Shown one piece after another: positions 1 through 64,000 of a stretch of 64,000 nt of DNA (within the stretch, counting starts at the first letter, position 1; every line of letters starts with the position of its first letter). The notes under the pieces are model-generated. The model had not been told where the DNA came from and did no database searches. It saw nothing but the letters and a program-made list of their open reading frames with translations. The stretch is from Owenia fusiformis (Eukaryota > Annelida > Polychaeta > Sabellida > Oweniidae), in assembly GCA_903813345.2 (NCBI GenBank), contig CAIIXF020000010.1:13271181-13335180 (forward strand). Reading direction: 5' to 3'. A program made the position numbers and the translations under genes.

Positions 1-1565
1 ACTTAGACAAAACTGAGCTCTTTACAATAGGAAGATTTAAAGATCAAATTTGGGACATTGATCACTTGAAACAAGTTCAAGAAATTAAAATTCTTGGAGT
101 GTATTTTAATTATGATAGAAAGCTCAAAGCAGAGAAAAATTTTAGGTCGACAATTAATCACCTTAAGCAGGTATTGAGCCTATGGCAAAGTAGAAATTTG
201 ACAATTTTAGGTAAAATACAGATCGTAAAAACTTTTGGGCTGTCAAAATTTAGCTTTATTAGTTCAGTTATTGAAACAGATGATTGTTATGTAAAGGAAA
301 TAAACGGAATTGTTTTTAAATTTATTTGGAACGGAAATGACAAGATTAAAAGAAAAGCTCTTATTTCAACAATTAAAAAAGGAGGACTCAATATGAGCGA
401 CCTCAAAACCAAAATTCAAACCTCTCAATTAAGATGGGCCCAAAAGCTTTTAAAGGATACTAAAAAGGAATCACAATGGACAATTATTCCAAATCATTAT
501 CTCCATAAATATGGCGGGCTTTTACTTTTGCTAAACTGCAATTTTGACATAAATAAGCTAAATGCAATTAGCCCAAGATTTTATCATAATATTTTAAAGG
601 CATATACGCTTATAAGGAGACCAAAGAAAATGCATTGGATGAAATAATTTGGAATAATGAGAACATTGTCATCAGAAATAAATCAATATTTTGGAAGGAA
701 TTTTATGATAAAGGTTTTCTAAGAATCAAAGATGTTATGCTTAATGGTATGGTTAAATCATGGAATCAGGTCAAAATGCAAACTGGACTTTCACACAATT
801 ATATGCTAAAATGGTTTGGCCTCATTCAGGCAATACCATCAGATTGGTTAAGAGTACCGAATGGAAATATGAATGACCAGGTATCTCTAGATAATATAAC
901 AGTAATAAAAAGCGATACAGAAGTCAACTTTTTAAAATGTACATCTAGAGAATTTTATAAAATATTGCTGGAAGCTATTGCAGAATATCCAACAGCAAAA
1001 CACACTTTATCAGATAAATATCATATTAAAGAAGAAGATTGGTCATTTTACTATGAACACTTTCATAAAACCCTGACATATTCAAAACATAAGGCATTTC
1101 AATATAAGCTCTTAAACAATATTTTGTATACAAATAGTGAACTTTTTCAATACAAAATAACTCCTTCACCAATGTGTGAGTTTTGCCATGTGAACATAGA
1201 AACTTGTGACCACATCTTCTTTAATTGTGATTATACCAAACAGTTTTGGAAGTCATTAATAGATAATACATTAAAAGATCTCGAAAACTTTTCTCTGCTT
1301 ACAGTATTATTTGGTAGCCCAAAATGGAGTGATTTTGAAAATATGGTAATTATTATAGGAAAGTACTACTTATATAATAAGAAAATGCAACAAGAGCCTC
1401 CAAATTATTACAACTTTAAGGCATATTTAGATTATTGTTTAAAAATGAAAATGGATTTTAACAGTATGATGGTATGAGTGAAGAATGTGAATGAATGGGT
1501 AATGGAGTGACTTTTATAATTTTTCACTTATATGTATACATTTTAAATTTGATGAAAAAAAAAAA
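1..1565 (+). mobile_element. LINE (L1/Tx1-like) 3' part, inserted in a Gypsy element
   Basis: The segment encodes the C-terminal third of a non-LTR retrotransposon ORF2, followed by about 75 bases of 3' UTR and an A-run (1555-1565). Directly after the A-run the frame becomes Gypsy integrase, so this LINE jumped into the integrase gene of an LTR element. Its 5' end lies outside the window. The protein resembles the minus-strand LINE at 38154-39403 in layout and in motifs such as EIIWNN, so both probably belong to one L1/Tx1-type clade. The clade assignment is from pattern memory. Confidence 0.85.
3..1477 (+). pseudogene. LINE ORF2 C-terminal region, frameshifted
   Basis: Two overlapping frames (3-647 and 635-1477) together give one ORF2 tail. 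The first frame holds the segment after the RT core, with the typical LSLWQSRNLTILGKIQIVK and GGLNM motifs. The second starts with EIIWNN and ends with a zinc-knuckle-like region of CX2C type followed by H and C (PMCEFCHVNIETCDH...NC, about 1171-1230). The frame change at about 620-645 falls where the intact relative at 39.4 kb reads straight through, so this copy has suffered an indel and is probably dead. It is open to the left window edge. Confidence 0.85.
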
Positions 1566-2260
1566 TTGAGCGTGGCGTCCAGATAATTAAGCGTTTTCTA
1601 ACTCAGAAAGACCCTTGCAAAGCATTATTAGCATACAGGTCAACACCAATTCAAGCTACAGGATTTTCACCTGCACAAATGCTAATGGGTAGACAGTTGA
1701 GAACTACAATACCAACTATGCCTTGTAACCTAATGCCAAAGTGGCCTAATCTTAAAAATGTTGCAAAACAAGATAAAATTACCAAACAGTCATATAAACG
1801 TTACTATGACAACCATCATGGGGTAAGGGATTTGGTTCCTTTGATTCCAGGAGATTCAGTGCGTATTAAACATGATAAAGAATCTGATTGGTCAATTAAG
1901 GGTATTGTTCAATCCAAGCATGATGCTCCTAGGTCATATATTGTAAAAACAGATAGGGGACTATATAGACGCAATAGACGTCATATAATGCCAGATAAGA
2001 CAGATGTGAAGTTTCATGATAATCCTTCTCACACCCTTGAAAAGTCATATCTGCCTCAAGTTCCTGTTGTACCAATTATAGATCCACCCACTGATTGTGA
2101 TAATAAACAGCCAAGTGATGCACCACTTCCAGTTACACAAGTGCAATCACCTGGTAAAATTAAACCTGACATTAGTATGTGTCCTACTGACAGTAAACCA
2201 GTCACTCGTGCCAGTAGAGGCCTTATAATAAAAAGACCTGCAAGATATTGTAGTGATTAG
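1562..2260 (+). pseudogene. Ty3/Gypsy integrase C-terminal region
   Basis: The frame is open from 1562 and reads GVQIIKRFLTQ, then LLAYRSTPIQATGFSPAQML, MGRQLRTTIP and a chromodomain-like or basic tail with VRIKHDKESDW and YIVKTDRGLYRRNRRHI. These are the classic end-of-integrase motifs of metazoan Gypsy elements. The N-terminal zinc finger and the DDE core are absent because the LINE lies immediately upstream. The open frame ends at 2260, about 97 bases before the polypurine tract. The gene is broken by insertion rather than by point mutations. Confidence 0.88.
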
Positions 2261-2344
2261 AAACAGATTTATTTGATTAATACAGTGATATAATATTAGC
2301 ACTTACTTGAAACGTTTTAAACTTAAAATGATTGTTCATTTTTG

Positions 2345-2535
2345 AAAAAAAGGAAGATGTCATAATATGTAGTCTTAACAATTATGTAAGCATTCATCAG
2401 ACTGTACCATGTGCTTTTGTTGTTATGATTATTATGTAAATAGGTCACGTGACCAGATATGATGCAACAATAAATCGATACTTAGAAGTCACTGATCTAT
2501 GAGTTCAGTTCAGAACCCACCGTAAAAATCTATCA
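2345..2535 (+). repeat. Polypurine tract and candidate Gypsy 3' LTR
   Basis: A purine run (2345-2357) is followed by TG at 2358, and the segment can be closed at a CA at 2535, giving a putative LTR of about 178 bp. It includes an AATAAA-like stretch near 2470. No 5' LTR is in the window to confirm the boundaries, so the right end is a guess from the TG...CA rule. Confidence 0.5.
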
Positions 2536-2704
2536 TTCTTAAAGTGGGTTTCACTGTACGTTTTTGAAATGCTAACCCTTTCACTGAAAACTACCGTTGT
2601 TTTCCAAACCCTTTTGTGACATTCGAAATTTGAGTTGAACTTTTACTTTTGTAGTATTAGCTCATGTTATGATGTCATTATTTGTATTAAGTGTATGTTA
2701 AGGG

Positions 2705-2783
2705 GAGACAATAAATAATTCTAAATGTAAACTAACCATTAGCTCAATATATACCAGTCCGCACATACCACCACTGACAAATA
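2705..2783 (-). pseudogene. Fragment of a signal-peptide exon and its intron start
   Basis: On the minus strand, 2783-2705 matches the end of the signal exon at 30702 and the following intron for about 70 bases: TTTGTCAG, then GGTGGTATGTG, then GACTGGTATAT...TTGAGCT. The donor has changed from GTAAGT to GTATGT. The upstream exon part with ATG and the hydrophobic core is missing; unrelated sequence similar to 6878-6945 starts right at the break. It is a truncated fourth copy of the promoter/signal unit. Confidence 0.6.
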
Positions 2784-3651
2784 GATGAGTTTCAATATAG
2801 CTTTGAAATCTTGTAAATTCTCGCCTTTTTCATCAGATTTTAAGGGATTTGCACTTTTACATGTATTATATCAATGGTTTGTATCCATACGAAACTTTGA
2901 TTCTTTCTACTGCTTTGGTATTGTAAAATCTTTTCAAATATCATTATCATTGGAGAACAAAGACTGCAAGGGAATGTCAGTCCTAGCTATCAACCTTGAC
3001 AACAAATGTCTCAATTTTAGAAACTTTTGGGTTGGTATCGAAGATACCAAGGATAAATTCTAGACAGAATCATAACTTCTGGTGAGACTTGGATATATTT
3101 TTATGACCCAGAAACAAGAGTCAGTTATCACAGTGGACAAGAAAAGATGAAGGAGGACCAGAGAAGGCATCAAGCTCTCGCTCCAAGGGGAAACAAATGT
3201 ATATAATGTTCTCTGGCATGCTGCTAAAGCAGCGTGTTCCTATGGGCCAGACTGTCACAGGACGATATTTTCTTGAGGTACGTTGTTTTAAATCCAATTG
3301 GTTATTAACCATGTTTAGACTCTTAGTACATGATCAGTATACATTATTATATACCTCAAATGTATTCTAGATGCTCATTGGCTAATTCATGGTCACATGA
3401 CATGGAATAGATGAACTAATTCCCTGGAAAGTCCTAAATCCCTGCTTTCAGGGAAGATGAATTGTACTAATCACCAGTTAGGTCATGTGACCAGTCAATA
3501 GTACATTTTATCTTCCCCCAAATCTGAGATTATAGGAGTTAAAAGGTAAAATGCCTTTAAATGCCAATAAGAACCTGTGAACATTTGATATTGAAATGAA
3601 AAGACTTCTCATTTTGTTTTCGTTTACAGAGTACTTATCAGGTATATAATA

Positions 3652-3826
3652 AAACAAATAGTGACTGCCACATTTTCGGGAAATAATGTAAAAATTTTCC
3701 TCTCGGGAATATCCTGTCCACTGACTTGTTCCCTCGGCCTGCAGCCTCGGGAACAGGTCAGTGGACAGGATATTCCCTTGAGGAAAATATTTTGCACTAT
3801 TTCCCTCAATGGCAGTCACTATTTGT
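3652..3826. repeat. Near-perfect palindrome / foldback element
   Basis: Arms 3652-3736 and 3743-3826 are inverted copies of each other around a CTGCAG centre, with only small indels. An RNA from either strand would form an ~84-bp stem. No coding capacity. It is probably a foldback MITE. Confidence 0.8.
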
Positions 3827-3899
3827 ACACTTAAATATCACACCCAATCTATATATAATGGATATATTATGGTCTCACATTGTAGACAAATTCGGGCAT

Positions 3900-4090
3900 T
3901 AATTGCTATTTTTCCCCTACCCCAAATTGAGTTTTCTTAGTTTTCAAGTAATGAGAGTCGTTCTTATGAAAGCACTATGGAGGAAAAGCCCGTATCTGAT
4001 AAACAATGGTATATATTGCCAGATCTTGCATCATGATAACGCCCCATCACATACATGTAATCTGGTGAATACATCTATGGAAAAGTGAAG
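3900..4090 (+). pseudogene. Mariner-type transposase fossil
   Basis: The frame around 3950-4088 reads KALWRKSPYLINNG, then ILHHDNAPSHT. The second is the second catalytic-aspartate motif of mariner transposases (HHDNAPSHT). Upstream and downstream frames are degraded, and no D-rich third motif could be placed. A mariner-type end lies at 5068-5107, so both may be remains of one element. Confidence 0.6.
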
Positions 4091-5067
4091 TTTACACTTT
4101 TACCCCATGCCCCATTCAGAGGTCAGAGCTTTCTTTCAAAAAAGAATTTTTTTCAAATGTCAATATTTAAACTGACTAAAACAATTTGGAATTATAAGCA
4201 ATCTATATGATCAGATAAAAAAGATTCATGCTATAATTTATTCTCAGTCTTAAATTTTGAAGAAATTACAAGAGTTTAACAAACATGCCTGAAAATTAGA
4301 CATTTGCAAAATTTTACTAATGTGATTCATGGAAATTGTTGAAACACATTGGATGATCTTAAACAGCTTACAGTTAGAGATACTTCAAAACCCTACTATA
4401 TGACAAAAGGGACACTATTTAAGCAGAAAACTTATTTCACACTTTCATTGATCATTTTGAAGCAGTTAAAATCGTTCAACAGTTCAGGGGTATGTTACCT
4501 TTACAAACAGTTAGAGGGGGTCTCTTGTGGAAGGAAGTTGCCCCCTGTGACCAGGAATCTGAGAAGCCCTTCATCAAATATTTTTTAAAAATCAAAAGAA
4601 AATCCAATATTCAATGTTTTGAGCCACGTTTCATTAGAATTGGTCCATGATTTTTGAAGATATTGACGTTTCAAGATCATATAGGGGTATGTTCGTGATT
4701 TCACTGAAAAATGTTTTCGTCTATGGAAGCTTTGAATATTTCCTCGGATCACAATAACTTTGCAACTCACAAAGGTAGGATGCTAGGTTTAAGCCATAAT
4801 GTGCAAGATTCAAAATTGAACAAAGTCAGAAAATATTAGTTCTTTAAAACTGCAGCTTAAAAAATGTCAGGGGAAGGGTGTCGAAGGGTTGAAGAATCGC
4901 GGATATTGAAAATAACATTTTATCCATTTTCAGTAACATTTGCTTAGGGCTTATAATTTCTGCAAAGTTCAAGATTAAGAAAAATGTATGGTACCAGCAT
5001 AACTTTTACACATTCCTCTACAGCATATGAAAATAAAAAAGAATTCCTGCAAGTAATAAGGGAAATA

Positions 5068-5107
5068 TGGCCCGTTGCACGGGTTCACTTTTTTTGGACC
5101 ACCCTGT
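5068..5107. repeat. Mariner-type terminal inverted repeat (right end)
   Basis: Reads ...GGGTTCACTTTTTTTGG then ACCACCCTGTA before TA. The reverse complement matches the left end at 49713 for about 50 bases, so these are opposite ends of one mariner/MITE family. Confidence 0.65.
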
Positions 5108-5127
5108 ATATGATAACAAAAACTTAC

Positions 5128-5292
5128 CGCAACACTTAGGCTTTAACGTGGTTGGGCATTTCCCTTGTGTATCGTGTACTTCATCAGTTTGACAGTCTTT
5201 CCGGCAATCTCCATTTCTAGGCGGAGTGGTGCACGTATCAACTGGAACAACTGGAACGACTGGAACAACTGGAACGACTGGAACGACTGGAA
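5128..5292 (-). CDS. Cassette exon: (PVV)n linker plus six-Cys beta-defensin-like module
   Basis: A 165-nt exon bounded by TATTAG before 5292 and GGTAAGTT after 5128, phase 1 at both ends. The first ~17 codons are a Pro-Val-Val repeat written by a 9-bp tandem DNA repeat. The rest is one module with spacing C-x8-C-x3-C-x11-C-x7-CC and near-neutral charge. The cysteine order with a terminal CC is the beta/big-defensin pattern (family knowledge). The exon should be secreted through an upstream signal exon. The nearest signal exon (8140) is dead, so splicing to the one at 30768 is possible. Function is inferred only. Confidence 0.72.
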
Positions 5293-5497
5293 CTAATAAT
5301 CATCTTACATTGAGCATTATAAATTAAGTAGAGATTAAATTTTCTGGTAGTCTTGATTCGAGCATTTTGAACTGCCCCTCTCCCTTTCATCAATGATAAT
5401 TCGATTTGTTATTTCTTGACATTGATGGTTCTATAAGATCTGCTGTGAACTCATTTTGAATGCATTGACCGCCATTAGATTCATTAATTCTATCCAC

Positions 5498-6347
5498 TGC
5501 CTTGATTACCTCCGGAAGACAGTAGAGACTGTGGAAGATTGATTGAAAGAGTGTGACCAGGAAGAGCAATTACAACGTCAGATTTTTCGAGGTCAAGCAA
5601 CAAAGAAACAGGGGGGGGGAGAAATGCTCGTGAAATAAGGTAAAAATCAGTGAAATATATTGAACATTGTAGAAAATAAAAAGAAACAATGATTCTCAAG
5701 ATTGTTGAGCATCTGATGAGTGAGTTACAAGAGGAAGGGTGCACTCTGGGAGGATAAATCCAACAATTGGAATATAAAGCACATCGATCTCTTTGGCATG
5801 CTTATAGGTTTAGTGATTATAATTCTAACAAAAAACTATTGAGTGAACCTAATCATCATGAACAAAATGAATTAGGATTATATGAACAGTCAATACCTGT
5901 TACGCCTGTACTAAAGAGAGACTTGTTTAAAAACAGAACTAATGGAAACAATGGAATTGAAAACAACAATGAAACTGAGGGTGACTATGACTGTGGATTT
6001 ACTTCAATATTGCAATTGCAGAATCCTGGAGACAGAATAAAAGTGAATGTTGAGATGCAAACAGATCTGAAACAAAAAAGACACCAATCAAGTGCAACTG
6101 AAATAAAAGTGCAACATGTCGCCACTCAAACAAACAATTTGGAATGTCAACATCAAGAAACAATCCGTGCGAAAATGAAAAATATTCCAAACTCACAAAC
6201 ACTGATTCTATTTCAACACATGATGGAGCAGCGACTACCAACTTCAACCTCGCAACATGTAGGGAAAGATATATGCGCCTCATTGATGGATTGGGAGAGG
6301 ATCATATGTATGATTCGGAGGCCTATGATTATGTGATGGACAAATAA
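5498..6347 (+). pseudogene. Processed pseudogene of a coiled-coil-like protein
   Basis: From about 5498 the frame reads CLDYLRKTVETVED, a stop, then LKECDQEEQLQRQ and a G-run that shifts frame. Coding character resumes with IVEHLMSELQEEG, a stop at 5755, then a 180-codon stretch (5761 on) rich in K, E, Q and N with repeated MQT and TQT motifs. A further frame change near 6140 leads to a natural-looking end, LIDGLGEDHMYDSEAYDYVMDK (split here: GLGEDHM / YDYVMDK), with a stop at 6345. No introns are visible, which suggests retroposition. The parent gene is not recognised. It sits next to the lowest defensin-like exon, in its upstream intron. Confidence 0.55.
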
Positions 6348-6349
6348 TG

Positions 6350-7540
6350 GACACATTCTAGTACAAACAATTAACAATATGTGCCAGACCTTCAAATTCA
6401 TGACAAGAAACAAACAAGATGAATTAAGGGATGCAAATTATTTTTGTTTGAATGACTAGGTTTTTGAGACTGTGACGATCATATAATAGGAATCTATCTA
6501 TCTGGAAATCCAGTAGTGTTGAGTAATTAAATACAAAAGTAGCAGGAAACGGCTTGGTTGTCCTCCATCAAATGGTACCTAGATCACGGTATCACTATGT
6601 AACTGCCATGGATAACTGAGCAATCATTATGAACAGTGGTAAAATCAGCACTGTGCAAAGTAATCATTTAAGTAGGATTGACACAGTGAATGTTTTTTGT
6701 GTTCAAAACATTATTAATGTTCAAATTCAAACTTGTTCCATGTTTTTCACACATTTTGCATTATTTTCCATAACTTTTTGTAGGTACCTCCCTGTCGGGA
6801 AATTGGATCCTATGAACCTCTTGATCAGCAATGAAACTTCTACATGATGATATGCAGCTTTGAAGTCAATTGTATCGCCTATGTATAGCTTTGAAATGTT
6901 GCTAATTCTCGTTATTTCATAGTTTTAAGAGATTTGCACTTTTAATCTCAAAAGACTAACTTTTTTCTTTTAAATAGCATATTTGAGTTTCTACAATGAT
7001 AACTTATACTGATTTATACAGTTATGCCATTGAAATCATTGTCCATGGCTTTTTAAAAAACTTGGGCCCGATCCCCGTTGATGCAAGCATCTGCTAAGAT
7101 TTTTTAAAACCTTGGTTTTTTCATTGGACACCCAAAAAGTTGAATAATTACATCCCATATTATTCCATGATGGTGAAATTCCCTGCAATCTGATTGGTGC
7201 ACGTGACTTAAATATATCCTGTATTCACACGCACATTCCACCAAGCGTTGGATACAGAGTGAAAAAGACGTCAGCGTTGGGATAGTATCCCAACGCTCCA
7301 GATTTCCATCCAGGATATGACTGTTACTGAAAAAAATCAATGGTGATCAGTTTACACAAACGCATGCTAATATTTGCATTTTGCTAGAAATATATGATTT
7401 GAATATATGGAAATGATACGGTGATCATCACAATTTATAATTTTAGGATAAAAATTAAAAAACACACATCTGTGAATATAAAAAGATCAATATGAAGCAT
7501 GCATATTGTTTTCATGAACTAGTAAAAAAATTTAAAATCC
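6350..7540. other. Non-coding interval with short repeats
   Basis: No convincing exon. 6878-6945 resembles 2796-2865. A small perfect palindrome around 7275-7307 (AGCGTTGGGATA / TATCCCAACGCT) is present. Confidence 0.5.
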
Positions 7541-7543
7541 AAT

Positions 7544-7690
7544 ATGGCAGACGAAAGTCGAAAAAAACGTTTCGCTACACTGCACTTCCAGCTGATGAAA
7601 TTGAAGAAAAAGAAAGAAAATCAAATGTCTCGTATAATAAATAAAAAGCAAACAACAACGCCATAAAGATTTTGAAGGAATATCGATGTA
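7544..7690 (+). pseudogene. Relic of a Crypton-like / recombinase N-terminus
   Basis: ATG at 7544 opens MADESRKKRFA. After a one-base shift the reading continues as LPADEIEEKERKSNVSYNK, a stop, then NNAIKILKEYRC. This resembles the N-terminal region of invertebrate Crypton/DUF3504 recombinase-like proteins, which begin MADE/MAD and carry a 'KxSxNTxxATxxAIxxLxxYL' pattern (from memory). A shorter ATGGCAGACGAA start recurs at 40008. The catalytic domain is not present here. Confidence 0.35.
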
Positions 7691-7789
7691 AAATATCTCT
7701 GAGGTGAGAAGGTTGATCTGTTTCTCCGGCCCCAAGCCAAGGGACTTGATTTAGGCAAGTTTTATATGGGTAATCATGGAATAAAAACA

Positions 7790-7923
7790 TTATTCAATGA
7801 TTTCTCGTGAAATACAGAAAGTATTCTTCCCTTGAACGTCTATATTTCACTCTGCTAGCGCATCGTGAAATACAACCTTCTCGGGAAGAATATTTTCTGT
7901 ATTTCACTCGAATCATTGAATAA
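7790..7923. repeat. 134-bp foldback
   Basis: TTATTCAATGATTTCTCGTG at the left is inverted at 7905-7923. The arms of about 42 bp include GAAATACAGAAA and the matching inverted copy. Non-coding. Confidence 0.75.
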
Positions 7924-8069
7924 CTTATAGTATGCCATTCGAGTTTCAGACAGATTCCACCAACACTTTTCCATACAGAGTTAAATTAAGTGACTACTGC
8001 TAGTTAACAACAGGGAGGCTATGGTAGTCTGGCCCAAGCAAAACGAAGAATGACAAGGGTACCGGTGAC

Positions 8070-8140
8070 ATCTATTACTTCAACTTTATTTCGGAATGAT
8101 CTCAAGGCAACGATCAAACTAACAAAGTGAGAGAATTCAT
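8070..8140 (-). pseudogene. Dead signal-peptide exon (third copy)
   Basis: ATG at 8140-8138 is followed by codons for MNSLTLLV, then a one-base deletion relative to the copy at 52364 (TTTGATCG against TTTGCATCG). This creates an immediate TGA, and the remainder drifts with no donor in the expected place. The 5' UTR-like block and TATA region upstream are still recognisable. Confidence 0.75.
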
Positions 8141-8198
8141 CTTGCTTCAATGGATTGTCCAGTGACCATTAAAATTAAAGCTCACGGGACTACGGTTT

Positions 8199-8261
8199 GA
8201 TTTTATACTCTGATTAACCATCGTAATGAACAGATCTATTATGATTTGAAATAGATCTATT
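8199..8261 (-). promoter_or_regulatory. Conserved promoter block of the dead signal exon
   Basis: On the minus strand, GTATAAAATC (8208-8199) aligns with the TATA boxes upstream of the intact copies. Two AGATCTATT motifs (plus strand 8232-8240 and 8253-8261) lie beyond it. The spacing to the ATG is about 60 bases, compared with ~78 in the intact copies. Confidence 0.6.
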
Positions 8262-8728
8262 CTGTAAGCCAAGAAATTGAGTCTTTCATGGGGTATGGTA
8301 ATGCAAGATGTAATCAATAGTCATCGGCAATCAAGATACAATTTAAAATTTCAGAAAATATTTACAGAATACATTAACATTTAAAGGGAATTTTTATTCA
8401 AGATTAAAACTAATACAAGTCAAAATGTTTGTATTTGATCATTTTAATTTCAAAATATAATCGTTGTGTAAATAAATGTTTAGTCTCATAAGCCCAGATA
8501 TGGCTGGCTATTTGTAAAATATGTGACCCTGGAATAAATTATTATATATTTCTGAGTAAAATTGCGATTAGGAGAAAAAATCAGGCAATAAATGCCAGTA
8601 CATGGCATTTTATTAGCTTCTTTATTCATTAAATTAAAATATATTCTATATATGGAATATTTATATTCGCTAAATCAATTTTCTATTTGGTAAAAAAAAT
8701 TATATTTTGTAAAAACATATACACTCCC

Positions 8729-9060
8729 CTCCATAAGTTTGGCAACCTTAGCTCCCCCATTGAACTACGTGTTAAAGCCTCTTTACCTTTGAAATGTTAT
8801 ATACTTAACCTGCGATGAAAATACGTATACTATTGATGGAAACGTAATTTGACTTTATTTCCAATACCTCCAAATTTTCTCAATTTTTCCCTCAATTACA
8901 ATTACAAGGTCGAAAATCGATGATAAATGTGAGGAATTTTTGAAAATCGACATTACTTTTTGTCACGTTACTTTTTTGCTACGTTACTTTTTTGTACGAC
9001 TGGAAAGAACGGTTGAGGACAAATGTGATAGGGGGTGAACATGACAAATAAAATTCTGGA
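8729..9060 (+). repeat. MITE-like repeat, family with 28211-28460
   Basis: Starts ACACTCCCCTCCA and shares ...TTAGCTCCC.CATTGAACTAC and ~200 further bases with 28211-28460. No coding region. The opposite end could not be delimited. Confidence 0.6.
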
Positions 9061-9445
9061 TAATAATACCGGAGTAAAGTCATGGTATAGCATATGTTTT
9101 ACATATGTTTAACTGCAGGTTAAGGTCAATAAATACTTAACAAAATCTTATATTTTTTTATATTTCATATCATGATATTTTATAAGGTACTAAATTGTAA
9201 CCAAAGATTGTGAATACATCCTATGACAAGTACACTCAATGCATTTCTGTTCTGTAAGACAGAAAATTTGAACGAAGTCTGAGATAAGATTTAGATCATT
9301 TATGATTTTGTATTCATAAATCTTTCTAATTTATGATTGGCGAATACAAAGAGTGACACAGACGTGTTCAAAATTATTTCATCATATTGAGACAGTTATT
9401 CTAAAATTAGACTATTGAATCTTAGCGTCACTATATTTGATCTAC

Positions 9446-9640
9446 AGGGTGGGCCAAAAAACACCCCCTAGCCATTATTCCTAATAAATATTTATTTTTT
9501 AACATGTACACCAACAATGATATATCATTTTAAAGATAATTTAATTTGCAACAAAATGATGTATAATAGCACCATTTTCAACGACCCCATATAGAAATAT
9601 AACCAATTATGTGACATGGGGGTCAAAAACACCTTTTCAA
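9446..9640 (+). repeat. Mariner-type end (CAGGGTGGGCCAAAAAA)
   Basis: TACAGGGTGGGCCAAAAAA is the typical outer sequence of many mariner MITEs. No matching right end was found within ~1 kb. Confidence 0.45.
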
Positions 9641-10156
9641 TTTTCATTCATATAATAAACCAAATGTTGATTGTCTAACCAGGTTAAAAGGAAGAATATA
9701 TCATGTTTTAGATATCATTGTACCATTGGGTTCTATCAGAACTAAACTTTTGAAATGCATTTTTCTCTGAACCATTTTCATGCACTGAAAAGTTCATTTC
9801 TCGCTGATTTATGAACCGATTTTTTTAATTTTTTGGAAAAAAAAACATGCGAGGATGAATGCTAGGAGAATACATGTACCATTTCATGGCACAATACCAT
9901 TTCATGGCACATTATTTTTGGGATTTTTTCCAAAGATTTTAAATTATCATTTAGATGTTTGACTGACTCATAATTCTTGTGCACATACCGAAAATATACC
10001 AACTATCTTCGTGCGAGTCATATTTCGATAAATACAAGGACCCGTTTTCAATAATACAAAGACTCGTTCTCGGGAGTTGTGCAGCAGACTGAGTCAAACA
10101 TCCATACAGCGAACACCATGGTTGGTTGAGTATTCCCCATGCCAAAGTTGTGTAAG

Positions 10157-10217
10157 ATGGCTGCATCGGGAATTAGTTTGTTGGAAGAAGGATTGATTCC
10201 GGATGCATCCATCCTAG
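10157..10217 (+). CDS. Candidate first coding exon of an unrecognised gene
   Basis: ATG in good context (AAGATGG) starts MAASGISLLEEGLIPDASIL, and the last codon base is followed by GTATTT, a possible phase-1 donor. The upstream 150 bases are less AT-rich than the surroundings. No downstream partner exon was recognised on the plus strand, so this is only a candidate. Confidence 0.28.
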
Positions 10218-12500
10218 GTATTTTATATTACATGTAGTTGTTCAACATTTATGTATGTTTGTTTTTATATAAAATATAGTTATGTCCAATAATTGATTAC
10301 TATATATATATATACTTGTATTGTTGAGTTAATTATTTTGTCATAAATGCTGTGCATTGGTATGAATCGTGGCTTACTTAAAGATATTTGTGACCTCTAA
10401 AAGTTAGTTTTAAATAAATGCATGATGTTTTGAACAAAAAGTCCTTCAAAAACCACTTTTTGAAATAAAAAAAACGTTTCACATATCACACTTTGATAAC
10501 ATTGGATAAGACTACAATATAAGCCAAAGTGGTTTAAACTTTATACGGGGACTTTAACAAAAAATGTCTCAGTTCTTATGTGAGAAACGATATTTACCAA
10601 ACAAAATTGAAAATAGAGATTTTGAAACGTAAGATGTATGAAGATTGTAAGCCTTTTAAACATAGGCGAAATGTAATTACATCATCATGCTCTGACACAT
10701 TTTTTTGATGTGTTTATTTTATGCAATAATTTTTTATATTGCAAAATGTTATAAATGTCTTATTTTGTAGACTAAATATATACTCTGGTTTTGTTTCATA
10801 CAAAAATCAGACGTGGGTGTTGCACTAATGATTTTATGAATAGAGTCGTGAATGTCATCGGATAAAAAGCCCTCTGGAAATATCATATTGTCCCTCGGAA
10901 TAAAATCAATATTGAATCCCTCTCAGTAAATAACCTGTATGCATACATACAATACTAATACACTCCCATTGAAATTTACTATAATACATTTATAGCGCAT
11001 CATTAGAATTTGTGTTAACTTGTTAAACAGGATTGTAGTTATATTATTTTTACTGTTGAACATTGCTAACTACAAAATTCAATCTCAAAAACTTTCTGCC
11101 ATGCCACCTAGTCTCGGTTATCAGCGACAGCTGTTTTTAGTGTTTTAAAGTTAATGAATAAATCAAGGGCGTTACAATACCCGGGAATTTATCGGTTCGT
11201 CCAGTACTTGTTTGTGATAGCGCCCTCTGTAGGTCACTGTGCTTATAGCCTACAGTAATACGGGGTAGGATATCGGGAATTCGGTCAGTTTCTATCCGTC
11301 GATTTCGCTATGAATTGAAGCAAGTGTGACCACTTTATCAACTTAAACAATTTGATAATTGATTAAATCTTTAAACAAAATCGATAAACACGTTATACAC
11401 TTCCTATCTCCTTAGAAATTAGCATGTATTTATGGATTGTGTTTTCGAACAAGGCTCGACCCACCCCAATAGGGAAATCCTTATGCTAATTAGTATGACG
11501 TCATATTTTCCTGGGGAATCCTAGATTTCAAGGCCTCAGTCTGTTATTGTGTCAAATGTAAACGCTCTTGGGACGCTCTTTTGCAGACAGAAAATTGACA
11601 GATTAGCTTTTAACTTTCAGCTTTGATGTTTAAATATTCTGTATTTCTACCGGACTTCTTGCTGAATATCATATAATGTTATAACTTGATTTGGATCATT
11701 GCCTGATTGATCATTCTGAAATTTTGATTGTGATTCATGATTGATTGGCAAGAAAAATAATTCCTATTGTTTTCCAGCGAAGTCAAAATGTTACAGCATG
11801 AGTTATAATGTCGAGTTTGCATCATGTTAAATTCTGCTAGTGATTAGAAGTCCATGCACAAGCATACACATAAGAGACAAACACACCCAGGCTCCAGGCC
11901 GTGGATGGAAATATAAAACTATTTAAGGCACAAACTGGTATTAATAGACCGATATGTAGTGTCTGCCATGTATTGAAGGTAAACCAATCTGTATTATTAA
12001 TGTTTCTTCTATCAATACATGGGTTGTGCAATAGAAAAGCAATGGCACAATCAAAAATGTGCATATCAATCGTGAATATCTCTCGGTTCAAAGCTTATTT
12101 CCAACAGAATCGTGTCAAAATATGTGTCTGAGTAACAGTTATACATTATAAGATCGCAAACTCTTACCAATTATCAGCCGAATGGCTCATTTTCAACGAA
12201 ATGTCCTTAAGACAACAGCCCTGGGTCGCGCCTGAGACCAAAAACTACTTCAAATAGCCCTCCCCTAATTATATTGGATAATCACATTTATGCGTGCGCG
12301 CGCAGCTCATCCAATGAACGAAACGCCACTTCCCGCTGAAATCACCGGGTATTGATCTTTCCCTTGAATAAATATCAAAATATGAACAAATCAAAATGAC
12401 AAGAACTTTTTTCAAAGTAAATTCTTTACAAATCTTGATCGATAATCGGATTTGATGAAAAAATTCTCTGTCAATGGGGTCTTTCTAAAAATGTGTTATA
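10218..12500. other. No gene recognised
   Basis: AT-rich sequence with short open frames but no family motif. It contains a (TA)n run near 10300 and a CG-rich GTGCGCGCGC stretch near 12295. It forms most of the intron-like interval between module exons and the dead signal exon. Confidence 0.5.
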
Positions 12501-12517
12501 TGATAAAAAAAACTTAC

Positions 12518-12634
12518 CGCAGCAGTAAGGCTCATGAGGTGCACAATAATAGTTTCCATTATATTTTTCTTCGTTTTTTTTGCAATCAGTCAATTTCAAT
12601 CGGCATATTCCGTATTTATATTCACAGTATTCGA
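12518..12634 (-). CDS. Cassette exon: six-Cys beta-defensin-like module
   Basis: A 117-nt exon between TTCTAG (before 12634) and GGTAAGTT (after 12518), phase 1-1. It encodes 39 residues with spacing C-x6-C-x6-C-x12-C-x6-CC, rich in Tyr and Lys and near neutral overall. It lies 698 bases below the exon at 13332, so the two could be consecutive modules of one transcript driven from 30768. The lack of stop codons, conserved cysteines and both splice sites argue that it is functional. Confidence 0.75.
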
Positions 12635-13049
12635 CTAGAATTAAAATGCACATTTTTCTATAGTAGAACATAAAGAAGAGCATATGTTTAATGGGCCCTT
12701 TTAACCCCTACCCTCCCCAAAGCACGTCGACTTCTGTGAATGCACCGCGTATATTAGTTCAAAGCATTTCCTACTACACTTAGACTACAGTTTAGCAAAA
12801 AGAGATTTGCCATAACAACTTCGCTCTGAAACCCACAACTGATAAGTAAACAATTTTATAACCTTGGGTAAACAGAGTGTGACCAAGATGAGCGTATTCG
12901 TTCCCTGTCAAATGATAAAGCGTATGATAAGTAAGACTCAAGCAACAGAAACAAATAATACTAATTTATATAATAATTCATCTTTTGAATCGTTCCATTC
13001 ATGATCAGGAGGGGGAGACTTTTTATCGAGGACTGTTCATGACTATATA

Positions 13050-13316
13050 GTAGCCCGGACAGAATTGTTCAATGGTCACTTTTTCTTTAATAACTGTTTT
13101 AATTTTCAGTATTATCAAAATCTGATTACATATTTGAAAACTAGAGTGAAATTCTGACATACAAAAAATATATTTAAGGAACATTTCTTAATATGTTGAC
13201 ATTACAGGCGTTCATAGTATGAGTGACGCAAATACAAAATTCACCATTTTGCCTCATATTTGTTCAAAATGGCAGCATATTTCGTGAATTTGAATGTTAA
13301 GTTGAGAGTAAATATT
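13050..13316 (+). mobile_element. Solo arm of the GTAGCCCGG element
   Basis: Matches the left inverted arm of the element at 56531-57634 for ~267 bases, starting GTAGCCCGGACAGAATTGTT after TA. The interior and right arm are missing. It ends 15 bases short of the splice-donor boundary of the exon at 13332, in that exon's downstream intron. Confidence 0.8.
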
Positions 13317-13331
13317 ATCAAATCAACTTAC

Positions 13332-13421
13332 CACAGCATATGTGCTTTCTAGGACATCCGTTTTGCCCTTTATTTTTTTCTCCAGGGAGACATCCATCTC
13401 TTTTTTTCCGGCATTCACAAG
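13332..13421 (-). CDS. Cassette exon: cationic six-Cys beta-defensin-like module
   Basis: A 90-nt exon between ATTTTAG (before 13421) and GGTAAGTT (after 13332), phase 1-1. It encodes 30 residues with C-x1-C-x6-C-x11-C-x5-CC. The core RDGCLPGEKNKGQNGC resembles the beta-defensin 'GC-LP-E...G-C' signature most closely of the four modules. Net charge is about +5 (Lys/Arg-rich), as expected for a membrane-active peptide. The first Cys-Cys spacing is unusually short. Role inferred, not shown. Confidence 0.78.
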
Positions 13422-14057
13422 CTAAAATACCAAATCATAGTAATTGTTTCCTGTTGGTAAGAAAGGTTAAGCATATTTTTCAAATTTTATTGAACCCCGC
13501 AACATCGTCCAATTATAGATACACACACTATCACCAATTATAAATGTCTGTTCGAATTATCCATTCTCGTATCGTTGGTTCAACTTAGACGTATTCCATA
13601 CGAACGCGTTGTTCGTTGATCATGGCTAAAGCCCCCCTCACATATGAACGAAAACCCCTTTACGTCAACTTGCGTATAGTGGCGAATAGGAAATTAGTCA
13701 AATTCGTTCTCATTAGTACGAGTTCGTGACAGTACGTCGCAGTGTTCGTATAGATGCGTTTGTCAGCGTTTACCTCGGTTGAAATGAGTATTTTCGTCGG
13801 AAAATTTTGAACATGTTCAAAAAATTGCAGCGAATAAAAATTTCGTGTGTCATTCGTTGAAATTCGTTTCAATGCGTTAACGATCGGTTAGCCTTCGCAT
13901 TGGCTTCGTCAAGTGACGTTACAGGTCGCTGGGGATAAGGTCGTATCCCCATAATTTGCATATCAAGCGACTGACGACGATCCCATTACGAACCATTGCG
14001 GCAGTTTGCAACCTTGTACGCAGTGGAACGAATACTTACGAATTGGATCTACGTTAA

Positions 14058-14618
14058 AGGGTGACGCATATCGTTTAGCAAATCGAACGCTCGTTTCTGG
14101 TGTTGCTCACCGTTTAGTATAAAAAGCCCGATCACGGAATAATACTCAAGGGTTCACAGGTTCGATGTCGTTGTGTCAACACCTCTAACTGTTATGTAGC
14201 ATACGTATATTATAGATCGTCAGACATTTATAAAAGGGTGATTTTTATTTTGACAAATCAATTCCAAATTTATGGGTGAAGTTTCAGGATCTTCTATTTG
14301 TGTATAATAAGGAAAAATTGGCATCTAAATTTCCCCATAACGTAATATCACACAGCTTGGCATATGAAATATCCTACAAATGAAACAAAGCAGTTCTAAT
14401 ACAAGGATTCATATTGGCTGTTGTACATGTACTGTTTGAACGCAATCACTCCATGGATAACGTTTTCAAAATCATTATAAACGGATTACTTTATCTCAAA
14501 GACAATTTCAATAAACAGGATTTTACAGAACTCCCCTTATTTCTTAAAAATGGACTGATCCAGTTGATTCGCCTGGAGCCGCCATATTGTTTTTATACGG
14601 GATGCTTATCGTCACCCT
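14058..14618 (+). mobile_element. 561-bp TTAA element nested in the Harbinger
   Basis: Begins AGGGTGACGCATATCG and ends CGTCACCCT, with TTAA on both sides (14054-14057, 14619-14622). A second copy is at 63058-63619 and is nearly identical. TTAA target duplication points to the piggyBac or Kolobok type. It holds two short open frames conserved between the copies (14237-14383 and 14414-14618). Confidence 0.82.
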
Positions 14619-14670
14619 TTAAGCTGAGTAATTGAGAGAATACCAAATTAAATCAAATAATTCTTTTGTC

Positions 14671-16375
14671 ATGGAAGACACAGATCGACTGAGGCTGCAG
14701 TATGTGGCTGCTATGGCCCAGCAAGAAGTTTTAACGCAGCAACTTAACATTCATGAGTTCATCAGAGGCCGTTTTAGGCGGAGAAGGGGAGCCAGAGGAC
14801 GTGGCATCTGGAGGAGACAATGGTTGAATCCAGAGAGACGGCGCCAATTCGGCATATATGATCAGCTCATGGTGGAGCTGAGAAGAGAGGACCCCAGAAC
14901 ATTCAAAAAGTTCCTCTGTATGCCAACAGAAATGTATGACGAAATCTTTGAGAGGGTCCGTCCTCGGCTATGGAAACAACATAGCTGGTACAGAGAGCCT
15001 TTAGGTCCAGGCCTCAAACTAGCTGCCACTATTCGCCACCTGGTTTCTGGTGCCAAGTACTCTGACATGCAGTACTCCTGGCGGGTTGCTGAGAATACCC
15101 TCTCTGTAGTGGTAAGAGAAGTCTGTCAAGCTATATGTGACGAATATGTTGATGAGGTCATGACAGCCCCCTCAACACCTGAAGAATGGAAACAATTGGC
15201 TGATGGTTTCCTCGAGAAGTGGAACTTTCCAAATTGCGTTGCTGCAATTGATGGCAAACACATATCCATCAGAAAGCCTAATAGCTCTGGTTCCTTATAT
15301 TATAATTATAAGGGTTTCTACAGCATCATCTTACTGGGAATTGTCGACTCAGACTACAAGTTCGTGTGGTGTGATCTGGGTGGTGAGTAAACTCTACATA
15401 CGTTACTGCATTAATTTTGTAATTATATATATTTAATACAATTATAGCTATATTTGCAATGTATACTGACAATATTTTATCCTCTTACTCTTGTATAATT
15501 TCAGGATATGGTTCAAGTGGAGATGCCAGGATCTATAATGCACCGGAATTCTTGGAGATGGTGCAGGATGGTTCGATCGCATTTCCACACCAACAGCCAT
15601 TTCCCAACGACACCGTTGATATGCCTTTTTTCTTGGTAGGGGATGACGCATTCAGCCTCAGTGATCACATGCAGAAGCCCTATGGACATAGAACCCTCAG
15701 CAGAGAGGAAAGAATTCTAAACTACCGGTTATCGAGGGCTAGGAGGGTTTCAGAAAACGCCTTTGGAATTTTGGCCAACCGATTCCAGGTACATTGTAAT
15801 TTATAATATTTGTCGGCGAAACAAACAGTTAAACTCCAAGTTCCCGGGACTATCTAGATACGTTTATTCGACTTCGAGTAAATGAGACTTCATTCGAACT
15901 TCCGCTAATTGAGACATGAAAATAGTATGTTTTGTTTGATAAATAATTTGAAAGATGCGCATAAATTGGAACCAACTGAGTTCCACATTCGACCCTATAT
16001 AACAGTTTAACTATTAATCCGTATTTTCAAATTAATTCAATTTAACGCATAATAACATTTCAGGTACTCCTCTCAACGATGAACCATAAGCCATCCACAG
16101 CGAGGCTGATAGTCAAGACATGCTGCATTCTCCACAACTTGATGAGAATGAGGTACCCTACAATGCAAAATGCACTGATTGACCAAGAGGACAGAAGAGG
16201 CGACATGGTTCCTGGGGAATGGAGGAGAGATCGCAACTTGGAAGATGTCAGGGCTGTCATCAGAGGCCACAACACAGCAAACAAAAAGGGGAAGATTGTG
16301 AGAAATACTCTGAAGCACTGGGTCAACTCTCTAGCAGGAAGTGTACCATGGCAAGACAGGATCGTGCCAAATTAA
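14671..16375 (+). CDS. Harbinger transposase (HARBI1-like), three exons
   Basis: Join of 14671-15382, 15505-15788 and 16064-16375; introns are GTGAGT...TTTCAG (phase 1) and GTACAT...TTTCAG (phase 0). The product is 435 aa without stops or frameshifts. The N-terminal part is basic (FRRRRGARGRG, about residues 35-45). The DDE_Tnp_4-type core follows: AAIDGKH with D194, WCDLGGYG with D235, and RRVSENAFG with E321. It catalyses excision and integration of the element in the nucleus. I chose the ATG at 14671 (TCATGG) because the open frame upstream enters the nested TTAA element. All expected catalytic residues are present. Confidence 0.9.
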
Positions 16376-16877
16376 AGGTTGGACTTTGAGAAATAATCTA
16401 AAGCACTGTGTCAACTTGAAATTAAGTGTAATTTGCCTGACATAAATTGCAAAAACTAGTTTAAACGTATTTTTGTTTTACGAGTCTAATAATAAGAAAT
16501 GTATTGATATAATATCAAAGGGAAAATACCAAACATGATCAGAAAACACAAGAGAAACAAAATCTTTAAGCGAATATTGTCATTAAAAACAAACCCCATC
16601 TATCCCAAATGAAATTCAAGCGTCAAAAGAAACAGTGTCCAACACCCTTCCCCTTCCATTCTAATATCAAATATTACGACCCAAAACCATAAAACATAGG
16701 GATATTTCATTCAAACTGAAGTAATTACAATAATTGCTTGGCATGGTAACCAATTGTACGTGTTAATAACATTCCCAATGGATGATCACTGTATGAATTT
16801 CAAATCTGTGTTGACTACGACCTCTTAATTAATTAAGGTAGACTATGTTAGAAATGTCAGAAGAGCCATATTAAATA

Positions 16878-16920
16878 CAGGGTGACACCAAAAATGCCAC
16901 CCACATATTTCAGAATGACT
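16878..16920 (+). repeat. Mariner-type end inside the Harbinger 3' region
   Basis: ACAGGGTGACACCAAAAATG is close to the end at 18014. The rest of the element is not delimitable. Confidence 0.4.
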
Positions 16921-18013
16921 TTCTTTTATGTGTAGATAGAGTGTTCAATGGAAGAAAGATTGGTATGCTTGCATTGCATCAATAACTAAGAATAAAGAGA
17001 TATCACATTTTCCGCGGAGGCATGCTCTGACACAAAATCGTTCGAAAATGTAATTTAGAAATCTTTCTTTTTTTAAATTTACTTAAAAAGTGAGTCAGTT
17101 CCTCAAATATAGCACAAATTATGAAGGAAAATGGGTAGATATGACATTTAAATGATAAAATATGTGAAAGCAATACAGAAATGACACAAATAATGGCTAA
17201 GAAAGAAATCTCAATTTCAGAAAATTGTATTTGATGCCATTCAAGTACATCAATCTTTTCGCAAAGGTTCGTTTAGATTCGGAAGCATGCGCACAATTGC
17301 GCTTTGGTTCGCATGTATGCGTTGTTAATCGCTGACGGGAATCGCTGACGCCTCCTGCTTTTCGTAAGGCTTTGTTCAGATTCGGAAGAATGCGCATAAT
17401 TACGTTTTATTTCGCATGTATGCGTTATTACTCGCTGAAGGGGATGTCAAAGGTTGTTTGCGAAACGCAACGCATCTTCGCGAAGAAAAGTAGTAATTCG
17501 TCACACTTCGTAAAACATTCGAAACAAATAGTTACCTTACATTACTATTCGTTATGTTTTCTATTATGTAACATATTTTTAAACATTTTCGCTCAATATT
17601 CGCCAGAAATGACTAATTTACCACATGCGTCAGGCTGCGTTTGGTGGATTCGTTCATATGTGAGGGGGCCTTAAAGGAGAACGATGTTTGCGACAATAAA
17701 GTCATGGTTACAGACTGCTAAAACAAAAGAAAGCTTGAAAATAAAAAATCGTTAGCACAGGAATGCAATGTTGCCTTTCTCGATGTACAATTATAATGTA
17801 AAATTATAAAAACAGAGATCAATTATGTTTGCACAGATTTGGAAATATTTTCGTAATTTCAAATTTTTCATTTCTGTGTTTTCCGAGCAAATATTGTTTC
17901 CGAATTCCCGGTTCGAAGTTCTAGGAATAAAGAGAAGTCACCCGTTCGTCGGTCCGTCCATTCATCATATAATTCAATTTATATTAATTCAATTACCAGT
18001 GAGTCCTATTGAT

Positions 18014-18060
18014 ACAGGGTGACCCAAAAATGCAACCCTCCATTTCTTCAATATTTTTCT
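18014..18060 (+). repeat. Mariner-type end at the edge of the large inverted repeat
   Basis: TACAGGGTGACCCAAAAATG. A related inverted sequence (TTTTTGGTCACCCTGTA) lies at 27831-27847 at the other edge of the structure. The sequence just inside differs, so they may belong to different mariners. Confidence 0.5.
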
Positions 18061-18292
18061 AAATGGAGGTAAATTGCTTTGAAAGGTACACAAAGACTTC
18101 ATTCAATGTGGGATCCTCTGGCAAAGTTTTAATAATCAAAGTCTTATATTGATAGCGTTATGGTTGTGTTGTGAAATTGATTTTTGTAACAAGATATATT
18201 TACCCCTCCCCACTGTCCCTCAATATGTACTTGTATAAGTAGCTCTTGGTAAGAAGTGGCCATTCAGATAAGGGTTATAAAATTATGTACTG

Positions 18293-19351
18293 GCTGAGCG
18301 TGGTGTAAAAGTGGTTTTGAAAAGTAGCAAATTTCTCTTCATATAGGTTATTTGTGGTTTATTATTATACATTGATTCTGAAATCATTGGTGTCTAGTTT
18401 TTCAGCGTTTTGGAAATATTCAGATTTATACCCCCCCCCCCCTGGTGTAATTTTAAGGGGGGTACTTGGAAAGCCATATATCATTCCTAGAATATAGAGC
18501 CAATCATCTTGATTTTTCCAGGTAATCATGTACTTATCATGTCCTACCATTATGACAAGTTTCATTAAAGTTGATCAACTGGTTGCTATGGAAATGGAGA
18601 TCATATGTTAAAAAGTACACAATTTCGTCAAAAAGGAAGATACCCCATGAGACAAAACACATATTATTTTCATGAAATTGGAAGGAATCACCATGAAACC
18701 ATTTTAGAAAACTTATTCAAAGTATATTTGATTTATTAAATCAACTGCTGTTTTATCTTATCCACACAGTGGAATCTATTGCTGATGATTATATGGCAAT
18801 GCAAGTAAATTTAGAAAGGGGATGTGGCACCTTTCCAAAGAATTCTTTATTTATGTTCAACTTTTTGAAGAAAACAAGTAACCATTTGTCCTGAAATTAA
18901 CATATATTATTCACATTATTATGTTTGACTATCATGGAACATTTCATCAGTGTTGGATAACTGGTTACTAAGGTAAACAGATTTATACCCCATTGGTATG
19001 ATTTTAAGGGGGGTACAATGAAAGCCATCTATAATTCCTAGAATATACAGCCATTCATCTTGATATTTACAGGTAATCATCTACTTATAATGCACTACCA
19101 CTATGACAAGTTTCATTAATGTTTAACACTTGGTAGCTATGGTAACAGAAATAATTTATTAAAAAATACACATAAGGAAATACTATGTATAATTCCTGGA
19201 ATATTCTATTAATCATCTTGATATTTATGGGTAATCATCTGCTTATCATGTCTTACCAGTATGACAAGTGCCATCAATGTTGGTCAATTGGTTGCTATGG
19301 TAACAGAAATCATTTCTTAAAAATTGCACATCAAGGGGGTACTATGTATAA
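18293..19351 (+). repeat. Left arm of a large inverted repeat, ~165-bp tandem units
   Basis: Contains three to four units of about 160-168 bp. Each has AAGGGGGGTAC, ATAATTCCTAGAATAT, CATCTTGATATTTAC, GGTAATCAT, TATGACAAGT and GGTTGCTATGG. The arm is the inverted counterpart of 25750-26970; for example, CCACTTTTACACCACGCTCA at 26940 is inverted at about 18293-18312. A C-run of ~13 lies at 18431. Confidence 0.8.
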
Positions 19352-22300
19352 CACTGCATAAAATAACGAATATTGCTTGCAAATAACGAGCAATTCTAGT
19401 GGTTATTTGCTTCAAATTGCATGTTATAACCAGTAATCATCACTGACAGAACGCAGACAATAACTGCATATATGGAACACACATATATGCAGCTGCATAT
19501 AACAAACATCCACGGAGAATACTAACTGCATATACGGGTACTGTCACTGAGTATATTTGCTTATATTCAGACATACTTTGCATATTTGCTGTTTACTTGT
19601 GATTATATGCAGCGCTGAAACTGCATATACCTGCTTATTTGGGATAGACAAATATAAGCAGTTGAGTATACTAGATATATATAAAAATTAAAACTGATTA
19701 CATTTGCATATGATCTGCATATATGTATGCCACTTTTCATGAGTATTTTTGCATATTTTGAGATAAGTAATATGCAGCATGTGAGTATATTGAGACATGC
19801 ACAAGAATATAAACTAACTACATTAGCATATAGAGTCAAGATCGGTATATATGACATATTCTTGCTTATTTAGGAGGACTGGAAGACGCTGTTTTGTGAA
19901 TTGGGCATAAACATCTGTTAATGTAAATTCCTATTCATGAGCATTTGAGTGTTGTAGCTATAGGTTTGGTTTACTGTACTTGTTTTTTTGGGTAAGAGAT
20001 TTGAAAAAATTGCACATAAACAGCTTTGACGTTTTTATAATTTATTTTAAATTTCTTTAGATTTCTATGTACAGAGTAGGCCAATGAGACGACCTCTATA
20101 AGTAATAACTTAAAATATTATACATGTCATGATATAGGGAGAAAATCATTGTTACAACTTATTAGCCCCGTGAAATAATATCGCTTGAAGATGGGAATGT
20201 TTTGATCCACCTTTCATATCGCTTGATACATATTTACATTGCACTGTAATTATATTTCTTCCTTTAAATGATACATAATTATTGTAGGCAAAAATATGAA
20301 TGCCTATTTCAAATCATTGAAAATTATATTCTCTCTCGAATGATAAGCCTAATAATGATTTTACTTTTAAATGGATTTACTCATTATGTTTTGGCCAAAC
20401 CTGTATACTGCTAAATGAATATATTTACATTGCATTGTACATGATGTAACATTATATTTCTATCTTTAAAATGGTGCGAACTAATGCTCCAAATCAATGT
20501 ACGCATATTGCTCAATCTTGAAAACTGTTTTTTTTGTAGCAAGATATGGCCTGTCTTCCGGTAGCAAATTCTCGTACGATATCGAATTCTGCTTTCTCCA
20601 TTCAAACTCCTTTCTTCTTCATCCTAGTGTCTTCTACACGTTTCTCAATATCTATGTAAATTCAGCTATCACATGAATTCTATTTTGCGGGAAATTTGAC
20701 ACTGCACACAATGACACTGCTCTGAAGACACTCCTCTGAAGATACAAAGACACTGCTGTGTATTTTATTCAATGATACAAAGACATTAGTTTATAGCATA
20801 CTGTTCAGCCATACAGTATCATGGACCTTCCAAGACAATCAATTTATTAAATTATCAAGATCAATGCCAAATTTTATGTTTACAACAATTTGCCAGGTGT
20901 CTTTATTGTGTTTTTTTTCATTATCAAACTCAATCATCTATCCATTAAGGGAAATAAAAAGCAAGCTAAAGTTTCACTTACGAGAGGCTTCGTCGTGTTC
21001 CTGGGTCTGGCGTGGAGCAAATGGCTGACTGGCTAAATTGCGACATGGGCTTCTAATCAAAAGCCCATGATTGCGCCAATGTGTAGACATTCTCACAGTA
21101 TGGCTTTATGATTATTTACTACTCAACAGACATTGGTCATTTGGCAAGCTTAATGTTTCCCTGTCAACCACCTGTGTGCGTGACACGTACGATTATTACT
21201 TGCGCATCATAGCTCGGAGACATGCAGTTTGCACAATATCCACCCCCTCATTTTTAGTTATTCAATAACAAAATATATTGTTAAAACATAAAATACTAAA
21301 TTCTGCGACATTTTGCTGCTATTGAACAGTCATAATGCTGTTTTGATTTGACATCTCTAATAAGTAATCTAAACATAAACAATTACTAATTACCTGACAC
21401 AATTGCACAAAGGAGCCGGATGTTTGGAGAAGCACCTTGATATTTGAAACCAGGAATTGTTTTGAATGGTATTTGTGATTTGTATAGAATTACCTTTTCA
21501 TTCTTAACATTCAAAATACAAACTAATAATTCACTTTTTGATGTATTCAGTTTTAATTCAAATAACAAGCTTATTCATAGTAAATCTGAATGACATTCTG
21601 ATGATTTAAGAATTGTATTAATCTTGCGTCAAGATCCTTGACCCCCTCCCGACATAATACATGTATCTCTTAAATAATCTGCAATCAAGAGATTGATAGA
21701 CATAATTTAATCAGATAAATGGCTTATCTAGTTGTAAAATATTTGTTCGGACCTTTATTTTATATTTGTGTAGGCCTTGGTGTATATTATCTATATGGGG
21801 ATTCAGCAGGGGATTATTGGGTCAAATGTATTTTCCTCCCTTATGTCTGGGTCACATTTGCCGCGATTCATCGGCCGCTGATTGAGTATTTTGTTCCAAA
21901 CTGAAATATGGGTTGCAATCAAATGTTTCGAAAGCCATTCACCATGATTTAAGTAAAACATATTATTAAAGCTCTTTTTTAGACATTCAATCAATTTAAA
22001 TCAATCAAGTTTGAATGCGATTGCATACATGTATTTGCAGATGTAGTGTATTTTACTCACATTTTCACATAATAAGAGCTGTCATTTGACATGTAATACT
22101 GAGTTTTCAATATTTTGATACAATTGTTTATTATTTTGCGATAATTAAAGCTTTAATCGGGGATAGAGATTTCGACAAAGTACACGTACATTTTGTATTA
22201 CAAGTCAAAAACCTTTTTTACTTTACATCATAATCCCGGGATCATAATTTACTAGGAACCCAGATGCTAGAGGAAGCAGAAGATAAACTCACATCAAATA

Positions 22301-24122
22301 CGCTAAATGAAATTATTGAAAATATAATTGGTATTAAAATTCTCAATATTTTATTTCAACAAATGCCTTGATCTCAGATATTACTTTCCCATGGATTTAA
22401 AAATCATTCCAGAACTAATTATAGGTAACACCATTGTGCACAAGCCGTCTGATTGCATTACTCGCTAAAATAACATCCTTAGAAGTGCTAGTGAACAATC
22501 CAAACATCTGATAATAATGTAGCTAAAGTCCCCCCTCCCGGGATCCATGCCCACCTTGTTCAGTTGTATCCTTAAAATGTTGAACTACCTTTTGCATTCC
22601 TTCAGAGATAATCGGTTAGTTTCTGAATTTAAAAGAAAATTAATTATACAATGTAGCACGGAGATTTAGAAAAACTGGCTATAGAAATTAATCCATTTAA
22701 CTATATCAAACGGATTAATATCAGTGAGAACTTAACTCATTTGCAAGAATTGAATAATTAGGGATTAAAGTTTTGTGAATGTATTTGGGAATGGAAAACA
22801 AAGCAAGGTCCAATTCAAAATAGAAACAAGGGCATCTCTGATCAGGTTTTGTCTCTTCATTCTCATATTATCAAGTTATCAAAAAATGATATTTTGATTC
22901 CAGAAACTGCACCGAAACATTGAAAAGTACACGAAGGCAACCGCATTTGCAATCTATAGTTCTCAAAAAGCAGGGTTATTAAAAGCCAGTTTCAAACTTA
23001 AGTTAAAAAGCCGGTTTTTGAAACCCAGTTCCTAAAATTCAAGTTAGAATACTATCTTTCTTTTCTATTTAAACTTAAATCAATTTATTATAAACAAACT
23101 ATTCCGGGCAAACTATGACCAAGTGCATCGGGAATACAAAACTCCTGTAAATGAGTTATATAAGACAATGAAATCAAGGCTGATTGAAACATAAACACTA
23201 TAAAATGATTTAATCTTCTTTCGATTCCATTACCTGTCATATTGTTTTCTAAATACCGGCTTTACCGGGAGGAATTTAACATGGGCTTTAATTCAAAGGC
23301 AAGAATCACTTATGGAAAACAAAGCAGCGATTTGAAAAAGTAAACAATTGAATTCCTATGCATAATCCATGATTTAATACGAACGGTGGTAACAGGTTGT
23401 TAAATTATAATACCTTCTCAGGAAGAATTAGGTTGCATTGAATCTAAAAGTAGAGATAACAAGTTCAGCGGTGTAGCCAGCTTTCCGTCGGGGGGGGGGG
23501 GGATCTCCATTAAAAGCATGGGTTTGCACAAGTATTCTTTATTAGCAACTTATTTATTGATAACTACAAGGAAGATCTCTCTTTTCCGGTGTTACTTAAA
23601 AGGTGTCGAAAAATCACAATTATAGTAAAAATAGATTATTTCGAAATCCATCCTGTAGTCGCTTATTATACACAGGTAAAGTCATATTCATAAAGAACTA
23701 CGGTACTTACATTCTTTAGTTGTGTTGTTTTATCATGCTTAATAGAAAAATACGCACAAATAGTCCGTTATTTATTTGTATGCTCAGTTATAAAATGAGC
23801 AGAGCAACTTAGAAATAGCTTAATATAGTCAGAAAGAGGCAATTATAATGTGTGACTATATTGCACACTTACAGAGTATTGCGTTTGCATATATTTGAGT
23901 ATTCTTAACTCCACGTATAATCAGTGCTTATTTGTGCTGTTCTACAAATAAAGAGGAGCAATACTTGAATATACAGAGTGTTCCATATATGCAGCGAGTA
24001 TTGTCTCTGTACTGTCTCTGTTTATATGTGCTGAGTATTTTTGCTGATTACTGCACATTACAAGAGATTCTTACAAATAGACACTGCTTATAACAAAGCA
24101 ATATTCTCTATTTCATATGGTG
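19352..24122 (+). mobile_element. 4.77-kb CACTA (CMC)-like non-autonomous element
   Basis: Left end CACTGCATAAAATAACGAAT and the complement of the right end, CACCATATGAAATAGAGAAT, are diverged inverted repeats continuing into ATTGCTT. The target TAA is duplicated (19349-19351, 24123-24125). Removing the element restores an uninterrupted ~161-bp tandem unit. Both subterminal regions (about 19440-19870 and 23850-24060) are packed with short TGCATAT / GAGTAT motifs in both orientations, as in CACTA elements (family knowledge). No transposase was recognised. The interior is mostly AT-rich and unassigned. Confidence 0.75.
21719..21904 (+). CDS. Possible 61-aa two-helix membrane micropeptide
   Basis: ATG in a favourable context (A at -3, G at +4). 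Residues ~3-27 and ~33-59 are two strongly hydrophobic stretches rich in Tyr, Val and Trp, joined by a short polar DSAGD turn. It lies in the interior of the CACTA-like element. It matches no family I know and may be chance in AT-rich DNA. Confidence 0.2.
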   Translation: MAYLVVKYLFGPLFYICVGLGVYYLYGDSAGDYWVKCIFLPYVWVTFAAIHRPLIEYFVPN

Positions 24123-24455
24123 TAATTCCCAGAATATTTAATCAATCATCTTGATATTTACAGGTAATCATCTACTTATCATGTCCTACCAGTTTGACAA
24201 GTGCCATCAATGTTGGTCAATTGGTTGCTCTGGTAACAGAAATAATTTGTTAAAAAGTACACATTAAGGGGGTACTATGAAAGCCATGTATAATTCCTAG
24301 AATATTCAATCAATCATCTTGATATTTACGGGTAATCATCCGTTTACATGTCCTACCAGTATAACAAGTGCCTCAATGTTGGTAATTTGGTTGCTATGGT
24401 AACAGAAATCATTTGTTAAAAGAGTACACATTTTCGTAAAAATCTAAGACTCATG
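24123..24455 (+). repeat. Continuation of the ~165-bp tandem array
   Basis: Two further units (anchors CAATCATCTTGATATTTAC at ~24143 and ~24311, 168 bp apart) continue the left arm after the CACTA-like insertion. Confidence 0.8.
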
Positions 24456-24585
24456 TAACCTTTGACATTAAGCACATAATATGTTCATCATTTTGGGAGA
24501 AATAAGCATGGAAACATTTCATAAAACTTATCACATCTCATCAATCACAACAGTGGACGCTTTATTGCCACCACTGGTCATCAAC

Positions 24586-25218
24586 GTGTTACGCGGTAAA
24601 CCCGATACAAAAATATGTCATATTCCGCAACGAATATGGCATATTCACTTGCGGTGTATGACAGATTCGCCTGCGGTATATGGCATACACACTAACCAAT
24701 GAGAACGTGATACGGAAGTGCGCAATTGTCAATTGCATCGATTGAACGAACAAGTAAAACGTTATAAATTATTATAGTGATTACTGAATCAACAGTACTG
24801 TGTATCGAATATATTAACTTAGCAGAAGTACCAGTCACCAATCTCGCGTAATAAACTTACTCAATCAATCCAGGATTCATATATTAGTACTCGACGCACT
24901 AACTATATTGGTAATCCAGCGTAGTTTTACATTTAGAGTCGATTCTCGCAACCAATCAAATCAAGGCTTTCTGTATCACGTTTTCACCTGCAGTATATGT
25001 CATATTCACCTGTGGTGTATGGCATATTCCGCAAGTGAGTATGACATATTCCGCAAGTGAGTATTGGGTATTCACTGAAATCAATGTATCGCATATTCAC
25101 TGCGGAATATCACATACTCACCTGCGGAATATGCCATATACCGCAGGTGAGTATGGCATATTCACCCGTATCACAAATACCGCGCAACCATGAATGTATG
25201 CCATATACCGCGTAACAC
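24586..25218. mobile_element. 633-bp foldback element with internal short inverted repeats
   Basis: GTGTTACGCGGTA at the left is inverted as TACCGCGTAACAC at the right, with a possible 3-bp duplication AAC. The interior repeats variants of GGCATATTCACTTGCGG and its complement many times, so it can fold into several hairpins. Non-coding. Confidence 0.75.
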
Positions 25219-25749
25219 AACAGACATGTTTTACACTTTATGTCTGATGATTTTTTTCAACTGTTCATTGTTTTTAGAATTCATTAAGAAGCATTTCCAG
25301 TATTTCTAATTGGGTGTAATAGTTGTATATATCTCTTAGTTTGTTTATTACAAGTGACGTGGTAACTTGTTGATGGCAAAATAGAGCCAAATTGGCCAGA
25401 CCAACCCATTCCACCTGATGATCTCATAGACATATAGTCACATAAAGATTGCAACGGATGCTTTGACAGAAGTAGACGTTGAAAGATCTATGAATGAGGA
25501 TTTTGATGCAAATGATATAAAATATGACTAAGTGAGATCAGCTCATAATTTACTATGTCCCTACGCATAATGTGACAGCCGCATTCTGCATAGTTTTATT
25601 ATCATAAGCAAATACAATATATCAAATGGCCCAGATGAAATATCCATTGATTAAATATTATCAGACATACTCAAAATAGGTTTTAAAAAATGTTTTCATG
25701 CTAATTCCTCCCAATTTGATGAAGATTTTCAATGTCTTAGGGTGTGTCT

Positions 25750-26970
25750 TAAAATTTTACGAAATGTGTACTTTTTTAACAAATAGATTTCTACCCACAT
25801 TTGACCCACATTGATGAAACTTGTCATCATGGTAGGACATGATAAGTAATAGATTGTCTCTAAATATCAAAATGATTGTTTTGATATTTAAGGAATTATA
25901 AATGGCTTTCATAGTACGCCCTGATGTGTACTTTTTAACAAATGATTTCTGTTACCATAGCAACCATTTGCCCCGCATTTATGAACTGTGTCATAGTGGA
26001 AGAACATGGTGAGTAGATAACTACCTGCCAATAACAAGATGATTGGTTAGATATTCTAGGAATTATATATGGCTTTCATAGTACATGTACCTCCCTTAAT
26101 GTGTACTTTTGAAAAAATGATTTATGTTTCCATAGCAACCAATTGATACACATTAATGAAAATTGTCATGGTTGTAAGACATGATATGTAGACGATAACC
26201 TGTAAATATCAAGATGATTGGCTGTATATTCTAGGAATTATAGATGGCTTTCATTGTACCCCCATTAAAAATCATATCAAGGGGTATAAATCTGCATAGA
26301 ATAGTAACCAGTAAACCAACACTGATGAAACTTTCCATGATAGTCAAACATAATGATGTGAATAATATCAGTAAATAACAGGACAATTGGTTATTTATTT
26401 TTTCTTCAAAAATTTGGACACAAGTTAAGAATTCTTTGGAAAAGTGCCACGTCCCCTTTCTAAATTAATTTGCATTGCCATATAATCATGAGCAATAGAT
26501 TTCACTGTGTGGATAGGATAAAACAGTAGTTGATTTAATATTATCAAACATACTCTGAATAAGTTTTCTAAAATGTTTTTATGGTGTTTCTTTCCAATTT
26601 CATTAAAATAATATGTGTTTTGTCTCATGGGGTGTCTTACATTTTGACGAAATTGTGTACTTTTTGACATATGATCTTCGTTTCCATAGCAACCGGTTGA
26701 CTAACTTTGATGAAACTTATTACTTTTGTAGGACATGATAAGTACATGATTACCTGTAAATATCAAAATGATTGGTGGTAAATTCTAGGAATTTTACATG
26801 GCCTTCCTAGTTCCCCCCTCAAAATCAAACAAGGGGGGTATAAATCTGAATATTTCCAAAACGCTGAAAAACTAGACACCAGTATTTTCAAAATCAATGT
26901 AGAATTACCTACATAAAGAGAAATTTGCTATTTTTCAAAACCACTTTTACACCACGCTCATCCAGTAATG
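25750..26970 (-). repeat. Right arm of the large inverted repeat
   Basis: Carries the same ~165-bp units in reverse (ACATGATAAGTA, TGGCTTTCAT..GTAC, CCATAGCAACC) and the same outer sequence as the left arm. Divergence between arms is obvious (many substitutions and indels), so the structure is old. Confidence 0.8.
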
Positions 26971-27249
26971 AGATTCTATTGTTTAATTACATTGATGTAA
27001 GGCCGCTCTTATCACGAGATATAAAAGCCCATACACCTGTAGATACCGTTGAGTTGATATTACAAATTGAAACAAGGAGTTCAGATCTTATTTCTTCTCC
27101 CTGGCATACCAGCTTTCCTAGGCTAAATCTACGATTTTCCAACTACAAACCCTCTCATTCAAAACAACGTTACATCAGTTGTTTCAAAATATGCTCCAGA
27201 TGTCATTTCGCTGAAAACAAACTTGCAATGTTCAAGCAAAACTGTTCAT

Positions 27250-27847
27250 AACACGGATGCATTCTTCCCCATAAGTATGGCTTAAATTTTTGCAGCCACT
27301 GCTTGTTGGAGTTCTGCAATTGTGGTAGGGTTATTTTCATACACATTATCCTTTAAATAATCCCAAAAATAGGGCATTGAGATCAGGACTGTGGGATGAC
27401 CATGGGTTCTCCGTCCTAGGAGAGATACTCTTCTCATAGAAATGACTTGTGAGCCAGGCTATTATATATCATTAGAAGTGTGAGGAATAGCTCCATCCTT
27501 CTAGAACCACTGTTCTTGTCTATTAAAGCCTCTATGTCTCTCTAGAACTGCCCAGAACTTCCTTGGAATACCAATATTGCGCTGTGGGTTAACAGTGTTG
27601 CCACTATCACCCTCAAACCAAAAGGGTCTGATGATTTCATGTTTGGAAATTGCAGCCCAAGCTATGCATTTAACAGAATGAAGGGCCATTTGAAGCACTT
27701 CATCTGGACTTTTTTGATCCCAGAACACATTATTTCTTGATTTTACACGTCCAGAAAGAAGGAAATGTGATTCATCCGAAAACCTAAGATTGACGACATT
27801 TGGAGCATATTTTGGAACGACTATAACTTTTTGGTCACCCTGTAGGA
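27250..27847 (-). pseudogene. Tc1/mariner transposase fossil with its outer end
   Basis: The outer end TACAGGGTGACCAAAAAG (27847 inward) runs directly into a transposase reading frame lacking its N-terminal half. It reads NLRFSDESHFLLSGRV (first catalytic D), NNVFWDQKSP and AWAAISKHEIIRPFWFEGD, a stop, then DGAIPHTSND (second D). After frame changes it continues with SPDLNA and LKDNVYENNPTTIAELQQAV. At least two stops and two frameshifts make it inactive. Confidence 0.85.
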
Positions 27848-28210
27848 CTGATGATCGGAAAAATGGAACAGAGGGGAGTATTCGATTTCTGCTAGAAAAT
27901 TCAAGTTTTTATTCTTTTTACGGTGCATGGTATTAGTATAGTACCTCAGAACCTGCCAAAAGTCAGCTGGCAATTTCTTGATAATGAATTAAATCATTAC
28001 AAAGAGTTGAGATGCGCGTTCAGTGGGCAAGAAGGCACCAATACTTTGGACTGAATCACTGGTGTCACCATGATATTAAGCTTATAAGCTTACATAAATG
28101 TGATGAAGAAGAAGCCTCTTGCACAAACTTGATAATTGTGTTCGTTTCTGTTGTAGACCAGGGGAAAGGGACAATGAGGACGTGGTAGTCCATGAATGGC
28201 GGCCCTATTT

Positions 28211-28460
28211 ACACTCCCCTCCAAATGTTAGGCATCCTTAGCTCCCTCATTGAACTACTTGCTATTAAAGCATCTTTATGTCTGCAGTTTTATTCACATA
28301 ACCTGTGAGAAAAATACTTATAATATTGATGAAAATGTAACTTGATTTCATTTCCAATGTCTCCAAATTTTCCCAATTTTTTACTTAATTACAATAAGTC
28401 GATTGATGATGAATTTAATGAATTTTAAAAATCGTCATTCCAATCTATAAACAAATGAGA
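28211..28460 (+). repeat. MITE-like repeat, second copy of the 8729 family
   Basis: Starts ACACTCCCCTCCA and aligns with 8729-9060 for about 230 bases with moderate divergence. Non-coding. Confidence 0.6.
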
Positions 28461-28699
28461 AATGTTGGGCTCAGGACATCTATTCAGTAAAAGATTCACC
28501 AACGAAATTTTTTTATATAAAAAACAATCCTTCTTTCAAATTAAAGGACTTCATTCATTACGGAAAGAAGTGAAATACATTTGGACCAAGGATGATAAAA
28601 AACTGAATAGTTTAACGTTTTTGCACGCTAAGTGTTTAGTTTACTTTATCGATACTAAAGTTACAGAGCTTCAAAGTCATTTTTGAAAATCATTTTTCG

Positions 28700-30600
28700 C
28701 CTCCTGTGTTATTTCAATGGGAGGAGTTTTTTGAAAAATAACTTGAAGAAACGTATCAATTGTTTGTTAAATAAAGTTAGCAAATTCAATTGACTACCTA
28801 AATTGCATTTTTGCAAGAACTCGGATGGATGAATATTCTGTCATATGACCTGCGAAAAACCAATCAATTCCCATTGGTTTACATTGGATTGTAGATTTTC
28901 AAATATTCAGCAGATTTGTCATGCATTTCCGATCTATTGTAATTGTTGAAAAAAAATTGGAGGTATTGGAAATTATGTCAATTTATATTTCCAGCCCTAA
29001 AAGTGTTTTTTTCTTTAAAGGTTATGCAAATAAAATTCAAACATAAAGAGGATTTAACACGTAGTTCAACGAGGAAATTCACTGATTTAATTGATCTGCG
29101 GTCGACGCACGGCCTCCGTACGACAAATGTGACTGGGGTGTTATATATATTTTATGCAGTATTACTTTTTCCAACTGCAGATATCATATGAATTATGGTC
29201 CTGTATGGATTAGTTCTCCAATTTGTAGTGTTTACTTTGCCGATTTAGTACAAAAGAAGTATAGGTAGTATGATAACATTGACAACGCCCACTTTTCAGG
29301 GGTAGGGTACTTTAAAGTCATATTAAAAATTATAAATAGTACATTATCATAAGTACCAAACACAAAAGGCTGTCCCCTCACATTTCCACATATTCTACCA
29401 CTTTTCCACAGCTCAATCTTATGAAACTTCGTATGCTTATTCTCTGCTATATTTGTGATACTCAAAATGTTTAATACAAATTTGGATTAACAAAAAGTTA
29501 TAGGCTTTGAAATAAAGGTATATTTTCTATATTAAAAATCACTTCATATTTTGATTAAAAAGTGGGTCTTTGTCTTTTTTATTCACTAAAAACAACAAAA
29601 AAGTATGATGTTTCTCAATACAGCCATTATATTTATTCAGGGCGCAGACTACGGTGCTTAAACTGCTTCTTTATTCGGACATTAAATATTCCATAAATAC
29701 CAAATAAAACAAACAATTTACCAAATAGTCCATGGTATGAAATCTCTAGGACGTCTAATAAAGGAGCTGGTAGCACACTATAGCGCGGTGTGCTACCGGT
29801 GAACATTATCAAAAAAGGAGGGCCTATTGCTCTTGCCTATTGAATGTTTTGATGAATGAGAGAAACGCCTGTTCAATTCAAAAAGTTTACCATATCCATA
29901 CCACTCCTTTGCAATCTTTGTTTCACAAATGATGATATGATATTTCACCTTCAACAAAATTATATGTCTCCAAAGTCAAAACTATTTTTCAAGAAACTTT
30001 TCCCATTGAAATAACACAGGATACGAAAAGTGATTTTCAAAAATGACTTTGAAGACAATTCAATTTTCTTCATAAAAATATTTTTGGTGAAGTATTTACT
30101 AAATATATATCCAGAAATTTGATTTGCCTCAAACCCATTGGTTAACATAGGAATGACTGAAATTTTAAAAATTCATCAAAGGAGGGAGAGTTGTTTGTAA
30201 AATGAATCGGGGGGATTTTTTCAAGCATTTCTCTTATGTTTTTCATCCAAAAACATCAATACACTTTAAAACATTTTATTGACTAGATTGAGATTGCACC
30301 ATATAATCCCATAAAATATTTCTCATTTTCAAGGATTATCTATGGATTAACATCCAGTTATTTTCCATTTTCAAATTTCAGAGGAATTGGAATCATTGAT
30401 CCTATTCGTTTTTGAATAATGAAAATGTAGTTCTAAATAGGTTTTATTTATGCCAATAATTTCTCAAATTGTGTAAATGGTACCCATTCCTTAATCCCTA
30501 GAATTTTCTATTTGAGGAATTTCCCATAGAAATCCAATGGTACAGTTCCAATCAGATTTTGAGATAAGGAAAGTAAATCTTTAATACACACCTTTTTGGG
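28700..30600. other. No gene recognised
   Basis: AT-rich interval without family motifs. It holds one perfect 10-bp stem hairpin at about 29769-29797 (GGTAGCACAC...GTGTGCTACC). It is part of the long interval below the signal exon at 30768. Confidence 0.5.
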
Positions 30601-30701
30601 TTGCGATATAAACCAAAACAACCCACGGATGAGTCAATAAATAAACTTTAAACACAGACCAACCATTCAACAGCTCAATCAATATACCAGTCTATACTTA
30701 C

Positions 30702-30768
30702 CACCTCTGACAAATTCCGGGATGACCGCAACAGCAACGATGCATACTAGCAAAGTTTGAAAATTCAT
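30702..30768 (-). CDS. Signal-peptide exon of a secreted Cys-rich peptide gene (copy 2)
   Basis: ATG at 30768 encodes MNFQTLLVCIVAVAVIPEFV and two more residues, then phase-1 donor G|GTAAGTATAG. The hydrophobic core LLVCIVAVAVI is a signal peptide. The exon is about 75% alike at DNA level to that at 52364, including the 5' leader ACAAGACATT.AACAAAG. The next in-phase module exons downstream on this strand are at 13421 and 12634, which would imply an intron of ~17 kb filled with transposons. Confidence 0.78.
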
Positions 30769-30846
30769 CTTTGTTCAATGTCTTGTCCCAATGACCGTGA
30801 TTACTGAACGCGCACCTTGAATTGTTGCTTTTTGTGACAAACGTTT

Positions 30847-30885
30847 GGTTTTATACAGCGATTACATATTGATATCAGATCTATT
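30847..30885 (-). promoter_or_regulatory. TATA box and AGATCTATT motif, signal exon copy 2
   Basis: Minus-strand GTATAAAACC (30856-30847) lies 79-88 bases before the ATG, as in copy 1. One AGATCTATT (30877-30885, plus strand) is just upstream. Confidence 0.65.
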
Positions 30886-31974
30886 CAATTTGAATTCAAA
30901 CTGATCCTTTCAAATCCCAATACTGTTATTCGTTGAAATGCTATAGATGTTTCAATTTCATTTTATCTTTGTCCAAAATATGGATCATTATATGCAATAA
31001 AACTAACAATAAAACAGCACATTAAAACAATCAGCCAAAAACATTGTTATAAACAACCACTTTGCAGCTCTTAATGGGTGGTTAATGAATGTGTCATTGA
31101 AACATGAAATTGAATTGAAAGCATGTAATGGCTTTTATAAAACAATGCGATATATCAATAACTACGAATAATGATTGCAGGAGATGACAATTGTCAATGC
31201 TATGATCATATTGGACGTACCTGCAATGCAGATTCAACAATCCAATCACAATGCGACAGGAGGATAACAAATCATATGTAGAGCAACACAAAATGAACAA
31301 AACAACAATTTGATGAATTCATAGAGCTTATTCAGTACCACTTTTGTTTGAAAAACTTTAGACTGGCGCCCATGTCTTTTGACTTTTTCAGCGTATGCTT
31401 ACACATCGAAAATATGGAAGCTGATTCTAGGAAAGGGGCTATTCTGCACACGTGATGGGTGTAAAGCCATTGCTCCTTGAGTAGCGTAGACAATATTAAG
31501 ACGCCCCCCCCCCCCTCCCCAAAAAAGTATCGACAGGTGAGATATGACTCACGACACCGAGCTGACAATGGTGGAATCACTTTTCTTAATAACCCCCTCA
31601 CCTTGGTGTAGGATAAGAATAAAATATATTGAATTGTATTTCCTAGTTGAGAGGTAATATTGAACTGAAGTAGCGAGTTCAGTGTAGAGGAATCGATATT
31701 AACAATATTAACAAACCCCTGCAAGTAATGATAACGCACGCTCTATTGCAAGAAAATTTAACTTGAGTCGAGAATGCAAGATCACACATAAGAACACACA
31801 TGGGCAACTATGACACACCATTCGCCAATTATAAGGATACATCCGGCAGCGAGTACACTTTCAAGAGCAATTACATGTACGGGAGCACTCTCTGGTGATT
31901 GAAGTACTAGTCCCTGATCTGATTTCCAAAAGGGCTCTAGAAAAGGGGTTTTGTTTTGTTCTATAGCTGATTAA

Positions 31975-32329
31975 CTTTTCAGCGACCATCTTGCATTTTG
32001 GCGGCCATCTTGAGAGTTTTTTAATGAATCTTGTCATCGCGATTCCAGGAATACCACTGAACAGATTTACATCAAATGTTCACAGATGTTACATGGTAAG
32101 AAGTCATAGAGTTCATTCGTTTTCTAGTGGCCATCTTGCATTCTGGTGGCCATCTTGCATTCTAGTGGCCATCTTGGAAGTTTTAAGATAAATCTTGTCA
32201 TCGCGATTTCAGAAAAAACAAACGGATTTACCTCAAATTTTCACATATATTACATGGTAAGAAGTTCTAGAGCTGATTAGCTTTTCGGCGGCCATCTTGC
32301 ATACTGGTGGCCATCTGGGAAGTTTTTAG
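31975..32329 (+). repeat. Two ~164-bp tandem copies (CATCTTG.CATT type)
   Basis: AATCTTGTCATCGCGATT recurs at ~32028 and ~32192, with flanking TGGCCATCTTGCATTCT blocks. Non-coding. Confidence 0.7.
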
Positions 32330-32970
32330 AATGCCCAACAACTAATCAGATCTAGATTTTCATACTAAGAATCATCCCTGAAAATTTGAAATTGATCTAC
32401 CAAACGGTTCTTTTAAAAACGCGTAGACAAGACTTTACAGGCAAGATTTTAAGGCGGAAAATCCAAAATGGCTGCCTTGAAATTTATCCAAAATGCCAAA
32501 AAAACTAATCAGATCTAGATTTCGTACTGAGAATCATCCCTGAAAATTTCAAATTGATCTACCAAACGGTTCACGTGGAAATGCGTAGACAAGACTTTAC
32601 AGACAAGATTTTAGGACGGAAAATCCAAAATGGCTGCCTTGACATTTACCCAGAATGCCCAAAATCTAATCAGATCTAGATTTACATACTGAGAATCATT
32701 CCTGAAAATTTGAAATTGATCTACCAAACGGTTCACCTGAAAATGCGTAGACAAGATTTTACAGACAAGATTTTAGGACGGAAAATCCAAAATGGCTGCC
32801 TTGACATTTACCCAGAATGCCCAAAAACTACTCAGATCTAGATTTTCATACTAAAAATCATCCCTGAAAATTTGAAATTGATCTACTAAACGGTTCACCT
32901 GAAAACGCGTAGACAAGACTTTACAGACAAGATTTTAGGACGGAAAAATCCAAAATGGCCGACAATAAAA
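32330..32970 (+). repeat. Four tandem 162-bp units
   Basis: Units start at 32330, 32492, 32654 and 32816, each exactly 162 bp apart. They contain CTAATCAGATCTAGATTT, CTACCAAACGGTTC, GCGTAGACAAGA.TTTACAG and AAATCCAAAATGGC. Similarity is high, so the array is young or homogenised. Confidence 0.9.
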
Positions 32971-34930
32971 AAAGTGATTATGAGCTTTTGCTGATTTCTT
33001 TTTACAAAATTATCACATATAACTACTGTTAACAATAACATAGGCTTTTACAACAAAGTACACCTGAAATTATTTATAAAGCTACTAATATAAATAGTTA
33101 AAGTATGAAAACTGAAAAACACCATTCAATATGATACAAAGTATTATCGTGCGCTAACTTTTCTTAAAACATTCAAAATGGCTGACATGACTGATCTAAC
33201 AGGTCCAAAACCTAATCAGATCTAGAATGAAGTGAGCTGAACAAGATGTTAAAGTTTTAAAAGCAACTGTGAAGCCGTTTTTCTTAAAGTTTGCAGACAA
33301 GGATTTTATATTTTTGGGGCCTCAAGGCCTTTTTTGGCCCAAATTTTTTCTGGGCCCAGTCCCCCCCAGATCCGCCACTGGGCTAAGTCTTACCTCCATG
33401 ATCATTTTGCCATTGATGCGTTAGTTTAATCGTTCCGAAGCTTTCGACAAGCGGAACTAATTAAACCCTGAAAAATGGTAATATTACATAAAGAATGTGA
33501 TTCAAGCATGCATACATACACATGTATATACATTATGAATACATACACACCATCCCGTATCCCCCTTAGACCCTATTGATGCATAATTACGAAAATATTG
33601 GAGACAGATTTGGAATATAACGAAAATGTCGGTCAGTCCTGGTAACATCGAAATTGCAAATCGTATCAGAAATTAACCGTCATTGCGGCACTGCATTAAC
33701 AAACAGAAGTTTGCAATTAATAACTATTTTGCGTGTATACCCTTATAAAAAGTCAACCTTGAAAATCCGAATTTAAACCGTCGCACAATTATTGCACAAT
33801 CATTGATCCGATCATTTATGCAACCATGCCAACCATTACGATGCATCCATCACAATTTTGGTTTAGGAAAAGGTGAGCGATGCTTTTAGCTTTGATCATA
33901 TTAGTCCGGAAGAAATATGGGGTATTTTGAGGATCAATCGTTTTCTTAGGATTACAATGTTTATTCAGCATGAATATAGGGTTGGGACCTCAAAACCAAG
34001 GAATGCCAGAGCGACACCCTTGGACAACTCTCTTTAAAGCATTTCTCATACAACCCTCATCCCCCCCACCCAATGAAATCTACAGGGGGTACTATAAGAC
34101 AGCTTTATATCTCAGACTCTAATAATGATATTGACCTGACTTCTTGGTTTGATGTTTGATCAGTATGACTAAAATTAAGAAAAAATATATATACGTTGCT
34201 ATAGCAACAGTAATAGAACACTATTTCTCACCTTAGAAATGCATTATTTTGTGTGGTTTCATAATTGTCTCATATTCTTGATTCTTAAACTATCCGAAGC
34301 ACACAATGTGATTAGAAGTGAAGATAAAATTATTCATCATATCGTTTGTGTAATATGTCTAACATTTCAGTTGCTATGGCAACATCAGTTGATAATCAGG
34401 CTCTTACATTTCACTTTCTTTAATGAATATCTTAAGGTGGTCCAAAATAACACTTTTGGAATATTATCAACTTAAAGATGAAACCATGTTTCTTCTGAAA
34501 TGAATAGTCAAATGAATTTGTTAAAAAATTCTACAACTTTATCTTATTCCCTCACAACAGCCCCCAAAGTTTGACAATTTGGGGGAAACAGTCAAAAAAC
34601 ATTCAATTCCTAGGCCAAATTAATAATGGATTGGGATTCAACATCAATTAGTATCCCAAAAAAATGTACTGACTTTGTTTGATTTTACAATATGAAGATT
34701 TTAATTATTTGACACTCAAAAGTATTTTATAATTTAGAAGACTAGCCCATAAAATTATAAAGATAGTTATGGTCAATTTTATCATTTTGCAGCATTCAGT
34801 AGAAGCATGTATCAATAGACAAAAGATCAATGCATTTAAAAAATATTCATTGTAATACATTCATTACCTTAATCTAGTATACAGGAGACTGCACATATTA
34901 TTTATATCTAAGTTTTATATCTAGTACATG
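32971..34930. other. No gene recognised
   Basis: AT-rich. GGGCCTCAAGGCC and CCCCCCAGATCCGCC near 33310-33375 look like transposon-end debris. Confidence 0.45.
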
Positions 34931-35630
34931 TATCATAATGAAATCTATGTTGTCATACAGTAGAGAGGTTGGCAAAGTCTAGGGATTGGCATAATGTCTA
35001 ATTATTACAACCATTTGTTTTTCTCATCTGAGCAATCAGACTATGATGGTTATCATGAATGAGTAAAGTTCTTTATGTAAGTTTTATATTTAGTGCATGT
35101 ATCATAATGAAATCTAATGTTATCATGCAGTAGAGAGGTTGGCATAGTCCAGTGATTGGCTTAATGTCTAATTATTACAACCATTTGTTTTCTCATCTGA
35201 GCAATCAGACTATGATGGTTATCATGAATGAGTAAAGTTCTTTATGTAAGTTTTATATTTAGTGCATGTATCATAATGAAATCTAATGTTATAATATAGT
35301 AGAGAGGTTGGCATAGTCTAGTGATTGGCAAAATGTCTAATTATTACAACCATTGGTTTTCTCATCTGAGCAATCAGACTATGATGGTTATAATGAATGA
35401 GTACAATTCTATATGTATGTTTTATATACATGTACTATATATACTGTATATAGTACATGTATCATAATGAAATCGAATGTAATCTTACAAAAGAGAGGTT
35501 GGTATAGTCTAGACATTGGCATACTGTATAAGTATTATAAGCATTAATTTTCCTCATCCTAGCAACCAGACTATGGTTGTTATCTTGCACAAGTACAATT
35601 CTATATATAAGTTTAATATTTAGTACATGT
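34931..35630 (+). repeat. Four tandem ~168-191-bp units
   Basis: TATCATAATGAAATC recurs at 34931, 35101, 35269 and 35460. Units hold AGAGAGGTTGGCA.AGTC and GAGCAATCAGACTATGATGG. The fourth has a TA-rich insertion. A mariner (35632) inserted at the array's end. Confidence 0.88.
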
Positions 35631-36011
35631 ACGAGGGGTGATCAATAAGTGATGGACGCTTTTTTACACAGATACTTTAATTTTTATAAACCAATCTCTT
35701 TGATTTTCTTCCCAGTGATACGTCATTCAATTATCTATCAATTCTTAAGATTTGAAGACAAAACATGTAATAATTGTTGATATATCCTTATTTCCGTGAA
35801 GGAGGTACAGGTACCCCGGGACCGACATTTACGTCACATATTCAGTTTTTAGCCAGTTTGGCAAATTTCAGTTAGATTTGAACTTTTTATATGCAACAAG
35901 TGTTGTGTTGTTTTACTGACTGGTAACACATAAACAGAAAGTATTGTGATGTCAGAGTTTTGTATGGAAGGGATTTGCAGATCAATTTGAGAAAGCATTG
36001 TAGAAGAAGGG

Positions 36012-37325
36012 GTGGTGAGAGAAGGGAACACCCTACTCCACATGGACGATGCACCTGCCCACAGATCTCAAAATGTTCATGAAACAATATCCCTGGACCT
36101 TAAAATTGAGCCCTTGGCCAATGCACCATATTGTACAGATCTGCTCACATGTGACTTATATATTTCTTTACTACTTATTATCCCATCAAACGAAGTAGGG
36201 AACGCCTCCGTTCGTTCGTCCGTCCGTCCGTCCGTCCGTCCGTACGTACGTCCGTCTGTCCGTCCGGGCAATAACTCAAATACCGTTGGCCCGATTTTGT
36301 TCATATTTTGTACATATACCCAATGGGGGTAGGGTAGGAGTTCTGCTCGAAAACCGATTTTCAAAATGGCCGCTCATTTAAAAATGGCGGCCATTTTAGT
36401 GCCGATTTTACAGTAATTTAGGTACTGCATGTAAAACTGTAATAACAATATGTTTTAAATGTAAAAAGGTTATATAGGTCATTGATTGAGCTAGAAATGT
36501 AAATACAGAAGAAATACATGGCAGCCATCTTGAAAAATGGCTGCCTTTGCACGTCATTTTACGATTTTTGCTGTAACTTGAAAAGTAGTGGAGCGATTTT
36601 GTTCATATTTGGTATGTGAATACTTTGAGCATGGCATAATGTCTAAATACATTTTTGATAGTAGACGGCCATTTTGAAAAATGGCTATCATTTTTACATT
36701 TTTTACTATAACTCAAAAAGTATTTGAGAGATTTTGTTCATATTTGATACGTGAATACTTTAACTAAGCATGGCACATTGTAGTTGGCTATTTTGAAAAA
36801 TAGCCACCATTTTTGTGAGTGTTATTTTACATTTTTTATTATACTTTAAAAAGTAATAGAGCGATTTTGTTCATATTTGATATGTGAATACTACTGCATT
36901 CTGTCGTATGACATTTTGGGTAGCATTTACATGTATGTGGTGCGATTTTTAAATTTTTTATATGTGGCTAATTAAAAGTATATTACTTCTTCTGATGACA
37001 ACTTGGCTAGTGAGCAACCATTTTGAAAATGATGGCCTTTCTTATGGATGTTATTTTACGATATTTGCTATATATTTTGTTTGTAAAAATGCCAGCAATT
37101 TCTGTTCGATGGGATTCACTACGCTTTGGCGTTGTCGATGTTCTGGTTTCTATAGAGAAGAGACGCATGCTTATTGACATTGATGAAATAAAACAACCCG
37201 TGCAACTGCATCTTGCTACCATGTCAGAGAATGGATTCAGACTTGTTTCGCAATCTTGAGTTAAGAGGATGAGGAATTGTGTACATGTAGCACTTGATGG
37301 AACCTATGTAGCGGGACCTGTGGAA
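36012..37325 (+). pseudogene. Mariner transposase, interrupted
   Basis: The left part (36012-36177) reads TLLHMDDAPAHRSQNV (second catalytic D) and NAPYCTDLLTCDLY (third-D region of D34D type, here with T replacing P). The right part (about 37086-37325) reads ISVRWDSLRFG, then NGFRLVSQS, a stop, VKRMRNCVH and DGTYVAGPVE, stop. This is the usual C-terminus with W/KRM..C motifs. The N-terminal helix-turn-helix half is not visible. Dead. Confidence 0.75.
36178..37083 (+). repeat. Inserted repeat with (TCCG)n and tandem GATTTTGTTCATATTTG units
   Basis: Begins with CCCATCAAACGAAGTAGGG, then a TCCG/TACG microsatellite (~36210-36268). It continues with repeated units carrying GCGATTTTGTTCATATTTG (36291, 36592, 36730, 36862) and AAAATGGC blocks. 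It splits the mariner transposase, with TA on both sides, so it postdates the mariner. No inverted ends seen. Confidence 0.65.
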
Positions 37326-37684
37326 TAAATGTGGAATGAATACCACATGGTGATGATAAAATATTCAAAGTCAACTATGGCATAACAAAATGGGGTAATT
37401 CATGACCATAATGGTTTGTTTTGTTCAGCCTGCATTCAACTGCATTGCATGTTAAACAAGCTTAAATAGCTTCAGAATGTTTGACGTCATGTCGGTCCCA
37501 GGGTACCTGCACATCCTTCACGGAAGTAAAGATATATCAAAACATATTACATGTTTTGTTTTCAAATCTTCAGAGTTGATAGATAATTGAATGATGTATC
37601 ACTGGTAAGAAAATCGAAGGGATTGGTCAATAAAAAGCATCTCTGTAAAAAAGCGTCCATTACTTATTGATCACCCCTCGTAAC

Positions 37685-38138
37685 ATATAAAATGTAGTGT
37701 CCTATACACTAAACATTTGAATGAATAAACACAAGGAGCCCACATGTCTCGAACTCACTACCTCATGGTTATGACGTTATGTTAATGCCTTGGTTTGTAT
37801 ATATTTCTAACTTTAAATGCTGCAAAATGGTAACATTGACCACACCCTCTTTTCAACATTTTTATGGGATATGATTCTAAAATGTTTCAAATAAAATACT
37901 TCCCATCGTCTAATAATTAATAATTTTATATTGTTATATCAGACAAAGTCTGTTGATGTTCCTTGAATACTAATAAGTGTTGCATCACAATGCATTTTTA
38001 ATTTGAACCTAGAAAATGAAGGTTTTTGCCAATTTTTATTCCTGAGAATTAGTAGTTAGTCGTGGTTATTACTTATGGATAACACATAAAGTATTATTTC
38101 TTAGTAGTGCTTACAAAATAGTGTTTCCCGTTGTGAAA
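37685..38138. other. No gene recognised
   Basis: AT-rich. A weak tRNA-like B-box (minus strand GAGTTCGAGAC at ~37750) was noted but not supported by an A-box. Confidence 0.4.
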
Positions 38139-39418
38139 ATCCATCTAAATCATTTTTTTATTTTTTTTTTTATTTTTTTTTTTTTATTTCTCTATTCAAA
38201 CAGTACAAGTACAATAATTAGAACAGTTCAGATATTTTTCACACCACCTCCATTCATTCAGACATTTGCAACAGTCATACTTTTAAGTTCAGGTACATAA
38301 TAAAACATATTTTTTTCAAATTGCGCCTCATACAAATTGGGATTCACTTCGTCGAACTCTTTAATAAAAATATAGTACTTAATTGCAAGGGTAAGTCTAT
38401 TTGGTAAGATATTTTTCTTATTAGCTTGCCTTCCAAAAACCATGTCATGGGCGTTAAAATCGAAATCAACTTTAAATAAACGCTTTAAATTCCCTTTGAT
38501 TGCTTCCAGAAATATTTGAATTCTTTTGCACTCCCAGAATTTGTGTTTTAACGTATCTCGAAAGGCACAATAGTTACATTTAGAGTCATTTTTAATGCCT
38601 ATCTGCGCTAAAAAGGCATTTGTAGTGCAGATACCATGAAGTATTTTAAACTGAAGTTGTCGCGTTTTATTCTGTTTCGTACACATATAAGGCATTTTAA
38701 AATAATCGGTTCTCTTTAATTCACGATCATGTTTGTCTTTATATAACGGTTCCAAGAACTTGTTTCCATTTAATATTGTTTGAATTGATTTAACCGTTAT
38801 ACTAGAGATTGTCACCTGTTTTTCACCAAGTTTCAAATACACGAGTTCTTCCTGTATGCTGGGTTCAAAGGTCGAACTTAAATCTGATTTCAATAGAAAT
38901 TTCCAATCATTTGGTATAGCCGATATGATTGAAAAATACTCAAGAAAGTTGATATTAATATTATACTTAGTCTTAAACTCATTGTACTGTAAAAAAGCCC
39001 CATTCTCGTTAAGAAGGTCATTAATATAAATGACCCCCTTTTCCATGACATGTTTGTACATCACCTCCTTATCATTAATTAGAATTGATTTGTTATTCCA
39101 AATTATTTCACCTTTAACCCCTGAACTGGTTCTAGGCGGCGACCTATTTCTTAATTCTGAATAGTTTCGAAGCAAATTCATATAAAAGGTAGGAACACTG
39201 TGTGCCAGTGTTTTAATATCATAATTACACTGCAACAAAAAACTCAGTCCTCCAAGACGCTTGAAATAAACTTGAGGAATAAGCTTCCAGTGACTAGTTC
39301 GTGTGTCAAGTAAACGTCTTAACCACATTAATTTCAAGGCTTTCTCCATTGTGAACATATTAATCATTCTTAGACCCCCATCCTTAAAATCCCCTATTAA
39401 AGTATCCATCTAAATCAT
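38139..39418 (-). mobile_element. Young 5'-truncated LINE with perfect 15-bp target duplication
   Basis: The insert 38154-39403 is flanked by identical copies of ATCCATCTAAATCAT (38139-38153 and 39404-39418). The poly(A) (plus-strand T-runs 38154-38188) is at its 3' end. These are hallmarks of target-primed reverse transcription. The reading frame is uninterrupted. Confidence 0.93.
38258..39403 (-). CDS. LINE (L1/Tx1-like) ORF2 C-terminal part
   Basis: About 380 codons without stop: GDFKDGGLRMINM, then WLRRLLDTRTSHW, GEIIWNNKSI, FKILHGICTTNAF, and a zinc-knuckle-like CNYCAFRDTLKHKFWEC. No RT catalytic domain remains, so the product cannot act alone. An ATG exists only because the target duplication supplies it (39409-39407). 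The copy is a passive insertion. It is the intact counterpart of the tail at 3-1477. Confidence 0.85.
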   Translation of the reverse strand, partial: TLIGDFKDGGLRMINMFTMEKALKLMWLRRLLDTRTSHWKLIPQVYFKRLGGLSFLLQCNYDIKTLAHSVPTFYMNLLRNYSELRNRSPPRTSSGVKGEIIWNNKSILINDKEVMYKHVMEKGVIYINDLLNENGAFLQYNEFKTKYNININFLEYFSIISAIPNDWKFLLKSDLSSTFEPSIQEELVYLKLGEKQVTISSITVKSIQTILNGNKFLEPLYKDKHDRELKRTDYFKMPYMCTKQNKTRQLQFKILHGICTTNAFLAQIGIKNDSKCNYCAFRDTLKHKFWECKRIQIFLEAIKGNLKRLFKVDFDFNAHDMVFGRQANKKNILPNRLTLAIKYYIFIKEFDEVNPNLYEAQFEKNMFYYVPELKSMTVANV

Positions 39419-40080
39419 GATTTTTAGACGATTAAATAGTAGTGGATGGGATGTAACCAATAAACTCATTTTGTTTACTATTTGACATATATATGAGCTA
39501 AGTATAGAATGTATAACATATTCATGAGTGATTGAGCGAGAAAGACTAAAGGTTATAATTATGTTGCAATTTCAAGTATGTATATGTTAGCCCTACCCCT
39601 AATTTTTTGAACTAAAGAGAGACCTCTGAATCTGGAGCATATTACCTAAAATTCTACTACAAGATGGTTCTATTAATCAGACTTTAATTCTATTATCTGA
39701 TACTTTTCAAAGGGTTAATTAGATTGAAAACTATTTAAAATGGCGTATTCTTCTAAAACTCAACTAACAATTTGGTTTCATGTTGAACAAGATCCCAACC
39801 ATTGATCACATTGCTTGTTATTATACAGTATGACAGTATGATTGGTCAAAACCGGGTCATATGTCGTGGGATATCTGGCGATATTCAATGGCAATGCTAA
39901 TCAGATAAGACAACCGTGAGAAATCTAGCGATATCCCACGCTCCCGGGAATTTTCAAAGAATTTGTTTTCGTTCAGTGTAAATAATTTAGTTCAGTGTAA
40001 GTCAAAATGGCAGACGAACCGAGTAGATTCGTAAAAATATCTGAAGACTTAATGACTTAATAATTTTAGGGATGTTTAGC
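39419..40080. other. Non-coding; short MADE-type start relic
   Basis: ATG at ~40008 opens MADEPSRFVKISEDLMT then stop, sharing ATGGCAGACGAA with 7544. Just upstream, 39840-39950 is partly palindromic around GATATC and GGGATATC. Confidence 0.35.
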
Positions 40081-40089
40081 TAGACAGTG

Positions 40090-40390
40090 ATATAATAAAA
40101 CAAATATTTCATTCTATTTTCAAAAGATTCTGTTCAGTGACCTTTCCTACCCTCCTACTTTTAGCTATTTTTCAGTCACATTTTCATAGGGCTGAAAACG
40201 TTATTTCATCATGTTTAGGGTCATTCTGACCATGAACATTGTGATCCTGGACCTGTAAATGGTATTTGGAACTAGTTGAATTGACTGGAGGTCAAAACAG
40301 AACTCTGTTATCTTTGTTCAAAAAATGTCTAAGAATGCAAAAAAATTGTCACTTCCTGTTTTGTCATTTCCTGTTAAGTTCCATAGCACC
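40090..40390 (+). mobile_element. Half copy of the GGTGCTATG TTAA foldback
   Basis: Matches one arm of 54864-55606 and 60949-61704: TTCAGTGACCTTTCCTA, TTTCATCATGTTTAGGGTCA, GGAGGTCAAAACAGAACTCT, and the end CATAGCACC before TTAA. The other arm is missing. Confidence 0.75.
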
Positions 40391-40399
40391 TTAAAGTAC

Positions 40400-42110
40400 A
40401 TCTGTTTTCGTGGTTCAATTTTCATATCACCCTTAAAATGTATCTAATAGCAATGCAAATTAAAATATGTCCAGTGAACGAAAATGCAATACAAGAATAG
40501 ATATTTCACTTTTTGTGATTTTGTAACAATGGGGTTATTTTTTGTATATGTAACATGGTCATTTTCACATTTTATATTATTACTGTTCATATTAATCAAT
40601 CCCTATTCATCTCAATATAACAGGTCCCTAAGTAGGTTGTTTGCAGTTTTACTCTTGTAATACCATGTTCACTTTTCACCTTTTATTGAAACCAGTTATT
40701 CAACTATGCAAACTGTGTCAGTTTTATATATCTATTGTTCCCTTATATGGTCTTTCTCACTCACATGTAGCTGAGTTTGCATTGGGTGTTGGCTTGTCAG
40801 TAGTTGTTGTAAGAGTTCATGTTGTACACTACAGAGCATTGTATTTTGAACATTGAAGTTTGAAATATACTATTTTATATATATTTTAATTTGAAGTTCG
40901 AGTTATTTTATTGCCACCCATGGGCCTTCCACACGCCCATTTACATATAATGCATTGAAACAACTTTAAAAAGTGAGCAATGTCAGTGTTGTGATAATAA
41001 CGCCCCTCATACCTATTTATTACAGGTCGTGTAGACCATTGTTGCCTGATTTATAGCAAAAACATTGACTTTTGCACGTTGATGATGATGATGATGATGA
41101 TGCGCCTTTTATAATAGATCTCATATCTTAGAAGCGTATCAGTTCAAAAAAATACTAGAAGACCTTACATATTTTGCCATGCACTGCGCCTATTCATTTG
41201 GCAATTCAGTTGTAAATATCTAAAAAAAAAAAATCTTCCAAATTTGTTGAAATTTGCAGAAATCGCCTACCCCCCCCCCCCCCCTCCATCCATTTTGTAT
41301 GATTTAAGCTGCTGATATTCTTCTTTAAACGAGTCGGATTTTCAAAATCTATAAGTTGGACTCCCTTTATAAAAGCTTTGAACTGAATTTGCACTGCTTA
41401 ATGCTGAAATTTTATTGTTTATCCATAAATTTTAAGAAAAAATGTATAAAAAAAGATGTTAAGCCAAATGTTGCCCTAAAAATTCAGAAAATGTAAAAAA
41501 TTTCGAATTTTCTATGTACAGGCCTTGTTGCCCCTTTCAGAAGCTTAATATGTAAAACTTCGTCCACCATTTTGAAACACTAATCAATCCAATCTGTGCT
41601 AGCGATTCATAGGGCGAGCCATTGGGATATTTCCAGGGTTCGTACACACCTGGAAATGTCAGGGAAATTGACTTGATTTTCCAAGTGCTGGAAATGTCAG
41701 GTAATTTTAAAATTAGGTCAAAAGGGCCAAAGATGACCGGGAATTTTGAAACGGTAGATATGTCAGGGAAATGTCAGGGAAATTTGTATCAGTGTTGAAA
41801 AAATAATGTTTCAAAAAAAAATTATGACTATGACAGGATATCAATGAAATCCAAAATGTAATATTTGTAGTTGATTCCGAAATACGACGAATCGAATCGG
41901 CAAACTTCGGTACAATAATGAAGTGCATAAAAACCGAAATGATCCGAACAACGTTCGGATAAAATCGTGAAACAGGTGTCAGGGGCTTCCCCTCATCTTT
42001 CCATACATGGTTCTAAAAGCCTTATATGGATCTATCACGTGACATTCAAAATGACGTTCCTATATGGTTCTATGGGCCTTATATGGATCTTTCGAACACG
42101 TGACCTAATA
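40400..42110. other. No gene recognised; hAT-like end and simple repeats
   Basis: (GAT)n at 41082-41103, a C-run at 41271-41284, and CAGGGTTCGTACACACC with repeated GGAAATGTCAGG at ~41636-41790. The last resembles the ends of widespread hAT-type repeats (from memory). GCCTTATATGGATCT is duplicated at 42010 and 42072. Confidence 0.5.
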
Positions 42111-42126
42111 CCAAATCAAAATCAAA

Positions 42127-42470
42127 ATTTTACCTTGACCATTGGATGGGATTTCATAGAAAATATCAAAGAAAACATATCCTGGTGATCCTTAAATCAC
42201 TAAAATTCGATAATTTTATCTTCACCCCTTGATGGAATTTTATGAAAGAAGTTATGAAAACACATCATCATGTAAGGGTTTTCACCTAAATTAGCTCGTT
42301 TTATCTTGACCCTTCAATTGAATTTCATTGAAAAATGTTTAATGAAAAATATCATCATGTTATGATTTGTATTTAAATAAGACCGTTTCATCTAAATACT
42401 TGCTGGATAATATTTCATAAAAAAATGCACTTTAAAAATATTTCAGGATTTGCCTTAATTTATCAATGTA
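42127..42470 (+). repeat. Degenerate ~86-bp tandem repeat
   Basis: TTTTA.CTTGACC / GATGGAATTTCAT blocks recur at about 42127, 42213, 42299 and 42385, with a possible fifth near 42570. Strongly diverged. Confidence 0.65.
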
Positions 42471-44366
42471 ATGTAAGTATATATTAGATTGACTTTCAAA
42501 TAGAGTTCTATTTTAACTTTTTTATTGAAATTAATACTAGGCAGGACTCACTCTCTAAATAGCTAATAAAAATTCAACCCTTGGATGTGATTTCGTTGAA
42601 AAAAAAATATGACAAGTCCAGAATCAAATGATTTGTCCAGAACCTCTTAAGATCCTGTTAGTCATTTAAAGATCATTATTCCATTATTGGTGTTTTTACA
42701 AAAATTTCTTTATTTATTGTTGTCTAAGTAAATAATATATATATATATATAAACCAATTTGAATATATTAAAATGTAATATATGAAATACTGAAGAAAGT
42801 ACGATTAAAATTATTTTCATGGAAAAGCACATAGGGCAATATTGGCAAAATGCAAATGCTATTCTTGTAGGTTCTGGGCTAGCAATGGGTACTTGTCGAC
42901 TGTGACTGTAATGGATTACTATTGACTTTTATCAATATCACAGGGCAACATTTAAGCAACTTAAATACAAGGAAAATCAAAGATTTCCTCTCATTTCTAA
43001 AATGAAGAACAAAAGTATGAATTCAAGGAAAAGAAATGATGGCCTGTGCCAAAATATAACATGTGAGAAAGTTGTGGCACAGTTAAGGATATGTATAGGA
43101 TATCATATGATTTTAAATGATTTCATCTTTATCTCCGAGTTGATATCAATATCTTGCCAAGTTAGCATAGCGAATTAGCACAGATATTGATATCAATGAG
43201 TGGATAAACACGATATCACGAAAATTCATAGGATGTTCTATTTATCCCATAGTTCACCTATAAATCGAAACAAAACATATCAAAACAACATCCATTCATT
43301 CATTCATCCCTGTGATGTCTTGAAATCATTATGTAACAAAACATATCATATTGGTGGTAGTTTTCAAATCCCTGGCAAAAGGTGATATCTGTGAAATATT
43401 TTCCGTATTCCACAGATATCACTTTTTCCATGCATTTGCAAAATATCATAAATATGTTTACCTAACAGAGCGGAACGAACTCAACTATGGGATAAAGAAT
43501 AACAAATAGGTAAATAATTGAATTACCACTTCAAAAATTTTAATATGAGGGTTTAAAGAAAGAATATTGAATATGAGATTCAAAAAGTAGCAACTCATGT
43601 CTCACATTACCCAAACCCCAGATTCTCGATGTCATATACTATACTGTATATCAATGTTATTTGCAGGGAGGATTAAATATGGAGTGTATAGCAACGGCCA
43701 ATACGATATTTCCAGAGGGAGTATCTTTTTTCTCGAGAAGCGGAACCCAAACTCAGTCATGACATGGAAGCTAACTTTTGCAATTAATAGAAACTTGTTT
43801 TTTATTATATTTTTGTGTTCTATATTTGAGATGAAATAAAATGAAATTCATTTCTACAAGAGGATGGAATGAATGTGAACTTGTATATTGAACTATACTC
43901 CATTTGTGAATAAATAGAACAACATTTTATCCAAGCCATTTAAGAAAACCAAGGCCAATGAGTGTTATTTATGCCCAGTAAACTAACACAATAACAACTT
44001 TTTGTCTAGACTCACTTATTATGTAAGAATGAATTGTATTACTATTTACTGCATTAAATGTCAAGTATACTATCTGTATTTAATTTCAAATCCCTATCTC
44101 ACTTATGGAAGATATACAAGAAATGTTATTTTGAAACAAATTCAGCACAACCAAAACCATGTCCACATATATGACAAATCCAAGATGGCTGCCACAATTT
44201 TAGATCCATGCACATGTGAAAAAGTTAGAAATACACATGAATCACAAGTCCCATCCCCAATAAAATGGGAAGTTTAAGGTTCTCACACATATCAACTCTA
44301 TTCCTATATACTTTATATTTGTGGTAAGGCTTGTGATCTAGGTAAACTTAGCATGTTCATGTACCT
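42471..44366. other. No gene recognised; small palindromes
   Basis: (TA)n at ~42737. An inverted repeat TTGATATCAATATC / GATATTGATATCAA spans 43141-43197, and a shorter AGGTGATATCTGTG / CACAGATATCACTT at 43380-43428. No coding motif. Confidence 0.5.
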
Positions 44367-44482
44367 CCTATCCTCTGAAGCTAAAAACAGAAATAGTGAC
44401 TTCAATTGAGAAAAATGTATCTTATGGGCTCCATATACATTTTGAGTGGCTGTCCAGCTTAAGTTAGATACTACTGTTATTA

Positions 44483-45339
44483 GAGAGATTTCGCACATAC
44501 GTAAAATACAACTTATAACGTATACTTATACTTATAAGAAGATGTACAAGGTGTTTCATAATGTGGGTATTTCGTCAGGAAAGATCTTCTCGGACTGTAA
44601 TAAATAAAGGTCAAAGGGATGCCATTTGTACTTTCTTGAATTATAGCATGTTTAGTTGATCCAAATGTGTTTGTCTAGAATAAAATAGGCTCAAATATAG
44701 TACATACATATAGACCCATCTCTTCTCAAATTGACTTTTTGAAGATGCTCGTTATGAAACACCCTGTATGTCATTTGTTGAACTACTGAATGGGTCGTTT
44801 CAAGGAATTGCTAGAACCTACTGGTTTGATTGGTGTTTCAAATTGATGGTTAAAGTATTTGATTGGATACTGTTCCTACTCAGCCGATTAATTTAGAAAA
44901 TGCTTGCGGTCAATTGTTTCACACACATGTAGGTAAAGCTTTATACGTAGATCCAACTGTATACGTTTATCATCTACGTGTATATACAATTTTGTAAGTT
45001 CATTGAACTTATACTGATCATGAAAACTTTGAAATAATCAACTTGTTTATGTAATAACTCACTTAAAAGGATCATGACTCACTTTAAAGGATCGTGTTTA
45101 GAATACACTACAACTACTAGGACACGGAAGCAAGCATTTAATTATAATGTGCATAATCTACACGTGCAGATGACAGTGCATTCACAATCTCTGGTTGATG
45201 GAGCTTTTCTGTATCGGGAATAGTTATGTTCCATTAGTACAATTTAAAATTGATTTGAGTAAATATAATAGTCCGACATGACCCTTTAAACTATACGTAT
45301 ACGTATAAGTTGTACTTTCACTTATGTGCGAAATCTCTC
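44483..45339 (+). mobile_element. 857-bp element with TA target and GAGAGATTTCGCAC ends
   Basis: Ends GAGAGATTTCGCACATA and its complement, flanked by TA. The inverted region continues imperfectly to ~50 bp. Same element in copy 2 at 45824-46680. No coding region. Confidence 0.8.
44547..44766 (+). mobile_element. 220-bp mariner MITE nested in the 857-bp element
   Basis: CAAGGTGTTTCATAATG at the left and TTATGAAACACCCTG at the right, flanked by TA. Repeated in copy 2 at 45888-46107. Confidence 0.72.
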
Positions 45340-45707
45340 TAATCTGAGATTGAAAATTATGTCAAGTTTAGTTCCCAGCCTCTCATAACCGATAACTTCG
45401 AGGTAATTGTGTTGTTACTGCAAAAACCTCTATTTCTTCATCACAAATCTACCATCATTTGCATCTGTCAAAACCCCTCATTTCATGTTAATTTTCAGAC
45501 TTTTGCTTGTGCCATCATAAAATATATATATTCAACTTGTTATTCAGAATATTTTAAGAACTTTTCATAAGGTTTTTTATTTTCACACTTTTGAAAAAAT
45601 GACTAAGTCAGAGAATGGCCTCTTAATGGCATGTCCCCTTTAGTTTTGAATAAATTCATGAGTTTAATTGGAGATAACGTCCCCATTTAAGAATTATACT
45701 ACATGTT

Positions 45708-47598
45708 CCTATCCTCTGAAGCTAAAAACAGAAATAGTGACTTCAATTGAGAAAAATGTATCTTATGGGCTCCATATACATTTTGAGTGGCTGTCCAGCT
45801 TAAGTTAGATACTACTGTTATTAGAGAGATTTCGCACATACGTAAAATACAACTTATAACGTATACTTATACTTATAAGAAGATGTACAAGGTGTTTCAT
45901 AATGTGGGTATTTCGTCAGGAAAGATCTTCTCGGACTGTAATAAATAAAGGTCAAAGGGATGCCATTTGTACTTTCTTGAATTATAGCATGTTTAGTTGA
46001 TCCAAATGTGTTTGTCTAGAATAAAATAGGCTCAAATATAGTACATACATATAGACCCATCTCTTCTCAAATTGACTTTTTGAAGATGCTCGTTATGAAA
46101 CACCCTGTATGTCATTTGTTGAACTACTGAATGGGTCGTTTCAAGGAATTGCTAGAACCTACTGGTTTGATTGGTGTTTCAAATTGATGGTTAAAGTATT
46201 TGATTGGATACTGTTCCTACTCAGCCGATTAATTTAGAAAATGCTTGCGGTCAATTGTTTCACACACATGTAGGTAAAGCTTTATACGTAGATCCAACTG
46301 TATACGTTTATCATCTACGTGTATATACAATTTTGTAAGTTCATTGAACTTATACTGATCATGAAAACTTTGAAATAATCAACTTGTTTATGTAATAACT
46401 CACTTAAAAGGATCATGACTCACTTTAAAGGATCGTGTTTAGAATACACTACAACTACTAGGACACGGAAGCAAGCATTTAATTATAATGTGCATAATCT
46501 ACACGTGCAGATGACAGTGCATTCACAATCTCTGGTTGATGGAGCTTTTCTGTATCGGGAATAGTTATGTTCCATTAGTACAATTTAAAATTGATTTGAG
46601 TAAATATAATAGTCCGACATGACCCTTTAAACTATACGTATACGTATAAGTTGTACTTTCACTTATGTGCGAAATCTCTCTAATCTGAGATTGAAAATTA
46701 TGTCAAGTTTAGTTCCCAGCCTCTCATAACCGATAACTTCGAGGTAATTGTGTTGTTACTGCAAAAACCTCTATTTCTTCATCACAAATCTACCATCATT
46801 TGCATCTGTCAAAACCCCTCATTTCATGTTAATTTTCAGACTTTTGCTTGTGCCATCATAAAATATATATATTCAACTTGTTATTCAGAATATTTTAAGA
46901 ACTTTTCATGAGGTTTTTTATTTTCACACTTTTGAAAAAATGACTAAGTCAGAGAATGGCCTCTTAATGGCATGTCCCCTTTAGTTTTGAATAAATTCAT
47001 GAGTTTAATTGGAGATAACGTCCCCATGGCGTAGAATAATGGAAATAACGTCACAACGCATGCGCGTAAATCGACATTTCATGGTCCAAAGATTTCAATG
47101 GAGAGCAGTCTTCATCAAAATTTAAAATCTTAATAACTTTTTAGCAAATTATTTATTTTCTTAGGATTCAACGGATCCTTGTTAGACCCAACGAAGTGTT
47201 CATTTTGATATATAAAACAGCAAAATCCATCCACAGATCTTTCGGCCTTTTAATGATTTAATTTTTGGGATATTTTGCTAAAATCCTCCATTGGCCGCCA
47301 TTATAAACTTTGAAAAAACTCAAATTCTCATCATTTCATATCATTCGCTAAGTGGTCTAAACAACTCCAATCGCTTAGGATTCAACGGATTCTAAGAGAT
47401 CAAAGCTAATACAATATGTTGACAACCCCCGTTTCAACATTTGCCGCATAATCTTTCGGCCTTTTAGGTTATAAATTTGTCAATATTTTGATTTTCGACC
47501 ATTAATGACGTACTTGGATCCTAGATTCATTATCCCGGGATTCATGACGCTATTTCCATTATTCTACGCCATGCCATTTAAGAATTATACTACATGTT
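45708..47598 (+). repeat. Tandem duplication, copy 2, with insertion
   Basis: Identical in order to copy 1 but interrupted at 47028-47573 by an element absent from copy 1. It resumes with CCATTTAAGAATTATACT. Confidence 0.95.
47028..47573. mobile_element. ~545-bp element inserted after the duplication
   Basis: GGCGTAGAATAATGGAAATA at the left and its complement at the right (ending 47570), about 26 bp of inverted repeat. CCAT at 47024-47027 and 47574-47577 is a possible target duplication. Copy 1 gives the empty site. Interior has CTTTCGGCCTTTTA twice. Superfamily unknown. Confidence 0.8.
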
Positions 47599-47706
47599 AC
47601 CACCTGTGCTGACATTTTAAAGGTGAATAAATAAATATCAAAATATTAAAACTCAAATGGACAAAATCCTTCTTCAAAGGTCCCTTTTAAATGTCTAAAA
47701 GCTTAC

Positions 47707-47805
47707 TTGCGCAGCATTTAGGTTTCGATGGGGGGCATCCTCCTATATTCCTTTCTACTTCTTTCGATTCACACTCCTTTCGGCATGTATGTGGAGGTTG
47801 ACAAG
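47707..47805 (-). CDS. Cassette exon: six-Cys beta-defensin-like module
   Basis: A 99-nt exon between GTTTTAG (before 47805) and A|GTAAGC (after 47707), phase 1-1. It encodes 33 residues with C-x5-C-x3-C-x11-C-x6-CC, including CRKEC and GGCPPSKPKCC; net charge about +2. It is the first module exon below the signal exon at 52289 (intron ~4.5 kb) and joins it in frame. It most resembles the module at 5128 (RKxC, GxCP, KPKCC). Confidence 0.78.
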
Positions 47806-47917
47806 CTAAAACATCAAATAACGCATCCTATAACATATCATCAAGGATAGCATATTTTCTGGGAAATATACTAAAAACCTAAAGCAAAAAGAACGAATAG
47901 TTGAGGGTATCATTAAG

Positions 47918-49611
47918 CACGAGGGGAAAGAGTACCCGTGTATATACAACCTACCGCCGAGCAAAGACCCGAAGATGTCTGAAAATGTAGGGGGTGAGTT
48001 ATAAACTTTTGTTTATATCTTGAATTTCTCAATATGAGAAACAGATAAAACACAGAATTGTGTGTAACTGATAAAGTTATTGTTCCAGGCACTCATGTTT
48101 GCAAAATAATGAGAACTTAGCGCAATGTTTACTATTCAATCGCTAAATTCAACTTTTAAATATTTGAATGATGATTTACATATTGAATAAGTAACAACCA
48201 TGGCTGTCTTTACTTCATTCGATTCAAAGATACAATAGGTGTAAATGTATCTTATTTATTTCACTGCCATACGTTGCATATCATTGAAATCACCGGTGAA
48301 AGTTGAAAATGAAAGACCCGATTATGTCACGAGTACGATTATATAGGACCCGAAGCTACCACCGAGCTATTCCGACTATACCGTGAGTATAACCTGATGA
48401 GGTAGTGAGTAAGCTTTCGAATGAGCATATAATATCGTGACGATATCACAAATATTCCTTTTTATTTATCATATACTCCTGGCACCGGGATATAATATAA
48501 TATGATATAATTCCCGCAGCACTGTACGTCAACGTCTGTTTCCGGCAAAGTTCTTTAAAACATTGAATTCATGCTTACACTTGAATCACCATAATTTCCT
48601 ATGTGTCTATGGTAAGAGTGCAACCCAAAAACATTTAATTCTGCATTGCAAGCGCCATTCTACTGAAAGAACACAACTTGAAGAATCCCAAGCTTCACAA
48701 GCTTCATATCCTCGAAACGAAAATTACCTTGATCTTTCTTTGATAATACAATACCATAGTCAAAAACATTGTAAATCCATTTTTTGCCATTTAACTCAGG
48801 CACATTAACTTTAATACTCAGTAATGGATGGTGCTGACTGAAGTGGACCACAAAGTCATCCATCTCGTGTGATTTATAACTACAGTGGAAGCATTTGTAC
48901 CGAGGACCTGAAATACAATGTTTCGATGTGCAGTGGTAACTGGTGATAACCATATTTTTTTCAGTTTCATTTATTGTTCACAACAAAATGATTCACATGA
49001 ATGATCTAGATGCAGATTGTAGGTTTATTATTTTTTCATCAGCACGTCATAAACTCGACGATATAATCGGATAACAACAGATTTTACTCAAGTAATGTTC
49101 GGATTCTGAGATCCTTTACTCAAGATATTTTCGGATCTTTATAATATTACTCATCGATCACATCGGGTCCGATGTCCGATAACCTCGGATCTTTTAGGAC
49201 AAAGTTTAAGTGAAGATTTTGCTGTTCAAAAGTGCTATTTTGACCTAATATTTTGACACTTAATATATTATGCATATGCACATCCATTTACCGACCCAAG
49301 TATGTCTTATGTATGGCTCATTATCAATTAAAGCGAGTATGAATGAGAAAAACAAATCGAAAACCATTATACGTTTACCTTATCTCTTAATTTGGACTCA
49401 TAAAAATATATTTCAACTATAATTCTAGGCCAATTGCGCCTGCTAGAACATCTTAGTTAACTCTAACCATCCAAAGGAATTGTTAGTGACATTATATTAC
49501 CTTTATTGTCCATTTTCCTACGAGATGACATTATCAAACATTTGCCCGGCGGTATGTGCGTGTCTTGCTCGGCGGTAGGTTGTATATACACGGGTACTCT
49601 TTCCCCTCGTG
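47918..49611. mobile_element. 1694-bp element with perfect 47-bp inverted ends
   Basis: The first 47 bases (CACGAGGGGAAAGAGTACCC onward) are perfectly inverted at 49565-49611. ATTAAG flanks both sides (47912-47917, 49612-49617). This fits a 6-bp target duplication, or TTAA with one mismatched end base. It contains a zinc-finger reading frame on the minus strand (48660-48953). Superfamily not assigned. Confidence 0.85.
48660..48953 (-). CDS. C2H2 zinc-finger reading frame inside the 1694-bp element
   Basis: 97 codons. Residues ~20-44 form one C2H2 finger (YKCFHCSYKSHEMDDFVVHF then SQHH; C-x2-C-x12-H-x3-H), followed by a basic-hydrophobic stretch with NGKKWIYNVFDYGIV. A possible acceptor TATTTCAG precedes GPRYKC, and a possible donor (CAAG|GTAATT) follows SKKDQ, so the true exon may be about 48721-48907. 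Further downstream a HSYHRHI-like segment suggests another finger exon. It may be part of the transposon's protein or a captured host exon. Confidence 0.5.
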   Translation of the reverse strand: MVITSYHCTSKHCISGPRYKCFHCSYKSHEMDDFVVHFSQHHPLLSIKVNVPELNGKKWIYNVFDYGIVLSKKDQGNFRFEDMKLVKLGILQVVFFQ

Positions 49612-49712
49612 ATTAAGGATAACAAACGGAGAAAATCAACACGATTTACAACATAAAACATTAATGTACAACACCTACAATAATATAATAAAAACAAACA
49701 ACAGAGAATTAT

Positions 49713-49870
49713 ACAGGGTGGTCAAAAAGTGAACCCTTGCAAGAAGCTAAATCTCAATTATTACCTGCATTAATGGGCTAATATTCTCATATGCTTTAGA
49801 TGAAGGTTTACAGTTTTTGTTGGAAATCTACAGGGTGTCTCAAAAATGTACCCAAAAGTATATCAACAGC
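49713..49870 (+). repeat. Two mariner-type ends
   Basis: TACAGGGTGGTCAAAAAGTG (49713) is the partner type of the end at 5107. A second, TACAGGGTGTCTCAAAAATG, starts at ~49830. Neither has a mapped opposite end. Confidence 0.55.
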
Positions 49871-50397
49871 ACAGATAAACCAATCAATAGTTTCAGACAT
49901 TTTTTGCATGGTCATGTAGCCAAAACATGAGTTTTCTCTCCAATACACCTTTTTTCAGTTTTCCCCATTGATAGAGCTTTTTGTTTTCTAGATTTAAACT
50001 TACGTATGAGTCATGTAGAGGATTATCATTCGGCACAAATCTAGAAAATATAGTCTGATTTTAATAAGTTTCTTCGATTTGGAATTTGTTTTGTAAATGA
50101 AGTTGCAATTCATATATTTAGCGCCTCGCTTTTGTTACATTGACGAAAGTCCATTATATTACCAATGTAGGTTACTTTGATGACATTTGATGACTTTCGA
50201 TGCGGTGGTCTAAATGCATGAATTGCAGTTTTATTAAAGGATCAAATTCCAAACCGAGCACATTTCTAAGCTTGACTATATTGTCTAACTTTGTGCCGTA
50301 GGTTTAAATCAAGGAAACAAAAACTCGTAACCAGGAAGTTCATCCATTTTGTTACATTGACGTTCCGCCATTTTAACTAGTTGTGGAACAGTGTTTA

Positions 50398-50510
50398 GGT
50401 ATCTGGTCAACTCGGACCCTATTTAACTTGGACCCTATTCAACTCGGACTCTAATTAGCTCGGATCCTAGTCAACTTGGACCCTAGTTTACTTGGACCCA
50501 GTTATATTCA
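50398..50510 (+). repeat. Minisatellite, ~6 units of 16-18 bp
   Basis: Repeats variants of CAACTCGGACCCTATTT, alternating ACTCGGAC and ACTTGGAC. Confidence 0.85.
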
Positions 50511-52260
50511 ATATAAATCAGAGGTATTTTGCTATGTTAGAGGTGAAAGCAATTTACTTTAAAACTATTAAGAATATTGGGATAGTTTAAGATACAATTT
50601 AATTCATTACTGAAATCGTTAAATAATGATGTTTATGTATATTTCTAATGAGTCAAAATCAGTCTTTCAAAACCTGTATACTTTTATGCTATTTGCGTCA
50701 TGTGTGATCAAATAACTCTTTATAATTGAATAAGAATGTTTTGATTCATTTTATATTGACTTTATATAGAATTGGAAGTATACCATGTTTTTAAAAACAT
50801 GAATTCAATTTAGCCTCTTGTGTATGATGCTGTTATGATAACTAAGAAACCCAATTAACAAATCATGTATCCTCTGATAAGCATTTAATTAGGGTGTTAA
50901 TGTAAACAAAATATAGAGGTATTACATTAATTCCAATGTACAGTATGGGTAAATGTGTTAGCGCATTTGAGATTTAAATAATTTTATTTCCAAGTTCATT
51001 TTCTAAACATGTGTGAAAATTACTTTCTGTTTGTCGAAAATGCATGATTATTTCATTACACATCTTTTTTCGCATTTCATCATGTTTATCCTTTTTAATT
51101 TCCACACATCATTCCACAGGTCATTCAAAACTCTCGAGGGGGGTGTTTTAAAATCTAAAAAAAAAGTAGGTCAAATGGAGTCAAAAATAGGTCAAAGTAA
51201 CATAGGGGTGAGCTTTTTTCGCGTATTTTTTCTTTTTTCAGTCAACAACAAATAATGCTTTTTAGCCAGAAAAGGGTACCAAATGTGATAGGAGTATATA
51301 GTATCTACCTTTTTAGGACAAAAAACCTTGGATAAGTACCGTTCCTAAACCCAGAGATAGGTAATTTGGTCGAAATTTTTACGAAATGAAATATCGAAAA
51401 TTAGGAGGGTGGGAGACAAATCACAGCCCATGACCTAAGATTCTAAATAAATAACATTTTTTTAAGTAACCTCCTAGGACATAGAATTACATGTTTGGCT
51501 CTATATTTACTGATTTATGAAAAATATTTTTAAATAAATAACGCCACCTGAGATTCAAGTTCTGAGTTCAAATAATTGTGTAATATTTTGATGCATATAT
51601 ATTCACAAGTTTGTAAATTATATGCATATTAAGATGGAAAATTGACTTAAAATAGCCGCGAAACTGAAAAATCTTGGGGTAGTTGAGACAAAAAAATTAT
51701 TTCTACAAAACAAATAAAGATATGGTTATATGGTTTTGCTGACATCTTACAAACATGTTCAGGACATCCCAGAAAGAATTTCATGGATATATGATCACTA
51801 GTTTTTAAACAAACATTTTTTTACTCAAATTGTTTGGATCGAAACGCGAGTCGCGGACCACAATATGATATTGAAAACTTTGTATCTCAGTCAATAAAAG
51901 TCAGATTACCTTGTTATATGGCATGTTTGAAAGGGTATTTAGTATTCTATATGGTCTATATCGAAAGAAAAGTAAAAATGACCAGCTTATAATTTTGTTC
52001 TATGAAACCATAGAGATGGTGTGATTTTCAAGCAATTTCTGGAAAAAGTTCCCACCATCCTAACTCAGCCAAATTACACCCGATCACTTCGATTTTTGCA
52101 CCAAAAATGATCTTTTATCTGTAGCTATAGATACAACAGATATAAAAAATAGTTTTTCTTCGTAGAGAAGTACCGGGGAATAATCCGCAGGGGGTTATCC
52201 GACCCAGAAACCGGAAATTTTAATAAAAATTGAGCCGGATTAAACCTTGAATCTTTTGTT
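50511..52260. other. No gene recognised
   Basis: AT-rich, with AGTAGGTCAAATGGAGTC-type short repeats near 51165. No domain motifs. It lies in the presumed first intron of the secreted-peptide gene. Confidence 0.5.
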
Positions 52261-52288
52261 TACAACCCGGGTAAGCGGGACTACTTAC

Positions 52289-52364
52289 GTGGGTACTCTC
52301 CACTGATAAAATCCTGGGTGACGGCAAAAGCAACGATGCAAACTAACAAAGTTAGAGAACTCAT
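52289..52364 (-). CDS. Signal-peptide exon of a secreted Cys-rich peptide gene (copy 1)
   Basis: ATG at 52364 encodes 25 residues starting MSSLTLLVCIVAFAVTQDFI, then phase-1 donor C|GTAAGTAG. The hydrophobic core LTLLVCIVAFAV is a typical signal peptide, with likely cleavage around VTQ-D. The 5' leader (GACAAGACATTAAACAAAG) is conserved with copy 2. The downstream module at 47805 starts with the two bases that complete the split codon. The intron in between holds the 1694-bp element and mariner ends. Confidence 0.8.
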
Positions 52365-52440
52365 CTTTGTTTAATGTCTTGTCCAGTGATCCTGGTTTCT
52401 GAACGTCCACCGTGAATTGCTGCTCATGGAACCAGAGTTT

Positions 52441-52492
52441 GGTTTTATACTGCGATTAGCCATCGTCAGATCTATTCATGATCAGATCTATT
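52441..52492 (-). promoter_or_regulatory. TATA box and two AGATCTATT motifs, signal exon copy 1
   Basis: Minus-strand GTATAAAACC (52450-52441) is 77-86 bases before the ATG. AGATCTATT occurs at 52468-52476 and 52484-52492 (plus strand). The same layout appears in the copies at 30.8 and 8.2 kb. Confidence 0.68.
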
Positions 52493-53817
52493 CAGTTTCA
52501 TTTCAAATAGTTCTTTTTTCAATTTGAGAGTAAAAGGATTCCAATCAAATTGACTATTATTCGTTGAAATGCTATTGATGTTTCAATTTTATTTCATGTT
52601 TATGTAAAACATACGCAATAAAACTATCAATAAAACAGCACATCGATTTGTAGAATCCAGAGAGTTTAATCAGCATCACTTACGTTTGGGATAAGTTAGC
52701 CTGGCGCCCAGGGGGGATGTTTCTCAAAAATTGAAATAAATCTAGAATGCAACTTATTCAGTCAATCTTATTGCCGAACTTGGCTAAGGCACTGGTCCTC
52801 ACCTAGATACCATGACGATACGTCAGTGTATCATAGCTAAACAACTTCCGGGATTTGAATTCGGTAAGATATTTTTATTTCTCGATTTACACCTACTTAT
52901 AAGTAAAGTTGTGGATAATAATTTGGCTCAAGGTTAAAGGGGTATTCCTTGCCAGACTATCTCTCTCCTAATAGAGATTTTACATTTTGGCATGCCATCT
53001 CCTGATACCTTGGTGAACTAAGTCATGTGATCATTTATATCCAATCAGAATGCATTTCTGCCACATAGTGATAGCATAGTGATCCAAAGCTAAACCAAGG
53101 TGTAGGAAGGGTTTATATTATCATATAGAAGGGGTGCACTTTTCTAATTGGCCATGGTTGAAATGCATGTTTGCAAACTTAGTACTTGCACCAAGAGCTC
53201 TGACTGGCATCCTAACAAAATAAATTCATACTACACTGATGCCTAGGTCACATTTGCTCCGTTTGATCAATATTGTATTTAATTTTGAACAAAATACTCA
53301 ATCGGCATGGCGCCGTAGTGAAAATCTGAGCAATCTGCATTACTTGTACACAGTGTATACCAGTAGCCCATTTTCAGCATAGCAATTTCTAAGAAGGGTT
53401 GCCAAAATACTCCATCATGGAATACCTTGACCCTCTCTTCTTACATGATAGACACAGACATGTTTCTAGATGCGATGTGTACCAGAATGAAAGCTCTGGC
53501 TTCTTCCTAACTTGGCGGGAGGGTGCAAAGTACTTTCTTGATTATTAAGAATAAATGCCATTGTCACAGGAACTCTGCATTTTATGTCATGTATGTAAAT
53601 CCATTGAATATTTATCTGCGTGCTCGAAGTTAAGTAAGTTAAGAAGATCAGATTCTTTATAACACTTGATCCAAATCTATTTGATATTCAAAATCTAAGT
53701 AAACCTCTCTTTTTGAAGAACCAACTATCTATCATATTACTCAGATTGGATTAATCAATATTCTCATACTCTCTCTAGTTTGTATGAATGAATGACCCTA
53801 AACATCATCTGAAAGAC

Positions 53818-54108
53818 TTCTCAGAAAATGTGCCAAATATATTACTCTAAATCATACATGTCATAGGAGCTTTGAAATTTTGAAAAGTTGTCTGAAACAA
53901 AAATTGTGATCATAAAAAGAGAATGGATTGCTTTCTAAAGCAGTTTTCTCATTTTTCTATTTTTAGGAATGAATTCAAATTTTCAAAAGCTTCTATAATT
54001 TCAAATAATATATTTGGCACACTTTTTCAAAAAATGCAATAGATTCTGTCTGGTGACCTTTCTAAAAGTCCAACTTTTAACTGTTTTTGAGTCACATTTT
54101 CTGAGTCG
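53818..54108. repeat. Diverged copy of the central part of the GGTGCTATG foldback
   Basis: Inverted halves with TCAGAAAATGTGCCAAATAT / ATATTTGGCACACTTTTTCA and TTGAAATTTTGAAAAGTTGT resemble 55130-55340. Confidence 0.6.
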
Positions 54109-54117
54109 CACTCCTCT

Positions 54118-54800
54118 GTGTATACTTTCTCCAGTATGTATGAATCGAAACTAGGTTAATTTCCCATGTGCCTAAACCAATATTTTATTGTTTCATTTAC
54201 TTTCTGTGTATGTGTGTATAGATTTATATTTATATTTTTCCAGTGTATATATGAAACAATAAATTTTAACTGTCGTGTATTGATAAATATCATGTACTTT
54301 CTCCAGTGTGTATGAGCAAATATTATGTACTTTCACTTTAGTTATTTAACCAATACTCTGTACGTTCATACACACTGGAGAAAGTACATAGTATTTGTTC
54401 ATACAAAATGTGTGTTCATAAACAATGGAGTACATGATATTTGTTCATACATACTGGAGAAAGTATATACACAGGCGTGTTGGTTCATATACATGTCCAT
54501 ACTGGAGAAAGAGCGTAATGTCTCTTCATACACATTATAGATATTGTAGTACATTAAATTCGTCCATGCTCACTGGTTTAGGAACATTTTATTCGTTCTG
54601 ACACATTGATTAATTAACAAAATATTGAAATCACGGAAGAGAATGAACAACGTTTTGGTTCATGCATAATGGAGAAAGTACAAATCATTTGCTTATGCAT
54701 GTTGGAGAATGGACACAAAATATTTGTTCAGACATGCAGGAGAAAGTACAAAAAAATGTGTACATTGAAAGTGGAGAACCCAGATTATATACTTTCTCCA
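54118..54800. repeat. Interspersed ~45-60-bp units with CTGGAGAAAGTA
   Basis: TTCATACA.ACTGGAGAAAGTA occurs at least six times, first in reverse (ACTTTCTCCAGT, 54125-54310) then forward (54365 on), and again reversed at 54790. A palindromic minisatellite. Confidence 0.75.
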
Positions 54801-54863
54801 GTTTAATTGTATGAACAAATTCATCAATGTGTTTCATGCAACACATTTTAATTTGTAATTTAA

Positions 54864-55606
54864 GGTGCTATGTAAGTTAACAGAAATGACAAAACAAAAA
54901 ATGTCAAAACCATGCTGGATTCTGAAATTTTTTTGAACCAAGATAACAGAGTTCTGTTTGGACCTCCAGTCAGTTTAACTCGTTCAACATATTTACACGA
55001 CCGGGAACACAAGGAAAATGGTCAGAATGACCATAAACATGATGAAATAACCTTTTCAGCCCTCTAAAAATGTGACTGAAAAATAGCTAAAAGTAGGGCT
55101 CAGGAAAGGTCAATGAACAGAATCGCTTGATTTTTTCAGAAAATGTGTCTAATATATTGCTCTAAATGATACAATCTTTGAAATTTTAAAAAATTGTCTG
55201 AAACAATAATTGCTGTAGTTAAAAGGAAAATAGATCGATTTTGAATTCAGTTTTTTTTTCTTTTTTTCTGAGAATGATATGAATTTTTTCAAAATTGTAT
55301 CATTTAGAGTAATACATTGGGCACATTTTCTGAAAAAGTCAAAAGATTCTCTTCAGTGACCTTTCCTGATCACCTACTCTTAGCTATTTTCAGCCACATT
55401 TTCAAAGGGCTGAAAAGGTTATTTCATCATGTTTATGGTCATTCCGACCATTTTCCTTGTGTTCCCAGTCATGTAAATATGTTGAACTAGTTAAACTGAC
55501 CGGAGGCCCAAACAGAACTCTGTTATCTTGATTCAAAAAATTTTCAAAATCCAGCAAGGTTTTGACATTTTTTGTTTTGTCATTTCCTGTTAACTTCCAT
55601 AGCACC
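54864..55606. mobile_element. 743-bp TTAA foldback, nearly full-length hairpin
   Basis: GGTGCTATG at the left is inverted at the right, flanked by TTAA (54860-54863, 55607-55610). Both arms (~360 bp) are mutual inverted copies with ~85% similarity by eye. Related copies at 60949-61704 and 40090-40390. Confidence 0.85.
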
Positions 55607-56530
55607 TTAATTTGTATATCCAAGTAAGATTTTTTAGAATTGTGCCTGTTTGTGAAATTTAGTCAATAAACTAACCGTAAATGTCTGCAACAATAGAAAA
55701 ATCAATAGTGATTTTAGGGCATTTTGGTAAAGCCTTTGGTTTGTAATGGGAAGATTGTCTTTATCACTAGAACTGTTCTACATGGGGTCTGTTGCACAAT
55801 TGATAAATTATATACTCTACTAATACATTACTATATAGATTTGCAATGTCTAGGTTTTATTCAAGTAACTGGCTCCACTGAGTGTGTATTCAAATGCTGT
55901 GCTTATAAAATGTATCGACTCCTATACTACCTTTTGAATGAAAATAAACTCTTCCAAAAGTGATAGGACCTTAGTGCACCCATGCCATGGTAAGGACCTT
56001 AGGTTGGCATGCCAAAATGTAAAATCTCTAATATGGTAGCTATAACCATTTACATACTTTGCAAGTTTATCAAAAACAGAAAAATGTTTTGAAATTGTCA
56101 ATTTTTTTTACTAAATTCCAGTAGGCTGCCATCTTTTAGAATTTCACTCAGGAAGTGATGTCATCGACTCTCAACTTTGCATATAACATTAGGTAAGGAG
56201 CTATAAGAATTACTGAACCAGCTGAATATATTTTCAATTTGGTCTATGATTAAAATCCTTTTGATGATCTCTTCTTTAGTTCTAAGTTGACAACTCCTGA
56301 AAATATTTTTACACAGAAGATAAGGGCTTCTTGTTTAGAAGTGATTTTGTACTTCTTTCCTATACTGTTATAGACAAGGTTATAACAGGTGAGAGTCGAT
56401 GACATCACTTCCTGAAAGAAATCTCAAAAGATGGCAGCTTACTGGGAATGAGTACTACATTTTTAAATGATCAATACTGACCATATGAAAACATTTCCCC
56501 GTATTTTGCTAAATATGTAAAGTATATATA

Positions 56531-57634
56531 GTAGCCCGGACAGAATTGTTTAATGGTCACTTTTTCTTTAATCACTTTTTTAATTTTCAGTATTATCAAA
56601 ATCTGATTACATATTTGAAAACTAGAGTAAAATTCTGACATACAAAGTTTTTTTAAGGAACATCTCTTAATTTATTGATATTATAGGCGTTCATAGTATG
56701 AGTGACGCAAATACATAATTCACCATTTTGTCTCATATTTGTTCAAAAATGGCGGCATGTTTTGTGGTTTGAATGTTCAGTTGAAAGTTAATATTTAAAA
56801 AATGCCATAGGCCTACGAAATCATGTAAACTGCTGCCTTGGTATGAGATAATGACTGCATTTATAACCTTTTGTTTTAAATTGACTTGTATGTATACCAG
56901 TACTTAAAAAGGTTTGTACATTGTATGATTGTATAGTAAATTGGTAAGGTTGCAAGACTTAAAGTTTTTTGGCCATTCCATTGTTACTCGTAGTGATTAG
57001 CAACCCTAGTTTGTTTATCCTGTGCAACTATAGGGTCATACTGCTACAGTTTTTAATGTCTTTCCCAGTCACATGCCTCTTAACCCATCCTTGGCATGCA
57101 TGTGAATTGTTCTTCAGCTTTTCAATGGCCTCTAAGATGGCAGTTTGGAGCTCTTGAAAAGATTGAGGACCTACTCTCATCACACCCTGCACATTGGGGC
57201 GCCACCTTTTCACATTCTCCTGAACACAACCCCGAACATTTCAATAGAGTTGATTTCATATACCCTTAGAGGGAGTTGACTTCTTGTATTTGATGATTGG
57301 TCAGTTGCTGCATTACATCAGGATTGTAACGGTAGCAGCATGACCCTATAGTCCTTCGGCAATCTTTAAATATTAACTTTCAACTGAACATTCAAATTCA
57401 CAAAATATGCCGCCATTTTGAACAAATATGAAGCAAAATGATGAATTATGTATTTGCGTCAGTCATACTTTGAACGCCTTTAATATCAATAAATTAAGAG
57501 ATGTTCCTGAAATATTTTTTTGTATGTCAGAATTTTACTCTTGTTTTCAAATATGTGATCAGACTATGATAATACTGAAAATTAAAAAAGTTATTAAAGA
57601 AAAAGTGACCATTGAACACTTCTGTCCGGGCTAC
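56531..57634. mobile_element. 1104-bp TA element with ~270-bp inverted ends
   Basis: GTAGCCCGGACAGAATTGTT at the left and the complement at the right, flanked by TA. Inverted arms extend ~265 bases. The centre carries a reading-frame remnant on the minus strand (57300-57028: INSIEMFGVVFRRM, frame change, PQSFQELQTAILEAIEKL). This resembles the NPIE..W / ELQ.AI tail of Tc1/DDE_3 transposases. A solo arm is at 13050. Confidence 0.83.
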
Positions 57635-57905
57635 TATGATTGTAGCTACCAATCAGGAGAAAAATAGTCTGGCAAGAAATGGTCCTTTAAGGAAGATTGT
57701 CTAGTCAGAGAATCTGCTGGTGGTTTTAGGTTTGGTTTGTTATCGAAGACGCAATTCACATATTTAGTTCCTAGCTTTTGTTACACTTACAATTGGCATG
57801 GATATTTCCAATATTACACTGACATAGAGCTTTGATTATACTGCGAAAAAATAATATTATAGAGAAGGTTGATCTGTGAAGTGTCATTGACATATGTAGC
57901 CATAC

Positions 57906-58707
57906 TAGAATGATTTAGATGTATTCAATAAAATGAATGAAGAACTGACTAAATTAGCAATCTGGTTCAATGTAAATAAATTGTCATTGAATATTGAAAA
58001 TACAAAATATATGACTTTTACACAAAGAATAAAACTTAACCAAGGTCTTTCCCTTAAAATTGCTAAAAAACAAACCGAATGTGTTGACAAAATTAGTTTC
58101 TTAGGAGTTATCATTGATGAGAAACTCAGTTGGAAAGACCACATCAAGTACTTACAGATGAAAATATCAAGAACATTAGGAATCTTATACAAAGTTAAAG
58201 ACAAACTATCTCAAAATAGCTTAATTTCTATTTATAACTCACTAATATATTCAAACCTATCATATTGCAACTTGATTTGGGGCAATGCCACCAAAACATC
58301 CCTTGACCCATTATTTAAATTACAAAAACGCTTTCTGAGAATTTTGACAACCACACCTCTTACACATTTCACACAATTTTAAAAACTTTTCGATTCTCAA
58401 ACTATGTGATATTCATAAACTCTCAGTTGTATCTTTTGTTCAAGAATGCATACATGAGGTAAACACAGTTATGATTTCCCACTTTAGTAATTATTTTATG
58501 AAAAATCAAGAGTGCCATGATTACCATACTAGAACAAAGGAAAATATCCATCGAATAAAATCACGTAACACTTTAACAGAAAACTCAATAAAAAACGAAG
58601 GAGCAAAATTTTGGAACGTGTTACCCACTGAATTAAAACAAATACAAAATAATAAGAAATTTAAAACACAGTTAAAGTTACACCTAATTCAGAATTATCA
58701 ATCTTAA
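57906..58707 (+). pseudogene. CR1/L2-like LINE reverse-transcriptase tail, frameshifted
   Basis: The first frame (57906-58382) reads DLDVFNKMNEEL, then KLSLNIENTKYM, ISFLGVIIDEKLSWKDHI and YNSLIYSNLSYCNLIWGNA, then LQKRFLRILT. These are the thumb and end motifs of Jockey-superfamily RTs. Near 58380-58400 the frame shifts to KLCDIHKLSVVSFVQECI...HTRTKENIHRIKSRN...AKFWNVLPTEL, stop at 58705. The element is 5' truncated just before 57906. The 3' UTR probably runs to AATAAA/ATTAAAAC near 58978-58996. Confidence 0.87.
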
Positions 58708-58996
58708 TACTTATAACCTATTATCCAATGATGTTATATAAAGTGTTTAAAAACACGATTGAGAAGGAACTTTTATTTTAACCACTCAAAATGTTGTTCA
58801 ACACGTTGGTTAGGGGTGCAGGGTGACATCCTGGGGGGTACATGGGCCAACCAGGGGTTAAACTGCATCATTGACTAACGTAGATGCTTGTTATAGAGAT
58901 TAGACACATTGAACCTAAATACCAATAATAGCAAATGACTCCCTTTTTCTTTTTCTTTTGTACCTTTTCTATTTCCAATAAACATTTATTAAAACT

Positions 58997-60940
58997 ATTG
59001 TGTAATTTAATACACTTATTTTAAGTGTCATTGCATTTTCATTATTTTTCCATAAAAACTGTATGTAATTGTAAAAAAATTGACTAAACTGAAATATATA
59101 TATATATATTATTATTAAAACTGTGCACGAACGGATTTGACGTACTAAAAACCCACTAAGAACCGTTTGGGATCTGTTTACAAACTTCATGAAACTACTA
59201 GAACGAGTAGGTCCTCCAGCACTTAGAGCATGTTGAAAATTTTCTGGTGATCGTCAAAACGTTGCCGAGTCGGTTTTAAACTGTGTGCGAACTGAATGAA
59301 CGTAGCTACAACGTTCTACGGTCTGTTTACGAACTTCATGGACTTTCCCGGACAGGGTATGTGATTTAGAATTTTGAATCGATTCAAAATTCGATGGCGA
59401 CTATACCGTTCTGTAATCAGGTCATGATGACCTTCTAGACTTAAGGGACGGTTTATACTACGTTGCACACCGACGTGGTGCGACCTGAACGAACTGCGAA
59501 TGAGATGGACGTATTGAAGACTGTTTATGAACGAAGTAGCTAATTATTTTAGACATATATCCCATACAAGAAAATAGAAAGTCAATTAAAATTTGACATG
59601 ACGTACTGCCGAAATTTTGTAAGGTACCAAAACCCTATACTTATGCTGTTCTTACCATGCTTTTTTAAAACTCATAAAAAACAATTTGCATCAAAACACT
59701 TCAGCTCATCAACTGCCGTAGATTAAAAACAATCTTGGTGGCCGGGTGACGATTTCCTATCTAGCATCGCTAACTTAACGTGTCGCTTTTAAAGCAAGCC
59801 TGTCCTAGGGAACGGGTCAAATTGATGCGTTTTTTCCGTAACGTCATAACCATGTTTAAAGATTCCCGCAATCTTTATAATTATCCAACCAGCGTTTGCG
59901 ATGTGTATCGGCTCACGTATAAAAGGCAAATCCAACTCCAAATCCATGCAGGGGTATATGAAGTACCCGAATCGGGAAGAGCTCGTGAAATATGAATTTA
60001 CATGCACATGGTCAATGTTTACACATGTTTGGAGTTATTGAAGAAAATGTGATATGGGGATGGTTCCCGATTTGAAGTCATTGGTGGAAAATATGATTTT
60101 AATACGTGAAATTATAAATACAGCACTAAAAATAACAGTACACATGAAGTACATGTATGGTATGTATGATTGTGTCCAGAAATGTTTGAATCCCTTACGG
60201 AAAATGCTGTCTGCATTTTGTCACCATTGCTCTTTCTTCCCGCCTAGTGCTATTTGAATGAATATATTTATTAATGTATTTCTAACTAAAATATATCACA
60301 TTTTTTATAAACCACAAACATTTAGATCATCAAAAAAATATTCAATACTTGAGTGAGCACGATATGCAAGGGTTACTAAGTTGACACAGTAAATGACCAC
60401 TGATATTGAGTTAGTCCATGCACACAGCGTATTCTGCTAATACACATTTGCTAACACCCCTCACTTTCATAGTGAAGTGACTAATTGGTTTATGTTTACG
60501 TTTTAATGTGTTTTGTGTTCCTTGTTACAGCAAGGGGGGCCAGTAAAGTAGACTAACATGTTTGCATGGCAAGTTTTGATCGAATATGTGAGACACTTTA
60601 AAACGATGTAATAAAATATTTTCTCGGTGAAGATCTAATTTATTTTATATTTAAAGAGAGAATCAGAGATAGCGAGCAGGCTAAACAAAAAATTGTTTCA
60701 ATTTTAGAATATTTTTGACTCATGTCATGTCCAGTCTATTTTCTAAAAATCACAAAACTGCATACTTTATTCAAGGAAAACTAGATTTTTACAATAATGT
60801 ATTATTTTTCTATAAGAATGGTTACCATTCTTATTATTTGGGAGAATCTAAACATTTTTCACCCATTTTTGCACTTTGAATCATTAATAACTTCACCAAT
60901 TTATAACATATTGTGAATCTTTTGGAAGATGTTGTATTTG
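58997..60940. other. No gene recognised
   Basis: (TA)n at 59094. 59130-59520 has diverged repeats with GTCTGTTTACGAACTTCATG and ACTGTGTGCGAAC-like blocks. Nothing with a family motif. Confidence 0.45.
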
Positions 60941-60948
60941 AAATTGTA

Positions 60949-61704
60949 AGGAATAGATCAGTAGTTCACAGGAAATGACAAAACAGGAAGTGGCAAAACC
61001 ATGCTGGATTTCAAACATTTTTTGAACCAACATATCAGAGTTCTGTTTTGACCTCCAGTCAGTTTAACTAGTTCCACATATCATTTACATGACCAGGGTC
61101 ACAATGGCTATGGTCAGAGTGACCCTAAACATGATGAAATAACTTTTAGCCCTCTGAAAATGTGACTGAAAAATAGCTAAAAGTAGGAGCTTATGAAAGG
61201 TCACTGGACAGAATCTTTTGAATTTTTTCAGAAAAGCTGCCTCAAATATTTCTCTAAATGATACGATCTTTGAAAATTTGGTATCATTCGTAGAAAAAGA
61301 AAAAAATGAAAAGAATCGAATTGATAAGCGATCTATTTTCCTTTTTATGACCGCCATTTTAGTTTCAGACAATTTTCTAAAATTTCAAAGATTGTATCAT
61401 TTAGAGCAATACATTGAGCACATTTTCTGAAAAATTCAAAAGATTCTGTTCAGTGACCTTTCCTATGCTCCTATTTTTAGCTATTTTTCAGTATCCTTTT
61501 CAGAGGGCTGAACAGGGTATTTCATCATGTTTAGGGTCATTCTGACCATGTACATTGTGATCCTGGTCATGTAAATGATACGTGGAACTAGTTAGATTGA
61601 CTGGAGGTCAAAACAGAACTCTGATATCTTGGTTAAAAAAATGTTTGAAATCAAGCATGGTTTTGTCACTTCCTGTTTTGTCATTTCCTGTATCATGAGA
61701 CCTT
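60949..61704. mobile_element. Second full copy of the GGTGCTATG-family foldback
   Basis: Arms 60970-61260 and 61370-61690 are inverted copies (GGAAATGACAAAACAGGAAG at left, complement at right; ACCTCCAGTCAGTTTAACTA inverted). The extreme ends have decayed and lack a clear TTAA on the left. Confidence 0.78.
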
Positions 61705-62413
61705 AAACATAAATACATATTGAATACAGTAAACCAAATAATACGCACATACATACATAAAATATTAAAAACTATTTATTGCATAAATCACTATTTATTG
61801 AACCAATATCTGAGAAATAATGCAAAATGTTGATGTACTGATTCCATAATTTTCCTTGTACCACTCAAAATAAAGGCCAGGGGTGGAAATAGTCTATTGG
61901 GATCATAATCTTACATGTTTCAGATATACGTACTTCAAAAAAGTGCTAACTCGGCCTCCCAATTGAACTTTATTCGTTTGTCATCAGAGTGTGATCCCAT
62001 AATTGTCCAAATGTGCGATCGAGTATGAATGTCTAATGAAAATAGATTTAATGATGATCCCGTATATACAAATTTTACAGAGAAGTAGACGACAATAAAA
62101 TACACTGGATACCTGTTTGAAAGAGGGTTCATCAATAGGCAGTTGGAGGTGAATGTATAATTGATAGCATTAAAAACAAACGCAAATGGGTTTTGATATC
62201 ACTATTAATATTAATAAAATGGCTCGACGAATAATCATTTGTTGATTTTATGATTAGAGTGAATGGGTGTACATGCTACATGCACGTTTGTATTTACGTG
62301 ACCGTAACATCACCTCCGAGTATTGTGTCATGAAAAAACAATCATCAGATGTCATTCAGTCACATGTGCCACATGCGTATTCATGTCAAACTGTTGTGCA
62401 TGAAGGAACTTGC
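61705..62413. other. No gene recognised
   Basis: AT-rich interval without motifs. Confidence 0.45.
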
Positions 62414-62417
62414 TTAA

Positions 62418-63016
62418 AGGAATATTCCTTGCCAAACCATCTCTCTCCTCATATGGTAGCTATAACCATACATATGCTTGCCATGTTTAGCAAAACACGC
62501 AAAAATGTTTTAATATGGTCAAATTTGATCACTTAGAAATGTGATGCTCAATTCCAGTAAACTGCCATCTTTTAAAATTTCACACAGGAAGTGATGTCAT
62601 CGACTCTCAACTATGCATATAGCATTAGGTGAGGAGCTATTAAGAATTACAAAACTAGCTAAAAATATTTCAACTTTGTATCTTATTCAATCCTTCTGAA
62701 AATCTCTTCTTTTATTCTAAGTTGACAAGCCCTGAAAATATTTTTGCACAGAAAGTAATGATCACTTGTCTAGAAGTGATTTTGTGCTACTTTCCTATAC
62801 TGTTATGGGCAAGGTTATAGAAGTTGAGAGTTGATGACATCACTTCCTGCAAGAAATCTTAAAAGATGGCAGCTCACTGGAAATAAGCACTAGATTTTTA
62901 AATGATCAATATTGACCATATTAAAACATTTTCTCATGTTTTGCTAAATATGGAAACTATATATATGATTATAGCTACCATATCAAGAGAGAAAGGGTCT
63001 GGCAAGGAATATCCCT
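62418..63016. mobile_element. 599-bp TTAA MITE, intact
   Basis: AGGAATATTCCTTGCC at the left and GGCAAGGAATATCCCT at the right, TTAA on both sides. Inverted arms extend to ~50 bp (GGTAGCTATAACCAT). The interior includes GGAAGTGATGTCATCGACTC and its inverted copy. It is the reference for the broken copy at 52938-57686. Confidence 0.87.
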
Positions 63017-63057
63017 TTAACTTAAACTTAATCAATTCATATATTAAAGGGTGACGC

Positions 63058-63619
63058 ATATCGTTTAGCAAATCGAACGCTCGTTTCTGGTGTTGCTCAC
63101 CGTTTAGTATAAAAGGCCCGATCCCGGAATAATACTCAAGGGTTCACAGGTTCGAGGTCGTTGTGTCAACACCTCTAACTGTTATATAGCATAAGTATAT
63201 TATAGATCGTCACACATTTATAAAAGGGTGATTTTTATTTTGACAAATCAATTCCACATTTATGGGTGAAGTTTCAGGATCTTCTATTTGTGTATAATAA
63301 GGAAAAATTGGCATCTAAATTTCCCCATAACGTAATAGCACACAGCTTGGCATATGAAATATCCTACAAATGAAACAAAGCAAGACAACCCGGTTTCTAA
63401 TACAAGAATTTATATTGGCTGTTGTACATGTATTATTTGAACGCAATCACTCTTTGGATAACGTTTTCAAAATCATTATAAACGGATTACTTTATCTCAA
63501 AGACAATTTCAATAAACTGGATTTTACAGAACTCCCCTTATTTCTTAAAAATGGACTGATCCAGTTGATTCGCCTGGGGCCGCCATATTGTTTTTATACG
63601 GGATGCTAATCGGAACCCT
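63058..63619 (+). mobile_element. 562-bp TTAA element, second copy of 14058-14618
   Basis: Flanked by TTAA (63054-63057, 63620-63623). It aligns with 14058-14618 at very high identity. The open frame 63370-63606 (LAVVHVLFERNHS, then FKIIINGLLYLKDNF, ELPLFLKNGLIQLI) is kept in both copies. It is separated from the 62418 element by only ~40 bases. Confidence 0.85.
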
Positions 63620-64000
63620 TTAAGCCCCAGTCACATTTGTTCTACGGCGGGCATACGACAGCTGTAGATTCACAGAATCGATATTAAAAATCTACATGAT
63701 ACTGCTTATCCCTTTGTTTTATGCATATTTCTCTCGACTTTGGGAAGCTATCATCCTCCGATCACAGGGCTTCATAATCCAGAATATCTTCTTTCTTTTT
63801 ACCCCCTGCTATAACCAAGTTGGACGCGCCCGATTAAACTAAATCACGTGATCTAATTATGCGCCGATGACGTATACATGATTGCTGTCGCAGTGTTGCA
63901 ACAGCCAATCAAATTGCGAGTTCTTAATCGGGGAAGCTAACTGCTTATAGCAGGGGGAAGAAGGAGGTACGGATTCTGGACACCTGCTAAGGAGGATGGG
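63620..64000. repeat. Imperfect inverted repeat running off the window
   Basis: TACCCCCTGCTATAA (63800) and TTATAGCAGGGGGAAGAAGG (63945) are inverted, as are CATCCTCC / GGAGGATG further out. Probably a small non-autonomous element cut by the window end. Confidence 0.5.

What the first reader, a model, noticed from the sequence alone, without database searches (positions are those of the whole stretch)
5128..52364. Dispersed minus-strand cluster of beta-defensin-like cassette exons with shared signal-peptide exons
Four separate exons each encode exactly one six-cysteine module ending in CC (C-x5-C-x3-C-x11-C-x6-CC and variants). All have clean AG and GT(A)AG signals and no stops. Two intact and two decayed signal-peptide exons lie on the same strand. 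The cysteine order is that of beta/big defensins, but a secreted protein assembled from several such modules by one-exon-per-module splicing is not something I recognise as described. This is the best candidate for an undescribed (immune) peptide system in the window.
Basis: partly seen in the sequence, partly recalled or inferred. Interest (0 to 1): 0.88.

Follow-up and report, generated by a model that had tools for sequence, protein, structure and literature searches.

The report
Multi-defensin secreted protein gene cluster
An animal genome carries a cluster of genes that look built to secrete proteins made of one to four small defensin-like (antimicrobial-type) units, each on its own exon, joined to a second unit that resembles a lipid-binding domain; multi-defensin proteins are known from birds and lizards, but this combination looks new.

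Summary
Chance does not explain them: 8 such exons on the minus strand of 134 kb, 0 on the plus strand, 0 in 40 simulated sequences. All four are phase 1-1 cassettes. The cluster runs past both window edges. To the right a complete nine-exon gene can be read: signal peptide, four modules, Pro/Thr-rich linker, PLAT/LH2-like C-terminal domain (371 aa). To the left lie a linker and PLAT-like exons that complete the window's own modules in frame (301 or 337 aa). Sixteen intact modules were found genome-wide: single-module peptides, one-module and multi-module PLAT-like proteins, and modules beside two other kinds of extracellular exons. A PLAT-like gene without a module was also seen. The modules resemble beta-defensins: 7 of 16 match Pfam Defensin_beta_2, all below cut-off, against 0 of 16 shuffled. 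Proteins with several beta-defensin domains are known in birds and lizards (PMC9138766); one fused to a PLAT-like domain in what looks like an invertebrate is a new variant. Splicing, disulfides, fold and immune function are inferred, not shown.

The parts
5128..5241 (-). beta-defensin-like module exon, type A (DTCTTPPRNGDCRKDCQTDEVHDTQGKCPTTLKPKCC), phase 1-1
12518..12634 (-). beta-defensin-like module exon, type B (EYCEYKYGICRLKLTDCKKNEEKYNGNYYCAPHEPYCC), phase 1-1
13332..13421 (-). beta-defensin-like module exon, short first loop (CECRKKRDGCLPGEKNKGQNGCPRKHICC), phase 1-1
47707..47805 (-). beta-defensin-like module exon, type A (CQPPHTCRKECESKEVERNIGGCPPSKPKCCA), phase 1-1
30702..30768 (-). 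signal-peptide exon SP1 (MNFQTLLVCIVAVAVIPEFVRG), ends at phase 1
30769..31053 (-). conserved sequence upstream of SP1 (match with the copy at window-frame 88 kb spans 31053-30711, 73% over 372 columns); promoter/5'UTR by inference
52289..52364 (-). signal-peptide exon SP2 (MSSLTLLVCIVAFAVTQDFISGEYP), ends at phase 1
52365..52638 (-). conserved sequence upstream of SP2 (match with the copy at window-frame 88 kb spans 52638-52282, 80% over 369 columns); promoter/5'UTR by inference
8090..8264 (-). decayed copy of the upstream sequence and signal exon (stop after MNSLTLLV)
2734..2782 (-). fragment of the upstream/signal-exon repeat (80% over 55 columns to the SP1 region only)

Best explanation
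The window holds part of a tandemly duplicated minus-strand gene cluster predicted to code secreted mosaic proteins: signal peptide, one to four beta-defensin-like six-cysteine modules (one phase 1-1 exon each), a Pro/Thr-rich or acidic Gly/Pro-rich linker, and a C-terminal PLAT/LH2-like domain. Shown in sequence: exon anatomy, splice sites and phases, paralogy of the parts, dN below dS in the C-terminal domain, and exons of a gene with signal, linker and PLAT-like parts but no module. Inferred: that the exons are spliced together (for the window: SP1, with SP2 plus module 47805 as a possible alternative start, into 13421, 12634 and 5241 and on to linker and PLAT-like exons at window-frame -15.8 to -17.3 kb), that the modules fold as beta-defensins, and that the product is an extracellular defence factor. 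Mechanism I think most likely: the PLAT-like domain docks the protein on lipid or another surface while the string of mostly weakly charged modules binds microbial surfaces by avidity, so that it acts more as a multivalent binder than as a free cationic pore former; the single-module genes on C4 would make the classical free peptide.
For: Exon anatomy and chance control. Nine-exon reading frame of 371 aa right of the window, canonical acceptors and donors throughout. Window exons plus left-flank linker and C-terminal exons stay in frame: 301 aa from SP1 (three modules), 337 aa from SP2 (four modules). An independent locus on C4 has the same order with one module, 238 aa, and the same C-terminal exon lengths 220/106/111. 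Two single-module genes with a short last exon read through, 68 and 71 aa. dN/dS of C-terminal copies 0.100/0.309, 0.063/0.586, 0.119/0.561. Modules: 7 of 16 match Defensin_beta_2 against 0 of 16 shuffled. PLAT-likeness: C2 relative aligns at 98.5% probability and matches Pfam PLAT at E 0.011. Charges -1 to +8; the four type-B modules -1 to +1.
Against: No transcript data. All Defensin_beta_2 matches are below the curated cut-off, and 9 of 16 modules do not match; the whole-genome search with that model listed none of the modules. The C-terminal domain itself matches no Pfam family; the C2 relative's PLAT match is below cut-off and it also matches DUF7538 weakly. AlphaFold2 models have low confidence and lack the expected sheet. 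Between 47.7 and 30.8 kb no C-terminal exons were found, a decayed signal exon lies between modules 12634 and 5241, and a decayed module lies between 5241 and the linker: the window may hold remnants of several units, and the 46-kb SP1 gene or 70-kb SP2 gene is a guess. Nothing here tests defence function.
Confidence: 0.6

Rival explanations
1. Same gene architecture, but the product is not an immune factor: a venom, mucus, egg-coat or matrix protein that uses the defensin-like scaffold as a binding unit.
For: Most modules are weakly charged; modules also sit beside TSP1 and X1/X2 exons of other extracellular genes. PMC9138766 (passages) names helofensin of the Gila monster as a four-module protein; that it is a venom toxin is recalled.
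Against: Single-module short genes in the same family look like classical peptides, and one module is strongly cationic, +8. No expression data either way.
Confidence: 0.25
2. The modules are a convergent six-cysteine scaffold and not beta-defensins.
For: All Pfam matches below cut-off; low-confidence models without the expected sheet; no defensin found in the PDB by profile.
Against: Consensus with G-x-C-R and Glu; 7 of 16 real against 0 of 16 shuffled modules match Defensin_beta_2; phase-I intron in the position described for beta- and big defensins (PMC7203481 section 9).
Confidence: 0.2
3. Only the genes outside the window work; the window itself holds broken or 3'-less duplicates whose intact-looking exons are not used.
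For: Two decayed signal exons in the window, a decayed module left of it, no C-terminal exons found between 47.7 and 30.8 kb, many transposon-type frames.
Against: All four module exons and both signal exons in the window are open with good splice sites and join in frame to intact C-terminal exons on the left.
Confidence: 0.3

Closest known systems
Avian double-beta-defensin AvBD11
   Same: Signal exon followed by beta-defensin domains on separate exons (PMC9138766, passages).
   Different: Two domains only, bird, and no linker or PLAT-like domain mentioned in the passages seen; here one to four modules and a C-terminal domain.
Helofensin of the Gila monster (four-domain polydefensin)
   Same: Four tandem defensin motifs in one protein (PMC9138766, passages), like the four-module gene here.
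   Different: Reptile; no PLAT-like domain mentioned in the passages seen. Not compared by sequence here.
[quoted passage not shown] panusins
   Same: Beta-defensin-like Cys array and phase-I intron before the Cys-rich region (PMC7203481 section 9).
   Different: No N-terminal hydrophobic domain; the module exon also ends at phase 1 and is repeated and joined to other domains; Defensin_big not found credibly in the genome.
PLAT/LH2 domain proteins
   Same: C-terminal domain resembles PLAT through a relative in the same genome.
   Different: Below Pfam cut-off; joined to defensin-like modules. A search for papers holding both 'big defensin' and 'PLAT domain' found none.

Membership tests
beta-defensin (module) | six cysteines in the order C..C..C..C..CC | tested here: met
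   invariant in 16 of 16, partly by how they were found (pattern and similarity searches)
beta-defensin (module) | match to a curated beta-defensin profile above its cut-off | tested here: not met
   7 of 16 match Defensin_beta_2, best E 0.0022 with 18.8 bits against 22.2; none of the listed reaches it; 0 of 16 shuffled
beta-defensin (module) | phase-I intron just before the Cys-rich region | tested here: met
   exon starts compared with PMC7203481 section 9; intron inferred, no transcripts
beta-defensin (module) | 1-5, 2-4, 3-6 disulfides and three-stranded sheet | tested here: inconclusive
   AlphaFold2 pLDDT 51 and 67, no sheet
beta-defensin (module) | antimicrobial or immune activity | not testable with these tools
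   needs bench work
big defensin | N-terminal hydrophobic domain between signal and Cys-rich region | tested here: not met
   no such exon seen in the chains read; PF14862 in the genome: one match, E 5.4, 15.8 bits against 25, with stops (a miss there does not prove absence)
polydefensin (AvBD11, helofensin) | two or more defensin modules in one secreted protein | tested here: inconclusive
   in-frame exon chains with three and four modules; no transcripts
PLAT/LH2 domain | Pfam PF01477 above its cut-off | tested here: not met
   cluster domain: no Pfam match; C2 relative 16.9 bits against 23, E 0.011
PLAT/LH2 domain | PLAT beta-sandwich fold | not tested

The most novel reading that the evidence does not exclude
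An invertebrate-type defence system in which a beta-defensin-like module is a freely shuffled phase-1 cassette exon: duplicated promoter-plus-signal exons and a pool of module exons are combined by splicing onto shared PLAT-like 3' ends, so that one locus makes a repertoire of multi-defensin, surface-docked effectors, with the same cassette also fitted into other extracellular genes.
Probability: 0.2. Interest if true: 0.82.

Novelty: new variant of a known kind. Interest (0 to 1): 0.6.

Why it matters
[quoted passage not shown] Here one genome appears to hold free single-module peptides, one-module, three-module and four-module proteins with a common C-terminal domain, and a module-less gene of the same frame, so gain of modules and of valency could be compared directly. 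It would also be a natural case of a beta-defensin-like exon being shuffled, one of the two routes that PMC7203481 section 9 reports as proposed for the origin of beta-defensins.

Tried and rejected
Big defensin label: rejected (and the exon chains). X1/X2 as the C-terminus of the C10 cluster: tested, no convincing match in the 114 kb then held or in the 134 kb. Shared terminal exon by direct comparison of the downstream regions: mostly transposon-like matches; solved only through the C4 tandem genes. V-P-V repeats as coding: rejected by homology of the acceptor. Structure prediction of modules: inconclusive, so no fold search was run. NCBIfam: 1 of 16 modules matched an enzyme family at E 0.08, taken as chance. 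Genome search with Defensin_beta_2: three weak matches elsewhere (E 1.9-9.8), none of these modules. PDB: A2 profile gave three Izumo chains at E 1.3, A5 none; C-terminal domain gave only weak unrelated chains. Comparison of modules with X1: no relation. The first, broad paper searches were seen as listings only, except the two papers named.
Full report
Setting. The window is C10:13271181-13335180 of an unnamed assembly of 498 Mb in 525 contigs. GC is about 34%; several open frames look like transposon genes (names recalled). The species was not identified; that it is an invertebrate is inferred from the general look of the genome and not tested.

Observation. The four module exons were found again by six-frame scans and read base by base: 5241-5128, 12634-12518, 13421-13332, 47805-47707, minus strand, 90-117 nt, phase 1 at both ends, GTAAGT (three) or GTAAGC (one) donors. 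Intact signal exons start at 30768 and 52364. A block of upstream sequence plus signal exon is present in three copies, 72-80% alike over 356-419 columns: two in the window and one at window-frame 88.0 kb; a decayed copy lies at 8264-8090 and a fragment at 2782-2734. Chance: 8 fitting exons on the minus strand of 134 kb, 0 on the plus strand, 0 in 40 Markov sequences of that length.

The cluster is larger than the window. Searches with two window modules gave weak matches just beyond the right edge (E 1.0, E 0.08). Reading 40 kb to the right and 30 kb to the left showed four more modules at window-frame 84655-84545, 82733-82620, 80986-80864 and 79788-79666, a third signal exon at 88012, and a decayed module at -10.9 kb that has lost cysteines and its donor.

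What follows the modules. Direct comparison of downstream regions was blurred by transposon-like repeats. Two tandem single-module genes on C4 share a short last exon (VPYPLRR-stop, IANLKRR-stop). Sequence around it led to a homologous exon left of the window, in the C10 cluster an internal phase 1-1 linker exon with copies near window-frame -15.8, -21.1 and 76.8 kb. Behind each linker lie three conserved coding exons, the last with a stop. In the right-hand gene the chain reads through: signal, four modules, linker PPTKTPPPP, C-terminal domain; nine exons, 371 aa. For the window's exons, SP1-13421-12634-5241-linker-C-terminal exons gives 301 aa with three modules, and SP2-47805 put in front of the same gives 337 aa with four. 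C-terminal exon lengths 220/106/111 are equal in the three genes read through: right-hand, left-hand, C4; the third C10 copy, at -21 kb, was not read through splice by splice. dN/dS for the three C10 copies: 0.100/0.309, 0.063/0.586, 0.119/0.561 (junction codons left out, two pairs trimmed at the N-terminus).

The C-terminal domain. It has no Pfam match and only weak unrelated PDB matches. Its exons are found at other places in the genome. A relative on C2 aligns with it over 118 columns at 98.5% probability and matches Pfam PLAT/LH2 over residues 10-116 of 126 at E 0.011, 16.9 bits against a cut-off of 23, with DUF7538 at E 0.053 beside it; the exon ends of this relative were not checked. I therefore write PLAT-like, not PLAT. 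On C12 a signal exon, a linker-like stretch and PLAT-like exons stand together with no module seen in 10 kb; that they form one gene is inferred. If so, modules were gained or lost inside a phase-1 frame.

Other homes of the module. C4: a one-module gene with linker and PLAT-like end, 238 aa, and three single-module genes near 29.74-29.77 Mb, two read through (68 and 71 aa), the third with its last exon placed by homology only. C3: signal exon and a module of net charge +8, end not found. C8 at 20.71 Mb: signal exon and module, then X1 and X2 exons, next to a gene with a Cys-rich exon before X1 and X2; similar genes on C10 carry exons that match EB and Dickkopf_N just below cut-off. C8 at 0.95 Mb: signal exon and module, then X1, with no X2 in the 12 kb read downstream. 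C12 at 6.34 Mb: a module among exons I would call ShK-like (recalled; no Pfam match) and TSP1 (21.3 bits against 21.6). In all 16 intact modules were aligned plus one decayed; genome searches score only the best candidates, so 16 is a lower bound.

Are the modules beta-defensins? The six cysteines are invariant in 16 of 16, partly by how they were found. 7 of 16 match Pfam Defensin_beta_2 and no other Pfam family is listed; best E 0.0022, 18.8 bits against 22.2. With the other residues shuffled, 0 of 16 match it and 1 of 16 matches AtDEF-like at E 0.37. Intron phase and place fit PMC7203481 section 9. Against: 9 of 16 do not match, PDB profile searches gave nothing relevant, the genome search with the Pfam model listed none of them, and AlphaFold2 models of two window modules, built on the four window modules alone, were of low confidence (pLDDT 51 and 67) and lacked the expected sheet. 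Defensin_big gave one match at E 5.4 with stops.

What it may do. Signal peptide, disulfide-rich modules, linker and PLAT-like end predict a secreted or surface-docked protein. Net module charges run from -1 to +8, the four type-B modules from -1 to +1, which fits binding by valency better than classical cationic killing. This is inference, as is any role in defence. Which exons are really joined in the window is also open: a decayed signal exon lies between modules 12634 and 5241, so the window may hold parts of several old gene units.

Known and new. Proteins with several beta-defensin domains are known: AvBD11 with two on separate exons, helofensin with four (PMC9138766, passages only). Beta-defensin-like peptides of invertebrates are known (PMC7203481: abstract, sections 5 and 9, passages). 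For the combination: 'big defensin' with 'PLAT domain' gave 0 papers; two of 'defensin', 'PLAT domain', 'exon shuffling' gave 44, of which 15 were listed and none shows it by title and start of abstract; a search with polydefensin, beta-defensin-like, invertebrate, multiple defensin domains and thrombospondin (three of five) gave one paper, on eggshell. These cover open-licence PMC papers only. I file the cluster as a new variant of a known kind.

Noticed in passing
L009, L010, L011 (C10 near 5.15, 20.37 and 5.26 Mb), L012 with L013 (C8 20.71 Mb), L007 2226-2068: A family of secreted-protein genes with Cys-rich exons (EB and Dickkopf_N below cut-off) followed by an X1 and an X2 exon; 29 matches to X1 in the genome (one of them the query), and X1 plus X2 matched no Pfam family.
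   Followed up: partly
L014 and L019 (C12:6332001-6350000), minus strand: Many TSP1-like exons, two ShK-like exons (name recalled) and a beta-defensin-like module in one 18-kb stretch; possibly a larger mosaic gene with a defensin cassette.
   Followed up: partly
window 14632-15806 (+): Open frames that look like a Harbinger-type transposase (recalled; not searched), in two pieces.
   Followed up: no
window 590-1477 (+), 1556-2260 (+), 38258-39409 (-), 57909-58707 (+): Open frames that look like retrotransposon genes (recalled; not searched).
   Followed up: no
window 14624-14054 and window-frame 63625-63044; window-frame 78015-77845 and 101838-101668: Two pairs of 94-95% alike stretches within the cluster region, probably recent transposon copies.
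   Followed up: no
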